NCBI GenBank assembly: GCA_934271235.1
Contig: CAKQQT010000017.1
Location: 1 to 64,000, forward strand
Direction: 5' to 3'
Origin: an uncultured Clostridia bacterium
GTDB taxonomy: Bacteria > Bacillota > Clostridia > Peptostreptococcales > Anaerovoracaceae
Length of the DNA stretch: 64,000 nt
The notes under the pieces: model-generated
Database searches by the model: none
What the model saw: the letters and a program-made list of their open reading frames with translations, nothing else
What the model was told of the DNA's origin: nothing
Translations under genes and position numbers: made by a program
In this document: positions 1-64,000 of the stretch, in pieces
Position numbering within the stretch: position 1 is the stretch's first letter
How the letters are laid out: each line of letters opens with the position of its first letter

Positions 1-2
1 TC

Positions 3-146
3 CAGCACCAGGCAGGCATGCAGACGTCAAAGATCATCGTAGCGATCAACAAGGATCCGGAATGCCCGATGATGCAGCTGGCGGACTATGCGATCGAAGG
101 AGACCTGTACAAGGTGATCCCGGAGATCATGGCCCTTTGGGACTAA
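3..146 (+). CDS. etfA: Electron transfer flavoprotein alpha subunit, C-terminal end (partial)
   Basis: Only the last 47 codons are in the window; the reading frame runs off the left edge. The fragment contains the FAD-domain signature QHQAGMQ followed by [13 protein letters not shown] and [16 protein letters not shown], which is the conserved C-terminal end of EtfA, where FAD is bound. EtfAB passes electrons from acyl-CoA dehydrogenases, or takes part in flavin-based bifurcation during crotonyl-CoA reduction. Its place next to 4-hydroxybutyryl-CoA dehydratase fits a butyrate-forming fermentation (inference). Family assignment is secure; whether it is a bifurcating type cannot be told from this piece. 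Confidence 0.9.
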
Positions 147-180
147 GGACAGAAAGAAACAGAAAGAAGAAACAAATGGT

Positions 181-960
181 ATGAAGAAAGACGCAGAAAA
201 GGAACCTCGTTTTCAGATCAAATATCTGCTCAACAGCGCGGTCTTGATCCAATACGGGAACGAAAAACTGCTGATCGACGGGATCTTATCCAATCATCAG
301 ATGTTTGATGTTTATGATGAACCGACACAGAACGCGATCTGGGAACGTAAAAACGAATTCGAGGGACTGAACTATCTGATCTTCACCCATTGTCATAATG
401 ACCATTACGGAAGAAAAAATGTCTGCAGATTTTTAGAGCTGAATCCGGGCGTCAAGGTCCTGATCCCCTCCAATCACCGCATTCCGGACGAGTTTATCCG
501 CGAAGCAGAGAAAAAGGACTCCCTGTTTTATATCATGCGCGGTGAGACCGGACAGATGCAGGAACTGGATCTCGGAGCCATCAAGATCGAATTCATGAAG
601 ACAGAGCACACGACTTTTCGCTATCCTGAACACTATTGCATAAACATCATTTCTCCTTTTGAAAATGTTGTGTTGACTGCCGATATGGAGTTCAATCGGA
701 TTCCGCTCCTGCAGAATTTTTCAAAGAAAGCTTATGCTTCTATTTTTATCAATCACCTCGCGCTTCTTCATCGCGCATGGAGAAACGAGCTGTTGGCTCT
801 GCAGTATGATAAGATCTATTTTTATCATCTGCCGACAGCAGAACGTGATTACTATCAGTATCGGCCGAGAGCCCTGCGGAACTGGGAAAAATATCAAAAA
901 GATTTTCCGATGGGAGAACTCTTGGACTATCAACCGAGCAAACCAAAAAAGTTCAAATAA
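181..960 (+). CDS. Metallo-beta-lactamase-fold hydrolase
   Basis: A 259-residue protein of the MBL superfamily. The metal site THCHNDHYG (HxHxDH type, about residues 68-76) is intact, with a further His in the TEHTTF segment and Asp in TADMEF. It resembles the UlaG/RomA-like group of cytosolic hydrolases rather than true beta-lactamases, and there is no signal peptide. It follows etfA by 34 nt and ends at a strong bidirectional terminator, so it may be the last gene of the etf unit. The start at 181 is preceded only by a weak A/G-rich site. Substrate unknown. Confidence 0.75.
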   Translation: MKKDAEKEPRFQIKYLLNSAVLIQYGNEKLLIDGILSNHQMFDVYDEPTQNAIWERKNEFEGLNYLIFTHCHNDHYGRKNVCRFLELNPGVKVLIPSNHRIPDEFIREAEKKDSLFYIMRGETGQMQELDLGAIKIEFMKTEHTTFRYPEHYCINIISPFENVVLTADMEFNRIPLLQNFSKKAYASIFINHLALLHRAWRNELLALQYDKIYFYHLPTAERDYYQYRPRALRNWEKYQKDFPMGELLDYQPSKPKKFK

Positions 961-968
961 ATGCCTAA

Positions 969-1006
969 TAAAAAATGCAGCCTTGCGAATCAGGCTGCAT
1001 TTTTTT
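969..1006. terminator. Bidirectional Rho-independent terminator
   Basis: A perfect 9-bp stem (ATGCAGCCT / AGGCTGCAT, 975-983 with 992-1000) with an 8-nt loop. It is flanked by an A-run on the left and six T on the right, so it can terminate both the rightward MBL gene and the leftward abfD gene. Confidence 0.9.
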
Positions 1007-1054
1007 ATCAAAAAGGAGTTAAAGAAAAGCAAAATTTAATTGAACAAAGTAAAA

Positions 1055-2527
1055 TTATTTGATCCCGGCGATCGCCTTGGCAAGCGCTTTCTTGCCTTCG
1101 ATGTTGCCCTGTCTCTGGATCATGATCCGCTGTGCCTGCGGGGACCCAGCTCCGTGCATGGACTCTGTCCGGTAGCCGACTGCCGCCGCGCCCAGACAGA
1201 TGTTCTCCAGGAATCTTAAGACTCTCATTCGATCTTCTGTTGTGCACTTGTCCGTATTCGCCGCATAGAACTTGCTGCAGATCTCGCCGATCGTCTCCCC
1301 GTTCCTGCCGACCGCAAGATCACTGTGGAAGTCCTTTTCGCTCGGCATCGTTACCATCAGACCGCCTGCGATGTCTTCCGCCAGTCTGACGATCTCATAC
1401 GGGAATCTTGTTACGTTCTGCTTGCACACGTTCGCCAGCAGCAGATCGATGATATAGCTTCCGCTTGCCGTCGGATGTCCTTCTGCCGAGCATGCGATGC
1501 CGCAGCAATATAACGTCTCGTTCAGATGCGTCATTTCGATCAGCTTATCTTTGATGTGGGACGCCTTGTCCGCGCCGTTGTATTCCGCTGCTAAGGCTGC
1601 CGCGCCGATCACCACATCGCCTACGCCGACCTTGCAGCCGCCGTAGCTCTGCCGGTGGAAGCCCGCGAACCGTTCGACCAGCATGCCCGCGAAGTCATAT
1701 TCGCCTGCCATGAAGACATATTCGTTCGGGATGAACACATCGTCAAAGACGACTAACGCTTCCTGTCCGCCGAACTGTTTGTTTCCGAGGTCCACATCCG
1801 CGCCTTCTTCCAGCTTACGCGTATCGCAGGACTGTCTGCCGTAGATCATGTAAAGCCCTTCCGCGTCAGACGGACATGCGAAGGATACCGCAAAGTCTTT
1901 GTCTTCTTCCCGCATCGCCTGGGTCGGCATGACTAAGTGCCAGTGGGAGTTGATGGATCCGGTCTGGTGGCATTTCGCGCCGCGTACCACGATCCCGTCT
2001 TCTCGGACTTCCTTGATCCGCACGAACATATCAAGATCCTTCTGTGCATGCGGCGCCAGTCCGCGGTTGCCCTTCGGGTCAGTCATCGCGCCGTCTACGA
2101 CCAGATCGTTTTCCTGTACGAACTGCAGGAATTTTTTAAATCTCTGATGGTAGTCGGTCCCATATTTCTGATCGATCTCATAGGTCGTGGAATATTCGGC
2201 GTTGAACGCATCCATACCGACGCATCTTTGGAAGCAGGACGCGGTCTTCTGACCGAGCAGTCTCTGCATTTTGACTTTGTTTTTGAGGTCTTCGGTGCTC
2301 TGATGGATGTGGGTGAAACGATTGATCTTTTGGCCGGTCAGATGCGACTTGACGGTCATCAGGTCCTCATACTGCGGATCGCACGCCAGATCATAGGTGA
2401 CTGCCACACAGTTGATGGACGGGCGGATCATCGGATGATCGACCCAGTTGTCGATCTTTTTTCCGAACATGTAGACCCTTGTATTCAGTTTTCTTAAGCT
2501 TTCGGTGTACTCTGCTCCTGTCATCAT
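1055..2527 (-). CDS. abfD: 4-hydroxybutyryl-CoA dehydratase / vinylacetyl-CoA delta-isomerase
   Basis: Dehydrates 4-hydroxybutyryl-CoA to crotonyl-CoA with a [4Fe-4S] cluster and FAD, the radical step of GABA, succinate and 4-hydroxybutyrate fermentation. Conserved family segments are present: LNTRVYMFG, the ASCFQRCVGMDAF motif with two cluster cysteines (Cys98 and Cys102), FHRQSYGGCK with the cluster His and third Cys, and NETLYCCGIACSAEGHPT. I place the start at the ATG at 2527 rather than at an in-frame TTG seven codons upstream. GAGGAGG (2536-2542) sits 8 nt before this ATG, and the resulting 490 residues match the usual length of the enzyme. It has its own promoter and is divergent from the LysR gene, its likely regulator (inference). 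Confidence 0.96.
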   Translation of the reverse strand: MMTGAEYTESLRKLNTRVYMFGKKIDNWVDHPMIRPSINCVAVTYDLACDPQYEDLMTVKSHLTGQKINRFTHIHQSTEDLKNKVKMQRLLGQKTASCFQRCVGMDAFNAEYSTTYEIDQKYGTDYHQRFKKFLQFVQENDLVVDGAMTDPKGNRGLAPHAQKDLDMFVRIKEVREDGIVVRGAKCHQTGSINSHWHLVMPTQAMREEDKDFAVSFACPSDAEGLYMIYGRQSCDTRKLEEGADVDLGNKQFGGQEALVVFDDVFIPNEYVFMAGEYDFAGMLVERFAGFHRQSYGGCKVGVGDVVIGAAALAAEYNGADKASHIKDKLIEMTHLNETLYCCGIACSAEGHPTASGSYIIDLLLANVCKQNVTRFPYEIVRLAEDIAGGLMVTMPSEKDFHSDLAVGRNGETIGEICSKFYAANTDKCTTEDRMRVLRFLENICLGAAAVGYRTESMHGAGSPQAQRIMIQRQGNIEGKKALAKAIAGIK

Positions 2528-2584
2528 AAAAGGTTCCTCCTCGTACAAAAAGTTTACTTCTAATATGCGCTTCTTATAAAAAAT

Positions 2585-2614
2585 AGTATAGCATGGTTGC
2601 TTTTTTTATGTAAA
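2585..2614 (-). promoter_or_regulatory. Promoter of abfD
   Basis: Reading leftward, TTTACA (2609-2614) and TATACT (2585-2590) are separated by 18 bp, upstream of the abfD ribosome binding site. A sigma-A type promoter predicted by eye. Confidence 0.6.
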
Positions 2615-2635
2615 TATATTAAAGTTATCAGTAGG

Positions 2636-2649
2636 TATAAATATTTATA
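2636..2649. promoter_or_regulatory. Candidate LysR operator (palindrome)
   Basis: TATAAATATTTATA is a perfect 14-bp palindrome lying upstream of the abfD -35 box and 57 bp before the divergent lysR start. LysR-type regulators usually bind AT-rich dyads in such divergent gaps. Its role here is inference, and AT-rich palindromes also occur by chance. Confidence 0.35.
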
Positions 2650-2705
2650 ATTTGTATTTTTGAGGATAAGCGGTATCATGGTAGGTAGAAGGAAATGGTG
2701 AAAGA

Positions 2706-3656
2706 ATGGATATCAAACAACTGAATTACTTTGTGCAGATCGCGCAGTGCGGCAGCTATTCCCTGGCTTCTCAGAAGCTATATATCTCACAGCCCGCGCT
2801 GAGCAAGGTCATAAAGAATATGGAAGACGAGATGGGCTTTTCTCTGTTCTATACGTATCAGAGAAGACAAAAGCTTACCGACGCCGGACAGCTTTTTTAT
2901 GAAAAGGCGGTAAAACTGCTGGAAAGCTACAATGATCTGATCCAGACGACGTATGTGGAGGAGTGCATCAACAAAGGCCACTTGAAGATCGGCCTGTCGG
3001 TCGCTGCCGGCGGCGCGCTGTTTTCCCACATCATCCCGGGGTTCACAAAGTTATATCCGCAGATCACTTTTTCCATTTTGGAAAGGGAGACGAACATTTT
3101 AAAAGAGGAACTGCTGAAAAAAAATCTGGATGCCGCGTATATCGACCTGCATCACTTTAACAGCGCAGAAGATCAGGAAAATTTCGAAGTGTATGAACTG
3201 TTCCAGACAGAAAACGTACTGGTAGCCTCGGTTGATAATCCGATCACACAGCGAAAGGATATCAGCTATGAGGAACTGGAGGGGCAGAAACTGATCCTTT
3301 ACAACGGAGGAAAGGAAGTTTCCAGCCAGATCGAACTGGAATTGAAGAAGATGGGGATTTCGCCGAACGTCGCGTTCGTTTCAACACAGTGGAATTTCAT
3401 CCTCGATGCGGTCGCCAACAATATGGGCGTTGTCGTATGTCCATATTATATTTATTCGAAACATAAGAGTCCGCAGCTTACCTATGTTCGGATCAAACCG
3501 GATGTAGCGTATCGGCAGATCGGCATCATCACGAAGAAAAACGAATATAAGACCAGAGCTTGTATCTGTTTTTTGGACTATGCCTCCGAACTGTCGAACT
3601 ATGAAGGCATCACCGAGCGGCTTCGCGTGCCGTATGAAGAAAGCGTCCGGAAATAA
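2706..3656 (+). CDS. LysR-family transcriptional regulator
   Basis: A 316-residue LTTR of standard length. The N-terminal winged helix-turn-helix (about residues 1-60, with SYSLASQKLYISQPALSKVI) is typical. The C-terminal two-lobed effector domain begins near residue 90 (LKIGLSVAAGGALFSHIIPGF). It sits divergently to abfD and directly upstream of the alcohol dehydrogenase and the TIM/VOC cluster, so it probably senses the imported substrate or an intermediate and activates these units (inference). The effector is unknown. The start ATG at 2706 has a weak GGTGAAAG site just ahead. Confidence 0.92.
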   Translation: MDIKQLNYFVQIAQCGSYSLASQKLYISQPALSKVIKNMEDEMGFSLFYTYQRRQKLTDAGQLFYEKAVKLLESYNDLIQTTYVEECINKGHLKIGLSVAAGGALFSHIIPGFTKLYPQITFSILERETNILKEELLKKNLDAAYIDLHHFNSAEDQENFEVYELFQTENVLVASVDNPITQRKDISYEELEGQKLILYNGGKEVSSQIELELKKMGISPNVAFVSTQWNFILDAVANNMGVVVCPYYIYSKHKSPQLTYVRIKPDVAYRQIGIITKKNEYKTRACICFLDYASELSNYEGITERLRVPYEESVRK

Positions 3657-3714
3657 CGCGGAACGAAAATGTTTTCCTCCTTTCAGCTAGAAAAAAAGAA
3701 ACGGAGAAAGCAGG

Positions 3715-4806
3715 ATGAAAGGAAAAATTGTTTATTTTGAAGGCAGCAAGAAATTCGGATTTGCCGAACATGATCTGCCGGAAGTAGAACCTGGCGCGGT
3801 CCTGGTCAAAGTATTATGTACCAATATCTGCGGATCAGATGTAAAGAACTGGTTAGGGACCTCTTCTGTCGGTATCGGCGCGAAGCCGACCTGTCAGGGA
3901 CATGAATTCGTCGGAGAGATCTACCAGCTCGGTGAAGGCGTGGAAACGGACAGCATGGGACAGCCGGTAAAAGTCGGCGACCGTATCGTTGCGCCGTATT
4001 ACATTACCTGCGGAGTCTGCGATGCCTGCAAAGCAGGCCGTTACGATCTTTGCGAAAACGCCTATATCCATTTGGGGACCGAGCCGTCGCAGTGGCCGTA
4101 CTTCGGCGGAACTTTCGCGTCGCATTATTACATTTATCCGGATCAAAAATTCTACAAGGTACCGGATGATGTTCCGAACGAACTGGCAGTCGGCGTGAAC
4201 TGTGCTTTTTCACAGGTTTACTACGGTCTGGAACGGGCGGATCTGAAAGCCGGCGAAACGCTGCTGATCCAGGGAGCCGGCGGTCTGGGCGTCTATGCGG
4301 CTGCGATCGCCAAAGAAAAGGGCGCACGTGTCATTATGATCGACGGCGTCAAGGAACGTCTGGAATTTGCGAAGCGGTTCGGCGTGGATGAGATCATCGA
4401 TCTGAGCGAAGTCAAAGAACTGGCAGACAGAGAACAGCGCGTAAAGGAACTCACGAACGGCAAGGGCGTCAATGTGGCGTTGGAAGTAACCGGATTCGCA
4501 GGCGCATTTGAGGAAGGCATCCGCCATCTGGCTGTCATGGGACGTTACATCGTCATCGGCATCAATTCGACAGCCGTCAGCGCAACGATCTCCCCGGGCT
4601 ATATCACAAGAAAGGCCTTAACGGTTTACGGCGTTGTGCGTTATCTTCCGGAATATCTGCATAAGTCGCTGCTGTTCCTGGAAAAGTATCAGCACAAATA
4701 TCCGTTTAACGAATTCTCACAGAGAACGTTCGATTTAAGTGAGATCGGCGAAGCACTGCAGCTTTCGGCGGATAAAAAAATAACCAGAGCGATCATCAAG
4801 CCTTAA
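3715..4806 (+). CDS. Zinc-dependent alcohol dehydrogenase (MDR family)
   Basis: A 363-residue medium-chain dehydrogenase. The catalytic zinc region has Cys in NICGSD and the GHEFVGEI motif. The structural zinc lobe CGVCDACKAGRYDLC is complete, and the Rossmann segment GAGGLGVYAAAIAKEKGA binds NAD(P). Such enzymes oxidise secondary alcohols or polyols to ketones. It follows lysR by 58 nt and ends at a clear terminator, so lysR-adh is a separate unit from the TIM/VOC genes downstream. The likely role is oxidation of a hydroxyl group on the imported compound; the substrate cannot be read from the sequence. Confidence 0.9.
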   Translation: MKGKIVYFEGSKKFGFAEHDLPEVEPGAVLVKVLCTNICGSDVKNWLGTSSVGIGAKPTCQGHEFVGEIYQLGEGVETDSMGQPVKVGDRIVAPYYITCGVCDACKAGRYDLCENAYIHLGTEPSQWPYFGGTFASHYYIYPDQKFYKVPDDVPNELAVGVNCAFSQVYYGLERADLKAGETLLIQGAGGLGVYAAAIAKEKGARVIMIDGVKERLEFAKRFGVDEIIDLSEVKELADREQRVKELTNGKGVNVALEVTGFAGAFEEGIRHLAVMGRYIVIGINSTAVSATISPGYITRKALTVYGVVRYLPEYLHKSLLFLEKYQHKYPFNEFSQRTFDLSEIGEALQLSADKKITRAIIKP

Positions 4807-4838
4807 AGGATCCTCAAAAAAACATATATGACAGAAAC

Positions 4839-4881
4839 TGCGGGCAGTCTTACCGTTCGGTACGGGCTGCCTGCTTTTTTT
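4839..4881 (+). terminator. Rho-independent terminator after alcohol dehydrogenase
   Basis: A compound hairpin with outer GGCAG/CTGCC pairing and inner TACCG-TT-CGGTA pairing, followed by a run of seven T. Confidence 0.8.
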
Positions 4882-4944
4882 GCGCGCTGCCCGGAGCATG
4901 CGTTTCAATAACCGCAAGGAATACCTATATCCAACAAATAAGAA

Positions 4945-4974
4945 TTGTACTTTCCGGCAGACTTTGGATACAAT
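4945..4974 (+). promoter_or_regulatory. Promoter of the TIM1-lplA-VOC1-SDR unit
   Basis: TTGTAC and TACAAT with an 18-bp spacer, 41 bp before the start at 5016 and just after the preceding terminator. Confidence 0.6.
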
Positions 4975-5015
4975 AAACTTATAAAACTGGAACGAAACAA
5001 AAGGAGAGTAGAACC

Positions 5016-5864
5016 ATGGCAAAGATCAAGTTCGGCGTTTGCGAATTTGGATTCCCATATTGGGGACCGATGGCCATTCAAATGGCGCATGAAGCGGGCT
5101 ATACCGGCATGCAGCTTGCTGACGGCGGTGGATCACAATATTCCTATCCGCTGAATAATAAGTGGGTGCAGGACAGCTATCTGGAGAACGCGGCAAAGTA
5201 TGACATCACGCTGCAGTCCATTCATCTATACACCCTTGTCCGTCAGGGCTTTATCCGGAGCAGCCTGCAGACTGCAGACGGCAAAGAAGGAATGGAAAGC
5301 ATCCGTAAAGGCATCATCGCGGCATCGGAAATGAAGATCCCGACCGTGATGATCGAAGGTATGCGTATGTACGGAGCAGCACAGCACAGACATGTTTTTG
5401 AAATGTACCAATACGCAGTAGAAGTCGCGGAAGCCTATGGCGTACAGATCGCAATGGAAACCGACATCACGATGGAGGAACATTTTAAATTCCTCGACGC
5501 CTTTGACGGTAAACTGAAACTTTGCTTTGATACGCATAACCCGGTCATGTACGGAACCGGATTCCCGCCGGATATGATCCGTGCGCTCGGCAAAGAACGC
5601 ATCGATCATTTCCATATGAAAGAATCGCAGCCGGATGCGGAAGGCTTTGTAACCAAAGAAACCGCGCCGATCGTTCTGCTGGGAGAAGGCGGAACTTATT
5701 TCAAAGAATCCGTACAGGCGATCAAGGACATCGGCTATGAAGGCTGGATCATTTCGGAAACCTTCTATACCCGTCCGAACCTGAACCAAAACGGAGACGA
5801 CTACATCTCCGCGGCAAGAAAAGATGTGGAGACACTGGAAGCAGCATTTGCAGATTATCAGTAG
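5016..5864 (+). CDS. Sugar phosphate isomerase/epimerase-like TIM barrel (TIM1)
   Basis: A 282-residue protein of the xylose-isomerase-like TIM barrel superfamily (AP_endonuc_2; relatives include IolE, IolI and 3-dehydroshikimate dehydratases). The four usual metal ligands are visible: Glu in IAMETD, Asp in LCFDTHNP, His in DHFHMKE and Glu in ISETFY. Members isomerise, epimerise or dehydrate keto sugars and cyclic ketones. It is one of four paralogues in the island and opens with the family signature KFGVCEFGFPYWG. First gene of a four-gene unit with lplA, VOC1 and the SDR. Exact reaction unknown; dehydration or isomerisation of a keto-polyol is an inference. Confidence 0.85.
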   Translation: MAKIKFGVCEFGFPYWGPMAIQMAHEAGYTGMQLADGGGSQYSYPLNNKWVQDSYLENAAKYDITLQSIHLYTLVRQGFIRSSLQTADGKEGMESIRKGIIAASEMKIPTVMIEGMRMYGAAQHRHVFEMYQYAVEVAEAYGVQIAMETDITMEEHFKFLDAFDGKLKLCFDTHNPVMYGTGFPPDMIRALGKERIDHFHMKESQPDAEGFVTKETAPIVLLGEGGTYFKESVQAIKDIGYEGWIISETFYTRPNLNQNGDDYISAARKDVETLEAAFADYQ

Positions 5865-5885
5865 ACGTGAGGGAGGTGACGGACC

Positions 5886-6866
5886 ATGATCTACTTGGAG
5901 TCGAAGAGTCACGACCCATACTTCAATTTGGCATTGGAAGAGTACGTGTTCGAAAAACTGGATCAGAACGAAGAATACTTTATGCTCTGGCAGAATGACA
6001 ACACCATTGTTGTCGGAAAATATCAGAACACCGCGCAGGAGATCAATCAGGCGTTTGTAGATGCAAATCATATTCGCGTTGCCCGCAGGCTTTCGGGAGG
6101 CGGTGCTGTCTATCACGACAAAGGGAATCTCAACTTTACCTTTATCATCAGCGAAGAAGGCCACGGCCTGCAGTTCCGGCAGTTTATCCAGCCGGTCATC
6201 CGGGCGCTTGCGAAACTCGGGATCCGAGCGGAGTTTACCGGCCGGAACGATATCACGATCGACGGAAAAAAAATATCCGGCAATTCGCAGTATGTGAAGC
6301 GCGGCCGGATCATGCACCACGGATGCATCCTGGTCGACAGCAACTTGACCAACGTATCGGAGGCGCTGCGGCCGAAAGAGGCAAAATTCGAATCCAAGAG
6401 CGCGAAGTCTGTCGCGTCGCGCGTTACGACGATCAACGCCTGCAGTCCGAACGAGATCACCGTCGAGGTCTTCAAAAAAGCACTTGCCGATGAAGTGCTG
6501 CAGGGAAGCGGTGCACAGGAATATGTGCTTTCGGAAGCAGAACTCGCGGAGATCCAAAAGCTCACCGATGAAAAGTACAATACCTGGGAATGGAATTACG
6601 GAAAGTCCGGCAATTACAATTACGAGAAGAGTCAGCGCTATGACTTCGGAACCGTAGAGATCTCTGCCACCGTGCGGGAAGGCATTTTGCAGGAAGTCCG
6701 CATCCACGGAGATTTCTTCGGAAACGGCGAGATCACGGATCTGGAAACAGCGCTGCAGGGCGAAGCTTTAGATGAAAAACTCGGCAGCAGGATCGCAGCG
6801 AAGATCGATGTGGATCACTACATCCACGGTATGACCGCGGCGGATCTGCAGAAACAGTTAAGATAA
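5886..6866 (+). CDS. lplA: Lipoate-protein ligase A
   Basis: A 326-residue ligase that activates free lipoate with ATP and attaches it to a lysine of lipoyl domains. The family signature RRLSGGGAVYHD is present near residues 65-76, KISGNSQY lies near 125-132, and the C-terminal accessory domain begins near residue 240. It starts 21 nt after TIM1 behind a GGGAGGTGA site. Its presence is explained by the stand-alone lipoyl protein at 16467, which needs lipoylation. This suggests that the TIM/VOC unit and the E1/E2 unit work in one pathway. Confidence 0.93.
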   Translation: MIYLESKSHDPYFNLALEEYVFEKLDQNEEYFMLWQNDNTIVVGKYQNTAQEINQAFVDANHIRVARRLSGGGAVYHDKGNLNFTFIISEEGHGLQFRQFIQPVIRALAKLGIRAEFTGRNDITIDGKKISGNSQYVKRGRIMHHGCILVDSNLTNVSEALRPKEAKFESKSAKSVASRVTTINACSPNEITVEVFKKALADEVLQGSGAQEYVLSEAELAEIQKLTDEKYNTWEWNYGKSGNYNYEKSQRYDFGTVEISATVREGILQEVRIHGDFFGNGEITDLETALQGEALDEKLGSRIAAKIDVDHYIHGMTAADLQKQLR

Positions 6867-6879
6867 GAAAGAGGCGGCT

Positions 6880-7404
6880 ATGGAAAAAATCAAACCGGAA
6901 CTGGTCTTTCAGGTGGGATGCATCGTGGAAGACGTTGAAAAAACGGTAGAAAACCTGAAACATTATTTTGCGCTGGATGAGGCGTCGATCATTTTCAAGA
7001 ACACAAAACAGCGCGCGCAGGAAGGCACCGAGATCCAGAACTTTTACAACGGAGAGCCGCGTGAATTCTATATCAAAACTGCCAGACTGGACTTTGGCGG
7101 CATTGATCTGGAATATATCGAACCGCTCAACAAGGACGGCGGGGATCCATATTCCGACTGGTTGAAAAAACACGGTCCCGGCTTACATCATATCAACCTC
7201 AAGGTGGATGACCGTCCGGCCTTGGACGAAGAAATGAAAAAGCAGGGAAGACCGCAGCATATCTATACGGAGATCGGTGGTCTGGGCTTGGAAACCTATG
7301 ATTTCCGCGACCTGTTCGGATTTATCTGTGAACTTGGCGATATGGTCGTCGGCCCAATGGCGGAAAGCTACAACAAAGCACATGAAAAAAATTCAAAGAA
7401 ATAG
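6880..7404 (+). CDS. VOC-fold metalloprotein (VOC1)
   Basis: A 174-residue protein of the vicinal oxygen chelate superfamily (glyoxalase I, methylmalonyl-CoA epimerase and dioxygenase relatives). The expected four metal positions read Gln (VFQVGC), Glu (DLEYIEPL), His (LHHINLKV) and Glu (FICELGD), an intact set. The segment before the His, with P-Y-S-D-W-L and HGPGLHH, resembles methylmalonyl-CoA epimerases. It follows lplA by 13 nt. One of four VOC paralogues in the island. Such proteins catalyse epimerisation, isomerisation or lyase reactions through enolates; the substrate is unknown. Confidence 0.82.
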   Translation: MEKIKPELVFQVGCIVEDVEKTVENLKHYFALDEASIIFKNTKQRAQEGTEIQNFYNGEPREFYIKTARLDFGGIDLEYIEPLNKDGGDPYSDWLKKHGPGLHHINLKVDDRPALDEEMKKQGRPQHIYTEIGGLGLETYDFRDLFGFICELGDMVVGPMAESYNKAHEKNSKK

Positions 7405-7437
7405 AAGAAAATGAGAGAGCGAAAGGAGAATCATTTC

Positions 7438-8229
7438 ATGGGAAGATTAGAAAATAAAGTCGCGATCGTAACAGGCGGCGCAAAGGGCATCGGTTATGTG
7501 ACCTGTAACACATTCAGCAGAGAAGGCGCATCCGTTGTCATCGTAGACATGGATAAGGAAGCAGCAGAAAAAGCTGCACAGGAGATCAACGACAAGGGCG
7601 GCAAAGCGCTGGCAGTCGCTGCAAATCTGACGGTAGCAGAAGACAGAGAAGCCATCTTTGAGAAAGCGGTTGAAAAATTCGGCAAAGTGGATATCCTGAT
7701 CAACAACGCAGGTTGGGGCTGCAAAACACCATTCCTGGAGATGACAGAAGAGCCGTTTGAACGATCCATCAACCTGAATATGAAAGCTACATACTTCATG
7801 ATCCAGCTGGCATGTAAACAGATGATCAAGCAGGGGACCGGCGGAAGGATCGTCAGCACGTCTTCTACCGCTGCTTTTCAAGGCGAGAAGAACGGAAGCA
7901 TTTATTCCGGAACGAAGTCCGCGATCATCGCGTTCTCAAGAGCGATCGCGCTGGAAGTCGGCCAGTATGGCATCAATGTCAACTGTGTGGCGCCGGGATT
8001 CACCAGAACGAACAATAACGGACATATTCCGGGCAGCATCGATGAAAACTTCCTGCAGATCACACCGACCAAGAGGATCAATGAAGCACAGGACATTGCG
8101 AACGGTTATCTGTTCCTCGTTTCCGACGAAGCGCGTCAGATCACGGCACAGGTACTGCCGATCGACGGCGGATATTCCGGAACTCGTGCAATGCAGGCAA
8201 GTCAGGACACAAGCATGCAGGTAAAATAA
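7438..8229 (+). CDS. Short-chain dehydrogenase/reductase
   Basis: A 263-residue classical SDR with the cofactor motif TGGAKGIG (residues 11-18), the NNAG motif, the catalytic YSGTK (YxxxK) with an upstream Ser, and the C-terminal LPIDGGYSGT. I start it at 7438, where AAAGGAG lies 7 nt upstream, rather than at an earlier in-frame ATG. It catalyses NAD(P)-dependent interconversion of a hydroxyl and a carbonyl. Last gene of the TIM1-lplA-VOC1 unit, closed by a terminator at 8238. Confidence 0.92.
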   Translation: MGRLENKVAIVTGGAKGIGYVTCNTFSREGASVVIVDMDKEAAEKAAQEINDKGGKALAVAANLTVAEDREAIFEKAVEKFGKVDILINNAGWGCKTPFLEMTEEPFERSINLNMKATYFMIQLACKQMIKQGTGGRIVSTSSTAAFQGEKNGSIYSGTKSAIIAFSRAIALEVGQYGINVNCVAPGFTRTNNNGHIPGSIDENFLQITPTKRINEAQDIANGYLFLVSDEARQITAQVLPIDGGYSGTRAMQASQDTSMQVK

Positions 8230-8237
8230 GCAAAGCG

Positions 8238-8279
8238 AAAAGGATTATCGGCGAGTCAAAGGGCGATGATCCTTTTTTT
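8238..8279 (+). terminator. Rho-independent terminator after the SDR
   Basis: AAAAGGAT/ATCCTTTT outer stem, ATCG/CGAT inner pairing, followed by a T-run. Confidence 0.8.
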
Positions 8280-8314
8280 GACCCAAAATATAGTAAAAAA
8301 CGATTGGAGAAGAC

Positions 8315-9145
8315 ATGAAATACGGAATATGTGAATGGTCACTGCCGGTATCCGGAACGCTTGCGATCCGGATGGCCGGAGAGATCGGCTATGATGGGAT
8401 GCAGCTGGGAGAAGCAGGCGGCAGGAAAATGGGATATCCGCTGAATGACCGCCGTGTACAGGAGCTGTATCTGCAGATCGCGCAGGAAAGCGGCATCCGG
8501 CTTCATTCCCTGAACCTCGGCGCGCTTTTGGCGGAGGGGACACTGAATTATGCACCGGAGGCCACGCAGGGAACTCACGCGAGAGAAAGCCTGCGAAAAG
8601 GATTTGAAGCTTGCCGGGCTTTAGGGATCGGGACGGTCGTGATCACGGTAAATTCGCAGGATGAAGAGCAGACTTCCAACGTCTTGTCCCATTTGAACTA
8701 TGCGGCGCATCTGGCCTCTGAGAACGGCGTGGAGATCGCGATGGAATCGGCGCAGGAACTGCCGGTCATCCTCGGGATCTTGGAATGTATGCAGGGGAAG
8801 ATCAAAATCTGCATGGATACACTGAACCCGCTGCGCTTCGGAAGCGGTGATCCACAGGAACAGATCTGCATTTTCGGCAAAGAGCGCATCAGTCATTTTC
8901 ATCTGAAGGACAGCAAAAAAGAGCTTTTCCGGATCGGGGAGCGCGGCTGTACCTTACTGGGAACCGGTGACGCAGGCTTTGACGAATCCGTAAAACTGAT
9001 CCGCAAGATGCGGTATGAAGGCTGGGTGATCACCGAGAACTACTATTATCTGCCGCCGCTGTACGACAGTAGCATTCCGTTTGCGGAGCTGGCGAGGAAA
9101 GACCTGCGGACGATGCGAAACAGTTTCGCGGAGACAGAAGTATAA
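8315..9145 (+). CDS. Sugar phosphate isomerase/epimerase-like TIM barrel (TIM2)
   Basis: A 276-residue paralogue of TIM1 beginning with KYGICEWSLPVSG. The four metal ligands are kept: Glu (IAMESAQ), Asp (CMDTLNP), His (SHFHLKD) and Glu (ITENYY). Its loops differ from TIM1 and TIM4 (CTLLGTGDAGF in place of the longer insert), so it probably acts on a related but different intermediate. It lies alone between a terminator upstream and the VOC2 promoter downstream, with a modest TTGGAGAAG site before the start. Confidence 0.83.
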   Translation: MKYGICEWSLPVSGTLAIRMAGEIGYDGMQLGEAGGRKMGYPLNDRRVQELYLQIAQESGIRLHSLNLGALLAEGTLNYAPEATQGTHARESLRKGFEACRALGIGTVVITVNSQDEEQTSNVLSHLNYAAHLASENGVEIAMESAQELPVILGILECMQGKIKICMDTLNPLRFGSGDPQEQICIFGKERISHFHLKDSKKELFRIGERGCTLLGTGDAGFDESVKLIRKMRYEGWVITENYYYLPPLYDSSIPFAELARKDLRTMRNSFAETEV

Positions 9146-9179
9146 CCGGATGTTATCCGAGGCTATTCCTATTGGGACT

Positions 9180-9208
9180 TTGCACTTTCAAGAAAGAGCA
9201 GTTAAAAT
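9180..9208 (+). promoter_or_regulatory. Promoter of the VOC2-TIM3-TIM4-VOC3-adh-4hbD unit
   Basis: TTGCAC and TAAAAT with a 17-bp spacer, 54 bp before the VOC2 start. Confidence 0.6.
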
Positions 9209-9261
9209 TTTAATATAAGAGTTGTTAATTATGCTACAAAGTTTAGAGGAGGTAGATGAGA

Positions 9262-9738
9262 ATGGCAGAAAACAAAGAGTGGATGAAACAGATCTTTCAG
9301 ATCGTCATGGTGGTTGAAAACGTAGATCAGACGATCGAAAACTGGAAACGTATGGTAGAGTTTGACGAGGCCTCCATTGAAGTCGCGGAAACCTCTCCGG
9401 CCATGAAGTGCAGATATAAAGGGGAAGAGATCAGCTGCCCGACACGCTATGCGACCTTTGATCTGGGCGGCGTGCAGATGAAAGTCGTCGAACCGCTCAA
9501 CAAGCAGGCAGGGAATCCGTATTCCGACGCACTGATCCAGAGCGGTCCGGGGATCCATCACATCGGTTTCTGCGCAGAAGACTATGACACTCTGCTTCAA
9601 AAATATAAGGATGGCGGAAAGAATCCGGTATATGAAGAGATCGACGGGGAAAACCATTACTTGCTGTATGACTTTTCTGAGAAGACCGGCTTTCGGGTCG
9701 CACCGTGGAACCACATGGAAGGCCCGTGCGCGCGTTGA
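9262..9738 (+). CDS. Degenerate VOC-fold protein (VOC2)
   Basis: A 158-residue VOC-family protein. Of the four metal positions intact in its three paralogues, two are replaced. The Glu of DLEYIEPL in VOC1 is Lys here (MKVVEPL), and the last Glu (FICELG in VOC1) is Ala (FRVAPW). Gln (IFQIVM) and His (IHHIGF) remain. It is therefore unlikely to bind metal in the usual way and may be a structural or binding partner. The start at 9262 is chosen because GAGGAGG (9246-9252) is 9 nt away; an in-frame ATG at 9256 would be too close. It is followed by the equally degenerate TIM3. Confidence 0.8.
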   Translation: MAENKEWMKQIFQIVMVVENVDQTIENWKRMVEFDEASIEVAETSPAMKCRYKGEEISCPTRYATFDLGGVQMKVVEPLNKQAGNPYSDALIQSGPGIHHIGFCAEDYDTLLQKYKDGGKNPVYEEIDGENHYLLYDFSEKTGFRVAPWNHMEGPCAR

Positions 9739-9755
9739 GAACAGAAGGTGAGGAT

Positions 9756-10664
9756 ATGACACGATATAAATTTGGAGCCTGTGAATACAATTTCCCGATG
9801 TGGGGGTCCCTCGCGCTGGAGATGGCAAAGGAGGCAGGCTATGACGGGATCGAGATCACAGACGGCGGCGGGTATCTGCAGCCGCATCCGATGAATAAAG
9901 GGCTGTTTGTGGAATGCGAACGCTTCACACCGGGTCTGGCGCGTTTGGACGCGTATCCGCTGACTGACAAGATCATCCAGGATGACTATCTGAACGCAAA
10001 GGCCAAAACCGGGATCGAGATCACCGGGGTGCACCTGTATTTTTTGAACCATCAGGGCTTTGTGAACCATGAAAACAGTACCGTGCAGGGCCAGGAGGCG
10101 CTGACCACGATCAAAAACGCGATCGCCGCGGCTGCGCAGATGGGCATTCCGCTCGTTACGATCCCGACGAAGGGCATGTTCGGAACTGCGAAGCATCTTT
10201 ATGCTTATCAAAAATTAGAATACGCCGTACAGACTGCGGAAGCATACGGTATCCGCATTGCGAATTCTTTCGATACCGGACTGCAGAGAGAACTCGAGAT
10301 CATCGAAAAACTCGGCGGCAGACTGAAAGCCGACCTGCATACCATCGATCCGGTCGTTTTCGCGCAGGAAGCGCCGCAGGATATGATCCGAAAGCTCGGT
10401 AAAGAGAAGATCGAACAGCTGAAGATCATGGACCGCAAAAAAGACCGCGAAGGCTTCATCACCATGGAAACAACGGAGGCGGTATCTTTGGGAAGCGGCG
10501 ACGCGGACTGGAAGGCCTGTGCCGAAGCGGCAAAAGAAATCGGATTTGAAGGGTACGTGATCAGCGATACGCCGTTCAACAGCACGGCTTTAAATCGTAA
10601 CGGTGAAGATTATATCTCGCTGGCAAGAAAAGATCTGGAAACCTTGAAAAAGGCATTTGCGTAA
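9756..10664 (+). CDS. Degenerate TIM-barrel paralogue (TIM3), probable pseudoenzyme
   Basis: A 302-residue member of the same TIM-barrel group (KFGACEYNFPMWG at the start). Aligned to TIM1 and TIM4, every metal ligand has changed: Glu of AMETD to Ser (ANSFD), Asp of FDTHNP to His (LHTIDP), His of HFHMKE to Lys (QLKIMD) and Glu of ISETF to Asp (ISDTP). The remaining fold is well kept, with APQDMIRKLGKEKI and GEDYISLARKDLETL intact, so it is a maintained gene rather than a decaying one. It may pair with TIM4, which starts 13 nt downstream, or with VOC2. The start at 9756 follows AGGTGAGG. Confidence 0.82.
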   Translation: MTRYKFGACEYNFPMWGSLALEMAKEAGYDGIEITDGGGYLQPHPMNKGLFVECERFTPGLARLDAYPLTDKIIQDDYLNAKAKTGIEITGVHLYFLNHQGFVNHENSTVQGQEALTTIKNAIAAAAQMGIPLVTIPTKGMFGTAKHLYAYQKLEYAVQTAEAYGIRIANSFDTGLQRELEIIEKLGGRLKADLHTIDPVVFAQEAPQDMIRKLGKEKIEQLKIMDRKKDREGFITMETTEAVSLGSGDADWKACAEAAKEIGFEGYVISDTPFNSTALNRNGEDYISLARKDLETLKKAFA

Positions 10665-10677
10665 GGAGGCGGCAAAC

Positions 10678-11517
10678 ATGGCAAAATTAAAATTCGGAGT
10701 CTGTGAATGGGCTCTTCCTGCATGGGGGTCGACGGCAGTGCAAATGGCGCATGAAGCCGGGTTTGAAGGCGTTCAGCTCGGTGATGCGGGGGCATGCATG
10801 CACGCGCATCCGCTGCGCGACAAGCGCATCCAGGACTATTACCTGAACGCCGGCGCAAAATATAATATCGAATTCCCGCAGATCCACTTATATACACTGG
10901 GGCATCTGTGCTATTACCGTAATGCGCCGGACACGGAAGAGGGCCGGACTTGCCGGGAGATCATAAAGAACGCGATCATCGGCGCTTCCGAAATGGGCGT
11001 CCCGTCCGTGATCATCGACGCGATGAAACTGAATAACCCCGCAAAGAAGCAGCATGCGCTGGACGTCGCGAAATACGCGGTCCGGGTCGGAGCGGAGTAC
11101 GGAGTCCGCATCGGCATGGAATGTGATTTTACCTTGGAAGATCATTTTAAGTTCTTGGACGAGGTCGGGGGCGGTCTCAGACTCTGCTTTGATACCCACA
11201 ACCCATGCATGTACGGGACCGGCTATCCGCCGGATATGATCCGCGCGCTGGGTAAAGAACGGATGGATCATTTCCATATCAAAGACAACGCAGGCGACAA
11301 GGACGGACTTGTCACCTATGATACACCGCTGGTACCGTTCGGGACCGGCGTGACCTACTTCCGTGAAACCGCGGAAGCGATCAAAGAGATCGGCTATGAA
11401 GGCTGGATCATATCGGAGAATATGTATTATCAGCCGGCAGTAAGACAGGGTCTGAGCTATGTAGAGGCGGCAAGACGTGATGTGCAGGCGTTGCACAGCG
11501 CCTATGGCGAACGGTAA
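10678..11517 (+). CDS. Sugar phosphate isomerase/epimerase-like TIM barrel (TIM4)
   Basis: A 279-residue paralogue closest to TIM1 (KFGVCEWALPAWG; CFDTHNP then MYGTGYPPDMIRALGKER nearly identical). Metal ligands are intact: Glu (IGMECD), Asp (CFDTHNP), His (DHFHIKD) and Glu (ISENMY). AGGAGG lies 9 nt before the ATG at 10678, which is preferred to an upstream TTG overlapping TIM3. It sits between TIM3 and VOC3 in a tight operon. Likely a metal-dependent isomerase, epimerase or dehydratase of a keto-sugar or cyclic ketone; specificity unknown. Confidence 0.85.
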   Translation: MAKLKFGVCEWALPAWGSTAVQMAHEAGFEGVQLGDAGACMHAHPLRDKRIQDYYLNAGAKYNIEFPQIHLYTLGHLCYYRNAPDTEEGRTCREIIKNAIIGASEMGVPSVIIDAMKLNNPAKKQHALDVAKYAVRVGAEYGVRIGMECDFTLEDHFKFLDEVGGGLRLCFDTHNPCMYGTGYPPDMIRALGKERMDHFHIKDNAGDKDGLVTYDTPLVPFGTGVTYFRETAEAIKEIGYEGWIISENMYYQPAVRQGLSYVEAARRDVQALHSAYGER

Positions 11518-11541
11518 TATTTTTAAGAAAGGATGAGCAAC

Positions 11542-12081
11542 ATGACGAAATTAAAAATGGATTTAGTCTGCCAGGTGGCAGTGGTTGTAAATGATCTGGA
11601 AGAAGGCATCAAAACCTGCAGAGAACTGTTCGGCTTTGAAGAAGACTCCCTTACCTTCTCCGATTCCAGAGACGCTTACGCAGAAGGCAGACTGAAAGAC
11701 GTGAAATATAACGGTACCGAAGGCGAGTTCCATTATCTGCAGCACAATTTCTTTATGGGCGGCATGGACATTGAAATGTTTTCCCCGCTTCCGGGCTATG
11801 AGGACGAAGTCAATCCTTTCACGGACTTTTTGAAAGAAAACGGCGGTCCCGGGATCCATCATCTCAATATCCGGCTGGTAAACCGGGAAGAAGGCATTGA
11901 CTATATCGAAAAGAAATTAGATAAGGTGGCACTGTATGATGTGACACACCTTGGAAGAAACTGCAAATACTTTGATTTTCGTAAGGAACTGGGCTGTGTG
12001 ATCGAGTACGGCATGCGTGTTGTCGGCCCGAGAGCATCCTATCCGGACGAAGAGATCCGGAAGCTGATCGCCTATCGTTAA
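11542..12081 (+). CDS. VOC-fold metalloprotein (VOC3)
   Basis: A 179-residue VOC-family protein. Metal positions read Gln (VCQVAVVV), Glu (DIEMFSPL), His (IHHLNIRL) and Glu (CVIEYGM), a complete set. It lacks the second Glu of the EPL motif of VOC1, where Ser is found (FSPL), so its pocket differs. The start at 11542 is preferred because AGAAAGG is about 9 nt upstream; an ATG at 11533 abuts that site. It follows TIM4 by 24 nt and precedes the second zinc alcohol dehydrogenase. Confidence 0.8.
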   Translation: MTKLKMDLVCQVAVVVNDLEEGIKTCRELFGFEEDSLTFSDSRDAYAEGRLKDVKYNGTEGEFHYLQHNFFMGGMDIEMFSPLPGYEDEVNPFTDFLKENGGPGIHHLNIRLVNREEGIDYIEKKLDKVALYDVTHLGRNCKYFDFRKELGCVIEYGMRVVGPRASYPDEEIRKLIAYR

Positions 12082-12120
12082 AAAACAGATCGTAAGAAAA
12101 TACATGAGGAGGAACAGATT

Positions 12121-13182
12121 ATGAAAGCGATTTTATATAGAAAAGGCGGAAGAGCCTATGCGGAATTTACCGATGTACCGGATCCGACACCCGGCGCGAA
12201 TGATGTACTGGTACGTGTTTACGCGTCTTATATCTGCAAACCGGCGGACTGCGCGCATGACGGCGGATATTCCGTATTCGGCAGATATCCGCTGATCCCG
12301 GGCCATGAATGGTCCGGTATCGTGGAAGGCGTCGGTGAGAACGTGACCGATTTCAAAGTCGGCGACCGTGTCACAGCCGATGCGAACTTCCCATGCGGCA
12401 CTTGTTACTACTGCAAGAGAGGGGAATTCGTTTACTGCGAAAACAATCATCCGTACGGACAGCATAAAAACGGCGGATTCGCGCAGCTGATCGCCATTGA
12501 CCAGAGCTTGGTCTATAAGATTCCGGACAGCGTTTCCCTGCGGAACGCGGCCATGACAGAACTGGCGGCCTGTGTTTACCAGTGCATGGAAGAATGTGAT
12601 TTTCACTACGGCGATGAAGTCCTGATCTTGGGAGCGGGCGCGAGCGGCAGCCTGATCGCACAAATGGCAAAAAGCTCCAATGCGGCGAAGGTCGTAGCCA
12701 TTGACTGCGTGCCATCCAAACTGGAACGTCTCGAAAAGAAAGGCATCGAAACCGTTCTGGTCGACAAAAACGATTACAGCAAGCACGAAGCGATCCTCAA
12801 AGAACGATATCCGCATGGATTTGATATCGTCATCGATGCGACCTCCGACGCGAAACTGATCACCAGATCATTGGAGCTGGTCAAGAGACAGGGTAAATTT
12901 ATCTGCTACGCATTCGTAAATAATACCAGCGCGGACGATCCGGTCGAGATCAATACCAGGATGTTCGTGACCAGAGGCATCCGCTTCATCGGCTCGCCGC
13001 TGCAGCATTTTAAATTCCCGCAGGTCCTCACATCCATGGCAGAAGGCAAGATGAACTGCGAAGAACTGGCTACCGCGATCCTTCCGTTAGAAGCCTTCTT
13101 TGAAGGCATGGATCTTGTCTGGAACGATCCGGATACCGTGAAAGTCTTACTGGAACCGAACGGATCTTCCGAAGGCATGTAG
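12121..13182 (+). CDS. Zinc-dependent alcohol dehydrogenase (MDR family)
   Basis: A 353-residue medium-chain dehydrogenase of the sorbitol/threonine dehydrogenase type. GHEWSGIVEGVG carries the catalytic His-Glu pair, CGTCYYCKRGEFVYC is the four-Cys structural zinc lobe, and GAGASGSLIAQMAK is the nucleotide-binding loop. It has a good AGGAGG site 8 nt upstream. It shares the unit with TIM4, VOC3 and the iron alcohol dehydrogenase. It differs clearly from the first zinc alcohol dehydrogenase, so two separate oxidation steps are likely. Confidence 0.9.
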   Translation: MKAILYRKGGRAYAEFTDVPDPTPGANDVLVRVYASYICKPADCAHDGGYSVFGRYPLIPGHEWSGIVEGVGENVTDFKVGDRVTADANFPCGTCYYCKRGEFVYCENNHPYGQHKNGGFAQLIAIDQSLVYKIPDSVSLRNAAMTELAACVYQCMEECDFHYGDEVLILGAGASGSLIAQMAKSSNAAKVVAIDCVPSKLERLEKKGIETVLVDKNDYSKHEAILKERYPHGFDIVIDATSDAKLITRSLELVKRQGKFICYAFVNNTSADDPVEINTRMFVTRGIRFIGSPLQHFKFPQVLTSMAEGKMNCEELATAILPLEAFFEGMDLVWNDPDTVKVLLEPNGSSEGM

Positions 13183-13196
13183 AAAGGTGCGGGCAA

Positions 13197-14324
13197 ATGG
13201 AACTTTTTCACGTAAAACCGGCCGTGCACATGTTTGACCGTTTTTGTGAATTTCAGGATGCTTTCGCGCTCAGCGAAAAAGATCTGATCCTGACGGAAAC
13301 GATCCTATATGAAACCTACTTGAAGAAACAGGATCTGCCATGCAGAGTGATCTTAAAGGACACCTATGATCCGGGAGAACCAAAGGAAGAAGTCATCGAC
13401 GCGATCCTGAAACAAATGGAGCTCTGCGCGCCTGCGCGGATCATCGGCATCGGCGGCGGCAGTGTCATCGACATCGCGAAGCTGCTCTGTGTCAAAGACG
13501 CTTATCCGATCCGAAATGTGATCGAACGCAGAACGCCGCTGATCATCGATAAGGAACTGGTCATTGTGCCGACGACTTGCGGGACCGGAAGCGAGGTCAC
13601 CTACGGCGGCATTGTAACCATGAAAGACACCGGCTTCAAGACTGCGATCATCGATCCGGTGCTTTCTTCCGATCATGCGGTGCTGATCCCGGAACTTTTG
13701 TCGACCCTGCCCCAAAAGATCTTTCTGCACTGCTCTGTGGACGCACTGGGACATTCCATGGAATCCTATCTGTCCGCGACCCGCGGGAACGAGATCGCCA
13801 GAGCGGTCGGCTATCGCGCAATCAGTCTGATCCTGGACGGCTATACAGAGATCATCCAAAAAGGCGATACGGTCCTGCCGCAGCTGATGAAACAGTTCCT
13901 GACTGCCAGCTGCCTCGGCGGTATGGCGGTCAATAACGGCGGTGCCGGACCGGTGCACGCGCTGGCATACCCGTTGGGAGAAGTGTATCATATGTCGCAC
14001 GGCGAATCGATCTATCAGTTCCTCGTTCCGGTGCTCAAACATTATGAGTCTAAAAACGATGGAAAATATCTGCGCGAACTGAAAGATCTGATCCGCATCT
14101 ACCTGCGCAAAGCAGGACTGGACGAGGAGAACGCGTTTGATGGACTCGGCGTGATGCTGAACATGATCTACCCGGCAAGGAGGCTTCGTGAAGCCGGCAT
14201 GCGGGAAAGCGATATTGCGCCGTTCACCGCAAATGTCTTTGCGGAAAAACAGAGACTGCTTGCGGCAAGCTACGCGGAATTCACGCCGCAGGACGCATGC
14301 AGGATCTATCGGGAGCGTCTATAA
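13197..14324 (+). CDS. Iron-containing alcohol dehydrogenase, 4-hydroxybutyrate dehydrogenase-like
   Basis: A 375-residue group III dehydrogenase. GIGGGSVIDIAKLL binds NAD(P) and VPTTCGTGSEVT is the family signature. Metal ligands are visible in HCSVDALGHSMES and in the GPVHALAYPLG and YHMSHGES segments. The N-terminal pattern (a Phe-Asp motif followed by KDLILTE and then YETYL) and the full length resemble clostridial 4-hydroxybutyrate dehydrogenase, which reduces succinate semialdehyde. With abfD nearby this suggests that the island produces succinate semialdehyde or a similar omega-semialdehyde (inference). The symbol is left blank because related semialdehyde reductases share these motifs. 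It starts 14 nt after the zinc dehydrogenase. Confidence 0.82.
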   Translation: MELFHVKPAVHMFDRFCEFQDAFALSEKDLILTETILYETYLKKQDLPCRVILKDTYDPGEPKEEVIDAILKQMELCAPARIIGIGGGSVIDIAKLLCVKDAYPIRNVIERRTPLIIDKELVIVPTTCGTGSEVTYGGIVTMKDTGFKTAIIDPVLSSDHAVLIPELLSTLPQKIFLHCSVDALGHSMESYLSATRGNEIARAVGYRAISLILDGYTEIIQKGDTVLPQLMKQFLTASCLGGMAVNNGGAGPVHALAYPLGEVYHMSHGESIYQFLVPVLKHYESKNDGKYLRELKDLIRIYLRKAGLDEENAFDGLGVMLNMIYPARRLREAGMRESDIAPFTANVFAEKQRLLAASYAEFTPQDACRIYRERL

Positions 14325-14358
14325 TCCTACGGAATAAAATCGTATAAATATTGTGTAT

Positions 14359-14387
14359 TTGAAAAAAACATGCAAGACGCATAACAT
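14359..14387 (+). promoter_or_regulatory. Promoter of the E1/E2 unit
   Basis: TTGAAA and TAACAT with a 17-bp spacer, in the 125-bp gap before the E1 alpha gene. Confidence 0.5.
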
Positions 14388-14449
14388 ATAAGTAGAGAAA
14401 CATTTCACAAACCATAGAACAAAATTCATGAGAAACGGAGGAAACATAA

Positions 14450-15418
14450 ATGGCAGATTTATCACTGTTGCTCGAATTTTACGAGAACTTAGTCAAAAGC
14501 CGCAGATTTGATGAGCTGCTCTGGGATGCGTATGTTAACGGCAAGCCGCTCGGCATGACGCACCTCGGAATGGGTGAAGAGGCGGTTGGAACAGGATCCA
14601 TGAAGGTATTCCGTGATACCGATATCGTTTGTCCTCACCACAGGGCACATCCGCATCTTTTGATGAGAGGCTGCGACCTCAAGAGCATGCTTTCGGAAAC
14701 ATTGCTCAAAAAGACAGGCACTTGTATGGGAAAGGCCGGCGAAGCGCACTTCATGGATGTATCCAAGAACTGCTACGTTATCGGCGGGACCCTCGGCCCT
14801 TGCTTTACCGTACCGCTGGGCTTTGCATATAATTTTAAGCACGAAGGAAAAGGCAATATTGCAGTTGCTTATACCGGCGACGGATGTACACAGGAGGGTC
14901 CGTTCTTTGAAGCTTTGAACTACGCAAAGGCGTTCCGTCTTCCGGTCCTGTTCATCATCCAGAACAACCATTTCGCGATCTCGGAAGACTTCCGTAAGAT
15001 GTCCGGACTGCAGCAGCTTTCGCAGCGCGGCGCCGGATTCGGCATCCCATATGAAACCGTGGAAAACGGAAATGATGTAGAACTGGTTTACGAAGCGACC
15101 AAAGCGGCCACTGCTTATGTCAGAGAAGGGCACGGCCCATACCTGCTTGAGTTTAAGACTTGGAGAAAGATGGGACACGCTCCGAATGAATCCGGTACGA
15201 AGTACAAGGATCCGGAAGAACAGAAAATGTGGTTGGCGAAGGATCCGATCGATTTACTGACCAAGAAACTGAAAGAACAGTATCAGGTTCCGGAAGAACA
15301 GCTTCAGCAGATCCGGGACAAGGTAGAAGCGGAACTGAAAGAAGCTTGGGAATACGCAGAAGCAGCACCGTACGCAGATGTGAGCGTAGCAATGCAGCAC
15401 ATCTACGCGGGATGCTAG
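14450..15418 (+). CDS. Thiamine-diphosphate dehydrogenase E1 alpha subunit (AcoA/PdhA-like)
   Basis: A 322-residue E1 alpha subunit. The thiamine-diphosphate motif starts at GDGCTQEG and ends at the NN of IIQNN, with the usual spacing of about 30 residues; the conserved HLGMGEEA, KAGEAHFMD and RKMGHAP segments are present. The family decarboxylates 2-oxo acids or cleaves acetoin-type acyloins and transfers the acyl group to lipoamide. Its length and compactness are closer to acetoin dehydrogenase AcoA than to large PdhA. It heads a four-gene unit with E1 beta, a lipoyl protein and an E2 core. No E3 gene is in the window. The true substrate may be a diketone or acyloin from the TIM/VOC steps. 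Confidence 0.88.
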   Translation: MADLSLLLEFYENLVKSRRFDELLWDAYVNGKPLGMTHLGMGEEAVGTGSMKVFRDTDIVCPHHRAHPHLLMRGCDLKSMLSETLLKKTGTCMGKAGEAHFMDVSKNCYVIGGTLGPCFTVPLGFAYNFKHEGKGNIAVAYTGDGCTQEGPFFEALNYAKAFRLPVLFIIQNNHFAISEDFRKMSGLQQLSQRGAGFGIPYETVENGNDVELVYEATKAATAYVREGHGPYLLEFKTWRKMGHAPNESGTKYKDPEEQKMWLAKDPIDLLTKKLKEQYQVPEEQLQQIRDKVEAELKEAWEYAEAAPYADVSVAMQHIYAGC

Positions 15419-15434
15419 AAAGGAGGCAGGACGA

Positions 15435-16424
15435 ATGGAATTGAAAAAAATGACCTATATGCAGGCGATCCGGCTTGCAATGGAAGAAGAAATGGCCAAA
15501 AATGAAAAAGTCATCATCGTCGGACAGGACGTCGGCATCCTTGGAGGCGCTTACGGCGTGACCGGTGACCTTTATCATAAATTCGGCCCGGACAGAGTCA
15601 TCGATGCGCCGCTTGCCGAAAACGCGATCGTCGGCTTTGGTATCGGCGCTGCCATGACAGGCTGGAGACCGATCGTGGAAATTATGAAGATGGACTTCAG
15701 TATGGTCTGCATCGACCCGATCTGCAACCATCTGGCAAAATACAGATATATGTCCGGCGGACAGATCGAATGTATGCCGGCTGTCGTTCGGACCACCATC
15801 GGCGGAGGCACGCGTTCCGGCCCACATCACAGCCAGTCGATCTACGGACTGTTTGCTTGCTTCCCTGGTCTGAAAGTGGTCGTCGGTTCCACGCCGGATG
15901 ATATCTACGGTTTATTGAAGTCCGCGATCCGCGACGATGACCCGGTCTTGGTATGCGAGGAAGCCGCAGCGCTCAGAATGAAGGGCGAAGTCCATGTGGA
16001 TCCGGATTATGTCGTTCCGATCGGCAAAGCAAAAGTCGTATCCGAAGGTGATGACATCACCATCGTCGGCATCGGCACCGCGATCCTCAAAGCGACCAAA
16101 GCGTTGGATCAGCTGGAAGCAGCCGGTATCCACGCCAACCTGATCGATTTAAGATCCTTAAGACCACTGGATCTGGAATCCACGATCGCGTCCGCGAAGA
16201 AGACTGGCAAAGTGTTAGTCATCGATGACTTTACCGAAACCTTCGGCATCACCGGAGAAATTTCTCATCAGGTGACCGAAAACTGCTTTAACGAACTGAA
16301 GATGCCGGTACAGCGACTGACCCTTCCGGATACCATCATCCCGGCTGCAGGCCCGCTGGAAGACTGGGTATTCCTGTCGGCAGACAAGATCGCTGCAAAA
16401 GCAAAAGAAATCGTTGGAAAATAA
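15435..16424 (+). CDS. Thiamine-diphosphate dehydrogenase E1 beta subunit (AcoB/PdhB-like)
   Basis: A 329-residue E1 beta subunit. The N-terminal VGQDVGILGGAYGVT and DAPLAENAIVGFGIGAA segments carry the conserved Glu that activates thiamine diphosphate. The middle GGGTRSGPHHSQS and the C-terminal transketolase-like domain (LIDLRSLRPLD, LVIDDFTETFG) are complete. It starts 17 nt after E1 alpha behind AAAGGAGG. It forms the alpha2-beta2 E1 with the preceding gene. Confidence 0.9.
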   Translation: MELKKMTYMQAIRLAMEEEMAKNEKVIIVGQDVGILGGAYGVTGDLYHKFGPDRVIDAPLAENAIVGFGIGAAMTGWRPIVEIMKMDFSMVCIDPICNHLAKYRYMSGGQIECMPAVVRTTIGGGTRSGPHHSQSIYGLFACFPGLKVVVGSTPDDIYGLLKSAIRDDDPVLVCEEAAALRMKGEVHVDPDYVVPIGKAKVVSEGDDITIVGIGTAILKATKALDQLEAAGIHANLIDLRSLRPLDLESTIASAKKTGKVLVIDDFTETFGITGEISHQVTENCFNELKMPVQRLTLPDTIIPAAGPLEDWVFLSADKIAAKAKEIVGK

Positions 16425-16466
16425 AAACAGAAGTTAAAATATCAAAATGCATAGGAGGAAATGAAA

Positions 16467-16730
16467 ATGGCACAGGTAGTAAAGATGCCTAAGATGGGCG
16501 AAGCAATGGAAGAAGGCCAGATCGTATCTTGGTTAGTAGAAGAAGGCGGAGAAGTTACAAAGGGCGAACCGTTATTTGAATTAATGACAGATAAGTCCAC
16601 CATGGAATTCCCTGCACCGGCGTCCGGCGTATTATTAAAGACACTGGTAGATCTGGAAGAAGACTATGACTGCGGCACCCCGGTTTGCATCATCGGTGAA
16701 GCAGGCGAAGACATCTCCGGCTTAGTATAG
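16467..16730 (+). CDS. Stand-alone lipoyl carrier protein (split E2 lipoyl domain)
   Basis: An 87-residue protein made of a single lipoyl domain. The lipoylation hairpin is TDKST with the acceptor Lys at position 43, flanked by the usual Glu-rich front half and GEAGED back half. It has no linker, no peripheral subunit-binding domain and no catalytic domain, all of which normally follow in E2. The start at 16467 is set by AGGAGG 8 nt upstream; the ATG at 16461 is too close. It most likely shuttles acyl groups between E1 and the separate E2 core, and is modified by the lplA product at 5886. Confidence 0.9.
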   Translation: MAQVVKMPKMGEAMEEGQIVSWLVEEGGEVTKGEPLFELMTDKSTMEFPAPASGVLLKTLVDLEEDYDCGTPVCIIGEAGEDISGLV

Positions 16731-16749
16731 GCCAAGGAGGCAGCGCGCT

Positions 16750-17451
16750 ATGAAAGAAATCGCAGAAGTTATGAAATACAAGGGCATGCTGAAGTCCATC
16801 GGAAAGAGAATGGAGATCAGCGGCGCTTATCCGATGTCCTATCAGGGCATTTATGTTGACGTTACCGATCTGCTGGAATTCCGTAAGAAGATCAATGCAG
16901 AAAGAAACGTGAAACTGACCGTCAATGACTATATCGTAAAGGCTGCCAGCATTTCGCTGCAGAGAGTTCCGATCATGAATTCCGCCTTCAACGAAGATAT
17001 GACGGAGATCCAGTTATACAAGTCATGTAATATCAGTGTTATGACGGCATCCGAAAAAGGTCTGGTTGCTCCGGTGCTGAAAGAAACACAGGACAAGAGT
17101 ATTTTCCAGCTTTCGGAGGAAATGAAAGTACTGATCGAAAAGGCTAACCAAGGCAAACTGACGATGGAGGACTATTCGGACGGTACCTTTGGCATTACGA
17201 ATATCGGTAAACTGAATTCTTTTGATTCGGTTCCGCTGCCGATGCCGCCGGAACCTGCTATTATGACAGCCTGCACCGCAAAGAAGATGCCGGTTGTTCT
17301 GGATGACGGCAAAGATACGATCGCAGTTCGTATGATGATGAAACTTGTTATCGGTGGTGATCATCGTATTCTTCAGGGCGTTCCGCTGGCCCAGTTTATC
17401 AACAGCATGAAAGAATTGCTGGAAAGTCCGGAACAACTGATCGCCGAATAG
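16750..17451 (+). CDS. E2 acyltransferase catalytic core without lipoyl or binding domains
   Basis: A 233-residue 2-oxoacid dehydrogenase acyltransferase catalytic domain. It starts directly at the core (KSIGKRMEISG, then TVNDYIVKAASISL). DGTFGITNIGKL and PPEPAIMTAC are typical. The active-site motif, usually DHRxxDG, is DHRILQG here: the catalytic His is kept but Asp is Gln. Both the lipoyl domain (now the preceding gene) and the peripheral subunit-binding domain, which holds E1 and E3, are missing. It follows the lipoyl gene by 19 nt. The likely reaction is acyl transfer from lipoamide to CoA. Confidence 0.87.
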   Translation: MKEIAEVMKYKGMLKSIGKRMEISGAYPMSYQGIYVDVTDLLEFRKKINAERNVKLTVNDYIVKAASISLQRVPIMNSAFNEDMTEIQLYKSCNISVMTASEKGLVAPVLKETQDKSIFQLSEEMKVLIEKANQGKLTMEDYSDGTFGITNIGKLNSFDSVPLPMPPEPAIMTACTAKKMPVVLDDGKDTIAVRMMMKLVIGGDHRILQGVPLAQFINSMKELLESPEQLIAE

Positions 17452-17462
17452 GCAGATATTAC

Positions 17463-17500
17463 AAAGACTCTCGAAACAAGTGTTTTGGGAGTCTTTTTTT
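17463..17500 (+). terminator. Rho-independent terminator after the E1/E2 unit
   Basis: AAAGACTC/GAGTCTTT outer stem with partly paired loop and a T-run. The ribosome binding site of the next gene (GGAGG) follows at once. Confidence 0.8.
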
Positions 17501-17509
17501 GGAGGTTTT

Positions 17510-18295
17510 ATGAAATTATATGTATTAGATTTAGGGCGGATCATTATGGAAAACGACAACCCGGTCACCAAAGAGGACGGCACGCGGGCCCAGAAGCCGC
17601 AGATTCCGATCCACGCATTTTTGATCGATTCTCCGGCCGGATACATCCTCTTTGACGCGGGCTGTGACCCGCTGGGCATGAAGGGCGCATGGCCGAAAGA
17701 AATGTGCGCTAATCCGTTTGTTTACGACGAGAACCAAACATTGGAGAAGCAATTGGATACAATTTATGTTAAAATGGAAGATGTGCGGTACATCGTGCTT
17801 TCGCATCTGCACCTAGATCACGCGGGGGCTGTACACCTGTTCCCGAACGCAGAAGTCTTCGTAAACAAAACCGAACTGGAAGCAGTCTATGCGGGACACA
17901 AAGACGGCAGCATTGATATTTTCCACCAGAAGTCAGACTTTGAGAACTGGAACCGCGCAAATGTCAACTGGAAGCCGGTCAGCGGCGATCAGAAGCATTT
18001 CCTTTGCAATGACATCGACCTGTTGGACCTCGGCAAAGGCCACTCCTTTGGCATGCTCGCGTTAGCAGTGCACTTAAAAGAAGGATGTAAGATGCTGGTA
18101 GCCGACGCGGCTTATTCCGCGGTGCATTATGGTCCGCCGGCCCAGATGGCAGGCGTCTGCTGCGACGAGGAAGGATACTTCGCGGCGCTGGAAAAGATCC
18201 GAGCCTACGCAAAGGAACAGGACGCAGCAGTCCTGTTCGGCCACGATATGCAGCAGTTCGAAAGTCTGAAAAAAATCCCGGATTACTATGAGTAA
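17510..18295 (+). CDS. AiiA-like metallo-beta-lactamase-fold lactonase
   Basis: A 261-residue MBL protein of the N-acyl-homoserine-lactonase-like group. The metal motif SHLHLDHAG (HxHxDH) is intact, with a bridging Asp in VADAAY and further His residues in GKGHSFG and LFGHDMQ. Relatives hydrolyse lactones, including gamma-butyrolactones. The start at 17510 follows GGAGG by 5 nt. In this island it is more likely to open a lactone intermediate than to quench quorum sensing (inference), and it is one of two putative lactonases here. Confidence 0.8.
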   Translation: MKLYVLDLGRIIMENDNPVTKEDGTRAQKPQIPIHAFLIDSPAGYILFDAGCDPLGMKGAWPKEMCANPFVYDENQTLEKQLDTIYVKMEDVRYIVLSHLHLDHAGAVHLFPNAEVFVNKTELEAVYAGHKDGSIDIFHQKSDFENWNRANVNWKPVSGDQKHFLCNDIDLLDLGKGHSFGMLALAVHLKEGCKMLVADAAYSAVHYGPPAQMAGVCCDEEGYFAALEKIRAYAKEQDAAVLFGHDMQQFESLKKIPDYYE

Positions 18296-18409
18296 ACGTT
18301 ATAGTTTCATATGAGGTTTTTGAATTAGACGAGAGCTCTGGAGAATGATAAAATACAGACAAAGTTAAGAAACATTTAAGTAGAAAGAAGACTGCTGGGA
18401 GGTGCAAAA

Positions 18410-18967
18410 ATGAGTGAGATGAAAAAGACTTCTATGGATTTGATCTTTCAGGTTTGCGTTTGTGTCTATGACATGGATGAAACACTGGAGAATTGGAAGA
18501 AGCTTTTTGATATCGATGAAAGCAGTATTAAGATCAAATACACAGAAGATTATTTAAAAAATGATGATTGGAACGGTTTGAACTATAACGAAAAACCGTG
18601 CGAATGGTTCAACAAGTTTTGCAGATTCGACCTTGGCGGAGTTGATTTTGAAATCATTGAACCACTGCAAAAAGAACCGGGAAATCCGTATTCCGACTTC
18701 CTGCATGAACACGGTCAAGGGATCCATCATATCGGTGTCAAGCTTGGAGACTTGAATCTTTTCAAAGAAAATATGAAGGAGCTTGGATATCCGAGAATGA
18801 ATTACGCGGAGATGGGACCGGTTCTTTCGGATGGATCAAGAAAAGGCTGCTTTTTCTACGACCTGAGAGATCGGTTGGGATGCATTCTGGAATGCTGCAG
18901 CATGGTAGTCGGACCGTTGGCAGATGATCCGCGTTCCGGAAATCCGAAGGACTTTGTAAACAACTAA
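18410..18967 (+). CDS. VOC-fold metalloprotein (VOC4)
   Basis: A 185-residue VOC protein with intact metal positions: Gln (IFQVCVCV), Glu (DFEIIEPL), His (IHHIGVKL) and Glu (GCILECCS). It is closest to VOC1 in the EPL and NPYSDFL segments but has an insert near residues 45-60. It lies alone between the MBL gene and the TRAP transporter, preceded by a GGGAGGTG site and a 114-nt AT-rich gap that could hold a promoter. Confidence 0.8.
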   Translation: MSEMKKTSMDLIFQVCVCVYDMDETLENWKKLFDIDESSIKIKYTEDYLKNDDWNGLNYNEKPCEWFNKFCRFDLGGVDFEIIEPLQKEPGNPYSDFLHEHGQGIHHIGVKLGDLNLFKENMKELGYPRMNYAEMGPVLSDGSRKGCFFYDLRDRLGCILECCSMVVGPLADDPRSGNPKDFVNN

Positions 18968-19038
18968 TACGCAATTAACGAAAAGTTTGAGAAGTTCGTT
19001 CTTTTAAAACAAAAATGGAAAGGTAATAGGAGAAAAAT

Positions 19039-20088
19039 ATGAAGAAGAAAATTTTAGCCGTTTTATTGGCGATGGTCATGATTTTTTCTTTTGTTGGATG
19101 CGGAAGCAACGACAATGGTGCAGACAGCGATAAGGTTTACGATTTAAGCTTTTCTTTGCTGAACGGTGAGAGCAACTTCCAGTCTGTTGCTTGGACAGAT
19201 TGGGCGAATGCAGTAAATGAAGCGTCTAACGGACGTCTGAACATTAAAATGTATTACGACAGCACTTTGGTAGATTCCTCTGCAGAATATCAGCAGCTGC
19301 TTGCAGGTGTAGCTGATATTGTTGATGCACATCGTTATGCATCCGATGGATTTGTAATCTCTGAAAACTGGAAATGCATCACCTCCGGTATTCCGGCAGA
19401 TGCAGTTGTAGATTTTTCATATAGACTTTACAATGAAATTCCGGCGATCGCAGATGAATACAAAGACGTAAAAGTTCTGGCACAGGCATGGAACGGCGGA
19501 ACCACTTATCAGCTGCTGACAGTCAGCAAGCCGGTACATTCTCCTGCAGACATGAAGGGTATGACGATCTGGTGTGAAGCAGACTGGAACGGCTTTATCA
19601 AAGCTTGCGGAGCGACTCCGGTAAATGTACCGTTTAACGAAGTATACTCCGGCTTATCCAAGAACATGTATGACGGCATTATGATCGCAGAAGAAACCTT
19701 GCAGTCCTGCAGCTTTGCAGAAGTCTGCAAATACTCCAATCAGCTGAATTTATCTTATGCATCCGAGCCGGGACATCTGATGAACCTGGACTCCTGGAAC
19801 GCTTTACCGGAAGATCTGCAGAAGATCATTGACGATCATGCATCTATGGTTGAAGAAGAACAGATGGCATCTTTTGTGAAGACAACGGAAGAAGCATTCA
19901 AATGGGCACAGGAAACCTACGGCGTAGAACGTGTGGAACTGACCGATGAAGAGGCAGCGGTATTCCTTGAAACAGTAAGAGCGGCGAACATGGAAAAGGC
20001 AAAGGAACTTGATGCCAAAGGACTTCCGGGAACAGAAATCGTAGAGTCCTTAGCGAAGTGGACGGAAGAGTGGAACAGCAACAAGTAA
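19039..20088 (+). CDS. TRAP transporter solute-binding lipoprotein (DctP family)
   Basis: A 349-residue extracytoplasmic binding protein. The N-terminus is a lipoprotein signal with lipobox FVGC near residue 22. The mature part has DctP features: DLSFSLLNGES, the LADSSAEYQQL-type strand (VDSSAEYQQLLAG), WCEADWNGFIKACGATPV and PFNEVYSGLSKNMYDG. DctP proteins usually bind a carboxylate through an Arg near the Trp-rich segment; the usual R of the MK-hR motif reads MKGMTIWCEA here, so the ligand may not be a simple carboxylate. It heads the dctPQM-lactonase unit. Confidence 0.92.
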   Translation: MKKKILAVLLAMVMIFSFVGCGSNDNGADSDKVYDLSFSLLNGESNFQSVAWTDWANAVNEASNGRLNIKMYYDSTLVDSSAEYQQLLAGVADIVDAHRYASDGFVISENWKCITSGIPADAVVDFSYRLYNEIPAIADEYKDVKVLAQAWNGGTTYQLLTVSKPVHSPADMKGMTIWCEADWNGFIKACGATPVNVPFNEVYSGLSKNMYDGIMIAEETLQSCSFAEVCKYSNQLNLSYASEPGHLMNLDSWNALPEDLQKIIDDHASMVEEEQMASFVKTTEEAFKWAQETYGVERVELTDEEAAVFLETVRAANMEKAKELDAKGLPGTEIVESLAKWTEEWNSNK

Positions 20089-20136
20089 AAAAGTATTCTT
20101 TGTAAATTAAAAGAGCGAATAGAACAACAGGAAGAA

Positions 20137-20181
20137 GAGGGTGCATTGCAAAGGTTTTGACAGCCTCTGTGATGCACCCTC
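20137..20181 (+). promoter_or_regulatory. Stable mRNA hairpin between binding protein and permease genes
   Basis: A perfect 10-bp stem (GAGGGTGCAT / ATGCACCCTC) with a 25-nt loop and no T-run. Such stems commonly protect the 3' end of the binding-protein message and lower downstream permease expression (inference). Confidence 0.65.
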
Positions 20182-20213
20182 GATTGTAGAATTTTTCTAG
20201 AGGAGCAGGCAAA

Positions 20214-20873
20214 ATGTATAATATAAAATATGATCGCTGGAAAATAAGGATCAGTAATGTGATTGGTGATGGTTCGGCTATCTTTGCCGGGATATTCTTA
20301 TGTGCAGCGACCTTCTGTATGTTTGTAAATATGATGACCAGAACCTTCTTGGATTACAATTTCCAGTGGATTTACGACTTCTGCGGATTATGTGCGGCAG
20401 GAATCGCATCATATTCCATTCCGTATACAACTTTTATCCGCGGACATTCCAATATGGATATTATAATCAGCAAATGCAAACCTCGCACGAGAGGTATGAG
20501 TGAGGGAATATCCGGAATCATTACACTTGCAGTTATGGTATTTACCATTTTTGCAGTTACCAAAATCGCAATTATGAAAACGCAAACAATGGAACTTACG
20601 ACATCGGCACATCTGCCAACGTTTGTTTTTAGATGGTTATATATTATCGGACTGGTGCTGACCGTGTTTGCAGCAGCACTGGAAATGATCGATATGTTCA
20701 GAGTTGCTTCCGGCAAGAATGTACTTACCACACAGGAAGAACTTGACGCGTACGAAAACGGAACTCTTACAGGCACGCATATCTTTGAAAGCGATACAGA
20801 GAAAGAACTGGAAGCTTTCGAGAAACAACTGGAAGAGAGTGAAGAAGAAAAAGAAGAAAAGGAGGGAAAATAA
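20214..20873 (+). CDS. TRAP transporter small permease (DctQ family)
   Basis: A 219-residue membrane protein with four predicted transmembrane helices, roughly residues 22-42, 53-75, 98-120 and 135-160. It couples DctP to the large permease. The last 50 or so residues are unusual for DctQ: a long charged tail, very rich in Glu and Lys, likely a coiled coil in the cytoplasm. It ends immediately before the DctM start codon. AGGAGCAG precedes the ATG. Confidence 0.88.
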   Translation: MYNIKYDRWKIRISNVIGDGSAIFAGIFLCAATFCMFVNMMTRTFLDYNFQWIYDFCGLCAAGIASYSIPYTTFIRGHSNMDIIISKCKPRTRGMSEGISGIITLAVMVFTIFAVTKIAIMKTQTMELTTSAHLPTFVFRWLYIIGLVLTVFAAALEMIDMFRVASGKNVLTTQEELDAYENGTLTGTHIFESDTEKELEAFEKQLEESEEEKEEKEGK

Positions 20874-22187
20874 ATGTCATCCGTAACGATTGGTATTTTA
20901 GCCCTTGCGTTATTCTTTATCTTAGCATTAATGGGCGTAAAAGTATGCTACAGCATGCTGGTAAGTTCGATATTCGGCTTGATTTTATTAAACAGTTTTA
21001 AAGGAGCCGTCTCGGTTGTCGGTACAGCCTTGTTCTCCATGATATCCAGCTATGACTATGCGGTACTTCCGATGTTTGTCCTGATGGCTTCCATCATAAC
21101 GGAGACCGGCATGGGTACAGACTTATATGCTTCCTGCAGAACCTGGCTCGGACATATGCACGGCGGACTTTGCATGGCGACCATTATCGCATGTGCGATC
21201 TTTGCAGCGGTAACCGCATTCCCGTGGGCATCCATTATGGCAGTCGGCGCGATCGCACTGCCGGAAATGCAGAGATATCACTACAATAAGAGAATGGCAA
21301 CCGGTTCCGTTGCAGCAGGATCGGAATTAGGCGATTTGATCCCGCCGTCGTCGATGTTTATCACATACGGTATGATTTCCGGGACTTCCATCGGTTCTCT
21401 GCTGATCGCAGGCATTATTCCGGGAATCGTGATGGCCGCATTATACTGTGTTGTAATTTTTATCTGGTGCAAGAAAGATCCGGAAGCCGGACCGAGAGGA
21501 CCAAAAACGACGGCCAGAGAGAAGCTTCTCGCAGTCAAGAACTGTTGGGCAATCTTAGTGGTGATCATCTTTGCAATGGGCGGCATTTTCCTTGGTGTCT
21601 GCACACCGACCGAAGCAGGAGCGTTAGGCGCTGCACTGGCATTTATCATCGCATGTGCCCAGAGAAGATTGAACTTAAAAGTTTTCAAAAATATCTTGAC
21701 CAGTACCGCAAAACTGACCGGTATGATTTATATGATCATTTCCTGTGCGATGGTTATGAAGCAGATGATCGCACAGTCAGGATTGCCGGGCGCATTGTCA
21801 GGCGTCGTTGCATCCATGTCGTTGTCGAAGTACTTATTGATTGCTTTGATCTTGATCGTTTACGTAATTTTAGGTATGTTCGTAGAAACGATGTCCATGA
21901 TTCTTTTGACAGTTGGAATTTTCCTTCCGATTGTCGAATCGGTAGGCTTTAGTGCAGTATGGTTTGGCGTGATTCTGACCCGTATGGGAGATATCGGCGG
22001 TCTGACTCCTCCGATGGGTATGACCTGCTTCTTCTTGAAGGGCATGGTTAAAGACATGGAACTGTCCGAGGTGTTCAAAGGCGTTGTGCCATTCCTTGCG
22101 GCGGATGCATTGGGATTGGTTTTACTGGTCGCATTCCCGCAGCTCTGTGAATGGCTTCCGACTATGTTAGGCTATTCCCTGATGTAA
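20874..22187 (+). CDS. TRAP transporter large permease (DctM family)
   Basis: A 437-residue integral membrane protein with about 11-13 hydrophobic helices. DctM signatures are visible: GSELGDLIPPSSMFITYG, CTPTEAGALGAA and the late RMGDIGGLTPPMGM loop, which form the transport core. It starts directly after the dctQ stop codon, with the GGAGG site in the dctQ tail. It drives sodium- or proton-coupled import of the DctP ligand. Confidence 0.93.
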   Translation: MSSVTIGILALALFFILALMGVKVCYSMLVSSIFGLILLNSFKGAVSVVGTALFSMISSYDYAVLPMFVLMASIITETGMGTDLYASCRTWLGHMHGGLCMATIIACAIFAAVTAFPWASIMAVGAIALPEMQRYHYNKRMATGSVAAGSELGDLIPPSSMFITYGMISGTSIGSLLIAGIIPGIVMAALYCVVIFIWCKKDPEAGPRGPKTTAREKLLAVKNCWAILVVIIFAMGGIFLGVCTPTEAGALGAALAFIIACAQRRLNLKVFKNILTSTAKLTGMIYMIISCAMVMKQMIAQSGLPGALSGVVASMSLSKYLLIALILIVYVILGMFVETMSMILLTVGIFLPIVESVGFSAVWFGVILTRMGDIGGLTPPMGMTCFFLKGMVKDMELSEVFKGVVPFLAADALGLVLLVAFPQLCEWLPTMLGYSLM

Positions 22188-22226
22188 AACTAAAAATGAC
22201 AATTATGTAAAGGAGATGGAATCAAA

Positions 22227-23189
22227 ATGAGCAAAATGGTACAGACCGTAACCGGCCCGATTTCAACAGAACAATTAGGATCAACCTTGATGCACGAACA
22301 TATCTACAGTTCCAGCATGGGTATTGCGATACATTATCCGCAGTTTTACAAAAAGGACATCGATGAATTCGTATGTTCGGAATTAAAGGACCTCAAAAAA
22401 GAAGGCTACAGCACGGTTGTTGATGCAACGCCGGTCGGCTTGGGACGTGATGTCAGAGCACTGAAGCGTGTCAGCGAGGCTACCGGCATGCAGATCATCG
22501 CGACTGCCGGATGGTGGGGTATGGAACCTCCGTACCTTGGCTTATCCACAGAGGAACAGTGGGCACAGTGTTTCATTGACGATATTACAAAGGGATGTGA
22601 CGGCACGGACATTAAAGCAGGATTCCTGAAGGCATCTATGGACGATGTTCCGACCGAATGGACGAAAAAGATCCATCATGCAGTGGGGATCGCCAGCCAG
22701 GAAACCGGCGCAAACATCTTCTTGCATACCTATTGCCCGAAAGAAACTCCGCGGCATCAGTTAGCGCTGTTAAAAGAAGTCGGTACAGATATGAACAAGG
22801 TTGTCGTAGATCATCTTCCGGAAACAACCGACCTCGACTTCATCAAATGGATTTATGATCAGGGCGCATGGCTGGGGATCGACCGATTCCCAATCATTCT
22901 GTTCCCAGGTGAATACGCAGTTCCGACCGAATCCCGCTTCAAATTCATCAAAGCAATCTTGGATGCAGGCATGGGCGATCGTGTGCTGATCTCCCACGAC
23001 TACGCACTGACGTCAACACTGTTCGACAACCAGCCGGAAGATGTGCAGGCATTCGTGGCAGAAGAGATTCCGTACCGCCTGCTTTTCTTCAAGAAATATG
23101 CAATTCCGAAGTTCGCGGAAATGGGCGTGGATCCGGAATACTTATGGAGACTCACCTACGAGAATCCGAAGAAGTTCTTCGAAGGCTAA
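22227..23189 (+). CDS. Phosphotriesterase-family hydrolase (probable lactonase)
   Basis: A 320-residue amidohydrolase-superfamily protein. The binuclear metal site is visible: HxH in LMHEHIY (residues 23-25), carboxylated-Lys candidate in IKAGFLKAS, His in IFLHTYCP, His in VVDHLPETT and Asp in LISHDYAL. The family (PTE-like lactonases, Php) hydrolyses lactones and esters. It is co-transcribed with the TRAP transporter, 39 nt after dctM, and closed by a strong terminator. Opening of an imported lactone is the simplest reading; phosphotriesterase activity proper is less likely. Confidence 0.85.
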   Translation: MSKMVQTVTGPISTEQLGSTLMHEHIYSSSMGIAIHYPQFYKKDIDEFVCSELKDLKKEGYSTVVDATPVGLGRDVRALKRVSEATGMQIIATAGWWGMEPPYLGLSTEEQWAQCFIDDITKGCDGTDIKAGFLKASMDDVPTEWTKKIHHAVGIASQETGANIFLHTYCPKETPRHQLALLKEVGTDMNKVVVDHLPETTDLDFIKWIYDQGAWLGIDRFPIILFPGEYAVPTESRFKFIKAILDAGMGDRVLISHDYALTSTLFDNQPEDVQAFVAEEIPYRLLFFKKYAIPKFAEMGVDPEYLWRLTYENPKKFFEG

Positions 23190-23215
23190 ACAAACTTAAG
23201 AAAATCAAAAAACTG

Positions 23216-23253
23216 TCTGCATCAATGGATAATTTCATTGATGCAGATTTTTT
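23216..23253 (+). terminator. Rho-independent terminator of the dctPQM-lactonase unit
   Basis: A perfect 12-bp stem (TCTGCATCAATG / CATTGATGCAGA) with an 8-nt loop and six T. It marks the right end of the metabolic island. Confidence 0.92.
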
Positions 23254-23278
23254 CATGTTATTTCAGCACACTGCGGAC

Positions 23279-23307
23279 TTGAAATCCGCGGAGAAATATG
23301 TTAAGAT
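23279..23307 (+). promoter_or_regulatory. Promoter of the LtaS-type gene
   Basis: TTGAAA and TAAGAT with a 17-bp spacer, 62 bp before the start codon. Confidence 0.55.
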
Positions 23308-23369
23308 TATGCTAAAATCATGTTAAGAGACCAAAGGGATTTGAGATTTGGGATCGATAAGGGGAAATC

Positions 23370-25313
23370 ATGAAGCATAAGAGCTATCGGCACTGCGAAA
23401 AGCAGGAGCAGACGAAGAAACTTTTTTTCCATGCGGGGATCTTATTTTTGGTGATCCTGGCGTATGAATGGATCTTGCGGACAGACACAGTCGGAAAACT
23501 GCAGGGCGGAGCGCCTTTGCAGAGTTTTCTGATCCTACTTGTGATGTCTGCTTTTTTTGCGCTTCTGCTTGCAGAAGTCAGCGGACTGTTCAGCCGCCGA
23601 GCGGAACGCAATATCCTGACAGCGGGGATCATCACGCTGGCCGTGGTCTACGCGTCGCAGATCGTATATTATGACATTTTTCGGACGTTCTACACGACCT
23701 ACTCCATGTTTAACGGGGGTCAGGTAGCGGAATTTCAGGGCATCATCTGGCAGACGATCTTGGAGAAATGGCTGCCGCTCCTGCTGATCGCGCTGGCCTG
23801 CGCGGCGGCAGTGATCGCGGTCCGCAGGAAACGTTTCCTGCTGCATGGCCTGAACCGACGGGCGATCTGCTTGACCATCCCGGCACTGCTTTTGTGCTTG
23901 GGGCTGATGCAGCTGCTGGTGTTTACCGGAGAACGCGGGAACGGCAGTGCTTACAGCTACTATACCCAGGTGAACGAGATCAAAGGATCGGTCAAAAGCT
24001 TCGGGCTGCTGACGGCGGACGCGCTGGACGCAGGCAGACTTGCGGCGCGCAAGCTCGATCAGGCTGTCAGTGATGAAGCCGATGAACAGGCGTTGGCGGA
24101 ACTGGACGCTTGGTCCGCGAAGCGGCAGCCGCAGCAGGCTAACGACAAGACCGGCATGTTCAAGGGAAAAAATCTGATCTTGATCACAGCCGAAAGCTTC
24201 ACGGATTTCGCGGTCAGCCGGACCTATACGCCGACGCTGTACCGGCTGCAAAAAGAAGGCTTTTCTTTTTCGGATTACTATAATCCGGTCTGGGGCGTCA
24301 GTACCTCGGACGGAGAATACCTCAACCTTGTGGGGCTGGTCCCGGAGGCGGGGATCTGGTCGATGACCGAATCGGCCCAAAACGCGCTGCCGTTTACGCT
24401 GGCGCACCAGTTCGCAGAGCAGGGCTATCAGACGAAAGCCTACCACGACCACAGCATCGAATTTTATCATCGCACCAAGACGCATCCGAACCTGGGCTAC
24501 GATTTTGACGGCCAAGGCGGAAGCTATGAATTTACACATACCTGGCCGGAATCCGATCTGGAGATGGTCGATCAGACGACCGCGGATTTCCTGACGCCGG
24601 ACGAGGAAGGGAACATTCAGCCCTTCCACGTGTACTACCTGACAGTGAGCGGGCACATGGAATATAACTTCTGGGATCAGCAGATGTCGATCAAGCATCA
24701 GGCGGAGGTGGCGGATATGCCGGTATCGGAGACCTGCAAAGCCTACATGGCGGCAAATATGGAGCTCGATCAGGCCGTGGAGCTTCTGATCCAACGGCTG
24801 GATGAGGCCGGCGTGCTGCAGGACACGGTGATCGCCATTGCCGGAGATCATTATCCGTACGCGCTCAAAGACGAACAGATCGCGGAGCTGAAACGATATG
24901 TGACCGGACGCGGACTCGACAATGCCTATGAAAAATTCCGCAGTTCGCTGATCATCTGGACGCCGGGCATGCAGGCGGAGATCGTCGAAAAAGTCGGCTC
25001 CAATCTGGACATCCTGCCGACCTTGATCAATCTTTTCGGTCTGGACCAAACCGCCGGCAGATATCTGATGGGCCGGGACCTGTTCGATACGAGCCGGGAA
25101 GGGCTGGCCGTCTTTGAGGATCAGACCTGGATCACAGACCGCGGACGGCGCGAGGTCCTGGCAGCGGAGGAAGACCCAAAGACGCAGGACTATGTGCGGC
25201 AGACGGACGAAACGGTCATGCAGATGTTCCGTTACTCCAAGATGATCCTGGATGAGGATTATTACCGGCATCTTGCCGAAGATGATTTGCATACATCTAA
25301 CATAAAATCATAA
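23370..25313 (+). CDS. LtaS-family sulfatase-fold membrane protein (polyglycerol phosphate synthase-like)
   Basis: A 647-residue protein with an N-terminal membrane part (about five helices up to residue 200) and a large extracellular alkaline-phosphatase/sulfatase domain. Metal and catalytic residues are visible: Glu in LILITAESFTDF, Thr in WGVSTSDGEYL, His in VSGHMEY, and Asp-His in AGDHYPY. LtaS enzymes polymerise glycerol phosphate from phosphatidylglycerol into lipoteichoic acid. The soluble domain ends near residue 600, followed by a charged tail. It is monocistronic between its own promoter and a terminator. Confidence 0.88.
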   Translation: MKHKSYRHCEKQEQTKKLFFHAGILFLVILAYEWILRTDTVGKLQGGAPLQSFLILLVMSAFFALLLAEVSGLFSRRAERNILTAGIITLAVVYASQIVYYDIFRTFYTTYSMFNGGQVAEFQGIIWQTILEKWLPLLLIALACAAAVIAVRRKRFLLHGLNRRAICLTIPALLLCLGLMQLLVFTGERGNGSAYSYYTQVNEIKGSVKSFGLLTADALDAGRLAARKLDQAVSDEADEQALAELDAWSAKRQPQQANDKTGMFKGKNLILITAESFTDFAVSRTYTPTLYRLQKEGFSFSDYYNPVWGVSTSDGEYLNLVGLVPEAGIWSMTESAQNALPFTLAHQFAEQGYQTKAYHDHSIEFYHRTKTHPNLGYDFDGQGGSYEFTHTWPESDLEMVDQTTADFLTPDEEGNIQPFHVYYLTVSGHMEYNFWDQQMSIKHQAEVADMPVSETCKAYMAANMELDQAVELLIQRLDEAGVLQDTVIAIAGDHYPYALKDEQIAELKRYVTGRGLDNAYEKFRSSLIIWTPGMQAEIVEKVGSNLDILPTLINLFGLDQTAGRYLMGRDLFDTSREGLAVFEDQTWITDRGRREVLAAEEDPKTQDYVRQTDETVMQMFRYSKMILDEDYYRHLAEDDLHTSNIKS

Positions 25314-25320
25314 AAAGCAA

Positions 25321-25379
25321 AAGGGCACGGAGATGCAGAGAAAGCCGGATGCGGCGTCTGCAGTCTGACGTGCCTTTTT
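25321..25379 (+). terminator. Rho-independent terminator after the LtaS-type gene
   Basis: GGCACG/CGTGCC outer stem, inner TGCAG/CTGCA pairing, followed by five T, a G and six T. Confidence 0.75.
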
Positions 25380-25456
25380 GTTTTTTGGCAGGGCGCAAAG
25401 AAAGCGAAAAGACCGCGCGGACGGTCAAAATAATCATAGCAATCACGGCATCGCTT

Positions 25457-25465
25457 TGCTATAAT
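25457..25465 (+). promoter_or_regulatory. Extended -10 promoter of the Fic-like gene
   Basis: TGC followed by TATAAT (25460-25465), 32 bp before the start codon. No good -35 box is seen. Confidence 0.45.
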
Positions 25466-25497
25466 AAAAGAAAAGCGGCAGGAAAGGACCGAAAACC

Positions 25498-26226
25498 ATG
25501 ATCCGAAAAATCAGAAAAAACCTCGTGATACTGCAAAACCGCAGGCCATTCGCTCCGCAGGTCACGGCATATCTGGAAAGTGTGGAGCAGCTGGACTGGC
25601 TGCATTTGAACCTGAAGCTGGACGGAAGTCCGCTGAGCCGTGAACAGATCCACGGGATCCTGCACGGAGAATGCATAAACGACGCCCGCATCAGCGACCA
25701 TGTGCTGATCAGCCGGCTTGACGAAGCCAGAAAACGTCTTTACGAATGTGCGGAAGTCCGGATGCCGATCGGACCGGAGCTGATCCTGGGACTGGCGGGG
25801 CTGCTTGCCGGAACCGGCCGCGAGAGCAGCCTGCTGCGAAAAACGACGCCCCATCTGATCGAATACGGCTATACGCCGCCGCTGCCGTCGGAACTTCCCG
25901 AAGCACTGGACGCATACGTTGCCTTCGCGAACCATAAAAAAGACTTTGAGGATCCGTTCGATAAAGCCGCGCAGCTGCATTTTCGCGTGATCGAACTCTA
26001 TCCGTTCCGCGAGAACAACGGCTTCCTTGCCAGGCTTTTGATGGAATACCATCTGCTGCGAGAAGGCTATCCGTTCTCGGTCTTTGATCTGGACGAGAGT
26101 ACCTACAACCGCGCGGTCATTGCCTGGCTCAAAAGAAGGGAAAGCGACGCGCTGACGGAAGCTCTGAAAAAGGCCTGCCTCGCGCGGACGGAGTTTATGA
26201 TGCGGTTGACCGCCTATGAAAATTAG
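25498..26226 (+). CDS. Fic-fold protein with degenerate active site
   Basis: A 242-residue protein with the layout of a Fic protein. The catalytic loop, normally HPFxxGNGRxxR, reads YPFRENNGFLAR (about residues 165-176). The essential His is Tyr, the first Gly is Asn and the phosphate-binding Arg is Phe. An upstream segment LDGSPLSREQ takes the place of the autoinhibitory IEGN motif and is also altered. It is therefore unlikely to AMPylate by the standard mechanism. It has its own promoter and precedes the AI-2E-family permease by 34 nt. The fold assignment rests on motif order and spacing. Confidence 0.65.
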   Translation: MIRKIRKNLVILQNRRPFAPQVTAYLESVEQLDWLHLNLKLDGSPLSREQIHGILHGECINDARISDHVLISRLDEARKRLYECAEVRMPIGPELILGLAGLLAGTGRESSLLRKTTPHLIEYGYTPPLPSELPEALDAYVAFANHKKDFEDPFDKAAQLHFRVIELYPFRENNGFLARLLMEYHLLREGYPFSVFDLDESTYNRAVIAWLKRRESDALTEALKKACLARTEFMMRLTAYEN

Positions 26227-26260
26227 GTTATGATAGAAGAGGACAGAAAGGGGTTAAGGC

Positions 26261-27565
26261 ATGGATGAAAAAAACACGAACAAACTGAAGATCAAAGAAT
26301 CCTTTCTCAAGCACGGCGTCCTGTACTTCATCGTAGGACTGGGACTGATCGTCGCGTATTACTGCATCAATCATGTACCTGTGATCGCAGCAGGCGTTTC
26401 AAAGATCAACAATATCCTGATGCCGTTTTATCTGGGGATCATCATGGCGTATCTGATGTGTCCGCTTTACAACGGTATCGTGCGGCTGCTCTACGGAGCA
26501 AGCAGGAACGGAAGCGCGCCGAAGCCGCGGCGTGCGCTGAAACTGGCCAAGTTCATCGCGACCATCGCCGCGATCGCGGTCATCCTGGGTGTGGTTTCCG
26601 GATTTTTCGTACTGATCGGACCGGATCTGTGGGACAGCGTGACCGGACTGGTACTGGGTATTCCGGACGCTGTCGATAAGGTACAGAACTGGATCACCGA
26701 ACACATCAGCGAAAATCCGGGATTGGTCTCCCTGCTGCAGAATAAACTGGACGATTTATCCAACCTGGCGATCGAATGGGCACAGCAGAAGCTGCTTCCG
26801 GGCGCCGGCGCCATCCTCAGCGGTGTCGTCGGGACCTTGAGCATGGTGGTGAACTTTTTCGTTGCGCTGATTATCTGCGTCTATATCCTAAACAGCAAAG
26901 AGATCTTTATGGCACAGAGCAAAAAGCTGGCGCTGGCTGTATGCAAGCCGGAAAGAGCGGGAAAGCTATTCCGGCTGGGCCGCATCTGCAATGAGACCTT
27001 CGGCGGCTTCATCAACGGCAAGATCATCGACTCGATCATCATCGGGATCCTGTGCTTCTTTGCCATGAGCCTTTTGAAACTGCCGATGGCGATCCTGATC
27101 AGCGTGGTCGTCGGCGTGACCAACATCATTCCGTTTTTCGGACCGTTCATCGGCGCGGTGCCGTCGATCCTGATCCTTTTGATCGTGGAGCCGCTCGCGG
27201 CGCTGAAGTTCGGCATCATGGTACTGGTGCTGCAGCAGCTGGACGGCAATGTCATCGGACCGAAGATCCTCGGCAAGACGACCAAACTGGCAAGCTTTTG
27301 GGTCATGTTCGCAATCATTGTCGGCGGCGGCCTGTTCGGCCTGCCGGGCATGATCCTGGGCGTACCGGTCTTCGCGGTGCTTTACGCGTATACCTCGGAA
27401 GCCATCAACAACCGGCTGCGGGAAAAGGACCTGCCGACCGATACGGTGGTCTATGAAGACTTTGGAAAATATCATATCGACAAGGAGGAACTCTTTGGAA
27501 AAGAACGATTTGGATCTGCTCTGCGATCTGGAGCAGACGATACAGAAACTGCGCAGGGAAAATGA
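26261..27565 (+). CDS. AI-2E family transporter (YdiK/TqsA-like permease)
   Basis: A 434-residue membrane protein with about seven to eight helices. Typical family segments are ILMPFYLGIIMAYLMCPLYN, the extramembrane middle part, and the C-terminal NIIPFFGPFIGAVPSILI and QQLDGNVIGPKILG stretches. Members export diverse small molecules or exchange ions; the name does not prove autoinducer transport. Its 3' end overlaps the start of murB by 71 nt. Confidence 0.88.
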   Translation: MDEKNTNKLKIKESFLKHGVLYFIVGLGLIVAYYCINHVPVIAAGVSKINNILMPFYLGIIMAYLMCPLYNGIVRLLYGASRNGSAPKPRRALKLAKFIATIAAIAVILGVVSGFFVLIGPDLWDSVTGLVLGIPDAVDKVQNWITEHISENPGLVSLLQNKLDDLSNLAIEWAQQKLLPGAGAILSGVVGTLSMVVNFFVALIICVYILNSKEIFMAQSKKLALAVCKPERAGKLFRLGRICNETFGGFINGKIIDSIIIGILCFFAMSLLKLPMAILISVVVGVTNIIPFFGPFIGAVPSILILLIVEPLAALKFGIMVLVLQQLDGNVIGPKILGKTTKLASFWVMFAIIVGGGLFGLPGMILGVPVFAVLYAYTSEAINNRLREKDLPTDTVVYEDFGKYHIDKEELFGKERFGSALRSGADDTETAQGK

Positions 27566-28514
27566 TCCTGCAGATCCGGAAGATCCGGAGATCGGAGATC
27601 CGCATGTGTTCCGCGTGGAATACGATGTGCCGATGGCGGCGTATACGTCTTTTCGGGCGGGCGGCCGCGCGGCGGCGATGCTCCATGTGGGCACAGATGC
27701 GGAACTGAGGATCGCGCTGCGCATGCTCAGCGACGCGGGACTGCCGCACCTGATGATCGGCAACGGCAGCAATATGCTGTTTCGGGACAGCGGCTACGAC
27801 GGCGTAGTGATCAAAATGGAGAATTTCGCAGGTGTTGTACAAAAACCGCGGAAGGCTTTCCCGGGCATGACCCTAGAGGAAAGTCAGCAGGACGATGTCA
27901 TCGGTGCTGAATGCGGCATCAGTCTGGCGACGCTGGCCAAGATCTTACAGCGTGAAGGACTGACCGGATTTGAGTTCGCGAGCGGCATTCCGGGCACGCT
28001 CGGCGGAGGCTTGTTCATGAACGCGGGCGCTTACGGCGGCGAGCTCAAAGACGTGGTGCGCGGGGTGCTGGCGATCTCACCGGACGGCCGTGAGGAGCGG
28101 GTCTTTACCAACGAAGAGATGCAGTTCGGCTACCGGCACAGCATCCTGGCAGATAACGGCTATGTGGCATTGTTCGCCTCGCTGTCGCTCGCCAAAGGCG
28201 ATCCTGACGAGATCGCGGCGAAAATGCGGGAACTGAACCAGAAGCGCAACAGCAAGCAGCCGGTGCAGTATCCGTCCGCAGGCAGCACCTTTAAGCGGCC
28301 GGAGGGATATTTCGCAGGCAAGCTGATCGAAGACGCCGGGCTGAAAGGCGTGGCGGTCGGCGGCGCGCAGGTATCCACCCTGCACAGCGGCTTTCTCATC
28401 AATCGCGGAGGCGCGACCGCCACGGACATCCTGCAGCTCATCAGTCTGGTGCAGAATACCGTCTATGACCGCTTCGGCGTGATGCTGGAACCGGAAGTGC
28501 GCATCATCGGCTGA
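27495..28514 (+). CDS. murB: UDP-N-acetylenolpyruvoylglucosamine reductase
   Basis: A 339-residue FAD enzyme of peptidoglycan synthesis that reduces UDP-GlcNAc-enolpyruvate to UDP-MurNAc. FAD-binding LMIGNGSNMLF and EFASGIPGTLGGGLFMNAGAYGGE are clear. The catalytic Ser lies in PSAGSTFKRP, with GYRHS upstream and a Glu near the C-terminus. I prefer a TTG start at 27495 because AAGGAGG lies 6 nt upstream; an ATG at 27453 has no site. It begins inside the AI-2E gene and is followed by PHP and rapZ, the usual Clostridia order. Confidence 0.93.
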   Translation: MEKNDLDLLCDLEQTIQKLRRENDPADPEDPEIGDPHVFRVEYDVPMAAYTSFRAGGRAAAMLHVGTDAELRIALRMLSDAGLPHLMIGNGSNMLFRDSGYDGVVIKMENFAGVVQKPRKAFPGMTLEESQQDDVIGAECGISLATLAKILQREGLTGFEFASGIPGTLGGGLFMNAGAYGGELKDVVRGVLAISPDGREERVFTNEEMQFGYRHSILADNGYVALFASLSLAKGDPDEIAAKMRELNQKRNSKQPVQYPSAGSTFKRPEGYFAGKLIEDAGLKGVAVGGAQVSTLHSGFLINRGGATATDILQLISLVQNTVYDRFGVMLEPEVRIIG

Positions 28515-28576
28515 ACCGGGCCGGGATGGCATAGAAGCTCCGGCACAGCAAAGACAGAAAAGGACAAAACAGCAAA

Positions 28577-29344
28577 ATGGAAAAATACGAAGATATCATC
28601 CGAACATACCGGATGACCTACGATCATCATACGCATACGATCTATTCGCACGGTAAGGGAACGATCCTGGACAATGTCCGCGCGGCGGCAGCGAAGGGGA
28701 TCCGTTCGATCGCCATTACCGATCACGGACCGGGCCATCTGACTTACGGGATCAAAATGGAGAAGATCCCGCAGATGCGGGCGGACATCGCGGCGGCAAA
28801 GGCAGAATTTCCGGAGATGGAGATCCTGCTGGGCGTGGAGGCCAATACCCTGCGCGTCGCGCCGTATCTGGATGTAAGTCCCGCGCAGCGCGGCGAATTT
28901 GACATCCTGCTCGCAGGCTATCACTATGGGATCGCGCATGCGGGCATGATTCCGAATTATCTATACAAGCACGCAGGGCTCTTTCGGGGTGAAACATCTT
29001 CGCTCCTGGTCCGGAACACCGCGATGATCCTCGACAGCCTGTACGCGAATGAAGAGGCGGGCAATCACATCGACATCCTGACGCATCCGGGCGACAAGGG
29101 ACCTTTCGGCATCGAAGATATCGTGAAGGCCTGCGCGGATACCGGGACGCTGGTGGAGATCAATGACAAGCATCGGCATCTGACGGTCGAGGAGATCCGT
29201 ATTGCCGCCAAATATGACGTGCGGTTTGTCATCGGCAGCGACGCGCATGTACCGGAAAAGGTCGGTTCCTTTGAGGGACCGCTCGCGCGGGCGTTGGAAG
29301 CGGGGTTGGATCCCGCGCGGATCGTCAATATCGAAAAAATCTGA
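28577..29344 (+). CDS. PHP-domain phosphoesterase
   Basis: A 255-residue PHP-domain protein with the metal motifs HHTHTIYSHG, ITDHGPGH, a mid Glu-His pair (GVEANT, AGYHYG), LTHPGD and IGSDAHVPEKVG. It resembles the YcdX/HisK-like phosphatases, and PHP genes are commonly found between murB and rapZ in Clostridia. Substrate unknown. The ribosome binding site is weak (AAAAGGA about 11 nt upstream). Confidence 0.87.
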   Translation: MEKYEDIIRTYRMTYDHHTHTIYSHGKGTILDNVRAAAAKGIRSIAITDHGPGHLTYGIKMEKIPQMRADIAAAKAEFPEMEILLGVEANTLRVAPYLDVSPAQRGEFDILLAGYHYGIAHAGMIPNYLYKHAGLFRGETSSLLVRNTAMILDSLYANEEAGNHIDILTHPGDKGPFGIEDIVKACADTGTLVEINDKHRHLTVEEIRIAAKYDVRFVIGSDAHVPEKVGSFEGPLARALEAGLDPARIVNIEKI

Positions 29345-29366
29345 ATGAACAGCAGAGGAACAAAAG

Positions 29367-30218
29367 ATGGAAGTCGTCATTATTACCGGACTGTCCGGCG
29401 CCGGCAAGACCAAAGCCGCGGACTGGTTCGAGGACAAAGGATATTACTGCATTGACAATATGCCGCCGGCGCTGATCCGAAATTTTATCGATCTGACGCT
29501 GTCCGGCGCGAAACAGGTGACCAAGGCCGCTTTTGTCGTGGATGTACGCGGCGGATTGTTTTTCCATGATCTGAAAAACAGTGTCGCGGCACTTGAAAGC
29601 GACGAAAACGTGGATTTCAAGATCCTGTTCATCGAAGCGTCCAATGAAGCGCTCATAAGACGCTACAACGAAACGCGGCGCATGCATCCGCTTTCCACGG
29701 CAGCTATCACGCCGGAGGTCATCGACGAAGAACGCCGCCAGTTAGCGGAACTCCGGAGCCACGCGACTTACATCGTGGACACTTCGTCCCTGAAGGTCGC
29801 CGAGTTCAACGCGGAGCTCGACCGCCTGTTTTCCAAAGGAGACGCCGGCGACTCGTTCATCCTCAACTTCATGTCGTTCGGCTACAAACACGGCATCCCG
29901 CTGGAGGCAGACTGGGTGCTGGACGTGCGTTTCATCCCCAACCCGTACTATGTGCCGAGTCTCAAGAACCTGACCGGCAATAATAAAAAGGTAGCGCAGT
30001 ACGTACTCAAGCACGATATCAGCAAGGAGTTCATCAATCGTCTGGTGGAGATCATCAAACGTCTGATCCCCTGCTATATCAAAGAGGGTAAGTACAGTTT
30101 AACGGTCGCGCTGGGCTGCACGGGCGGACATCACCGCTCGGTGGCGGTCGCGAATGAGGTCTATCGAATTTTTGCGGAAGAAGGACGCAGAGTTACACTT
30201 GAACATCGGGACTTATAG
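29367..30218 (+). CDS. rapZ: RNase adapter / nucleotide-binding protein RapZ (YvcJ)
   Basis: A 283-residue P-loop protein. Walker A is GLSGAGKTKA (residues 7-16). The C-terminal domain has the family stretch NFMSFGYKHGIP, DVRFIPNPYY and CTGGHHRSVAVA. In Firmicutes it usually forms a murB-rapZ-yvcK-whiA cluster; here the next gene is a BKACE gene instead, so yvcK and whiA are displaced. A strong promoter for that gene is embedded in its last codons. Confidence 0.94.
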   Translation: MEVVIITGLSGAGKTKAADWFEDKGYYCIDNMPPALIRNFIDLTLSGAKQVTKAAFVVDVRGGLFFHDLKNSVAALESDENVDFKILFIEASNEALIRRYNETRRMHPLSTAAITPEVIDEERRQLAELRSHATYIVDTSSLKVAEFNAELDRLFSKGDAGDSFILNFMSFGYKHGIPLEADWVLDVRFIPNPYYVPSLKNLTGNNKKVAQYVLKHDISKEFINRLVEIIKRLIPCYIKEGKYSLTVALGCTGGHHRSVAVANEVYRIFAEEGRRVTLEHRDL

Positions 30219-30227
30219 TGGTATAAT
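30199..30227 (+). promoter_or_regulatory. Strong promoter of the BKACE gene
   Basis: TTGAAC and TATAAT with a 17-bp spacer, overlapping the 3' end of rapZ. Close to sigma-A consensus. Confidence 0.75.
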
Positions 30228-30306
30228 GTACCTGTATGTGGGAAAGCTGAAAGGCGATTAGTAATTATTTTGTTTGCAAAAATGAAATAAAAAGGAGATT
30301 GATGAA

Positions 30307-31134
30307 ATGGAAAAATTAATTATCAGTGCATGCATCTGCGGCGCAGAAGTTACAAAGGAAAACAACCCTGCAGTTCCTTATACTGTAGAAGAAGTTGTAA
30401 GAGAAGCAAAATCTGCTTATGAAGCAGGCGCGGCTTTGATCCACCTTCACGTTAGATGGGACGACGGAACTCCGACACAGGACAAGGGCAGATTCCAGGA
30501 AATGGTCGACGCGATTCGCAAAGAATGCCCGGACGTTATCATCCAGCCGTCTACCGGCGGAGCAGTCGGCATGACTGACCTGGAAAGATTACAGTCCACC
30601 GAGATCACCCCGACCCCTGAAATGGCTACCTTAGACTGCGGTACCTGCAACTTCGGCGGAGATGAGATCTTCATCAATACCGACAATACGATCGCAAACT
30701 TCGGCGACATCATGCAGGAAAGAGGCATCAAGCCGGAATGCGAAGTATTCGATAAGGGCATGATCGACCTGGCTCTCAAGGCTGCGAAAAAAGGTCACAT
30801 CCAGTATCCGATCCACTTCGACTTCGTACTCGGCGTGCAGATGACAGCTACAGTTCGTGACCTTGTTATCATGGCTACTTCCATCCCTGCAGACTCCACT
30901 TGGACTGCTACCGGTATCGGCAAGAACGCATGGGGCATCGCGGCAGCGACCATCGCTATGGGCGGACACGTTCGTGTCGGTTTCGAGGACAACGTATACA
31001 TGTCCAAGGGCGTTCTGGCAAAATCCAACGGCGAAATGGTAGAGAGAGTCGTTCAGATGGCAAAACTGCTCAACAGAGAAGTTGCGACTCCGGCAGAGGC
31101 AAGAGAGATCTTAGGCTTAGCGCCTCTGAAATAA
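30307..31134 (+). CDS. Beta-keto acid cleavage enzyme (BKACE, 3-keto-5-aminohexanoate cleavage-like)
   Basis: A 275-residue TIM-barrel enzyme of the BKACE (DUF849) family, which condenses a beta-keto acid with acetyl-CoA to give acetoacetate and a new acyl-CoA. Zinc ligands are visible: HLHVR with two His (residues 46 and 48), His in IHFDFVLG, and a Glu in VGFEDNVYM. The length matches Kce of lysine fermentation, but no other lysine fermentation gene is nearby, so the substrate is left open. Its near-consensus promoter, AAAGGAG site and single-gene unit with terminator suggest high expression. Confidence 0.9.
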   Translation: MEKLIISACICGAEVTKENNPAVPYTVEEVVREAKSAYEAGAALIHLHVRWDDGTPTQDKGRFQEMVDAIRKECPDVIIQPSTGGAVGMTDLERLQSTEITPTPEMATLDCGTCNFGGDEIFINTDNTIANFGDIMQERGIKPECEVFDKGMIDLALKAAKKGHIQYPIHFDFVLGVQMTATVRDLVIMATSIPADSTWTATGIGKNAWGIAAATIAMGGHVRVGFEDNVYMSKGVLAKSNGEMVERVVQMAKLLNREVATPAEAREILGLAPLK

Positions 31135-31170
31135 GTCCGGAACAAGACAGGACCAAACGATACGATACAG

Positions 31171-31200
31171 AAAAAGGTGACCGCGCAGGTCACCTTTTTT
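31171..31200 (+). terminator. Rho-independent terminator after the BKACE gene
   Basis: GGTGACC/GGTCACC 7-bp stem, 5-nt loop, A-run before and six T after. Confidence 0.9.
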
Positions 31201-31236
31201 GAGGAAAAAAAGGAAAACTGCGTAAGGAAACAGAAC

Positions 31237-32502
31237 ATGATGGGTAGGAAATTAAATTTTGATTATGCTATGATACATACGTTCTATTGGATGTATTTTG
31301 GCGTGGGAAACGCTTTCGCTTCAGCTTTTTTGCTGGCAGCCGGCTATCAAAACGGTGAGATCGGCGTGATACTTGCGGCTGCGAATGTGCTTGCGGTTTT
31401 TTTGCAGCCGGTGATCGCGGACTTCGCGGACCGGAGCAAAAAGATATCCTTGATCGGAGTCGTGCAGCTGTGCACGATCTGCCTGCTCGTTCTGGAAGGC
31501 GCACTTTTTGTTTTTCAGCACAAGTCCACGGCATTATGGGTCATTTTCGCTTTGATGACCGCATGGCTGACAACCCTGCAGCCGCTGCTGAACTCTCTGG
31601 CATTTAAGCTGGAGGAAGCAGGAGTGCATATCAATTTCGGACTCTGCAGAAGTGTCGGTTCTCTTGGCTATTCCTTGCTCTGCGCAGTGTTGGGTACTTT
31701 GGTCGAGAAGCAGGGCATTCTTGTCATACCGGCCGCGGGAGAATTTGCGCTGGCTGCACTTCTGGCCGCGCTTCTGCTTGCAGACCGCCGCTTTCAGAAG
31801 GCATGCGCCGCGGCGGGAAGAAAGAATCAGGCTTTGCGGAAGCCTTTGCACAAAGAAGACGCTGACGAGAAGATCAACCTGTTGGACTTTATCCGGGCGA
31901 ATAAAACCTTTGCATTCATGCAGTTGGGGATTGCGGGCGTTTATTTTCATAATTCAATTTTAAACAATTTCATGCTGCAGATCGTGGAAGATGTTGGCGG
32001 AACAAGCGAAGACATGGGGCGTGTCCTTGCCGTGATGGCTTTTTTGGAAATGCCAGCCTTGATCTTCTTTGACAAACTTCATCAAAAAGTATCCTGCCAG
32101 ACGATCCTGCGGATTGCGGCAGTTGCCTTTACCCTCAAGGTTTTTTTGATCTATCTGGCGAAGAATGTCACGCTGATCTACGCGGCACATCTGCTGCAGA
32201 CTTTCAGCTTCGGACTGTTCCTTCCGGCGATCGTAGCCTTTACAAATGAGATCATGCGGAAAGGCGAGGCTATCAAAGGACAAGCCTGTTATACCATGAT
32301 GACAACGGTATCTTCCATTCTGGCATCGATCGCGGGCGGTTTCCTGCTGGATACCGCGGGAGCCAAATTTATGCTTTTGACAGCGACGATCGTGACTGCT
32401 GTCGGCGCGGCAGCAGTGATCTTGCTCATCGGCCGGATCGGAAAAAGCTCCGAAGTCATGTCCGAAGATATCGGAGATGCCCACAAAAAGAATTGTGCAT
32501 AA
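31237..32502 (+). CDS. MFS transporter (MFS_1-like)
   Basis: A 421-residue major facilitator with about 12 hydrophobic segments in two halves split by a charged loop (about residues 195-225). It resembles the MFS_1-like/LacY-like branch, with QPVIADFADRSKK as the loop 2-3 motif. I start it at the ATG at 31237 behind TAAGGA, because an upstream in-frame ATG falls inside the preceding terminator stem. Substrate unknown; its place next to the BKACE gene may be meaningful. Confidence 0.85.
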   Translation: MMGRKLNFDYAMIHTFYWMYFGVGNAFASAFLLAAGYQNGEIGVILAAANVLAVFLQPVIADFADRSKKISLIGVVQLCTICLLVLEGALFVFQHKSTALWVIFALMTAWLTTLQPLLNSLAFKLEEAGVHINFGLCRSVGSLGYSLLCAVLGTLVEKQGILVIPAAGEFALAALLAALLLADRRFQKACAAAGRKNQALRKPLHKEDADEKINLLDFIRANKTFAFMQLGIAGVYFHNSILNNFMLQIVEDVGGTSEDMGRVLAVMAFLEMPALIFFDKLHQKVSCQTILRIAAVAFTLKVFLIYLAKNVTLIYAAHLLQTFSFGLFLPAIVAFTNEIMRKGEAIKGQACYTMMTTVSSILASIAGGFLLDTAGAKFMLLTATIVTAVGAAAVILLIGRIGKSSEVMSEDIGDAHKKNCA

Positions 32503-32509
32503 TTGTAAG

Positions 32510-32550
32510 ATCACCTCATAGACATAGGGATAAAGATGAGGTGATTTTTT
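32510..32550 (+). terminator. Terminator after the MFS gene, overlapping the pdaA ribosome binding site
   Basis: ATCACCTCAT (32510-32519) pairs with ATGAGGTGAT (32536-32545), followed by five T. The right arm contains GAGGTG, the only plausible ribosome binding site of the pdaA-like gene, whose ATG is at 32552. Confidence 0.75.
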
Positions 32551-32551
32551 T

Positions 32552-33436
32552 ATGAAAAAATTTGGGACAATTCCGTTGATCAGCACGGCGGTCTTCTGCG
32601 TCTGCGTCGCGTTGGTCGGACTCTTTTCGCTCGGCGGAAGCGGCAGACCGGTCATCTTCGGAGGCGCGCCGGAAAATGCGGAGGACGCGCAGCAGGCGCA
32701 GCGGGAGGCGGACAGCCGGGCCGTCGCTGCCGCGGCAGACGGGAACTGGGGTCTTTCCTTTCAACAGGAGGGCAGCGCGCCGGTCGGCAACGCGACGCCG
32801 GAATATCTGGCCGGCTATAACGCCTTTTATCTGGCGCCCGGCGACAGCAGCGAAAAGAAGATCTATCTTACGTTTGATGCGGGCTACGAGAACGGTGTGA
32901 CCGAAAAACTGCTCGATGTGCTCAAGGAAGAAGAAGTTCCGGCTGCGTTCTTCGTCGTGGGAAATTTCATCGAGGAAAATCCGCAGATCATCCGGCGCAT
33001 GGAGGCAGAGGGACATGTGGTCGGCAATCACACCATGCATCACCCGGATATGTCGGCCATCGCGGCGGAAGATGACTTTAAAAAGGAACTCACGGAACTG
33101 GAAGATGCGTATCGGAAGGCGACCGGAAAGGAAATGAAGAAGTTCTATCGGCCGCCGCAGGGAAAGTACAGCCAGACGAACCTCGCACAGGCAAACAAGC
33201 TCGGCTATACGACCGTATTCTGGAGCCTGGCGTACGTAGACTGGCTGCAGAATCAGCAGCCGTCACGCGAGGCGGCGCTGAACCTGCTCAATAAGCGGAT
33301 CCATCCGCAGGCCATCGTGCTCCTGCACAGCACCTCCAAGACAAACGGAGAGATCCTGCAGGAACTGATCCAAGGATGGAAAGCGCAGGGCTATACCTTC
33401 TGCAGCATCGAAGACCTCGGCACCCGCAAACTGTGA
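32552..33436 (+). CDS. Polysaccharide deacetylase, PdaA-like (spore cortex muramic-delta-lactam)
   Basis: A 294-residue NodB-fold deacetylase with an N-terminal membrane anchor or signal (residues 7-27) and a low-complexity Ala/Gln linker. Motifs: LTFDAGYENG (motif 1, in the PdaA form with Ala in place of the second Asp of TFDD), GNHTMHHPDM (metal His pair), YRPPQGKYS, and the late VLLHSTS. PdaA removes acetyl groups from muramic acid for cortex delta-lactam, which germination lytic enzymes such as SleB and CwlJ require. It lies next to cotJABC, which supports a sporulation role. Confidence 0.88.
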   Translation: MKKFGTIPLISTAVFCVCVALVGLFSLGGSGRPVIFGGAPENAEDAQQAQREADSRAVAAAADGNWGLSFQQEGSAPVGNATPEYLAGYNAFYLAPGDSSEKKIYLTFDAGYENGVTEKLLDVLKEEEVPAAFFVVGNFIEENPQIIRRMEAEGHVVGNHTMHHPDMSAIAAEDDFKKELTELEDAYRKATGKEMKKFYRPPQGKYSQTNLAQANKLGYTTVFWSLAYVDWLQNQQPSREAALNLLNKRIHPQAIVLLHSTSKTNGEILQELIQGWKAQGYTFCSIEDLGTRKL

Positions 33437-33457
33437 CAGAGCGGGTGCCGGGGTCTT
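33411..33457. terminator. Long hairpin overlapping the pdaA stop codon
   Basis: A 17-bp stem with one T-G wobble (33411-33427 with 33441-33457). The loop holds the pdaA stop codon and the right arm ends just before cotJC, which runs in the opposite direction. There is no T-run, so it is a stem between convergent genes rather than a textbook terminator. Confidence 0.6.
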
Positions 33458-33463
33458 CCGGTA

Positions 33464-34060
33464 CTACAGATCAAATTCCGGGTTGATGGCGTAAAAATTC
33501 TTGCTGTTCAGATCATCCTGAACCAGACGGAGGGCTTCGCCGAAACGCTGGTAATGCACGACTTCGCGCTCCCGCAGGAAACGGATCGGATCCAGAACGT
33601 CCGGATCGTCGCACATGCGGATGATGTTGTCGTAAGTGGTGCGTGCTTTCTGCTCCGCAGCCATATCTTCGGACAAGTCGGTGATGGCGTCTCCCTTGGA
33701 AGCCAGACAGAGCGTGTCGAACGGGAAACCGGCGGCAGCCTGCGGGTAAACCCCCGCGGTGTGATCCACGAAGTATGCCTGGAAACCGGCTTCTTCGATC
33801 TGCTCCAAGGTCATATCGCGCGTCAGTTGATGTACGATGGTCGCCACCATCTCCAGATGCGCCAGCTCTTCTGTGCCAATGTCCGTCAGTACGCCGGCTA
33901 CATTGCGGTAAGGCATTGAATAACGCTGCGACAGATAACGCAGCGACGCGCCAATTTCACCATCAGGGCCGCCATACTGGCTTACGATGAATTTTGCCAG
34001 CGCCGGGTTCGGATTTTTGATATTGATCGGATACTCTAATCTTTTTTCATAATTCCACAT
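33464..34060 (-). CDS. cotJC: Spore coat protein CotJC (manganese-catalase fold)
   Basis: A 198-residue protein of the Mn-catalase family. Metal-binding Glu and His residues are visible in YGGPDGEIGASLRYL, TDIGTEELAHLEMV and YDNIIRMCDDP/LREREVVHYQRF. It starts with MWNYEKRLEYP, typical for CotJC, behind GGGAGGTGA. It is an inner-coat protein, made in the mother cell. Last gene of the cotJABC operon. Confidence 0.95.
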   Translation of the reverse strand: MWNYEKRLEYPINIKNPNPALAKFIVSQYGGPDGEIGASLRYLSQRYSMPYRNVAGVLTDIGTEELAHLEMVATIVHQLTRDMTLEQIEEAGFQAYFVDHTAGVYPQAAAGFPFDTLCLASKGDAITDLSEDMAAEQKARTTYDNIIRMCDDPDVLDPIRFLREREVVHYQRFGEALRLVQDDLNSKNFYAINPEFDL

Positions 34061-34061
34061 A

Positions 34062-34313
34062 TTATTCCGTCACCTCCCATGGCCAAGGTCCCTGTGTCCA
34101 GGTCCATCCGTTCTCGGCGTTCACATCGAAGAGCGTCAGCGGACCGTAGGCAGACGCGTATTGATCGCGGTACTGACGGTAGAGCTGCTGGTTTTCCCGG
34201 TAATAGTCCAGAGCCAGACGGCTGCCCGGGTGGGAGTCCAGAAACAGGGCGGTATCATAAAGCGCGAAACCGATCTCGTCGATCTTTTGCAGAAGTTCGC
34301 TGCGGTTCATCAT
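34062..34313 (-). CDS. cotJB: Spore coat protein CotJB
   Basis: An 83-residue protein with the CotJB pattern LLQKIDEIGFALYDTALFLDSHP near the start and the C-terminal WTWTQGPWPWE. It overlaps the end of cotJA by 4 nt and precedes cotJC by 1 nt, so the three are translationally coupled. AAAGGAGG lies upstream of the double ATG. Confidence 0.93.
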   Translation of the reverse strand: MMNRSELLQKIDEIGFALYDTALFLDSHPGSRLALDYYRENQQLYRQYRDQYASAYGPLTLFDVNAENGWTWTQGPWPWEVTE

Positions 34314-34678
34314 CTGCGCCCTCCTTTCGCTCGTTCACTGAGAATGGTACGGCCTTCAAACGGAAGGTCCAGTTCCGGAAAGATCGTTCCGCGCAGAAGT
34401 CCCTGCTCCGCGGAATAAACGGTCTTCCACTGCTGCATCGGAGTATAAGTCATCGCCAACGGCAAGCTGCCCAGGTACATGGCATCGAAACCGCGTGCGT
34501 CCGGCTGCTCCTGTCCGCCGGAGCCGGTACCGCTGCCGGTATGATTTCCGTTTGCGCTGCCGCCGGAGCCGGTGCTTCCGCCGTTTGCAGGCGGCATCTG
34601 CGGACGGGAAGGGGGCATCCACTCGCCGCCGCATCCGCCGCCGAGTGTGATCGGCATGCCGATATAAGGATCTGTCAT
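34310..34678 (-). CDS. cotJA: Spore coat-associated protein CotJA
   Basis: A 122-residue protein. The C-terminal half has the CotJA motif YTPMQQWKTVYSAEQGLLRG followed by TIFPELDLPF. The middle is a Gly/Ser/Asn-rich stretch. I start it at the ATG at 34678 because AAAGGGG lies about 11 nt upstream; an ATG seven codons earlier overlaps that site and has none of its own. First gene of cotJABC. Confidence 0.87.
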   Translation of the reverse strand: MTDPYIGMPITLGGGCGGEWMPPSRPQMPPANGGSTGSGGSANGNHTGSGTGSGGQEQPDARGFDAMYLGSLPLAMTYTPMQQWKTVYSAEQGLLRGTIFPELDLPFEGRTILSERAKGGRR

Positions 34679-34713
34679 CAAATTAAAATCCCCTTTCATA
34701 AAAAGTATAGTTT

Positions 34714-34721
34714 ACAGTATG
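34714..34721 (-). promoter_or_regulatory. Candidate sigma-E -10 element of cotJABC
   Basis: Reading leftward, CATACTGT resembles the mother-cell sigma-E -10 box (CATACAAT type), 35 nt before the cotJA start. cotJ operons are sigma-E dependent in Bacillus; the -35 region here is poor, so this is tentative. Confidence 0.35.
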
Positions 34722-34877
34722 CAGCGGACAAAAAATGTGTGAGGGGTCTTGCAATCGGACCTTCGGGAGATTATGATAGAACTGCGGAAACATTTTGAAG
34801 TTTTTTTGCGAAAAACACAAAGATTAACAGCAATTTAACAATTAATAGGTATATGATATTAGCAGAAGGAGATCTTT

Positions 34878-36047
34878 ATGAAAAAGAAGCCGGAGACGTC
34901 ATCCGTGACCAAAAGAAAGCCAGACGCACCGTCCCGTACCGATCTGCTGCATGCGCATCGGCGGGATACGTTGTTTTCCATCTTCGTATTTACGGTAACG
35001 ACCATCGTTTGTTTTTTCTTTAATAAGATGGCGTCAGACCCAACTTTAAACATCGCAATGCTTTACACACTGGGCGTGTTCATCATCGCCCGCTATACGG
35101 AGGGGTACCTGTATGGGGTACTGTTTGCAGTCACCAGTGTTCTGAGTGTAAACTTTTTCTTTACCTATCCGTATCAGGATTTTAATTTTTCGCTGGAAGG
35201 ATACCAGGTCACGTTCCTGGGCATGCTTCTGATCGGCATTGTCACTTCGGTCATGAGCACCAACATGAAAGAGCAGCAGCGCCAGCTCGCAGAGCAGGAA
35301 AAAGCCCTCTTGGAGGCACAGAAAGAAAAGATGCGCGTAAATCTGCTCCGAGCCGTTTCCCATGACCTCCGCACGCCGCTGACCGGGATCATCGGCAACA
35401 GCAGTTCTTATCTGGAAATGGGGGACAAACTGTCGGAAGCAGAAAAGCGGGAATTGATCGAATCCGTCGAAAACGATGCCAATTGGCTTTTGAACATGGT
35501 TGAGAATCTCCTGTCGGTAACACGGATCGACAATGAGACCGCAAAGGTGAGCAAGTCGCTGGAGGCAGTGGACGAAGTCGCGTCTGCTGCGGTCATCCGC
35601 TTTAAAAAGCGGTTCCCGGACGCGGTCGTGCATGTCAAGGTTCCCGACGAACTGATCATGGTCATGATGGATGCGATGCTGATCCAGCAGGTGATCCTGA
35701 ACATCCTGCAGAACGCGCAGCTTCATGCCAAAAGTACAAAACCGCTGGATCTTTATATTGATGAGGATGAGGACTATGTCTATTTCCATATCCGTGACTA
35801 TGGCGTAGGCATAGACGAAAAGCGTGTTCCGACCATCTTTGACGGCGGCGCATATCATTCCGAGGACGGAGAAACGGACGGATACAAGGGAATGGGTATC
35901 GGTCTGTCGATCTGCAAAACAATCATTACAGCGCATGACGGAACTATCACTGCAAAAAATCATTCAGAAGGCGTAGAATTCTGCTTCTCGCTGCCGAAGG
36001 ACAAGGAGGACGAACATGTATCAGAAAATATCGGTGTTGATCATTGA
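34878..36047 (+). CDS. Sensor histidine kinase with DUF4118 membrane domain (short KdpD-like)
   Basis: A 389-residue kinase. Four transmembrane helices (about residues 33-130) form the DUF4118 domain of KdpD, with a short coiled coil to the kinase. The H-box is LRAVSHDLRTPLTG, the N-box is NILQNAQLHAKS and the G-boxes are RDYGVGID and GMGIGLSICK. Unlike full KdpD it lacks the N-terminal KdpD and Usp domains. No kdpFABC genes are nearby, so its signal may not be potassium. Its 3' end overlaps the response regulator by 32 nt. Confidence 0.9.
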   Translation: MKKKPETSSVTKRKPDAPSRTDLLHAHRRDTLFSIFVFTVTTIVCFFFNKMASDPTLNIAMLYTLGVFIIARYTEGYLYGVLFAVTSVLSVNFFFTYPYQDFNFSLEGYQVTFLGMLLIGIVTSVMSTNMKEQQRQLAEQEKALLEAQKEKMRVNLLRAVSHDLRTPLTGIIGNSSSYLEMGDKLSEAEKRELIESVENDANWLLNMVENLLSVTRIDNETAKVSKSLEAVDEVASAAVIRFKKRFPDAVVHVKVPDELIMVMMDAMLIQQVILNILQNAQLHAKSTKPLDLYIDEDEDYVYFHIRDYGVGIDEKRVPTIFDGGAYHSEDGETDGYKGMGIGLSICKTIITAHDGTITAKNHSEGVEFCFSLPKDKEDEHVSENIGVDH

Positions 36048-36723
36048 AGACGAAAAAAGTATCTGCGATTTTATCGGCAAAACGCTGGATTCACACGAGT
36101 ATAAGGTTACGGCCGCCAACAACGGCAAAGACGGACTGGCGCTGATCACCTCATCGCTGCCGGATCTGGTCCTGCTTGACCTGGGACTGCCGGACATGGA
36201 TGGGATGGACATCATCCGCAAGACCCGAGAATGGTCCAGCCTGCCGATCATCGTGATCTCCGCGCGAACACAGGAGCGAGAAAAAGTGCAGGCTCTGGAT
36301 GCCGGCGCGGACGATTACATAACCAAGCCGTTCGGCACGTTCGAACTGCTGGCGCGGATCCGCACCGCGATCCGCCACAACAACAAGCTCAGCGACGATT
36401 CCCAGAACGCCAACCGTCCGTACTCCGCAGACGGCCTGACCATTGACTTTGAAAGACGTCTGGTGACCCTGCACGGGCAGGAGATCCATCTGACGCGGGT
36501 GGAATACAAGATCGTCTCTCTGCTCGCCAAAAATTCCGGCAAGGTCATGACCTACGATACGCTGATCGATCAGGTCTGGGGTCCGTATGCCGATGACAAC
36601 AACCGGATCCTGCGCGTGAACATGGCGAACATCCGCCGTAAGATCGAGGAAAATCCGGGCGAACCGAAGTATATCTTCACGGAGCTGGGCGTCGGTTACC
36701 GCATGTTGGAGGACGGCAACTAA
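36016..36723 (+). CDS. OmpR-family response regulator (KdpE-like)
   Basis: A 235-residue regulator with an N-terminal receiver (Asp pair in IEDEKS, phospho-acceptor Asp in LVLLDLGLPDMDG near residue 54, Lys in ITKPFGTFEL) and a C-terminal winged helix (HLTRVEYKIVSLLAKNSGKVMT, WGPYADDNNRILRVNMANIRRKIE). The KdpE-type DNA-binding segment is clear. It overlaps its kinase gene, so they are co-translated. Target genes are not evident in the window. Confidence 0.92.
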   Translation: MYQKISVLIIEDEKSICDFIGKTLDSHEYKVTAANNGKDGLALITSSLPDLVLLDLGLPDMDGMDIIRKTREWSSLPIIVISARTQEREKVQALDAGADDYITKPFGTFELLARIRTAIRHNNKLSDDSQNANRPYSADGLTIDFERRLVTLHGQEIHLTRVEYKIVSLLAKNSGKVMTYDTLIDQVWGPYADDNNRILRVNMANIRRKIEENPGEPKYIFTELGVGYRMLEDGN

Positions 36724-36781
36724 TCCGTCGGAACGTCGGAAAACGCGCCGAACGTGCGTGGAACAAACCCGTAAAACCAAA

Positions 36782-36810
36782 TTGCTATTTCCTGCCGGGT
36801 GTGCTATGAT
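36782..36810 (+). promoter_or_regulatory. Candidate promoter of aroE-aroK
   Basis: TTGCTA and TATGAT with a 17-bp spacer; the -10 box lies in the loop of the overlapping terminator. Confidence 0.45.
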
Positions 36811-36836
36811 AAACCCATATCACATCCGGCTTTTTT
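36794..36836 (+). terminator. Terminator after the response regulator gene
   Basis: GCCGGGTGTG pairs with CACATCCGGC (one G-T wobble), followed by six T. Confidence 0.75.
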
Positions 36837-36857
36837 CGTGCCGGAAAGGAGAGAGAC

Positions 36858-38138
36858 ATGACAGAGCAGACTTACCAAAAAGACCAGAACGAACAAAAAG
36901 AAAAAAGACCTTACGGACTCCTCGGCAAGACCCTGAAGCACAGTTTCAGCCCGCAGCTGCACGCCGCCATCGGCGCGCTGCTCAAAGAGCCGTATCCGTA
37001 CGTCCTGTTTGAAAAGCAGCCGGAAGAACTGGAAGCGTTCCTGCGCGGCGATTCATGGGCCGGACTGAATGTGACGATCCCCTATAAAGAAGCCGTGATC
37101 CCATATTGTGACGAACTGTCCGAGGAAGCGGCGGCCATCGGGGCCGTCAACACGATCATCCGCGACGGTGACCGTCTGATCGGGCATAATACGGATTACG
37201 CCGGCTTTCGGAGCTTGCTCTGCAAAAATGAGGTACCGGTACGGGGCGCGAACTGCCTGGTGCTCGGCAGCGGCGGCGCGTCTAAGACCGTGCAGTGCGT
37301 GCTGCGGGACTTGGGCGCGGCGAAGGTCACGGTCGTCAGCCGCAGCGGCGCGGTGAATTACGAAAATGTTTCACAGCAGCAGGATGCGGAGATCTTGGTC
37401 AACACGACGCCGATCGGCATGTATCCGAACAACGGAAACGCGCCGCTCTATCCGGGCAGCTTCACGGATCTGAAGTGGGTCGTCGATGTGATCTACAACC
37501 CGCTGCGCACGAATCTTTTGTGCCAGGCCAACAAAGCGCTGATGGAAACGGCCGGCGGACTTGGAATGCTGGTCGGACAGGGCGTCGCGGCGGCGGAATA
37601 TTTTCTCGGGCGCAAGATCCCGGATACGGTCGGGCAGCAGATCGAAACCGACATGGTGCAGGAAAAGCAGAACGTCGTCCTCATCGGTATGCCGGGGGTC
37701 GGCAAGACCACGGTCGGCGCGGCGATCGCGTCGATGATGGGACGGGAACTTTACGATATCGACGAGATGATCGTCTATGAGGACGGCAGGGAGATCCCGC
37801 AGATCTTTGCCGAGGAAGGGGAAGAATACTTCCGCCAGCTGGAGCAGAAAGTCGTCCTCAGCCTTGCCAATGTTACAGGCGCGGTCATTGCCTGCGGTGG
37901 TGGCGTGGTCACGCGTGAGGAAAACTATTATGCGCTGGCGGAAAACGGCCGCTTGTTCTTTCTGAATCGCAATTTGGCGATGCTCCCGACGGACGGCAGG
38001 CCTATCAGTCAGGCAGTGCCGCTCGCAAGACTTTATCAGGTGCGGCTTCCGCTGTACCGGAGCTGGTGCGACGCCGAGCTGACGATCACCGGTATGAGTC
38101 CGGAAGAAGCCGCTCGTCATATCATAGATATGCTGTAA
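36858..38138 (+). CDS. Bifunctional shikimate dehydrogenase-shikimate kinase (AroE-AroK fusion)
   Basis: A 426-residue fusion of two successive steps of the shikimate pathway. Residues about 10-265 are AroE: LKHSFSPQLHAA (substrate Ser pair), NVTIPYKEAV with the catalytic Lys, NTDYAGF with the catalytic Asp, and VLGSGGASKTVQCVL for NADP. Residues about 270-426 are shikimate kinase: Walker A GMPGVGKTTVG, DIDEMI for shikimate and ACGGGVV. The junction is short. It has an AAAGGAG site and probably its own promoter. Confidence 0.93.
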   Translation: MTEQTYQKDQNEQKEKRPYGLLGKTLKHSFSPQLHAAIGALLKEPYPYVLFEKQPEELEAFLRGDSWAGLNVTIPYKEAVIPYCDELSEEAAAIGAVNTIIRDGDRLIGHNTDYAGFRSLLCKNEVPVRGANCLVLGSGGASKTVQCVLRDLGAAKVTVVSRSGAVNYENVSQQQDAEILVNTTPIGMYPNNGNAPLYPGSFTDLKWVVDVIYNPLRTNLLCQANKALMETAGGLGMLVGQGVAAAEYFLGRKIPDTVGQQIETDMVQEKQNVVLIGMPGVGKTTVGAAIASMMGRELYDIDEMIVYEDGREIPQIFAEEGEEYFRQLEQKVVLSLANVTGAVIACGGGVVTREENYYALAENGRLFFLNRNLAMLPTDGRPISQAVPLARLYQVRLPLYRSWCDAELTITGMSPEEAARHIIDML

Positions 38139-38183
38139 GCGGCGCCCGCGTGTGCCCGCGGTACGTTCACACCCTGCAAGCGA

Positions 38184-38270
38184 GTGCGCCCCGCCGCGCC
38201 GCAAACTTGTGCATCCCTTGTGCGCCCCGCCGCGCCGCAAACTTGTGCATCCCTTGTGCGCCCGCGCCGC
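38184..38270. repeat. 36-bp GC-rich tandem repeat (two copies plus part of a third)
   Basis: Unit 1 (38184-38219) and unit 2 (38220-38255) are identical 36-bp sequences beginning GTGCGCCCCGCCGCGCCGC. A third copy begins at 38256 and diverges after about 15 bp. Located in the gap after aroE-aroK. No gene is seen here. Confidence 0.85.
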
Positions 38271-38329
38271 ATTCACACGCAGCAAACGCGCGCAGCCCGC
38301 CGCGTCTGCGCCGCGATAAGCGATCGATC

Positions 38330-38515
38330 TGCGCAGCACGCTGCAGAGTACCGCTCGTTAGGTCCTCGCCCTGTATGATCGCACCAAGTCGCTCACCGTA
38401 CTTTGGACATTTTGCAAAAACGGTGCAAAATGTCAGCAAAGTACGTCGCTCGCTCGTTTGGGCGATCATGGACAGTTCTGCGGAATCACTCACGGTACTT
38501 GCAGCGTGCTGCGCA
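38330..38515. repeat. Large imperfect palindrome (186 bp)
   Basis: Nested inverted repeats. The outer arms TGCGCAGCACGCTGCA with an AGTACCG end (38330-38353) match 38493-38515 with one inserted base. The middle arms ATGATCGC (38375-38382) and GCGATCAT (38462-38469) are perfect. The core GTACTTTG+GACATTTTGCA pairs with TGCAAAATGTC+CAAAGTAC (38398-38444), with a 2-nt bulge and a 7-nt loop. The RNA or single-stranded DNA would fold into one long cruciform. It lies between the ends of the convergent aroEK and gerQ-like genes. Possible MITE-like or intergenic repeat element. Confidence 0.8.
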
Positions 38516-38528
38516 TGTTATGTTTTGC

Positions 38529-39479
38529 TTATCTGCCGCCGTTCGTAAACGGAGTGCCCGGAAATACCGGGTCATTGAAATAGACGTACACATATTTGAC
38601 GCTGTACAGATCGACGATGGCGATATTGCCGTTGCTGATGTCCTGCAGGAGCAGATAATTGTTGCCGACACCGACGAGGAAACCGTAGCGATCCTGTATG
38701 CCGTTGGAACCGATCAGCTGCTCGACGCGCATGGCGCGGCCGATCTGTGTGCGCAGGAAGCCGTTCATGTACTGCGCAGAATCATAGTCGATGCTCTGTT
38801 CGTATTCCGGCGGCACCAGCGGATTGCTCGGCACGCCGAAGCGCGGGCTCTGCTGCCCGGTATGCGCAAGGGGGTTGACATAATCGGTCATGTGCTGGAA
38901 AATCAGCGGGATCGAGGCGGTGCTCGACTGGAACGTCGTATTCCAATCGGAGTATGTAGGCGCGGTGCTGCCCTGCATGTTCATATGGCTTTGCATGCCC
39001 GCGTTGCCTTGCGTATACGCATTGCTCTGCGGCATGTTCGTAGTTCCTTGCGTATATGCACCGCCTTGCATACCTGCATTGGCCTGCGGACGCAGGCATA
39101 CGCCGTTCTCGTTTACGGAGCTGTTCTGCGTTTGCGGCATCGCAGCGGCAGGGACTGCGTCTGCCTGCATCGCTTCGGCTGCGATCTGCTGCGGCGGGAC
39201 CGGGGCAGAAACCGGAACTGCCGTTTCGGGTGCCGTGTCCGCCGATGCGGCATTTACCGGCGCCGCGTTTGCGGAGACCGCGCTCGAAACATCCGCAGTT
39301 TTTTCCTCTGAAGTACCTCTTTGCGAAACCGCAGCCTCCGCGGAAACGGAGACGGCTTCTTTTGTATTTTCCTCCGAAACCGAAACTCGCATATCTTCCA
39401 ATTCGATCTTATCTCCGATCTGTACCTGACCTCTGCGGATCATCCTTGGTGTGATCACGCTGCCGCTGCATGGTGCCAT
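38529..39479 (-). CDS. GerQ-like spore coat protein
   Basis: A 316-residue protein. The N-terminal 45 residues (start MAPCSGSVITPRMIRRGQ) are followed by a long Ala/Pro/Val/Thr-rich region with repeats of the YTQG and NAGMQ type. The C-terminal 90 residues have the GerQ pattern: NGFLRTQIGRAMRVEQLIG, then DRYGFLVGVGNNYLLLQDI and VDLYSVKYVYVYF. In Bacillus GerQ is a coat protein needed to place CwlJ; here the cwlJ-like gene lies 17 nt upstream. The start at 39479 follows AGGAGG by 6 nt; an earlier in-frame ATG lacks a site. Confidence 0.72.
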   Translation of the reverse strand: MAPCSGSVITPRMIRRGQVQIGDKIELEDMRVSVSEENTKEAVSVSAEAAVSQRGTSEEKTADVSSAVSANAAPVNAASADTAPETAVPVSAPVPPQQIAAEAMQADAVPAAAMPQTQNSSVNENGVCLRPQANAGMQGGAYTQGTTNMPQSNAYTQGNAGMQSHMNMQGSTAPTYSDWNTTFQSSTASIPLIFQHMTDYVNPLAHTGQQSPRFGVPSNPLVPPEYEQSIDYDSAQYMNGFLRTQIGRAMRVEQLIGSNGIQDRYGFLVGVGNNYLLLQDISNGNIAIVDLYSVKYVYVYFNDPVFPGTPFTNGGR

Positions 39480-39496
39480 AAAAAACCTCCTATTTT

Positions 39497-39802
39497 TTAA
39501 GTATCGGCGTACCGTTCTGTCGGTATGTAAAAACAATGATTGCCGACGCGGTTGTGGATCACGCCGACTCTTGTCGGAAAGTAGGTCGGACAGCTGTCGC
39601 TGTACGGGTTGAAAAAGAACAGCGATTCATCCACGCCTGCCAGCCGGCCGCCGTCCAGCGCCCAGTCCACGATGTCGTAGTGTTCCTGCGTGGGCGTCAT
39701 ATTGTAGACATTCTGCGCGTTGTACCGGCCGCCGACCGTTTCCTGCATGCAGACAAACTGCCCGGTGTAGCGGTCGACCATAATATTGTGATAAGTTCCA
39801 TT
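39497..39802 (-). pseudogene. CwlJ/SleB-like spore cortex hydrolase, C-terminal part, cut off by the mobile element
   Basis: Only the C-terminal part of a Hydrolase_2 (SleB/CwlJ) domain is present: MTPTQEHYDIVDWALDGG, LFFFNPYSDSCP and RVGVIHNRVGNHCFY match the end of that domain. The reading frame stays open upstream to 39802 and then meets a stop (39803-39805), exactly where the sequence turns into mobile-element DNA. The N-terminal part with the catalytic Glu is missing and should lie at the far end of the element. The ATG at 39781 would give a 94-residue product but is internal to the domain. It would have been co-transcribed with the gerQ-like gene. Confidence 0.75.
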
Positions 39803-39829
39803 TCAAGAAACAAAAATGGGACTTTTTTT
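39793..39829 (+). terminator. Hairpin with T-run at the element's left end
   Basis: AAGTTCCATTT (39793-39803) pairs with AAATGGGACTT (39814-39824, one wobble), followed by five T. In the circular form it would stop transcripts coming from the element's right end before the rep gene. Confidence 0.65.
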
Positions 39830-39858
39830 GTTGGACAAGACAAAGGTGGAGGAAAGTG

Positions 39859-40716
39859 ATGGCAGTATTTAGAATTGAAAAAAATAGAAATTATACAACA
39901 ATGAGCAACTATCATCTACGAGACCGGAGACTATCTTTAAAAGCAAAGGGATTGTTATCGCTGATTTTAAGCCTGCCGGATGGATGGGATTATAGTGTAA
40001 GAGGATTAGCAGCAATCTGTAAGGAAAGTCCGGATGGAATCGCTACTCCATTAAAGGAATTAGAAAAGTACGGATATCTCTTTAGAGAGCAAACCAGAGA
40101 AAGCAACGGACGGATGGGGAAGGTCGAGTATGTTATATTTGAGCAGCCTCAAGAACCTTTACCGAAACGGGAAACACCGTGTACGGAAAAGCCGTACACG
40201 GTAAAACCGGATACGGCAATACCGATATCGGAGCAACCGCGTACGGTAACACCCGCACAAATAAAGAAAGAAGAAGAAAATACTGAAAAAGAAAATACTG
40301 AGATAAACAATTATCTATCCAATCAATCAACGAAACAGAAAGATGCGGATAGGATGAAGATGGAAAGGGATTTATTTAAGAATCGGATTAAGAAAAATAT
40401 CAGTTATGAAATACTGTCCGCGAATCCGGCGGTCGCAAATGAAGTGGACGAGCTGGTTGAATTAATGACAGACACCGTTTGTAGTAATGAGCCGTTTGTC
40501 CGTATTGCGGGGAAAGAAATTCCGACCGCAGTTGTAGAAGAACGATTCTTGCGAATAGAGGAAGACCATATTATTTATGTCATCGACAGTTTGCGAAAAG
40601 TTTCGGCAAAGATACATAACATACGGCAATATCTGCTCACCGCGCTATACAATGCACCGGTAACAATCAGTAATTATTACACGGTTGAAGTTCAACACGA
40701 TATGAGAGGAGGGTGA
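39859..40716 (+). CDS. Replication initiator-like protein (helix-turn-helix, DUF6017-type)
   Basis: A 285-residue protein found at the start of Tn1549-like elements. The N-terminal winged helix (RRLSLKAKGLLSLILSLPDGWDYSV, then GLAAICKESPDGIATPLKELEKYGYL) resembles plasmid replication initiators of the RepA-N type. A low-complexity linker of Pro/Thr-rich repeats (EKPYTVKPDTAIP) spans residues 100-130. The C-terminal 130 residues match the domain that accompanies it in such elements. The start at 39859 follows GGAGGA. It probably allows autonomous replication of the excised circle (inference). Confidence 0.8.
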   Translation: MAVFRIEKNRNYTTMSNYHLRDRRLSLKAKGLLSLILSLPDGWDYSVRGLAAICKESPDGIATPLKELEKYGYLFREQTRESNGRMGKVEYVIFEQPQEPLPKRETPCTEKPYTVKPDTAIPISEQPRTVTPAQIKKEEENTEKENTEINNYLSNQSTKQKDADRMKMERDLFKNRIKKNISYEILSANPAVANEVDELVELMTDTVCSNEPFVRIAGKEIPTAVVEERFLRIEEDHIIYVIDSLRKVSAKIHNIRQYLLTALYNAPVTISNYYTVEVQHDMRGG

Positions 40717-40718
40717 AT

Positions 40719-41546
40719 ATGAAAAAAACAAAAGTAATCGCAATTGTAAATCAAAAAGGTGGCGTCGGGAAGACAACAACCGCATTGAACTTAGGAGCAG
40801 GGCTTTCCAGACAGGGGAAAAAGGTTTTGCTCATCGACGCGGACCCGCAGGGTGATCTGACGGTTAGTCTGGGGTATCACGATGCGGAACAGTATGAATG
40901 GACCCTTGCTGCCATTATGGAACACATTATGGATGAAAAGTCGTTTTTACCGGATCAAGGGATTTTACATCACAAAGAGGGGATAAATCTGGTGCCTGCG
41001 AATCTGGAACTGTCTGCAATGGAGATGCGGCTTGTCAATGTCATGAACCGAGAAAAAATCCTGAAAGAGTATGTCGATTCGATCCGAGAAAACTACGACT
41101 ACGTACTGATCGACTGCATGCCGTCTTTAGGTATGATCACAGTCAATGCGCTGGCAGCGGCAGACAGCGTTCTGATACCGGTTCAGGCACACTATCTTCC
41201 CGTAAAGGGTATGGTGCAGCTCTTGCAGACGATCAGCCGGATCAAAAAGTATATCAATCCGGGGCTGGAAATCGAGGGCATCCTGATGACCTTGCTTGAC
41301 CGGCGGACAAACTTTGCGGCGGAGATTTCCAAAACGGTGCGAGAAAATTACGGCGGCATGTGCAGGATCTTCAAGACGGAGATCCCGGTGGCAGTCAAGG
41401 CCGCGGAAACCAGCGCGATGGGGGAGAGCATCTTTTGCTATGACGAAAAGAGCGCAGCAGCCAAGGCATATATGCAGCTTACAAAGGAGGTGATAGAGCA
41501 TGGCAAAAAACAAAAGACCCGAGATTACATTGCCGAAGCTCGATGA
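40719..41546 (+). CDS. parA: ParA-family partition ATPase
   Basis: A 275-residue ParA/Soj-type ATPase with the deviant Walker A KGGVGKTT (residues 12-19), Walker A' DADPQGDLT and Walker B VLIDCMPS. The start ATG at 40719 follows AGGAGGG by 5 nt. It overlaps parB by 47 nt. It partitions or stabilises the circular form of the element. Confidence 0.93.
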   Translation: MKKTKVIAIVNQKGGVGKTTTALNLGAGLSRQGKKVLLIDADPQGDLTVSLGYHDAEQYEWTLAAIMEHIMDEKSFLPDQGILHHKEGINLVPANLELSAMEMRLVNVMNREKILKEYVDSIRENYDYVLIDCMPSLGMITVNALAAADSVLIPVQAHYLPVKGMVQLLQTISRIKKYINPGLEIEGILMTLLDRRTNFAAEISKTVRENYGGMCRIFKTEIPVAVKAAETSAMGESIFCYDEKSAAAKAYMQLTKEVIEHGKKQKTRDYIAEAR

Positions 41547-42444
41547 ACTGTTTTCGAGTCAGGAATCAAGAGAGGAAGAACGTTTAAGTAAAATCCGAGA
41601 CATCCCATTGGAGCTGATCGACGACTTTCCGGATCATCCGTTCAAAGTAAAAGACGACGAGGATATGATGCACCTAGTCGAAAGCGTTCTGGATCATGGG
41701 GTTTTGGTTCCGGCAATTCTGCGCGCGAAAGAGGATGGAAGATATGAGCTGATTGCAGGGCATAGACGAAAGAGAGCCTGCCAGCTTGCAGGACTTGAAA
41801 CTTTGCGGGCTGAAATTGTGGAGCTGGACCGTGATGCAGCCACCATCTATATGGTAGACAGCAATCTGCAGCGGACAACGATTCTTCCAAGCGAAAAGGC
41901 TTTTTCCTATAAGATGCGATTAGAGGCGATGAAACGACAAGGAAAACGAAGAGATTTAACTTCGGACCCAGTGGGACCGAAGTTGAGGTCTAATGAAATG
42001 CTTGCCAACGAGGTTGAAGATAGTACGACACAAATTAAGCGCTACATCCGCCTGACGGAGTTGATCCCTGCGATTCTGGAAATGGTCGACGACGGAAAGA
42101 TCGCTTTGCGTCCTGCCGTTGAGATCTCCTATCTGCCGGAAGAACTGCAGCAAAGTCTCCTCGAGTGCATGGAGCAGGAAGCCTGCACGCCATCCCATGC
42201 GCAAACTGTGCGAATGCGTAAACTTCACGAGAACGGCAGGTTAACGGAAGAATCCCTTTATGCGATCTTAAGCGAAGAAAAGCCGAATCAGAAAGAAAAA
42301 GTTGTGATCCGGGAAGACCGTATTGCTAATCTGATCCCAAAAGCAATCCCCATGGGAAAAAGAGAAGAGTATATTATCAAAGCACTTACCTATTATGCAA
42401 AATACAGAGAAAGGAATCGAGCAGATGAAAAAAACAGCAGATAA
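41500..42444 (+). CDS. parB: ParB-family partition protein
   Basis: A 314-residue ParB protein. The N-terminal CTP-binding ParB/Srx domain contains ELIAGHRRKRAC (the GxxR patch) and VDSNLQRTTILPSEKAFSY. The central helix-turn-helix is near residues 165-185 (MLANEVEDSTTQIKRYI). The start lies inside parA behind AAGGAGGTGATAGAGC. It works with ParA. Confidence 0.92.
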   Translation: MAKNKRPEITLPKLDELFSSQESREEERLSKIRDIPLELIDDFPDHPFKVKDDEDMMHLVESVLDHGVLVPAILRAKEDGRYELIAGHRRKRACQLAGLETLRAEIVELDRDAATIYMVDSNLQRTTILPSEKAFSYKMRLEAMKRQGKRRDLTSDPVGPKLRSNEMLANEVEDSTTQIKRYIRLTELIPAILEMVDDGKIALRPAVEISYLPEELQQSLLECMEQEACTPSHAQTVRMRKLHENGRLTEESLYAILSEEKPNQKEKVVIREDRIANLIPKAIPMGKREEYIIKALTYYAKYRERNRADEKNSR

Positions 42445-42622
42445 AGAAACACTGGGTCTTGCAGTGAGAAATCTTAAAGAGAATGAAACCATATGGATCG
42501 AATTTGAAGCGCAGCCGCAAGAGCCCAAAAATGAAGCGGAAAGCGGCAGCCTGCATTTGGCCCTGCAGACCTTAGAACTGGGTGAAAGCCTCTTGGTCAA
42601 ATTAAATGAAGCTTATGAATGA
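42425..42622 (+). CDS. Small conserved element protein, function unknown
   Basis: A 65-residue acidic protein starting at the ATG at 42425 behind AAAGGA; it overlaps both parB and the RadC-type gene. No membrane segment or known motif is seen. Two similar LxLxxLxxxE segments (LGLAVRNLKENETIWIEF and LHLALQTLELGESLLVKL) suggest an internal duplication of about 30 residues. Likely a small regulatory or structural part of the element. Confidence 0.65.
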   Translation: MKKTADKETLGLAVRNLKENETIWIEFEAQPQEPKNEAESGSLHLALQTLELGESLLVKLNEAYE

Positions 42623-43514
42623 AAAAGGACTTGATCTGGTGGGGGTACGGCTTGTACCGGAACGAACGCTTTACAGCACCGAGAAAATCCTTGAACCGGA
42701 AGATGCTTTCAAACTTTTAGGCGAAGAGCTTGGGCTATGTGATCGGGAAGTTTTCTGCGTGCTTCACTTAAATGCCAAAGGACAGCCGATCAGCGCCAGC
42801 ATTACCAGCGTTGGGGAATTGACCAGTACCATTGTACATCCACGCGAAGTGTTCAAAAGCGCAGTGTTAAGTTCTGCTGCGGCGCTCATACTTTTGCATA
42901 ATCATCCGACCGGGGACTTAAACGCAAGCGCCGTAGACATAGGAACCACAAAACTTCTTGTTTCTTGCGGAGAACTCATGAAAATTCCGGTCATAGACCA
43001 TCTGATCTTTCATGAAAAAAATTTTCGGAGTATGCGAAAAAACGGATACGAAGAACTTTTTCGCGGCTCGGTGGATGCGCTACAGAAACTCCGAGAAGCA
43101 GAAAAAGAAATGGAAAAAATAAAGATCAAATTGCCAAAAGACTGCGCAGAAGACTATAGCGCGTTCGACATCCGAAGAGAGATCAACGGAGAAGCGGTGC
43201 AGCTTCCGCTGACCAAAGATGAATTGAAAAATGCCTTTTTCAAACAGCAGCATATTAGGGATAAGAGCTTTGTAACGGATTTCCTGCTTAGCAAAGCAGA
43301 AGCGCTGTGCACAAATTTTGAACCGGAAACGAAGCCGGATGACATCCTTGCATCGTGGTTAAAGTCTGATAAAATGGTTGAAAGGATCGCTGACAAAATG
43401 CGGAGAAGAGCGGATAAATACGGAATCCGTGATTCAGAGGCTTTGGAGCAGGTGATCCGGCGTGCGATGGATAAAAAATTCTGTCGCCAAAAAGCAAAGC
43501 CACTTGAGCGTTAA
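42606..43514 (+). CDS. RadC-type JAB/MPN-domain protein
   Basis: A 302-residue protein. Residues about 25-150 form a RadC-like JAMM metal-site domain: HNHPTGDLNAS with the two His and Asp residues, and ITSVGELTSTIVHPREVFKSAVLSS before it. The C-terminal half is element-specific and helical. RadC-like genes are common in conjugative elements, where a role against host defence or in DNA processing is suspected but unproven. The start overlaps the preceding small gene and has no clear site of its own, which suggests translational coupling. Confidence 0.85.
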   Translation: MKLMNEKGLDLVGVRLVPERTLYSTEKILEPEDAFKLLGEELGLCDREVFCVLHLNAKGQPISASITSVGELTSTIVHPREVFKSAVLSSAAALILLHNHPTGDLNASAVDIGTTKLLVSCGELMKIPVIDHLIFHEKNFRSMRKNGYEELFRGSVDALQKLREAEKEMEKIKIKLPKDCAEDYSAFDIRREINGEAVQLPLTKDELKNAFFKQQHIRDKSFVTDFLLSKAEALCTNFEPETKPDDILASWLKSDKMVERIADKMRRRADKYGIRDSEALEQVIRRAMDKKFCRQKAKPLER

Positions 43515-43534
43515 AACAGGCAAGGAGGAGATTT

Positions 43535-44392
43535 ATGAAGAACCGTCGATTTCGCACACTCTTTTTACCGCTGGTCCTAACATTGACCTTAGCTATGACC
43601 GCGGTCACATCTGCTTACGCGGCAGAAAGCCCGGAGATAGAGACCGCCCTCCCAAAGGCAAAGGCTGAAAGCTGTTCGTATCATAAGACCCATTCAAGAT
43701 TTTCCAAGGTCACCAGCACTTTTGCAAGGCCGGGAAAAGTAAAGAATGTGAGAGCAAAAGAAAGAATGTCATCACTCTTTCAGATCGACTGGGACAAAAG
43801 CGATGGCGCAAGCGGATACCAGCTGCAAGTAAAACCGGCATCCACAGGAAAATGGTCGAATTACTATCAGAAAGCAGATGGGACGAAGTTCTACCCGATC
43901 GACTATTTGGAGCGCTACAACGAAAAACGATATACCAAACATACGACTGCCCGCTGGGATATGACGCCGGACGAGGCGCAGTATCAATTTCGTGTACGCG
44001 CCTATCGAGTAGTAAACGGGAAGAAAGTCTTTGGGCGATATTCCGATCCCTTTACCTTAAAGCCGGTTTGGAACTCCGGAAAGGAGATCCGGGAATTCGT
44101 TCATAACTGGGTCAGCAGCACCTATCCGAACTGGGATCGCATCGCTGCAAAACAGCTCATCCAAAGCGGCATCAGCCCGAAGGATGCCAGCTGGGGCATT
44201 GAATGGGGATATCGAAACGCGATCAGTCAGTATGAAACGAAAGAATATCTTCTGCAGCACCTATGCGAAGAGAAACTGACCGACTACTTTCAGCAATGGT
44301 ATTTTGACAATGACGCCGATGCACCGACCGGCATCCTTTACGTGGAGGACAAGCCCCATGACGGAAGCTGGAGGATCTGGTGGATCGATTAA
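43535..44392 (+). CDS. Secreted protein with fibronectin type III-like domain
   Basis: A 285-residue protein with a signal peptide (basic start MKNRR, hydrophobic core, cleavage near AYAAES at about residue 30). Residues about 65-170 form an FnIII-like unit: PGKVKNVRAK, then IDWDKSDGASGYQLQVK and QYQFRVRAYRVVNGKKVFG. The C-terminal part (WVSSTYPNWDRIA onward) has no recognised domain. AGGAGG lies 7 nt before the start. Next to the giant adhesin, it may help attachment to hosts or partner cells. Confidence 0.75.
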   Translation: MKNRRFRTLFLPLVLTLTLAMTAVTSAYAAESPEIETALPKAKAESCSYHKTHSRFSKVTSTFARPGKVKNVRAKERMSSLFQIDWDKSDGASGYQLQVKPASTGKWSNYYQKADGTKFYPIDYLERYNEKRYTKHTTARWDMTPDEAQYQFRVRAYRVVNGKKVFGRYSDPFTLKPVWNSGKEIREFVHNWVSSTYPNWDRIAAKQLIQSGISPKDASWGIEWGYRNAISQYETKEYLLQHLCEEKLTDYFQQWYFDNDADAPTGILYVEDKPHDGSWRIWWID

Positions 44393-44606
44393 AAACTTTG
44401 CAGAATAAAGGAAGGGTTATCGCCGGATGGTTTTCAAACCCCTCCGCTGCTGCACATTTGCAATGGCAATGACCACATGAACCGAAAAACGTCCGAGGAA
44501 AGCATGACGATTCGACGCCACTTCCGAAAGCGTCTGCTTTGCTTTTGCGATAATCCTTTCCTTATTCCATATTCTATCATAATGATCTTATTCAAGATGT
44601 GAAGAG

Positions 44607-44635
44607 AGCAGCCAAATGATCTTGGCTGCTTTTAT
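44607..44635 (+). terminator. Terminator in the leader of the adhesin gene
   Basis: AGCAGCCAA/TTGGCTGCT 9-bp perfect stem with a 6-nt loop and TTTTA after it, only 44 nt before the adhesin start. A second small stem, GTGCAG-AAAA-CTGCAC (44637-44652), follows. The rest of the 44393-44678 gap shows no gene. Confidence 0.75.
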
Positions 44636-44678
44636 CGTGCAGAAAACTGCACAAAAATGAAAATCAAAGGAGGATAAC

Positions 44679-47600
44679 ATGAAATTACGAAAAACACGAA
44701 AGAAACTAAGTGTTCTGTTATTGGCATTGGTAATGATCTTTACCATGATGCCGGTGACAACCATGACAGCCGAAGCAACATCCGCGGTTACCGGAACCTT
44801 TGGCTTTGGAGGGACACTTTCCGATGCATACGGAAACGACTACCGATTTTCCGGCAGTGAAGCAACCTTTATGCAGATCTACTTTGTGGATTACAAGGTG
44901 CAGGATTTTACGAAAGGAAACTGCCTGGAACTTGCCAATGTTCGTTCCTATCGGGTAAACGGACAGGTTGCCTACTGTGTGGAGCATGGCGTGGATATCA
45001 CGCCGGGAATCAAACTGACGGCAAGGAATCTGGATCAGTCTTATCTGGAAAAAATCTATCGGGATCGGCATCTGACCTATATTTTGGACAATATCAGTTT
45101 GTGCCTGCTTTATGGCAGACAGGAAGAAAGCCGCATTACGGACCTTTTGGATTCGCCGGATAAGGGCGGCTTCGGATTCCGCAATTCGAAGTATTATGGG
45201 AAGAATGCACAAAAATATAATCTGAATGATTGGGAAGCGGCGACACGCCAGCTGGTGCATGAATCCCAGCAGCGATTCCGTGACCGAAACTTTCAAAAAT
45301 TACAAAATGGGCTGGAATATACGAACGGACTCCGCAAAGCGGACGGGACCCGCTATCCCGGAAACGGCAAGAAGATTCGAGAAAGCCATTATCTGAATCC
45401 GCTGAAAGGAAAGGGCGCGGAGGACATTTATAATTACATGGTGTATCTGATCAAGAACCATCGAAATATCTCGACCAAGATCGCGGCGGCCAGTGAGACA
45501 AAACCGAAAGAAGTTGCCCTGACGCTGGCTGCGGGAACAAAGGATACATGGAGATCCCAAAAGTTCATCGTAAGCGAGAACGACATTGCCGATCTGAAAG
45601 TAGAGTTAAACGGAAAACTTGCTTCCAACATCCGGCTCAAAACCGGGCAGGACGGAAACAACTGGTACTATCAGTATGAAGTCAAAGGCACACCCAAGAA
45701 TGGGAAAGTTTATGCTGTGAAGCGAGATCTCCCGGCCTTACGTGATATGCCGGATGATATGCTGATCTGGGAATGCAAAGACGGAAACGGCGGTCATGTG
45801 CAGGCGCTGGCGACCGGTGCAGCCGATCCGATCGCAAGATTTGTAACCTTTACAACCAAGGAAGCACCGGAAGAACCGGATGAGGGGAATGACCGACCGG
45901 AACCGGAATACTTTCCGCCATTCAACATTCCGATCGAAAAAGAAGATCGGAATGCAGGTTGGGACGGAGACAAGCATACCGGCATGGGAGATGCATCCCT
46001 TGGCGCATCTTACACGCTGGAAAGACAGCTTAACGGCGGAGAATGGGAGATCATTGACCGCTTGACGTTAGATGATTTCGGGACGGAACAGACTTTTACC
46101 GATCAGCCATGGAAGACCGCAGAGGATCTGACGCTGACCGAATCCGGTTCGTATACGCATACGATCACATCCGGCGACCCGCCGAAAGAATCCGTCCACT
46201 GCACCGTGGCACCAACCAAGGCAGAATGGACCGGAAGTGTGCGCTACCGCGTAACCGAGACGCGGCCGGATGGCAGATTCCTTGCGCCGGACAACGGTAT
46301 CCGCGAGTACGAAGCAAGTTATTCTGCTGTAACAAACGATCGCAGAACCTGCGTTGACCTTTCCGAAAACTGGTCAGAAATCGAATACGATATCCAGTTT
46401 CGTGTGACCAACGGGGATAACAGCAGCAACAGCGGAAACGGAACCGGTACTATCACAGAGCTTGATCCATCCTTAAGCTATGGACTGCAGACCTACTGCA
46501 ACGACTGCTATCGCGGAAAATTTACGCTGTCAAAATCCTTGGAAAACGAGGATGTATTCAGTGAGGATAAAGGCGGCATGGCAGGCGGACAAAAAGATTC
46601 TCAAAAATCTTTCTGGAAGATCCGACTGGAATCCGGCGGGTGGGAAAATCATCCGTATCTTTCCTTTGTCCGCGAAGCTGACGAAAAGTCAGGAACCGCA
46701 GTCTACCGCGTCGTGCGCGATACTTCCGGGACGGACAACGCGTCAGAAGCCATGCAGATCGGCACCAACGGAGATCTGTACGTTTATGATATCCCTTACG
46801 GCAGCTACATCGTAGAAGAATATGCAGCGGATGACGAAAGCTATTTGAAAGAACAATTTTCGCTGGTGATCGGGGAGCATCAAGGCTCTTATACACCGTC
46901 CGAAGAAAACGACAACCGCTACGACTATAACATCCGCGACAAAGTGAAGACCAATCGGATCAAAGTCATAAAGACGAATGCGGAAACCGGCAAACAGGTA
47001 AGGGCGCAGGGAACCAAATTCTATGTCCGCTACATGGGAAATCCACTCAAGACCGATCCGACTTCTTCCAAAAACTATGGCCGCCTGCTGCCGAATGCAG
47101 AAGATATTACAGCAGACGGTCCGTATACGTTCGAAGCCGATGAGAACGGCGAGATCACGATCCCGTATGAACTGGAATTCGGTACTTACCGTTTGGAAGA
47201 ATGGCTTTTGTCGGACGGTTATTTTGTCGGAGAATATCATGGCGGCGGAGCTGCGGGAAACCATGACTACGGGACCGTCGAGGAGGGCCAGAGAAAAGCT
47301 CTGTCAGGACATACGTATGAGGACCTTGTCGGCGTCTATGACGATACCGGAAATCCGGTAAAGTATCGGGACAAAGACAGCTACAAACTGAATGAGGTCT
47401 TTAACTTCTACACGTTCCAAGTCGAAAAGCAGGAAACGCATATAGACGGAAACTTCGGACAGAAAGTGGATAAGGATGGACAGATCACGGAAGCGGACCC
47501 GGCCTATGATCCGGATCATTATCCGTATCTTTCGTATTACCAGGCAGTCGGCATGGCCAACAATATGGTCAAAGGCAAGATCAGCATTGAGAAAAAAGGT

Positions 47601-50600
47601 GAAACCCTACAAGGCTTTCAAACGGAAGTCAAAGAGGGCAGGACCGTATTTACACCGATCTATGCGGCCGTCGACGGACTGAAAGGGGCCATCTACCAGA
47701 TCTATGCGGCCGTCGATACCTGGCTGAATGACGGATCAGACGGTCCTGCGATCTATGACAGCCAGACAGAAAAAGAGCTGACGATCCCGAAAACAAAGTC
47801 CACCCATGCAAATCACCTTTGGGAAGATATAAAAAGCGCGCTTTCCAAGTTTTTCACAGGATCCGGGGATGTCTATGAAACCGGAGAACTTTTGCATCCG
47901 TCCGGAGCTAAGCTTTGGTATCTGAAAGACCGAGGCGCAAAAGAAGACGGACGCTATACCAGAGTTTATGTTTCGCCGGAACAAAAGGATACGAACTATG
48001 CTTACAGCTATGAAAGCACGACGGACGGCTTAAAGGTTCGCTATGATGTTTTGGTCACGATGAACTATCAGGCGGACGGTACGGCAGTCACCGAGGTGGA
48101 GGCGGCAAAGATCACCTCCGTGGAAAACGGCTATGCCGTCAGCATCCCGGTCACGCTGCCAAATGGATCGGTAGGAGAACAGATCCTTGATCCGATCGAA
48201 AACTATCTGACAAAGGATGATCCGCTGGATACCGGCACTGCATCCAGCCTTTCCGTATCCGAAAAGCGTTATACCTATGAAAGCTTAGGCGGCGAAGATG
48301 TCGATCTTGACGGAAACCAGATCGATCTTTCCGCGATCGGCGTACAGGCGTATGCGGAAAAGGACTATGATTTTTACCGGCTGACGGCAGCGGATGTCGG
48401 GGTGGAAGAACGGACTTTGCAGGAAGCAGAGGACAAAGATGGTGACGGGATCATCGACGAGACAAAGGGCGATATCCCGGAAGTGAAAGAGACAAAGACC
48501 CGCTATGAGTGGGAAAACGGTGCGGAACTTGTTTCCCGGGCGAAAGGAGATCGTGCGGTATTGAAAATCGGTTCTGATTTTGCGGTGCAGACGATCGGCT
48601 ACTATCAAGGCGGCGTCTTCGTCAGTGAAGAATCGATGGTGCGCTCTGACCGGCAGGGCAATCCGCTGAAAAGCTATACGATCCCGGAAAGCTGGCAGGA
48701 AGTCCCGTTTACCGGAAGTCCGGATGAAACCACGCATCACATTCTGATCTGCAAAGGCGAGGGAGCAGAAACAGTCTATCAGATCCTGCTTGCAGACGGC
48801 AGCTGGCAGCTTTGCGATGAAAACGGCAATTTTCAGAAGATGACGGTGCAGCAATATAAGGTGAGATATGAACAGGCTGCAGGCGATACGCAAGGCTTTT
48901 CTTTCTCTTGGGATGGCTTTATGGTCACTTCGAAAGCATCCCCGGAGGATCAAAATGTGGTAACGACGATCACCAAACCGCAGACCAGCATTCAGCCGAC
49001 CATTGAAGTCGGTGCAGGCTATACCTACGAGGAAAGCGGAAACACGATCACATTCACCGGGCAGCAGCCGACTTCTCCGCTTTACTTTTTATCCGAAGAC
49101 GGTATCCGGACGGAAATGTTCTATTCCGGAAAAACCGTAAAGACGATCCTTACGCTTCCGCAGTCAGCGGTTGACAAAAACGGTCCGTCGATCGTGCCGA
49201 CTCTGCATGTCAAAGAAGATGGAAAGGACCACATCATCGACTGGTATTCAGCCTTGACGCCGGATCAAGCCGAAACGGGCGGCGTGCCGATCCCGGGCGT
49301 CAAATGGCAGGCTGCCAGACTGGAATCCGGCAAGACCGGCGAAGCAGAACGCTACCGCATTGAGATCATATCAAACCGGAATGCCGATGATCCGCTGGAA
49401 ATTACCTTTGCGGATGGCTACACCATGACCATATTTGCCGATACTGCAGAATCCACAAACGGTGTGGGCGTGCTGGTACTGGACAATGTGTATAAGACAA
49501 ATCGCGCAAGTCTCGGACAGCTCGTGGATACAATCATCACAGATGAAAACGGTAAGGCGGTTTCCAAACTGCTGCCGCTTGGCAAGTATATCGTGAAAGA
49601 GATCCAGGCACCGAGCGGATATGTGACGGATGATCAGTCTTATGAGGTAGAGCTTGCTTATGAAGATCAATTTACGCCGGTCATCTGGCAGAACTTAAAC
49701 TTAAAAAACGATGCCTTTCCCGTTGAAATCGATCTTACAAAAGTTTTTGAGACCGCGTATGCATCCGGAAACTATCAGCCATCCGGCGGCGCGCGGTTCG
49801 GTCTGTATCATGCGGATGCACTGGAAAGCGCAGGGAACGATGAAAAACTGAAAACAAAGATCGAAAAAGATACGTTGCTGGATGTCCTTACCGTGCAGGA
49901 AAACGGAAAAGCAAAGTCCAAGATCAAGCTGCCGTACGGCACCTACTATGTCAAGGAACTTGCAGCTAAGAGCGGTTATCTTTTACACGATCTTCCTTTC
50001 TATTTCGAGATCGGGGAAGATGATGCAGCAACTTCCCAGCCGTGTGAATTTGGATTTGGAGAGGATGGCAGCATCGAAGCTTCAGATGGCGTAGCCGGAA
50101 AGATTGTACTGAACCGCTATGGCGAGGCGATGATTTTGATCGAAGCGCAAGTGCGGTATCCGATGCCGGATCTTACGATGGACGATACGGTTTACGATCT
50201 TTGCGAAGACCGAAGCGAAGCAGGCTTAAGGATCATCGCGGGCAAAGCGGTTTCCAAAGCCGAAGTGACGGTAAGAGATGGCGAAGAGCGAAACCTGATC
50301 TTGCCAAACGGAAAGACTCTAAAGGTAAAAGTAACCGGAAATACCTATACGTACACCTATGACGGAAGCGAGCGTCAGTTTGTGCCGACGGTCAGCTACA
50401 CCGGCTATGCCGGAACGTATGAAACGGTATTCGAGGCAGCAAAGGGAGAAGACCTGCGTACCAAGACGCAATCCGGGACAGTCTGTGAAGCGGGGGAAAG
50501 TCCAAATCGGGCCATCTTTACCGTGACCCATACGCCGGTGACGAAAGAGGTTCCTGCAGACCGGGATACTGTAAAGACGGTCGGCGTGTTAGACCAAAAC

Positions 50601-51668
50601 GGCAGCCAAACTTACCAACATACGGCGGCAGTGAGATACCAAACCGCAGACGGAGTCTCTGCGATCGCAGGCGAGATCCTCCGGACACGCGGCAGCAAGA
50701 CTGTGGCTGAAACGGTTACGGATGAGATTTTCCTGCTTGCAGGTGACCGAATCGCGCTGCAGTCCACAAGTGGTGCAAATATCGTGCTGATGCTGGACGC
50801 AGACGGAAGCTTGAAAACAAGGATCTGTGATACGCTGGCGGGCAAGCTGGAAGAAACGGAAACCGTCAAAGCAGTGCTGGATGGTGTGGATAAAACCGCC
50901 GATGTGATCTTTGCAAAGTCGGTAACGCTTGCACGTCAGGATCATGCAGCCAAAATCCTGCAGGTTCAGATCAACACCTTGGATAATTTAACGGCGTCCG
51001 GAATCCAAAATGATGCCGTCAAACCGGATACGCCAAGCACACCGGAGACGCCGCGTGCGGACAGACCGGAAATCCGGACCCTTGCACAAGACAGCAAAAC
51101 CAAGGATCACGATGCAGCCGCAGGAAAACATACGACCATCTGGGACAACGTCTTTTTATATCATGTTCCGACCAAGCAGAAACTGCGCCTCGTAGGAACC
51201 ATTATGGTGAAGTCCACCGGAAAGCCATTGGTACTTGACGGGAAAACCGTAATGGAAACGCTGGACTTTGAGACCGAAAAAGCGGATACCACGATCAAGA
51301 TGGCATTTTCTTTCGATGCGACCGGGCTTGCAGGAGACGACATTGTCGTATTTGAAACGTTATATAAAGTCACTTTAGATCAAGACGGGACCGAAACGCT
51401 GGAAGAAGTCGCAAAACATGAGGACCTGACGGACGAGGGCCAGACAATCCATTTTAACCCGGAAGAACCGGAAGAGCCGGACACGCCGGACGAGCCGGAA
51501 AACCCAAAACCGGATGAACCGCAAAATCCATCCGAAGTACCAAAAACCGGAGATGCCGCAAATACCGCACGGTATCTTCTGCTGGCTTTGCTGGCGCTGA
51601 CCATACTCACCTGCGCAGCATACCGCCGCTATCTATCAGAGGAGGAACAAAAATATGATGAACTATAA
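44679..51668 (+). CDS. Giant sortase-anchored surface adhesin (thioester and Cna-B/SpaA-type domains)
   Basis: A 2329-residue secreted wall protein. A signal peptide (KKLSVLLLALVMIF, cleavage near AEATS) is followed by a region with Cys in VAYCVEHGV and Gln in AATRQLVHE (about residues 100-200), the layout of an internal thioester domain. Many Cna-B/SpaA-like beta-sandwich domains follow, for example near residues 755-850 (IKVIKTNAETGKQV), 1600-1670 and 1690-1800 (GGARFGLYHAD, YYVKELAAKSGYLLHDLPF). The end has Pro/Glu repeats, the sortase motif VPKTG near residue 2287, a membrane helix and a charged tail. Such adhesins are standard on Tn1549-like elements and may promote mating-pair or host contact. 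Confidence 0.9.
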   Translation: MKLRKTRKKLSVLLLALVMIFTMMPVTTMTAEATSAVTGTFGFGGTLSDAYGNDYRFSGSEATFMQIYFVDYKVQDFTKGNCLELANVRSYRVNGQVAYCVEHGVDITPGIKLTARNLDQSYLEKIYRDRHLTYILDNISLCLLYGRQEESRITDLLDSPDKGGFGFRNSKYYGKNAQKYNLNDWEAATRQLVHESQQRFRDRNFQKLQNGLEYTNGLRKADGTRYPGNGKKIRESHYLNPLKGKGAEDIYNYMVYLIKNHRNISTKIAAASETKPKEVALTLAAGTKDTWRSQKFIVSENDIADLKVELNGKLASNIRLKTGQDGNNWYYQYEVKGTPKNGKVYAVKRDLPALRDMPDDMLIWECKDGNGGHVQALATGAADPIARFVTFTTKEAPEEPDEGNDRPEPEYFPPFNIPIEKEDRNAGWDGDKHTGMGDASLGASYTLERQLNGGEWEIIDRLTLDDFGTEQTFTDQPWKTAEDLTLTESGSYTHTITSGDPPKESVHCTVAPTKAEWTGSVRYRVTETRPDGRFLAPDNGIREYEASYSAVTNDRRTCVDLSENWSEIEYDIQFRVTNGDNSSNSGNGTGTITELDPSLSYGLQTYCNDCYRGKFTLSKSLENEDVFSEDKGGMAGGQKDSQKSFWKIRLESGGWENHPYLSFVREADEKSGTAVYRVVRDTSGTDNASEAMQIGTNGDLYVYDIPYGSYIVEEYAADDESYLKEQFSLVIGEHQGSYTPSEENDNRYDYNIRDKVKTNRIKVIKTNAETGKQVRAQGTKFYVRYMGNPLKTDPTSSKNYGRLLPNAEDITADGPYTFEADENGEITIPYELEFGTYRLEEWLLSDGYFVGEYHGGGAAGNHDYGTVEEGQRKALSGHTYEDLVGVYDDTGNPVKYRDKDSYKLNEVFNFYTFQVEKQETHIDGNFGQKVDKDGQITEADPAYDPDHYPYLSYYQAVGMANNMVKGKISIEKKGETLQGFQTEVKEGRTVFTPIYAAVDGLKGAIYQIYAAVDTWLNDGSDGPAIYDSQTEKELTIPKTKSTHANHLWEDIKSALSKFFTGSGDVYETGELLHPSGAKLWYLKDRGAKEDGRYTRVYVSPEQKDTNYAYSYESTTDGLKVRYDVLVTMNYQADGTAVTEVEAAKITSVENGYAVSIPVTLPNGSVGEQILDPIENYLTKDDPLDTGTASSLSVSEKRYTYESLGGEDVDLDGNQIDLSAIGVQAYAEKDYDFYRLTAADVGVEERTLQEAEDKDGDGIIDETKGDIPEVKETKTRYEWENGAELVSRAKGDRAVLKIGSDFAVQTIGYYQGGVFVSEESMVRSDRQGNPLKSYTIPESWQEVPFTGSPDETTHHILICKGEGAETVYQILLADGSWQLCDENGNFQKMTVQQYKVRYEQAAGDTQGFSFSWDGFMVTSKASPEDQNVVTTITKPQTSIQPTIEVGAGYTYEESGNTITFTGQQPTSPLYFLSEDGIRTEMFYSGKTVKTILTLPQSAVDKNGPSIVPTLHVKEDGKDHIIDWYSALTPDQAETGGVPIPGVKWQAARLESGKTGEAERYRIEIISNRNADDPLEITFADGYTMTIFADTAESTNGVGVLVLDNVYKTNRASLGQLVDTIITDENGKAVSKLLPLGKYIVKEIQAPSGYVTDDQSYEVELAYEDQFTPVIWQNLNLKNDAFPVEIDLTKVFETAYASGNYQPSGGARFGLYHADALESAGNDEKLKTKIEKDTLLDVLTVQENGKAKSKIKLPYGTYYVKELAAKSGYLLHDLPFYFEIGEDDAATSQPCEFGFGEDGSIEASDGVAGKIVLNRYGEAMILIEAQVRYPMPDLTMDDTVYDLCEDRSEAGLRIIAGKAVSKAEVTVRDGEERNLILPNGKTLKVKVTGNTYTYTYDGSERQFVPTVSYTGYAGTYETVFEAAKGEDLRTKTQSGTVCEAGESPNRAIFTVTHTPVTKEVPADRDTVKTVGVLDQNGSQTYQHTAAVRYQTADGVSAIAGEILRTRGSKTVAETVTDEIFLLAGDRIALQSTSGANIVLMLDADGSLKTRICDTLAGKLEETETVKAVLDGVDKTADVIFAKSVTLARQDHAAKILQVQINTLDNLTASGIQNDAVKPDTPSTPETPRADRPEIRTLAQDSKTKDHDAAAGKHTTIWDNVFLYHVPTKQKLRLVGTIMVKSTGKPLVLDGKTVMETLDFETEKADTTIKMAFSFDATGLAGDDIVVFETLYKVTLDQDGTETLEEVAKHEDLTDEGQTIHFNPEEPEEPDTPDEPENPKPDEPQNPSEVPKTGDAANTARYLLLALLALTILTCAAYRRYLSEEEQKYDEL

Positions 51669-52629
51669 AGAATTCTGCAACTATCTTGAGCACCACGTCG
51701 CAGACTATTTTCCAAAGGGATCCGGCAAGTATCAGCTGGAAATCCACCATGTTGTGAAAAACAACGGGTCGGCAAAAACGGGTATTTCAATTCGCCAGGA
51801 TGGCATGGACGCAGCGCCGATGCTTTACGCAGAGGACCTTTACGAAGACTATATGCGGGGCTTAGCTTTGGAAGACATGCTTGAGAAAATGTTTCAGGCG
51901 CTTTTCCATGCGCAGCAGCTGCCTCCAAGCATGCCGAACCTGAAGAATTTCGAAGAAGTAAAAGACAAAATCGGATTTGGACTGATCAACTATGATCTAA
52001 ATAAAGAAAACCTACAGGATTGTGTATGGACGCCGATTGAAAACCTTGCAAAAACCTACAAAGTGTTTTTTGAAAATGAAGAGCATATGTATGCTGCTTC
52101 GATTCCCAAAAAACTGTTTCAGGGCTGGGGGATCAGTCTGAATGAACTGGACCGGCTTGCAGTGGTGAACATGGAACGGGAGTTTCCGCCGGTCTTGCTG
52201 GACTTTATAGAAGTCGATGGAAATGGAGGCAGTCTGGCATCCGAACCAAAAAATCTTTTGCAAGATAACCCTTGGCGGCGGAAGCACAAAGAACCTATTT
52301 TTGTATTGACCAATCTGACAAAGAGCATGGGAGCTGGCGCCATGTTATATCCGGGGGTTCTGGAAAACATCAGTGAGATGGTGGGGGATGATCTGATGCT
52401 TATTCCGAGTTCTACGGATGAGCTGTTTGTGCTTTCCAGATCCGCAGGGATTCCCCCAAAGGAGATCGGGATCGTGCTTCGAGCGATCAATAAGACCCTG
52501 CCCAAAGAGAACGTTTTATCCGATCGCATCTATGAGTTTCGCTATGCAGAGTCTAAGGTACAAGAAATCCCGGAGTCCGCTCCGCCGATAAAAATGCAAA
52601 AAAGAGAAAAGGACAGAGGTGCAAGATGA
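51655..52629 (+). CDS. DUF5688-family protein of conjugative elements
   Basis: A 324-residue cytosolic protein recognised as DUF5688 by its layout: MNYKEFCNYLEHHVADYF at the start, a middle region with NLKNFEEVKDKIGF, and a C-terminal part with TKSMGAGAMLYPGVLE and LIPSSTDELFVL. It overlaps the adhesin gene by 14 nt and the DUF3846 gene by 4 nt. Function is unknown; it is typical cargo of Tn1549-type elements. Confidence 0.75.
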   Translation: MMNYKEFCNYLEHHVADYFPKGSGKYQLEIHHVVKNNGSAKTGISIRQDGMDAAPMLYAEDLYEDYMRGLALEDMLEKMFQALFHAQQLPPSMPNLKNFEEVKDKIGFGLINYDLNKENLQDCVWTPIENLAKTYKVFFENEEHMYAASIPKKLFQGWGISLNELDRLAVVNMEREFPPVLLDFIEVDGNGGSLASEPKNLLQDNPWRRKHKEPIFVLTNLTKSMGAGAMLYPGVLENISEMVGDDLMLIPSSTDELFVLSRSAGIPPKEIGIVLRAINKTLPKENVLSDRIYEFRYAESKVQEIPESAPPIKMQKREKDRGAR

Positions 52630-53051
52630 GCAAGGAAGAACGCATAAAAGCAGTATTTATTCAACCCGGAGAAAAACCAAAAATTGTTGAAATAGAGAAT
52701 TCGCTAAAAGGCTTTTATTATCTTGTGGGAGATCCGATTCAGGTAGTATATCCTTTTGAAGATGATGCGGTTCTTATTTGCAATGATGAAGGCAAGCTGA
52801 ATGGATTGCCTTTGAACCGCGCAATTTTAGACCGAAACGGAAAAGTAAGTGATATTATTGCCGGAAACATGATAATCTGCAGAGCGCCAATCGGGAGCGA
52901 GGACTTTGCGAGCCTAACACCGGCGCAAGCGAGAAAATATTCTGATAGATTCCGCAGACCGGAAATCTTTATGAAAACACCGGATGGAATTATGGTAACA
53001 AGATTGAATCTTGTTACCCTTACGAAAAAGGACAAAGAGATAGAGCGGTAA
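52626..53051 (+). CDS. DUF3846-family protein
   Basis: A 141-residue protein with the DUF3846 pattern: IKAVFIQPGEKPKIVEI, VGDPIQVVYPFEDDAVLICNDEGKLNGLPLNRA and IAGNMIICRAP. Its start overlaps the DUF5688 stop (ATGA). The family is common in plasmids and conjugative elements; no activity is known. Last gene before the structured intergenic region. Confidence 0.8.
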   Translation: MSKEERIKAVFIQPGEKPKIVEIENSLKGFYYLVGDPIQVVYPFEDDAVLICNDEGKLNGLPLNRAILDRNGKVSDIIAGNMIICRAPIGSEDFASLTPAQARKYSDRFRRPEIFMKTPDGIMVTRLNLVTLTKKDKEIER

Positions 53052-53093
53052 ACTGCAGGTGGCGGCACAGGCCGCTCTGTCTTAGCAAGCAGA

Positions 53094-53148
53094 CCCTTTC
53101 TACTCCTGCTGCGAGTAGAAAGGGAGATGCTCAGGGGGATGCCCCCTG
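53094..53148. other. Structured GC-rich intergenic region, candidate origin of transfer
   Basis: Two perfect inverted repeats: CCCTTTCTACTC/GAGTAGAAAGGG (12 bp, 53094-53124) and CAGGGGG/CCCCCTG (7 bp, 53132-53148), followed by a C-run. They lie in the noncoding stretch 53052-53231, just before the AT-rich cargo that separates DUF3846 from mobC. In an element without the cargo they would lie close upstream of mobC and the relaxase, the usual place of oriT. The role is inference. Confidence 0.45.
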
Positions 53149-53180
53149 CCCCCCTACAGACAAGAGGACTTCCGTCTCCG

Positions 53181-53209
53181 TTGTGTTTTCACTTCTTGTA
53201 TGATATAAT
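53181..53209 (+). promoter_or_regulatory. Promoter of the STAND-like cargo module
   Basis: TTGTGT and TATAAT with a 17-bp spacer, 23 bp before the small membrane-protein gene. Confidence 0.65.
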
Positions 53210-53231
53210 TTGAGATAAAAGAGAGTAATAA

Positions 53232-53414
53232 ATGGAATGTGCGGAAGCTATAATTATGTGTACAATCATTTCCATCGTGGTAAATGTCATTGATTCTTTA
53301 ATAGGCTTTTTTCATGGGAACAGGAATGATGAAGCTATGGGTGTGAAAACACTGCTTGCAATGATTGTAGGTTTTGCTTGTAATATTCAGATTATTGGAA
53401 ATAAGAAACGGTAA
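53232..53414 (+). CDS. Small two-helix membrane protein
   Basis: A 60-residue protein with two hydrophobic segments (about residues 5-26 and 38-54) joined by a polar loop (FHGNRNDEAMG). It ends in a basic tail. It is the first gene behind the cargo promoter and 72 nt ahead of the 1241-residue gene. Base composition is AT-rich like its neighbour and unlike the rest of the element. It could be a membrane partner or effector of the large protein (inference), or simply an unrelated small gene; the ribosome binding site is weak. Confidence 0.5.
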   Translation: MECAEAIIMCTIISIVVNVIDSLIGFFHGNRNDEAMGVKTLLAMIVGFACNIQIIGNKKR

Positions 53415-53486
53415 TACAATTTTCAATTTGTAAGAGATATAAACTTTCGCTTATTTATAAACTGTTATTCGGAGAGTGATAAATAT

Positions 53487-56400
53487 ATGCTTGAAATGTT
53501 GCTAGGGGCAATTACAGCCTTGGGAACTGCTGGGGCACAGAATGTTCTTACTTCAGCTGGAGAAAGTGCAGTAAAGCACTTTAAAGATTCTCATGCTTGG
53601 AAAAAACTAATTGTTGGTACAGGGGATTTTTTTATTAAAAATGAGAGGGAAGAGAACTCTTTTTTCGAAGATTTAGAACTTGTATTGTCAAAAGATAATT
53701 TATGCCAAATTGCTAAAGACCTTAAAACTGAAGATGGTTACTTATTAAAGCAAAGACTGTATAAATCGCTTATGCAACTGATGAATAAATACGAAATCCC
53801 GTATGAAGTTGCCGAATCTTATACTATGAGGATTATTTATGCTATACTTGAACAACTAAAATCTGTCGACCCAATAAAATATGAGCACTATTTCTTGCAA
53901 GAATGGCGAGAAGAACAGGAAAGAAATTTTCAGGAACTACAGAAAAGGTTAGAAAAGATGACTAATGACATTGCTATCTTTAGTCAGGAAGAGATGACAA
54001 TTTTATCATCTGGACAAATGGATCTCAATCTCAGAAAGAGCACCCAGAATCCCCAAATAGGAATAGAGTTCTTTACTGTGGATGATCAACGTTTTCAAGA
54101 AGAGTTTGAAGAACGGAGACATGAAGAATTGGTATATGTAAGGGGACGTAGTAGAGAAGAAACAATATACTGTATTCTAAATGAATTATGGAGACTAGAT
54201 GAGAAACGGCCTATTTATGTGGTTAAGAGTTTGGATTCTTGGAATAAATTACATATTTTGAAAAGTGATAATAATATTTATATTCCTTGGTTTTATGCAG
54301 ATGAGATTATTGCAATAGAGAATAATACTAATATTTTTGTGCTAGAAGAGAATACGCCAGCTTTTAATAGAAATGTTATTGAAATGCGTCCTAGAACACG
54401 AAATACATTATTGAAATGTCTTAATGATGCAGGTATGGAATATGATAAAGCATATACACTTTTAAAAGATACCCACGGTTTGTATATCCCAATGAAAAAG
54501 AAACTGTTTAGGGGAGAGTGCTTAAAATTACCTGCTTGGCTTGGGAAAATTGGTGATAGGGTAAAAAAGATTTGCTTGCTTATAGGAGGTTGGGAGGAGA
54601 CAGATGGAGATAAGCTTATCATAGAATCTTTATATGGGGATACATATGAACATTTTCTGGAAACAGTCCTTCCATTTACAAAGGGAGAGGAGCCGTTTCT
54701 ATGTGTAATCAAACATAATGGAATGGTAGCTTATTGCTTGGCTAGTACTGAAAATACATGGAGCTATTTAGACGTTTCTATGAATGAAAAGATATGGGAG
54801 CTATTTATAGAAGCAGTTCTTGAGGTGTTCAATGAATCAGAGAATCTATTTACCTACGATAGTCGTGAAAAACTGATGGCACAATTTAAAGGAGAGAGAC
54901 TTTTTTGGTCTGAAACATTACGAAAGGGGATGTTAAAGACTTTAATGATGAAAGGTGCCTATGAAAAAGATTGCGACACACAACTTGTTTTAGATAGACT
55001 AGTCGAACAAATTTTTGGATGTGTAAAGAATGAAAAGCAATGGATATATATATCCGAGTTTTGGCTTGAATTATGTGAAATCGCACCTACGGTGGTTTTA
55101 GAAAGGTTGCATAAGGAAATTGAAGAAGATACTGGTTTGTTGGAATTGTTCCAGAATCAGACAAGCGATTTTATTTTTGGTAGAAATGCATACATAAATA
55201 TCTTATGGGGTATTGAGCAGTTTCTTGTCCAGAAAGATTATTTCTGGATGGCTTTTAGATGGCTGTTAAAATTGGATTCTATGGGGTATGAGTTTAAGTC
55301 TAATTCTCCGAAAGATATATTATCAAAAGTTTTTTGTACATGGTTAAATTTTTCCACGCTTCAAACCGCAAAAGAAAAAATAATAGCTGCGAAAAAAACA
55401 TTTGAATTGGATTATTGTAATGCATGGTATCATTTGTATGCTGCAATTGATAATAAAGGAAGAAGCATGATTGGGGAATTGTATTACCCTAAATATAGAG
55501 AGCATGAGATATTGAGAACCACTACCATGGGAGAGATGCGGGATACCTATTTAGGATATCTAGATCTTCTTATTAAACATATGGATTTTTCAGTCGAGCA
55601 TTGGGAAAAAATGCTTCACCTTTCAACAGAACTCCCCGAAGATTTGAAAGATGATGTTTTTGATCAACTTTTGTATGAAATCCATCAAATGTCAGATGAT
55701 GAAGTGATGATTATTAAAAATTCTTTACGCTCTTTGATTTACAGGCATAGTTATTTCTCTTCTTCATCTTGGACCATGTCTAAGGACAAAGTATGTGAAT
55801 ATGAAGAGTTGCTAAATAGAATTCATATCAACACTCCAGAATATGAATACAGTTATCTGTTTTTAAGAAATGGAGATTATCCTCTTTTGCATCCAGTTCC
55901 ATATGATAAAGAAGGGGAAAGAGAAGATAATGAGAATGCTACACAGGAGGTAATTCAAGAAAAACTTAAAGAATTTCAAGATAATGGTTATAGCATTGCT
56001 ATTCTGGCGAAAATATGTGCACGTGAACCGTACAATACTTTAGGTACTTCTCTTGCAAAGTATTGGAACGATGGTAAATGGAATTTTAACACATTTAAAG
56101 AATTACTAACCGTTCAAGAATCTGGAGCCATTGCTATTGACTATTTAGCAGGAACTGAATGCGGAGGTGAATTATCATATTCTAATATAATTGCGGAATT
56201 ATCCAATTTAGGATGTTCAGATGAATTATTGGCTAAGATTTATAGAGTAGAAGCAACAAAAACAAAAGAAGTTCCGATTGTGACAAATTCACCCGAGTCT
56301 ATTAAAAAAGAGTTCTGGAAAGCATGCATTTTTTGTGAAGAATGTAATTTTTTTTGGGCGATAGAAGAATGTAAGAAATATGCTGTTCTTGACGTCTATC

Positions 56401-57212
56401 TAGATCAACTTCACCAAATTCATTATAGAAAATCGTTGGCTGCCGAAGTGATTTTTGCATGTCTTGAGAATATTGAAGAAATGCCACGTTCTCTGGGAAA
56501 TCAGATGACTGGTTACCACGTTGAACAGTTGCTAAGTGTGTTACAAGAGGCTTATATGGACAAGCCTAATAAATGTATGAGAATTGCTCACCTAGAAATT
56601 TTGTTCATGAATTTACTTGATTGGAAAAATATGAAGTGTTTCCGTCATATTATCAAACAATCGCCAGAACTCATGGCCCAGATTGTATCTGTTGTATTTA
56701 AGCATGACCATGGAAAATCGGAAAAGTTGGCAATTGATGAAGCATATGTCCAAAATATGTACACGATTTATGATAAGGCACAATTTTGCCCAGCAGAAAG
56801 GGAAGGAGAAGTTCCCGAAGATCAATTAGAACAATGGGTTGTAAAATATAGAGATTTATTAATACAAAATGATCAGGAGAGTATGATTGGTATCACTCTA
56901 GGACGATTGTTTTCATTTGCTCCTATTGGGGATGATGGACATGAACCTTGCGATTCTGTTAGAAAAATGATAGAAAAGTTTGGCGACGAAAAAATGATAA
57001 GTCATTATCAGACGGCTGTATATAATCGTCGTGGTGTTTATAGTCCATCTGCGGGGAGAGAAGAACTAAGGATAGCCGAGGAATTCAAAGCTAATGCTAA
57101 GTATTTAGAGCCGCATTACCCGAAGACAGCAAAGATTTTTTATGGGTTATATGAAACTTATAAACAATTATCTGAGACAGAAAGGAAGGAGGCTGAATAT
57201 GGATGGCATTAG
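53487..57212 (+). CDS. Large STAND-like protein, candidate phage-defence sensor
   Basis: A 1241-residue protein of unknown family. Residues 1-170 are helical (LGTAGAQNVLTSAGESAVKHF, then KDLKTEDGYLLKQRLY and MNKYEIPYEVAESY), the style of N-terminal domains in bacterial NACHT/STAND defence proteins. Around residues 215-240 a strand-loop-helix (LVYVRGRSREETIYCI) stands where a P-loop would be, but the GKT/GKS is absent. A winged-helix-like part follows (RNTLLKCLNDAGMEYDKAY, DTHGLYIPMKKKLF). The remaining 850 residues are helical, repeat-like and rich in Trp, Tyr and Cys, as in sensor domains. It is AT-rich cargo with its own promoter. The family is not named with certainty. Confidence 0.6.
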   Translation: MLEMLLGAITALGTAGAQNVLTSAGESAVKHFKDSHAWKKLIVGTGDFFIKNEREENSFFEDLELVLSKDNLCQIAKDLKTEDGYLLKQRLYKSLMQLMNKYEIPYEVAESYTMRIIYAILEQLKSVDPIKYEHYFLQEWREEQERNFQELQKRLEKMTNDIAIFSQEEMTILSSGQMDLNLRKSTQNPQIGIEFFTVDDQRFQEEFEERRHEELVYVRGRSREETIYCILNELWRLDEKRPIYVVKSLDSWNKLHILKSDNNIYIPWFYADEIIAIENNTNIFVLEENTPAFNRNVIEMRPRTRNTLLKCLNDAGMEYDKAYTLLKDTHGLYIPMKKKLFRGECLKLPAWLGKIGDRVKKICLLIGGWEETDGDKLIIESLYGDTYEHFLETVLPFTKGEEPFLCVIKHNGMVAYCLASTENTWSYLDVSMNEKIWELFIEAVLEVFNESENLFTYDSREKLMAQFKGERLFWSETLRKGMLKTLMMKGAYEKDCDTQLVLDRLVEQIFGCVKNEKQWIYISEFWLELCEIAPTVVLERLHKEIEEDTGLLELFQNQTSDFIFGRNAYINILWGIEQFLVQKDYFWMAFRWLLKLDSMGYEFKSNSPKDILSKVFCTWLNFSTLQTAKEKIIAAKKTFELDYCNAWYHLYAAIDNKGRSMIGELYYPKYREHEILRTTTMGEMRDTYLGYLDLLIKHMDFSVEHWEKMLHLSTELPEDLKDDVFDQLLYEIHQMSDDEVMIIKNSLRSLIYRHSYFSSSSWTMSKDKVCEYEELLNRIHINTPEYEYSYLFLRNGDYPLLHPVPYDKEGEREDNENATQEVIQEKLKEFQDNGYSIAILAKICAREPYNTLGTSLAKYWNDGKWNFNTFKELLTVQESGAIAIDYLAGTECGGELSYSNIIAELSNLGCSDELLAKIYRVEATKTKEVPIVTNSPESIKKEFWKACIFCEECNFFWAIEECKKYAVLDVYLDQLHQIHYRKSLAAEVIFACLENIEEMPRSLGNQMTGYHVEQLLSVLQEAYMDKPNKCMRIAHLEILFMNLLDWKNMKCFRHIIKQSPELMAQIVSVVFKHDHGKSEKLAIDEAYVQNMYTIYDKAQFCPAEREGEVPEDQLEQWVVKYRDLLIQNDQESMIGITLGRLFSFAPIGDDGHEPCDSVRKMIEKFGDEKMISHYQTAVYNRRGVYSPSAGREELRIAEEFKANAKYLEPHYPKTAKIFYGLYETYKQLSETERKEAEYGWH

Positions 57213-57450
57213 CATCTATCCTGAATCTGAGGCGAAGGGTACTGAAAAACATGGTTAGTATCTTATGAAAAAAATCGGCAGTGGTGGAAGAGGAAAAAAT
57301 TATTAGGTATATAAAGAAATTTATGGAAAATGAATCTTTTAACATACTTGTCGTATATTTTTACGAACAAGTACAAAAAATGCACATTTGAAATAATAAA
57401 TATGCAGCAGGCTAGATGGTCTGCTGTTTTATAATTTTTAGGAGGGAAAT

Positions 57451-57783
57451 ATGGTTCATGGTGTGAAGAAACAGATTTGGCTGACAAAAGAAGAAAATGA
57501 ATTATTACAGGTTTTTTCCCAGAAGACTTGTTTGACGGAAGCTGATTATATTCGCATGCTCCTTCGCAACAGGGTGCCAAAGGAAAAACCGAGTGCTGAG
57601 TTCTATGAAACAATGAATCAGCTCAGTCAATTTTCAGAACGGCTTCAGGCATTTGCAATTCAGCTTAGGGAAACAGGTGCCTGTGATGAAGATGCTTTGC
57701 AGGATGAGATACTTCGTTGGCATGAGTTCCAGTTAGATATTGAGAAGCGTTTCCTGGCTCCGGAGGAAATGCCATGGCGGTAA
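57451..57783 (+). CDS. mobC: MobC-type relaxosome accessory protein
   Basis: A 110-residue protein with a ribbon-helix-helix-like start (KKQIWLTKEENELLQVFSQKTCLTEADYIRMLL) followed by a helical tail, the layout of MobC proteins that help the relaxase open oriT. AGGAGGG lies 5 nt before the ATG. It overlaps the relaxase start by 10 nt. The gap before it (57213-57450) is AT-rich and holds no convincing gene. Confidence 0.85.
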   Translation: MVHGVKKQIWLTKEENELLQVFSQKTCLTEADYIRMLLRNRVPKEKPSAEFYETMNQLSQFSERLQAFAIQLRETGACDEDALQDEILRWHEFQLDIEKRFLAPEEMPWR

Positions 57784-59069
57784 CTAAAATATGGCCGGTT
57801 CGGGGCAGACTTGCTCACCCCATAGCATACGCGATGAATCCGGAGAAAACGGATGCCGGACTTGTACCGGACTCCCTCGAAGATGTGATGAGCTATGCGG
57901 TTAATGAGGAAAAAACCGAAAAAAAGTTTTATGTGTCCGGTATAAACTGCACTCCGGCGATTGCAAGAAGCGAGTTTCAAATTGTAAAGGAGCAGTTCGC
58001 TAAGCCTGCAGGAATTATCGCATACCATGCATATCAAAGTTTTTCGGAAGGCGAAGTCACGCCTGCAGAAGCACACGCAATCGGAAAAGAATTTGCCCAA
58101 AGGGTATGGGGTGATAATTTTCAGGTGGTGGTAGCCACCCATTTGAATACCCATTGCCTGCATAACCATTTCGTAGTTAATTCAGTATCTTTCAAAGATG
58201 GCAGACGCTGCAGACAGAAGCAGTGGACGGAGTTATCAAAAATTTCTGATGAAATCTGTAAAGAACATCAGCTTAACATAGTGAAAAAACATGGGAAAGG
58301 CTTACCACAGCCTCTTGCAAAAGCAGAAAAAGAGGGAGCGCCCACACGCTTGAACATAGCAAAAGAAGCGCTGGATGATGCATTAGCTGTGAGCTGCAAT
58401 TTAAGAGAGCTGAGCTATCGCATGTCGAAGAAGGGGTATATCTGCCAATTTGACCAAAACAGAAAATATTGGACGGTGCGGCAGAGTAAATGGAAAAGAC
58501 CTATCAGACTTGTTCGCATGGGAGAAGCCTATACGAATGAGGCTATTAGAAAAAGATTGAAAAGCAATTCACCGGAAGTAAGGAAAACTGCAGAAGCGCG
58601 ACCTCGCTTGCCGAAGCGAAAAAAGGTTAAGCTAAAGGCAAGACCTAAGAAAAAAATCGGAGGGCTTCGGGGATTGTATTATCATTATTGCTATCTGCTT
58701 GGATATTATCCGAAAAGAAAGCGGAAACAGAAATTCTATCAGATTTCGCCAATGCTACGGGATGAGTTAATGAAATTAAACTACATATCGCAGGAAATAA
58801 GGCTGCTTCAGCAGTATCAAATTGATACAATGGAGCAGCTTTTGCTTTTGGGAGAAAGCCTTGCAGAGCGGATAACGCAGACAAAGAAAGAAGCGAAGCA
58901 GCTGCCGCTTGAAATGCAGGTGAAGAGCAAAGCCGAGATAAAAATATACACGCAGCAGTTGAAAACTTGCAGAAACATCGCAAAGCGTTCAACGCAGATA
59001 GATGAAAAATTGCGTCAGTTTGAGAGGAAGGAGAAATGTATGGACAGAAAAAAGCAGAAAATAAGGTAA
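57774..59069 (+). CDS. Relaxase/mobilisation nuclease (MOBP-type)
   Basis: A 431-residue relaxase. The N-terminal domain carries the VVVATHLNTHCLHNHFVVNSV stretch, split as THLNTHCLHNHFVVN, with the three-His metal site, and a candidate nicking Tyr in the first 50 residues (PIAYAMNP). The C-terminal half is Lys/Arg-rich (KKVKLKARPKKKIGG) and helical, as in VirD2-like relaxases of Tn1549 elements. It nicks oriT and pilots the strand into the recipient. Overlaps mobC. Confidence 0.9.
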   Translation: MAVTKIWPVRGRLAHPIAYAMNPEKTDAGLVPDSLEDVMSYAVNEEKTEKKFYVSGINCTPAIARSEFQIVKEQFAKPAGIIAYHAYQSFSEGEVTPAEAHAIGKEFAQRVWGDNFQVVVATHLNTHCLHNHFVVNSVSFKDGRRCRQKQWTELSKISDEICKEHQLNIVKKHGKGLPQPLAKAEKEGAPTRLNIAKEALDDALAVSCNLRELSYRMSKKGYICQFDQNRKYWTVRQSKWKRPIRLVRMGEAYTNEAIRKRLKSNSPEVRKTAEARPRLPKRKKVKLKARPKKKIGGLRGLYYHYCYLLGYYPKRKRKQKFYQISPMLRDELMKLNYISQEIRLLQQYQIDTMEQLLLLGESLAERITQTKKEAKQLPLEMQVKSKAEIKIYTQQLKTCRNIAKRSTQIDEKLRQFERKEKCMDRKKQKIR

Positions 59070-59102
59070 ATTGTTAATATTTTTTGAAGGGAGGCAATAT
59101 TT

Positions 59103-59684
59103 ATGATGCATGGAGCAGATGCAGCGGAGCAGATGGTGCGCTTGAGTCTTGAAGGCGCAGAAGTGGCAATGCGAATTAGCGGCGCAGGGGCAAAAAACCT
59201 TGCAGTACTTTTGGCAGCAGTTTTAAGGGAAGAGCAGAAAACACAGGGGAAAACGCGCCTTAGTAATTTAATCAAAAGTGGAAAAGAACTGACGGTATTT
59301 ACAATACCGGAGGAAGACTTGGCGCTTTTCAAACGGGAAGCTAAGAGATATGGTGTCTTATACTGCGACATCAAAGAAAAAGAATACATGGACAATGAAA
59401 CTGTAGATATCATTGCGAGGGCAGAGGATGCGCCGAAAATTAACCGAATAATTGAGAAATCTCAAATGGCAGCGGTTAAGACAGAAGAAAGGGTAGTGCG
59501 ACACCCAAACGCAGGCAGGACCGAAGATGTCCTTCGGTCCGTGAAAGAATCAGAATACAGCAGTCCGACCCGTATCGAGCACGATTTTGATAAGCAGGAA
59601 AGACCATCACTAAAGGAGAAAATACGAAGAATGAACCACAAGACAGCAGCGAAAGGAAGAATAGAGCATGGCAGGGAAAGGTAA
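59103..59684 (+). CDS. PcfB-family conjugation protein (DUF3801)
   Basis: A 193-residue protein with the PcfB/DUF3801 pattern: EGAEVAMRISGAGAKNLAVLLAAVLRE, then TRLSNLIKSGKELTVFTIPEEDL and FKREAKRYGVLYCDIK. PcfB is thought to help couple the relaxosome to the VirD4 ATPase PcfC. It overlaps virD4 by 17 nt. The C-terminal 50 residues are basic and disordered. Confidence 0.83.
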   Translation: MMHGADAAEQMVRLSLEGAEVAMRISGAGAKNLAVLLAAVLREEQKTQGKTRLSNLIKSGKELTVFTIPEEDLALFKREAKRYGVLYCDIKEKEYMDNETVDIIARAEDAPKINRIIEKSQMAAVKTEERVVRHPNAGRTEDVLRSVKESEYSSPTRIEHDFDKQERPSLKEKIRRMNHKTAAKGRIEHGRER

Positions 59685-61389
59685 TCGCACAGAGCAAATC
59701 GCAGCTGCAGCTTTCGGAATGATTCCGACAATATGGCTTGCGCTGCTTGCAGCACCGTATATGGGTGGCGGCCTTATCGGACTTCTAAATGGATTTGCAA
59801 ATAGTATGAGGCAGCCTTTTCAGATTATCTTATGTGAAGATAGTCCGCAAGCGGTGCTTCTTTTTTTATTTGCATATGCTATGGGTCTTGTCCTTTATTG
59901 GAGCATGAAGAAAAATTATCGGCGTGGCGAAGAACACGGTTCTGCACATTGGGGAAACCCTCTTGAAATATGCAGGAGATATCAACAAAAGCCGCTTTCA
60001 GCAAACAAAATTTTCACGCGTAATGTCAAAATGGGACTTGATGGAAAGCTTCATAAACGAAATCTAAATGTTTTGGTTATCGGTGGGAGTGGAGCCGGAA
60101 AGACAAGGTTTTACTGCAAGCCGAACATTATGCAAGCCAATACCTCGTTCATCGTGACCGATCCGAAAGGAGAGATTTTGAGAGATACAGGCAGGCTGCT
60201 TGAAAAAGAGGGCTACGAAATCAAGGTTTTGGATTTGATTAATATGCAGAAGAGCCACTGTTACAATCCCTTTGTCTACCTTAGGGATGACAACGATGTG
60301 CAGCGGTTAGTCACAAACTTATTCAAGAGCACTACCCCAAGAGGAAACAGCACGAGTGATCCGTTTTGGGAAACCTCAGCAAGTATGCTTCTTTTGGCAT
60401 TAATATTTTATCTGCGTTACGAAGCGCCGGAGGAAGAGCAAAACTTTTCGATGGTCTTGGAACTGCTCCGCTGCGGTGAGGTGAATGAAGAAGAGGAAGA
60501 TTGCCCGAGCGTTTTGGACAATCTTTTTTATGATTTGGAGGAGCAAAAGCCGGAGCATATTGCGGTGAAATATTATAGGAATTACCGAAGCGGCTCCGGG
60601 AAAACTTTAAAATCCATACAGCTTACTTTGGCATCGCATTTGGAAAAATTTAATCTGGAGAGTGTGGCCGCTCTGACCGTGACGGATGAACTTGAGCTGT
60701 CATCCATAGGGGAAAAGAAAGTGGCATTTTTTGCACTGATTCCGGATAACGATACATCATTCAATTTTTTGGTCAGTATTCTTTACACGCAGATATTTCA
60801 GCAGTTATTTTATCTGGCAGACCGAAAATATGGTGGCAGCTTGCCGATGCATTGTCACTTCCTGATGGACGAGTTCGCAAATGTCAGCCTGCCCGATGAC
60901 TTTGACAAAATCCTTTCCGTGATGCGTTCACGCGGAATTTCTGTATCAATTATCTTGCAGAACCTGGCACAGCTCAAGGCACTGTTTGAGAAACAGTGGG
61001 AAAGCATTGTGGGTAACTGTGACAGCTTTCTTTATCTTGGCGGAAATGAGCAGGCGACTCACAAATATGTCAGCGAGCTTTTAGGCAAGGAGACGATTGA
61101 TACAAACACTTATGGAAAATCAAGCGGCAGGAGCGGCAGCTATTCCACGAATTATCAGAACTCCGGTAGAGAACTTATGACACCGGATGAAGTACGAATG
61201 CTGGATAATCGAAAGGCACTTCTTTTTATTCGCGGCGAACGACCAATCCTGGACGAAAAATATGACTTGCTCCGGCATCCGAATATCAAATTTACGGCAG
61301 ACGGTGAAGGTATGCGATACGAGCATGGCGCGGTTACATACGCAAAAGCGACAATTAAAATCGAGGAGGTACACGGTAATGAACGGTAA
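59668..61389 (+). CDS. VirD4/TraG-type coupling ATPase
   Basis: A 573-residue type IV coupling protein. Two N-terminal transmembrane helices (about residues 13-35 and 60-82) are followed by the ATPase: Walker A IGGSGAGKTRFY, the VTDPKGE motif, NPFVYLRDDNDVQRLV and Walker B LMDEFANV. It recognises the relaxosome and pumps DNA to the secretion channel. Co-translated with pcfB and the Maff2-like gene. Confidence 0.93.
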   Translation: MAGKGNRTEQIAAAAFGMIPTIWLALLAAPYMGGGLIGLLNGFANSMRQPFQIILCEDSPQAVLLFLFAYAMGLVLYWSMKKNYRRGEEHGSAHWGNPLEICRRYQQKPLSANKIFTRNVKMGLDGKLHKRNLNVLVIGGSGAGKTRFYCKPNIMQANTSFIVTDPKGEILRDTGRLLEKEGYEIKVLDLINMQKSHCYNPFVYLRDDNDVQRLVTNLFKSTTPRGNSTSDPFWETSASMLLLALIFYLRYEAPEEEQNFSMVLELLRCGEVNEEEEDCPSVLDNLFYDLEEQKPEHIAVKYYRNYRSGSGKTLKSIQLTLASHLEKFNLESVAALTVTDELELSSIGEKKVAFFALIPDNDTSFNFLVSILYTQIFQQLFYLADRKYGGSLPMHCHFLMDEFANVSLPDDFDKILSVMRSRGISVSIILQNLAQLKALFEKQWESIVGNCDSFLYLGGNEQATHKYVSELLGKETIDTNTYGKSSGRSGSYSTNYQNSGRELMTPDEVRMLDNRKALLFIRGERPILDEKYDLLRHPNIKFTADGEGMRYEHGAVTYAKATIKIEEVHGNER

Positions 61390-61705
61390 AAAAAGAAAAC
61401 AAAGAAAAACTAAAAGAAGGGCGGCAATCATGGCGGCCACGACAGCCTTGCTGATAATTCCACAAGCAGCATTGGCAACGGGAAAGGCGGGCGGCGACCC
61501 GATTGCCGTTGTCAACAATTTCTCGGACTTCATGTTTGCATTGGTTAGAGCGTTCGGCATGATTCTCATTGGCTTCGGAATTGTACAGGTGGGTCTGTCT
61601 TTGAAGTCACATGATCCGTCGCAAAGGGCTAATGGGATCATGACAGTTGCTGGAGGAATTATTATAACTTTTGCTAAGGAAATACTGGCATTGATTACAG
61701 GGTAA
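61379..61705 (+). CDS. Maff2-like small membrane protein of the transfer operon
   Basis: A 108-residue protein with a very basic start, a hydrophobic segment resembling a signal (AAIMAATTALLIIPQAALA) and two further membrane helices (FMFALVRAFGMILIGFGIV, IMTVAGGIIITFAKEI). It matches the small VirB2/Maff2-type membrane proteins that follow virD4 in Tn1549-like elements and precede virB6-type genes. The start at 61379 follows GAGGAGG and overlaps virD4 by 11 nt. Downstream transfer genes are displaced by the ATPase/TOPRIM cargo. Confidence 0.78.
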   Translation: MNGKKRKQRKTKRRAAIMAATTALLIIPQAALATGKAGGDPIAVVNNFSDFMFALVRAFGMILIGFGIVQVGLSLKSHDPSQRANGIMTVAGGIIITFAKEILALITG

Positions 61706-61722
61706 TATAATCGCGCGTGTCG

Positions 61723-61747
61723 AAAAAAGCCGTAATTTTTTTACGGC
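61723..61747 (-). terminator. Leftward terminator before the ATPase/TOPRIM cargo
   Basis: Reading leftward, GCCGTAA pairs with TTACGGC across a 5-nt loop, followed by six T. Rightward it lacks a T-run. Confidence 0.5.
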
Positions 61748-61752
61748 AACTA

Positions 61753-61781
61753 TTGTAAAGCATGAAAAAATCGGATATAAT
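61753..61781 (+). promoter_or_regulatory. Promoter of the ATPase/TOPRIM pair
   Basis: TTGTAA and TATAAT with a 17-bp spacer, 34 bp before the ATPase start. Confidence 0.7.
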
Positions 61782-61815
61782 ATATGAAAACATATATAAA
61801 AAGGTGGAATGAGCT

Positions 61816-62958
61816 ATGCTTAAAAAGTTTGAAATTAAAAATTTCAAAAACTTTAAAGAAAAAATCGTAATTGATTTCAGTAAAGTTGGGGGCTATCAGT
61901 TCAACCCGGAATGCATTTCACAGGATACGCTTGCAAAGATGCTGATTTACGGAAAAAATGCAACCGGTAAAACGAATTTAGGAAGAGCAATTGTAGATAT
62001 AAAAAGAGTCTTAGTATTTCCTATGGCTGTCGAGGAAAGCTCTTTTTTGAATGCGGATTCCACAGATGAATACGCTGAATTCAATTACTATTTTCAATTT
62101 GGAAAGGATAAAGTACAGTATCTCTATAGAAAAAAGAATGCGAATTTTTTGAGCTATGAAGAAATGTATATAAATGAGGAACTGTATTTCACTAACCATA
62201 TTACAGATGAAGGACTCGTTTTCGTACCGGGAACAGAGTTAACAGCTCAAAATGTGAATTTTGAACGATATGTTGAAGCCCATCGCGAAGGCGATGAAAC
62301 CGGTCAAGGACGAACAATTCCATTTTTAAGATGGTTAGTCAACAACACGGCACTGACGGACAATTCTCCTGTTATGAAGCTGTATAACTATGTAAAGGGA
62401 ATGACATTTATCACATTGAGTCCAAGACAAAGTATGGCAATTCAAAGACCTTCTGCAGATTTTTTTAAATCCCTAGAAAAAGAGGATAATTTAAAAGATT
62501 TTGAGAGCTTCCTTAATATCATGGGGGTTCAATGTGAATTAGAGCTTCAGAAACTGCCGGATGATACGATTGAACTGTATTTTAAGCACAAAAGAAAAGT
62601 GAATTTTCTGCAGACCGCGTCAAGTGGAACGATTGCGCTTTTGGATATTTATCGTATGCTGCAGAACTTCAAGGAGATTACGTTTATGTACCTTGACGAA
62701 TTTGATGCGTTTTATCATTACGAGATGTCAGAAAATATGATTGCCTTTTTTAAAGCAAAATACCCAGACAGTCAGATTATCATGACAACGCATAATACAA
62801 ATCTTATGACAAATCGAATTATGCGGCCGGACTGCTTGCTCATTTTGTCGACCTTCGGAACACTTACGCCACTTTGTGATGCGACAGGGCGAGAGCTCAG
62901 AGAAGGACATAATTTGGAGAAGCTGTATATAAGCGGAGAATTCAAAGACTATGAGTAA
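61816..62958 (+). CDS. AAA ATPase of an OLD/AbiL/PARIS-like defence pair
   Basis: A 380-residue ABC-type AAA ATPase. Walker A is IYGKNATGKTN (about residues 48-58), the signature-like segment is ASSGTIALLDIYRML, Walker B is FMYLDEFDAF and the switch His is in TTHNTNLM. The N-terminal KKFEIKNFKNFKE is typical of RecF/OLD-like ATPases in defence systems (AbiLi, RloA, AriA of PARIS, Gabija-like). Its stop overlaps the next gene by 8 nt. It has its own promoter. The exact system type cannot be fixed by eye. Confidence 0.8.
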   Translation: MLKKFEIKNFKNFKEKIVIDFSKVGGYQFNPECISQDTLAKMLIYGKNATGKTNLGRAIVDIKRVLVFPMAVEESSFLNADSTDEYAEFNYYFQFGKDKVQYLYRKKNANFLSYEEMYINEELYFTNHITDEGLVFVPGTELTAQNVNFERYVEAHREGDETGQGRTIPFLRWLVNNTALTDNSPVMKLYNYVKGMTFITLSPRQSMAIQRPSADFFKSLEKEDNLKDFESFLNIMGVQCELELQKLPDDTIELYFKHKRKVNFLQTASSGTIALLDIYRMLQNFKEITFMYLDEFDAFYHYEMSENMIAFFKAKYPDSQIIMTTHNTNLMTNRIMRPDCLLILSTFGTLTPLCDATGRELREGHNLEKLYISGEFKDYE

Positions 62959-63976
62959 CTATGATTTTATAACGCCACGAGACAGGCAGCGACATCTTTT
63001 TATCGTGGAAGGCAATCATGAGAAAAATGAATTACTAAGCCTATTGCTACAGTGTTTTCCGGAAATGAAGATTAAAGAGGAAAATATCATTATCTATGGA
63101 ACGAACATTTTTGCGCTAAATGCAAAGCTCGTAAAAGAATATGGTGAAGACTGGGAAAGTACGGATGTGGATCTGCCTTATATTGTCAGCAAAATGAAAG
63201 ACCTTGGGACAACTTGGCATAAAGATAATTTTATTGACATTTTCCTGATCTTTGACTACGAAAGACAAGATACTTACTTTTCTGATGAAACGATTCGCAA
63301 AATGCAGCAGTATTTTTCTGATGAAACTGACATGGGAAAGCTATATATTAACTATCCTATGGTGGAATCTTATTTAGATTCTTTTGATGGTTTACAGCAG
63401 CCTTTCGCTGAAAAGAGGGTCTTGCTTCCGTTTAAGAGAGGAAAGTCATATAAGTCACAAGTTGCCAATAGTCCCATTCTGAAAGCTGTTGAGCTGCCGC
63501 AAATAGTCGACGATATATTGGAAAAAGAATGCGGAATCGGAGATGATCCAATTCGCAAAAAATGTGTAGAAGAAATTTTGGCATTAAAAGAAAATGATAC
63601 ACTGATTGAAAACATACAAAACATTTTGGCAGGAAAAGCTACAGAGAATTCCTTAGAAACAAAGAAGCGACTTATTTGCAGTAAAATCAAGGAAATCGGA
63701 TATACAGAGCAAAATACTACATACCTTGCATATATGAGAAACGAATTCTGTAAGATTATCTGCAGGAGCATTCGTAAAGCCAATCTTATCCAAAATGGTA
63801 ATTACAATATTTCGGATGCACAGTTAAAACAATCCCTGATAGATATGAGTGCCATGAAAATACTGCAAGAGCAGAATCGATGCAGTGAAGATGAGCAAAA
63901 TGGATTCATTTGGGTGCTGAACACAAGTGTGTTGATTGTACCTGATTATGCTTTTGACTTAGTAAAAACAGAATAG
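62951..63976 (+). CDS. TOPRIM-like effector partner of the AAA ATPase
   Basis: A 341-residue protein co-translated with the ATPase. A TOPRIM-like core is visible: LFIVEGNHEKNELLSLLLQ (acidic Glu near residue 20), IFLIFDYERQD (acidic Asp pair near residue 97) and YPMVESYLD, the layout seen in RloB/AbiLii and AriB-type (DUF4435-like) effectors. The second half is helical without known motifs. In such pairs the ATPase holds and releases the toxic nuclease-like partner on infection. Assignment to one named system is uncertain. Confidence 0.7.
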   Translation: MSNYDFITPRDRQRHLFIVEGNHEKNELLSLLLQCFPEMKIKEENIIIYGTNIFALNAKLVKEYGEDWESTDVDLPYIVSKMKDLGTTWHKDNFIDIFLIFDYERQDTYFSDETIRKMQQYFSDETDMGKLYINYPMVESYLDSFDGLQQPFAEKRVLLPFKRGKSYKSQVANSPILKAVELPQIVDDILEKECGIGDDPIRKKCVEEILALKENDTLIENIQNILAGKATENSLETKKRLICSKIKEIGYTEQNTTYLAYMRNEFCKIICRSIRKANLIQNGNYNISDAQLKQSLIDMSAMKILQEQNRCSEDEQNGFIWVLNTSVLIVPDYAFDLVKTE

Positions 63977-64000
63977 TAAAAACAAAGAAGGCGTCTTGGA

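Follow-up and report, generated by a model that had tools for sequence, protein, structure and literature searches.

The window, a 64,000-nucleotide stretch of DNA from an uncultured Clostridia bacterium of the Anaerovoracaceae, carries a gene cluster of about 20 kb comprising 23 genes, from a LysR regulator to a PTE-family hydrolase, all of which lie on the plus strand and were assigned with Pfam (Table 1). Every gene named in the preliminary description could be placed, while the Fe-ADH had been overlooked. Concerning gene starts, the SDR may alternatively begin at ATG 7438, which is preceded by a better ribosome-site-like stretch, and for TIM3 and TIM4 the ATG codons at 9756 and 10678 are likelier than the ORF-opening GTG 9705 and TTG 10657, respectively. 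Promoter-like sites (23, versus 19.7 ± 5.0 in shuffles) showed no excess over chance. Terminator-like sites numbered 30, versus 19.7 ± 5.1 in shuffles, and no conclusion was drawn from them.

Table 1. Features of the island and of its upstream flank in the window
Feature	Coordinates	Strand	Basis
MBL0, second metallo-hydrolase, upstream of island	181..960	+	44% relative in E. timonensis second unit
4-Hydroxybutyryl-CoA dehydratase homologue, upstream of island	1055..2548	-	PDB 1u8v, E 4e-282
LysR regulator	2706..3656	+	PF03466/PF00126; 56% to E. timonensis LysR
ADH1, Zn alcohol dehydrogenase, HpnZ/threonine-DH-like	3715..4806	+	Pfam; 78% to E. timonensis
TIM1, active-type TIM barrel	5016..5864	+	PF01261; E148 D172 H198/H200 E248
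LplA lipoate-protein ligase	5886..6866	+	Pfam; 54% to E. timonensis
VOC1, full Q-E-H-E site	6880..7404	+	Glyoxalase_4
SDR dehydrogenase	7411..8229	+	Pfam
TIM2, active-type TIM barrel	8315..9145	+	PF01261; metal-site residues
VOC2, last ligand E to A	9256..9738	+	Glyoxalase_4; alignment
TIM3, predicted pseudoenzyme TIM barrel	9756..10664	+	S-H-Q-K-D at columns 148, 172, 198, 200, 248
TIM4, active-type TIM barrel	10678..11517	+	PF01261; metal-site residues
VOC3, second ligand E to S	11533..12081	+	Glyoxalase_4, sub-cut-off; alignment
ADH2, Zn-ADH	12121..13182	+	Pfam; best NCBIfam match scyllo-inosose 3-dehydrogenase, far below cut-off
Fe-ADH, candidate aldehyde reductase	13197..14324	+	Pfam; 59-60% to Fe-ADHs adjoining TIM/VOC in G319, G602
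E1 alpha	14450..15418	+	Pfam/NCBIfam
E1 beta	15435..16424	+	Pfam/NCBIfam
Stand-alone lipoyl domain protein, 89 aa	16461..16730	+	Pfam/NCBIfam
E2 catalytic domain alone	16750..17451	+	Pfam
MBL1, AhlS/AiiA/AttM-like lactonase	17480..18295	+	Pfam/NCBIfam
VOC4, full Q-E-H-E site	18410..18967	+	Glyoxalase_4; model pLDDT 95.4
DctP solute-binding protein, IWCE motif	19039..20088	+	Pfam
DctQ	20214..20873	+	Pfam
DctM	20874..22187	+	Pfam
PTE-family hydrolase	22227..23189	+	Pfam; 66% to E. timonensis

Metal sites of the TIM and VOC paralogues

All four TIM barrels score above the Pfam cut-off for PF01261 and are 32–53% identical to each other. The E-D-H-E residues, which we take from the family to be the metal ligands of PF01261 barrels, fall at the ends of strands 5–8 and are intact in TIM1, TIM2 and TIM4, both in the window and in Emergencia timonensis, in line with the carbonyl-moving chemistry previously proposed for these proteins. 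In TIM3, three of the four positions are gone, and likewise in all 73 homologues: columns 148, 172, 198 and 200 are changed in every one, while column 248 remains E in 20. Judged from these residues, TIM3 is a conserved pseudoenzyme adjoining the active-type TIM4, and its clade poses the question of the role of a conserved dead sugar-isomerase barrel. The IolE equivalog cut-off (TIGR04379, 290 bits) was not reached by TIM1 (21.3), TIM2 (28.4) or TIM4 (22.0), with no match for TIM3, and the TIMs scored at most 34.6 bits against the NCBIfam cut-offs for L-ribulose-5-phosphate 3-epimerase (200–317 bits). Close relatives of TIM4 were absent from plasmids, where only six haloarchaeal records (24–26% identity) were found, and from viral contigs. 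Two TIM homologues (P0049 and P0057) carry the source name Dysosmobacter.

The VOC paralogues are 27–41% identical to each other. VOC3 scores 23.9 bits against Glyoxalase_4, short of the 27 bits that Pfam requires, but its kinship to VOC1 and VOC4 is clear (E about 1e-24). Alignment revealed complete Q/H-E-H-E metal ligands, the glyoxalase I set, in VOC1 and VOC4; in the window as well as in E. timonensis, VOC2 is without the last E and VOC3 without the first E of Q-E-H-E. These half-sites are complementary, with Q and E retained in VOC2 and H and E in VOC3, so that a glyoxalase-like domain-swapped VOC2/VOC3 dimer, if formed, would hold exactly one complete metal site. With a broken metal site in TIM3 and incomplete ones in VOC2 and VOC3, the two paralogue sets do not amount to eight catalysts of the same standing, although the family assignments described earlier are confirmed. 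The methylmalonyl-CoA epimerase cut-off (TIGR03081, 114.95 bits) was not reached by VOC1 (29.3), VOC4 (24.4) or VOC3 (23.9), and VOC2 gave no match. Weaker VOC homologues occur in 16 genomes besides G001 and G319, and a TIM relative was undetected nearby in all four of the loci examined. Near one weak VOC homologue (L057), a 263-aa ORF looks TIM-like by eye and has no Pfam match. TIM2-like loci without a VOC also occur (G029, G067).

These residues also bear on a glycoside route, in which a 3-keto glycoside would be made, the TIMs would release the aglycone by elimination and add water to the product, and the VOC and E1 proteins would process the keto-sugar. Against it, Pfam detected no Gfo/Idh/MocA, GMC oxidase or DUF6379 partner among the 23 genes, DUF6379 being the small subunit of the gut eliminase CGE. 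The aglycone is eliminated in Agrobacterium by a putative sugar phosphate isomerase/epimerase, with preliminary evidence that another such protein hydrates the product, and CGE is a Mn enzyme built as a heterodimer (PMC10628242); the TIM3/TIM4 pair would suit such a heteromer. However, the same text has the metal of the Agrobacterium eliminase AtOGE bound by His132 on strand 5 (PMC10628242), whereas the strand-5 ligand of TIM1, TIM2 and TIM4 is Glu148, as in epimerases. Membership of the beta-eliminases was rejected on account of this ligand, and we regard the glycoside route as unlikely.

Conservation in Emergencia timonensis

Relatives of 22 of the 23 island genes, at 43–79% identity, were found within 46 kb of one contig of E. 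timonensis, a species that has been named and isolated, the Fe-ADH being the sole exception. Their presence in a single stretch indicates that the grouping is more than chance and, as each TIM and VOC pairs with its own namesake, the 4+4 set appears to be old. The coherent catabolic set proposed earlier is thus backed by genome-neighbourhood comparison. Among the genomes searched, only E. timonensis carried four TIMs, and an exact short-peptide pattern scan of genome contigs confirmed 2 of 25 stretches, both from this species.

In E. timonensis the genes are split into two units, separated by some 15 kb that holds other genes, the LysR gene faces VOC4-VOC1-SDR-TIM1-ADH1-E1, and there are three DctPs. 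Together with the intergenic gaps of 71–209 nt at several positions of the window island, this arrangement would suit independent small operons lying side by side, each with a different substrate. We find this quite improbable, given the paralogue-by-paralogue conservation and the presence of a single LplA and a single E1 set for the two units. It is also at odds with the homologue clusters, where the lengths of the longest contigs matched exactly in 8 of 31 cases for TIM3 versus TIM4/TIM1 and in 5 of 23 for VOC4 versus TIM4/TIM1, while 0.05 and 0.02, respectively, were expected.

Substrate, cleavage and proposed route

At the R position of the K-G-x-x-[IVL]-R motif, the alignment has W in all four island DctPs, while R is found in the other four aligned and also in the Vescimonas SBP, SiaP and 4n6d. 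The loss of this carboxylate-binding Arg suggests that the TRAP substrate is uncharged, although W for R is no proof of an uncharged ligand. A cyclitol or sugar-like compound is our best guess, and a tentative one. A lactone, one of the two substrate types proposed in the preliminary description, was not borne out as the substrate, MBL1 and PTE being far under every equivalog cut-off listed; the lactonases may act on intermediates.

Regarding cleavage, E1 alpha, E1 beta, lipoyl and E2 genes of the acetoin/2-oxo-acid dehydrogenase families are present, which supports the E1-type cleavage proposed earlier. All score below curated cut-offs, and pyruvate dehydrogenases are the best-scoring solved chains for E1, which could be a 2-oxo-acid dehydrogenase. 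The E2 match covers residues 6–231 of 233, with no fused lipoyl or E3-binding domain. An E3 gene was not found among the window genes scanned (part of the total), and the second unit of E. timonensis includes one. The E2 HxxxD motif has Q in the window and D in E. timonensis, and the substitution was dropped as a finding for that reason. ADH2 (157.5) and ADH1 (115.1) did not reach the cut-off for the IolM scyllo-inosose 3-dehydrogenase (NF041097, 450 bits). As putative products, acyl-CoA and an aldehyde (a semialdehyde in the earlier suggestion) fit the Fe-ADH and the aldehyde ferredoxin oxidoreductase that adjoins a distantly related TIM/E1 cluster. Some distant TIM loci adjoin ThDP enzymes, three of four of which are transketolase-type rather than E1 (G602 by BLAST similarity to that set).

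The dehydratase homologue upstream aligns with 1u8v over residues 8–497, and the C..C and H..C stretches, which hold the Cys/His cluster ligands, are unchanged. A dehydratase of this kind adjoins the island in both organisms, and in E. timonensis it shares a single run of genes with E3, acyl-CoA dehydrogenase and EtfBA. The window homologue may continue the pathway to butyrate, its link to the island being weak: its transcription points away from the other genes, and of the four copies in the E. timonensis genome, one that lies elsewhere is nearer to it (86%) than the one in the island (81%). The same facts weigh on a lactone/aldonic-acid route, in which MBL1, PTE and MBL0 would open lactones, the TIMs and VOCs would yield a 2-oxo acid, E1 would decarboxylate this acid to a 4-hydroxyacyl-CoA, and dehydratase, acyl-CoA dehydrogenase and Etf would lead to butyryl-CoA. 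Two or three lactonase-like genes, the E. timonensis run, UlaE as the top Foldseek match of the TIM model and the affinity of E1 to pyruvate dehydrogenase all speak for this route; given the position and kinship of the dehydratase and DctPs without the carboxylate Arg, we consider it rather unlikely.

Our preferred reading is LysR-controlled anaerobic catabolism of an uncharged polyhydroxy compound that is oxidised, has its carbonyl shifted, and is then cleaved; we put its chances at about even. Against it stand the affinity of E1 to pyruvate dehydrogenases, the absence of E3 from the window genes scanned, the split into two units in E. timonensis, the VOC loci without a TIM relative, the TIM2-like loci without a VOC and the transketolase-type ThDP neighbours. 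What was observed is the set of genes, its recurrence in a single further organism and the residue changes; each reaction, and the sequence of reactions, is inferred. The TRAP system would import the compound, and ADH1, ADH2 and/or the SDR would convert a hydroxyl to a ketone. TIM1, TIM2 and TIM4, with VOC1 and VOC4, would then move, epimerise or eliminate groups beside the ketone via enolates, ending in a vicinal dione or acyloin, while TIM3, VOC2 and VOC3 would act as partner subunits whose metal sites are gone or incomplete. The E1/lipoyl/E2 system, lipoylated by LplA, would split this dione or acyloin into acyl-CoA and an aldehyde. The Fe-ADH would reduce the aldehyde, and the lactonases would open lactone side forms. 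A bolder version, in which TIM3+TIM4 and VOC2+VOC3 form obligate hetero-oligomers, E1-type cleavage opens the ring or chain and butyrate arises via 4-hydroxybutyryl-CoA dehydratase, as a candidate gut cyclitol-to-butyrate route, seems to us quite improbable.

In agreement with the earlier statement that no named pathway is known to have such a gene set, no match was found in the open-licence literature searched, and the cluster looks like an undescribed anaerobic route. If the preferred reading is true, gut anaerobes would ferment an uncharged polyol without kinase or aldolase, employing E1/lipoyl/E2 after TIM/VOC isomerisations. The route from myo-inositol to butyrate is described as uncharacterised in a review on the gut (PMC12482443); on the present evidence the island cannot be equated with that route. 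E. timonensis makes the pathway directly testable.

Comparison with known systems

As in inositol (iol) catabolism, a cyclic polyol would be oxidised, subjected to TIM-barrel chemistry (IolE/IolI there) and opened, and the best NCBIfam match of ADH2 is IolM. In that pathway IolN is a TIM-barrel step and IolD is the ThDP enzyme opening the ring, in place of which the island uses E1/lipoyl/E2; moreover, the 23 island genes include no kinase or aldolase, and no tested island protein reaches the IolE or IolM cut-off. The canonical pathway was rejected, as no equivalog was reached in the window and an IolE match was absent from the one E. timonensis genome (the control gave a match in 7 of 14). Acetoin and pyruvate dehydrogenase complexes share the E1 alpha/beta, lipoyl domain and E2 families, but here the lipoyl domain is encoded apart from the E2 core, and the set lies inside a TIM/VOC/TRAP island. 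Unlike the ketose 3-epimerase/UlaE/Art22 barrels, to whose solved chains listed the island TIMs are 11–24% identical, the TIM3 clade is without a metal site. PDB 5hmq, a QuiC-type 3-dehydroshikimate dehydratase, combines a PF01261-like barrel with a VOC/HPPD-like domain and is matched by both island models, but is one fused chain to which they are only 13–14% and 9% identical. The OGE/CGE beta-eliminases are likewise metal TIM barrels acting next to a ketone, CGE being heterodimeric (PMC10628242), but OGE has His on strand 5 where the island TIMs have Glu. Finally, although no TIM or VOC is annotated in the 13 kb covered of a Vescimonas fastidiosa run (NZ_AP023416.1), whose E1 alpha is only 34% identical to that of the island and whose SBP retains the Arg, this gut Clostridia member likewise brings together TRAP, a dehydrogenase, MBL, E1/E2/E3 and LplA.

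The gene set and its counterpart in Emergencia timonensis

According to Pfam, every gene listed in the preliminary description of the island lies where that description placed it, while the iron alcohol dehydrogenase (Fe-ADH) had been omitted. The plus strand carries all 23 genes, from the LysR gene to the PTE-family hydrolase gene. The E2 gene encodes the catalytic domain alone, the lipoyl domain being a separate 89-aa gene (Pfam). Pairwise identity is 32–53% among the four PF01261 TIM barrels (TIM1–TIM4) and 27–41% among the four VOC proteins (VOC1–VOC4).

The genome-neighbourhood comparison proposed earlier found the set conserved in E. timonensis. Of the 23 genes, 22 have a relative on one contig of strain SN18, between 74.7 and 120 kb and with 43–79% identity, the Fe-ADH being the sole gene without a relative in that stretch. 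Since each window TIM (50–77%) and each VOC (55–72%) has its own namesake there, with VOC4 present as a fused double copy, the TIM and VOC duplications are older than the split of the two lineages. The E. timonensis genes form two units (see table), separated by approximately 15 kb containing amidohydrolases, a peptidase, a racemase, a PALP enzyme, an antiporter and others. The E2 active-site motif reads HxxxQ in the window and HxxxD in E. timonensis. Furthermore, murB and rapZ lie near the island in both, at a distance of ~4–7 kb in the window and ~6–8 kb in E. timonensis, possibly a shared chromosomal site. In genome G319, V/A-type ATP synthase A and B genes (Pfam) precede an ADH/ThDP/TIM cluster by ~3 kb, and in E. 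timonensis relatives of these subunits (72% and 80% identical) follow the island at a distance of ~9 kb.

Features of the window, of E. timonensis and of comparison stretches (L-numbers)
Feature	Position	Strand	Content or basis
4-Hydroxybutyryl-CoA dehydratase relative	1055–2548
Fe-ADH	13197–14324	+	Pfam
E2	16750–17451
Fic/DOC-domain protein	25498–26226		flanked by sulfatase-family protein and AI-2E-type transporter
murB, rapZ	27453–30218; L007 598–3060
Beta-keto acid cleavage enzyme (BKACE)	30307–31134		downstream of rapZ
AroE-AroK fusion	36858–38138		shikimate dehydrogenase domains and shikimate kinase in a single ORF
Conjugative-element genes	39856–61389		DUF6017/HTH, ParA, ParB, RadC, MobA/VirD2 relaxase, T4SS coupling protein
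2329-aa protein	44679–51668		SpaA prealbumin-like and T-Q ester-bond domains, amid conjugative-element genes
Lower GC, 0.34–0.44	52–64 kb
1241-aa ORF	53487–57212		GC-poor DNA; no Pfam match at 1e-5
ATP synthase A and B (G319; E. timonensis)	L059 467–3644; L010 2863–6001
Weak VOC homologue (G314)	L056 883–5424		near ORFs that resemble E1 beta (transketolase type)
E. timonensis unit 1			VOC4-VOC4-VOC1-SDR-TIM1-ADH1-E1a-E1b-Lip-E2, divergent from LysR
E. timonensis unit 2, start			E3, 4-hydroxybutyryl-CoA dehydratase, acyl-CoA dehydrogenase, EtfBA, MBL0, LplA, TIM2
E. timonensis unit 2, after TIM2			DctPQM, DctP, PTE, ADH2, TIM3, TIM4, VOC2, VOC3, ADH2, MBL1, DctP

Distribution of TIM and VOC homologues

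Using TIM profiles at E <= 1e-40 on overlapping taxon samples, matches were obtained in 1/13 genomes of the E. timonensis genus, 3/197 of its family group (profile A1; 13/197 at 1e-3), 2/391 of its class and 2/398 of its phylum, as well as in 2/33 of the G319 order and none of 13 in the G477 family; at 1e-30, 3/32 genomes of the G319 family matched. Among all samples, E. timonensis alone carried four TIMs in a single genome. Species-genome contigs were also scanned with a peptide pattern from the TIM4/TIM1 profile, which confirmed two loci out of 25 pattern matches, in E. timonensis SN18 only; because exact short peptides were required, the scan passed over more remote relatives, for example in G319.

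In the protein database, TIM4 retrieved 127 proteins at E <= 0.001 (best 120 of 127 listed), TIM3 74 and VOC4 44, and the few listed matches with a source name are assigned to Emergencia timonensis, Dysosmobacter, Suipraeoptans or a Firmicutes MAG. Linkage was measured as exact equality of longest-contig sizes (>= 5 kb) between protein clusters, with the expectation taken from jittered sizes. Identical sizes were found for 8/31 in TIM3 versus TIM4/TIM1 (0.05 expected), 5/23 in VOC4 versus TIM4/TIM1 (0.02 expected) and 2/23 in VOC4 versus TIM3 (0.02 expected), indirect evidence that these genes are linked.

The VOC profile matched 18/391 class genomes at E <= 1e-12. In four of the 16 genomes besides E. 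timonensis and G319, BLAST within the stretch read found a TIM relative near the VOC homologue in 0/4 loci, so that VOC and TIM are not invariable partners; a Gfo/Idh/MocA gene adjoins the VOC homologue in one of the four.

Proposed cleavage step, transported ligand and dehydratase relative

Three PF00676 matches are present in the E. timonensis genome. As the island one scores 232 bits and the others 25 and 22, this search, confined to PF00676, shows a single clear E1 alpha, that of the island, and the nearby LplA is consistent with this. ThDP genes adjoin the TIM in four of the six loci examined, a count that leaves aside ten further matching genomes. In G319 and G602, a TIM (35–38% to window TIM1/TIM2) and a VOC (~50% to E. 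timonensis VOC4) occur together, adjoining TRAP genes and two-subunit transketolases (Pfam for G319), with an Fe-ADH 59–60% identical to that of the window. In G067 two SDRs and a two-subunit transketolase are transcribed divergently from a TIM2-like gene, and in G899 one cluster holds a TIM, SDR, Gfo/Idh/MocA, sugar-type ABC importer, E1/E2/E3 and aldehyde ferredoxin oxidoreductase. No ThDP gene was found beside the TIM in G029, where TRAP genes and two Zn-ADHs are present, or in G035. Regarding the reaction itself, acyloin or dione cleavage would fit better than 2-oxo-acid decarboxylation, because an aldehyde product suits the Fe-ADH or aldehyde oxidoreductase present in 3/4 loci with a ThDP neighbour, and the window Fe-ADH.

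The TRAP binding protein DctP of the window and the three island DctPs of E. timonensis carry an IWCE motif where SiaP and 4n6d carry Arg. This replacement of the Arg-bearing motif points to, but does not prove, an uncharged ligand. The Arg is kept in all five other TRAP binding proteins compared (another E. timonensis locus, G029, G319, G602 and Vescimonas).

The gene preceding the island is a true 4-hydroxybutyryl-CoA dehydratase relative, whose product would take a 4-hydroxyacyl-CoA onward to butyrate. It is a weakly linked candidate part of the pathway, since the E. timonensis genome holds four copies, and the one outside the island that adjoins a thiolase and an acetyl-CoA hydrolase/transferase-family gene is closer to the window gene (86%) than the island copy is (81%).

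Comparison with known systems

Overall, the cluster is genuine, as originally observed: a real, conserved and rare predicted catabolic system. Most striking, and beyond the preliminary description, are the conserved TIM3 clade devoid of a metal site and the complementary losses in VOC2 and VOC3. The beta-eliminase residues come from PMC10628242. The earlier statement that no named pathway is known to have this gene set holds for the open-licence literature searched, where none was found. A myo-inositol-to-butyrate pathway, for which Dysosmobacter welbionis is named, is not fully characterised according to a 2025 review (PMC12482443). Inositol conversion to propionate, as described by Bui et al. 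(PMC8355322), uses IolG, IolE, IolD, IolB, IolC and IolJ, a gene set different from that of the window. In Vescimonas fastidiosa pMM35_01 (L070), an uninterrupted series of TRAP, dehydrogenase, MBL, E1/E2/E3 and LplA genes precedes an AI-2E transporter; its logic is similar to that of the island, with no TIM or VOC annotated in the 13 kb examined. The logic of the cluster is akin to known oxidation/isomerisation and acyloin-cleavage chemistry.
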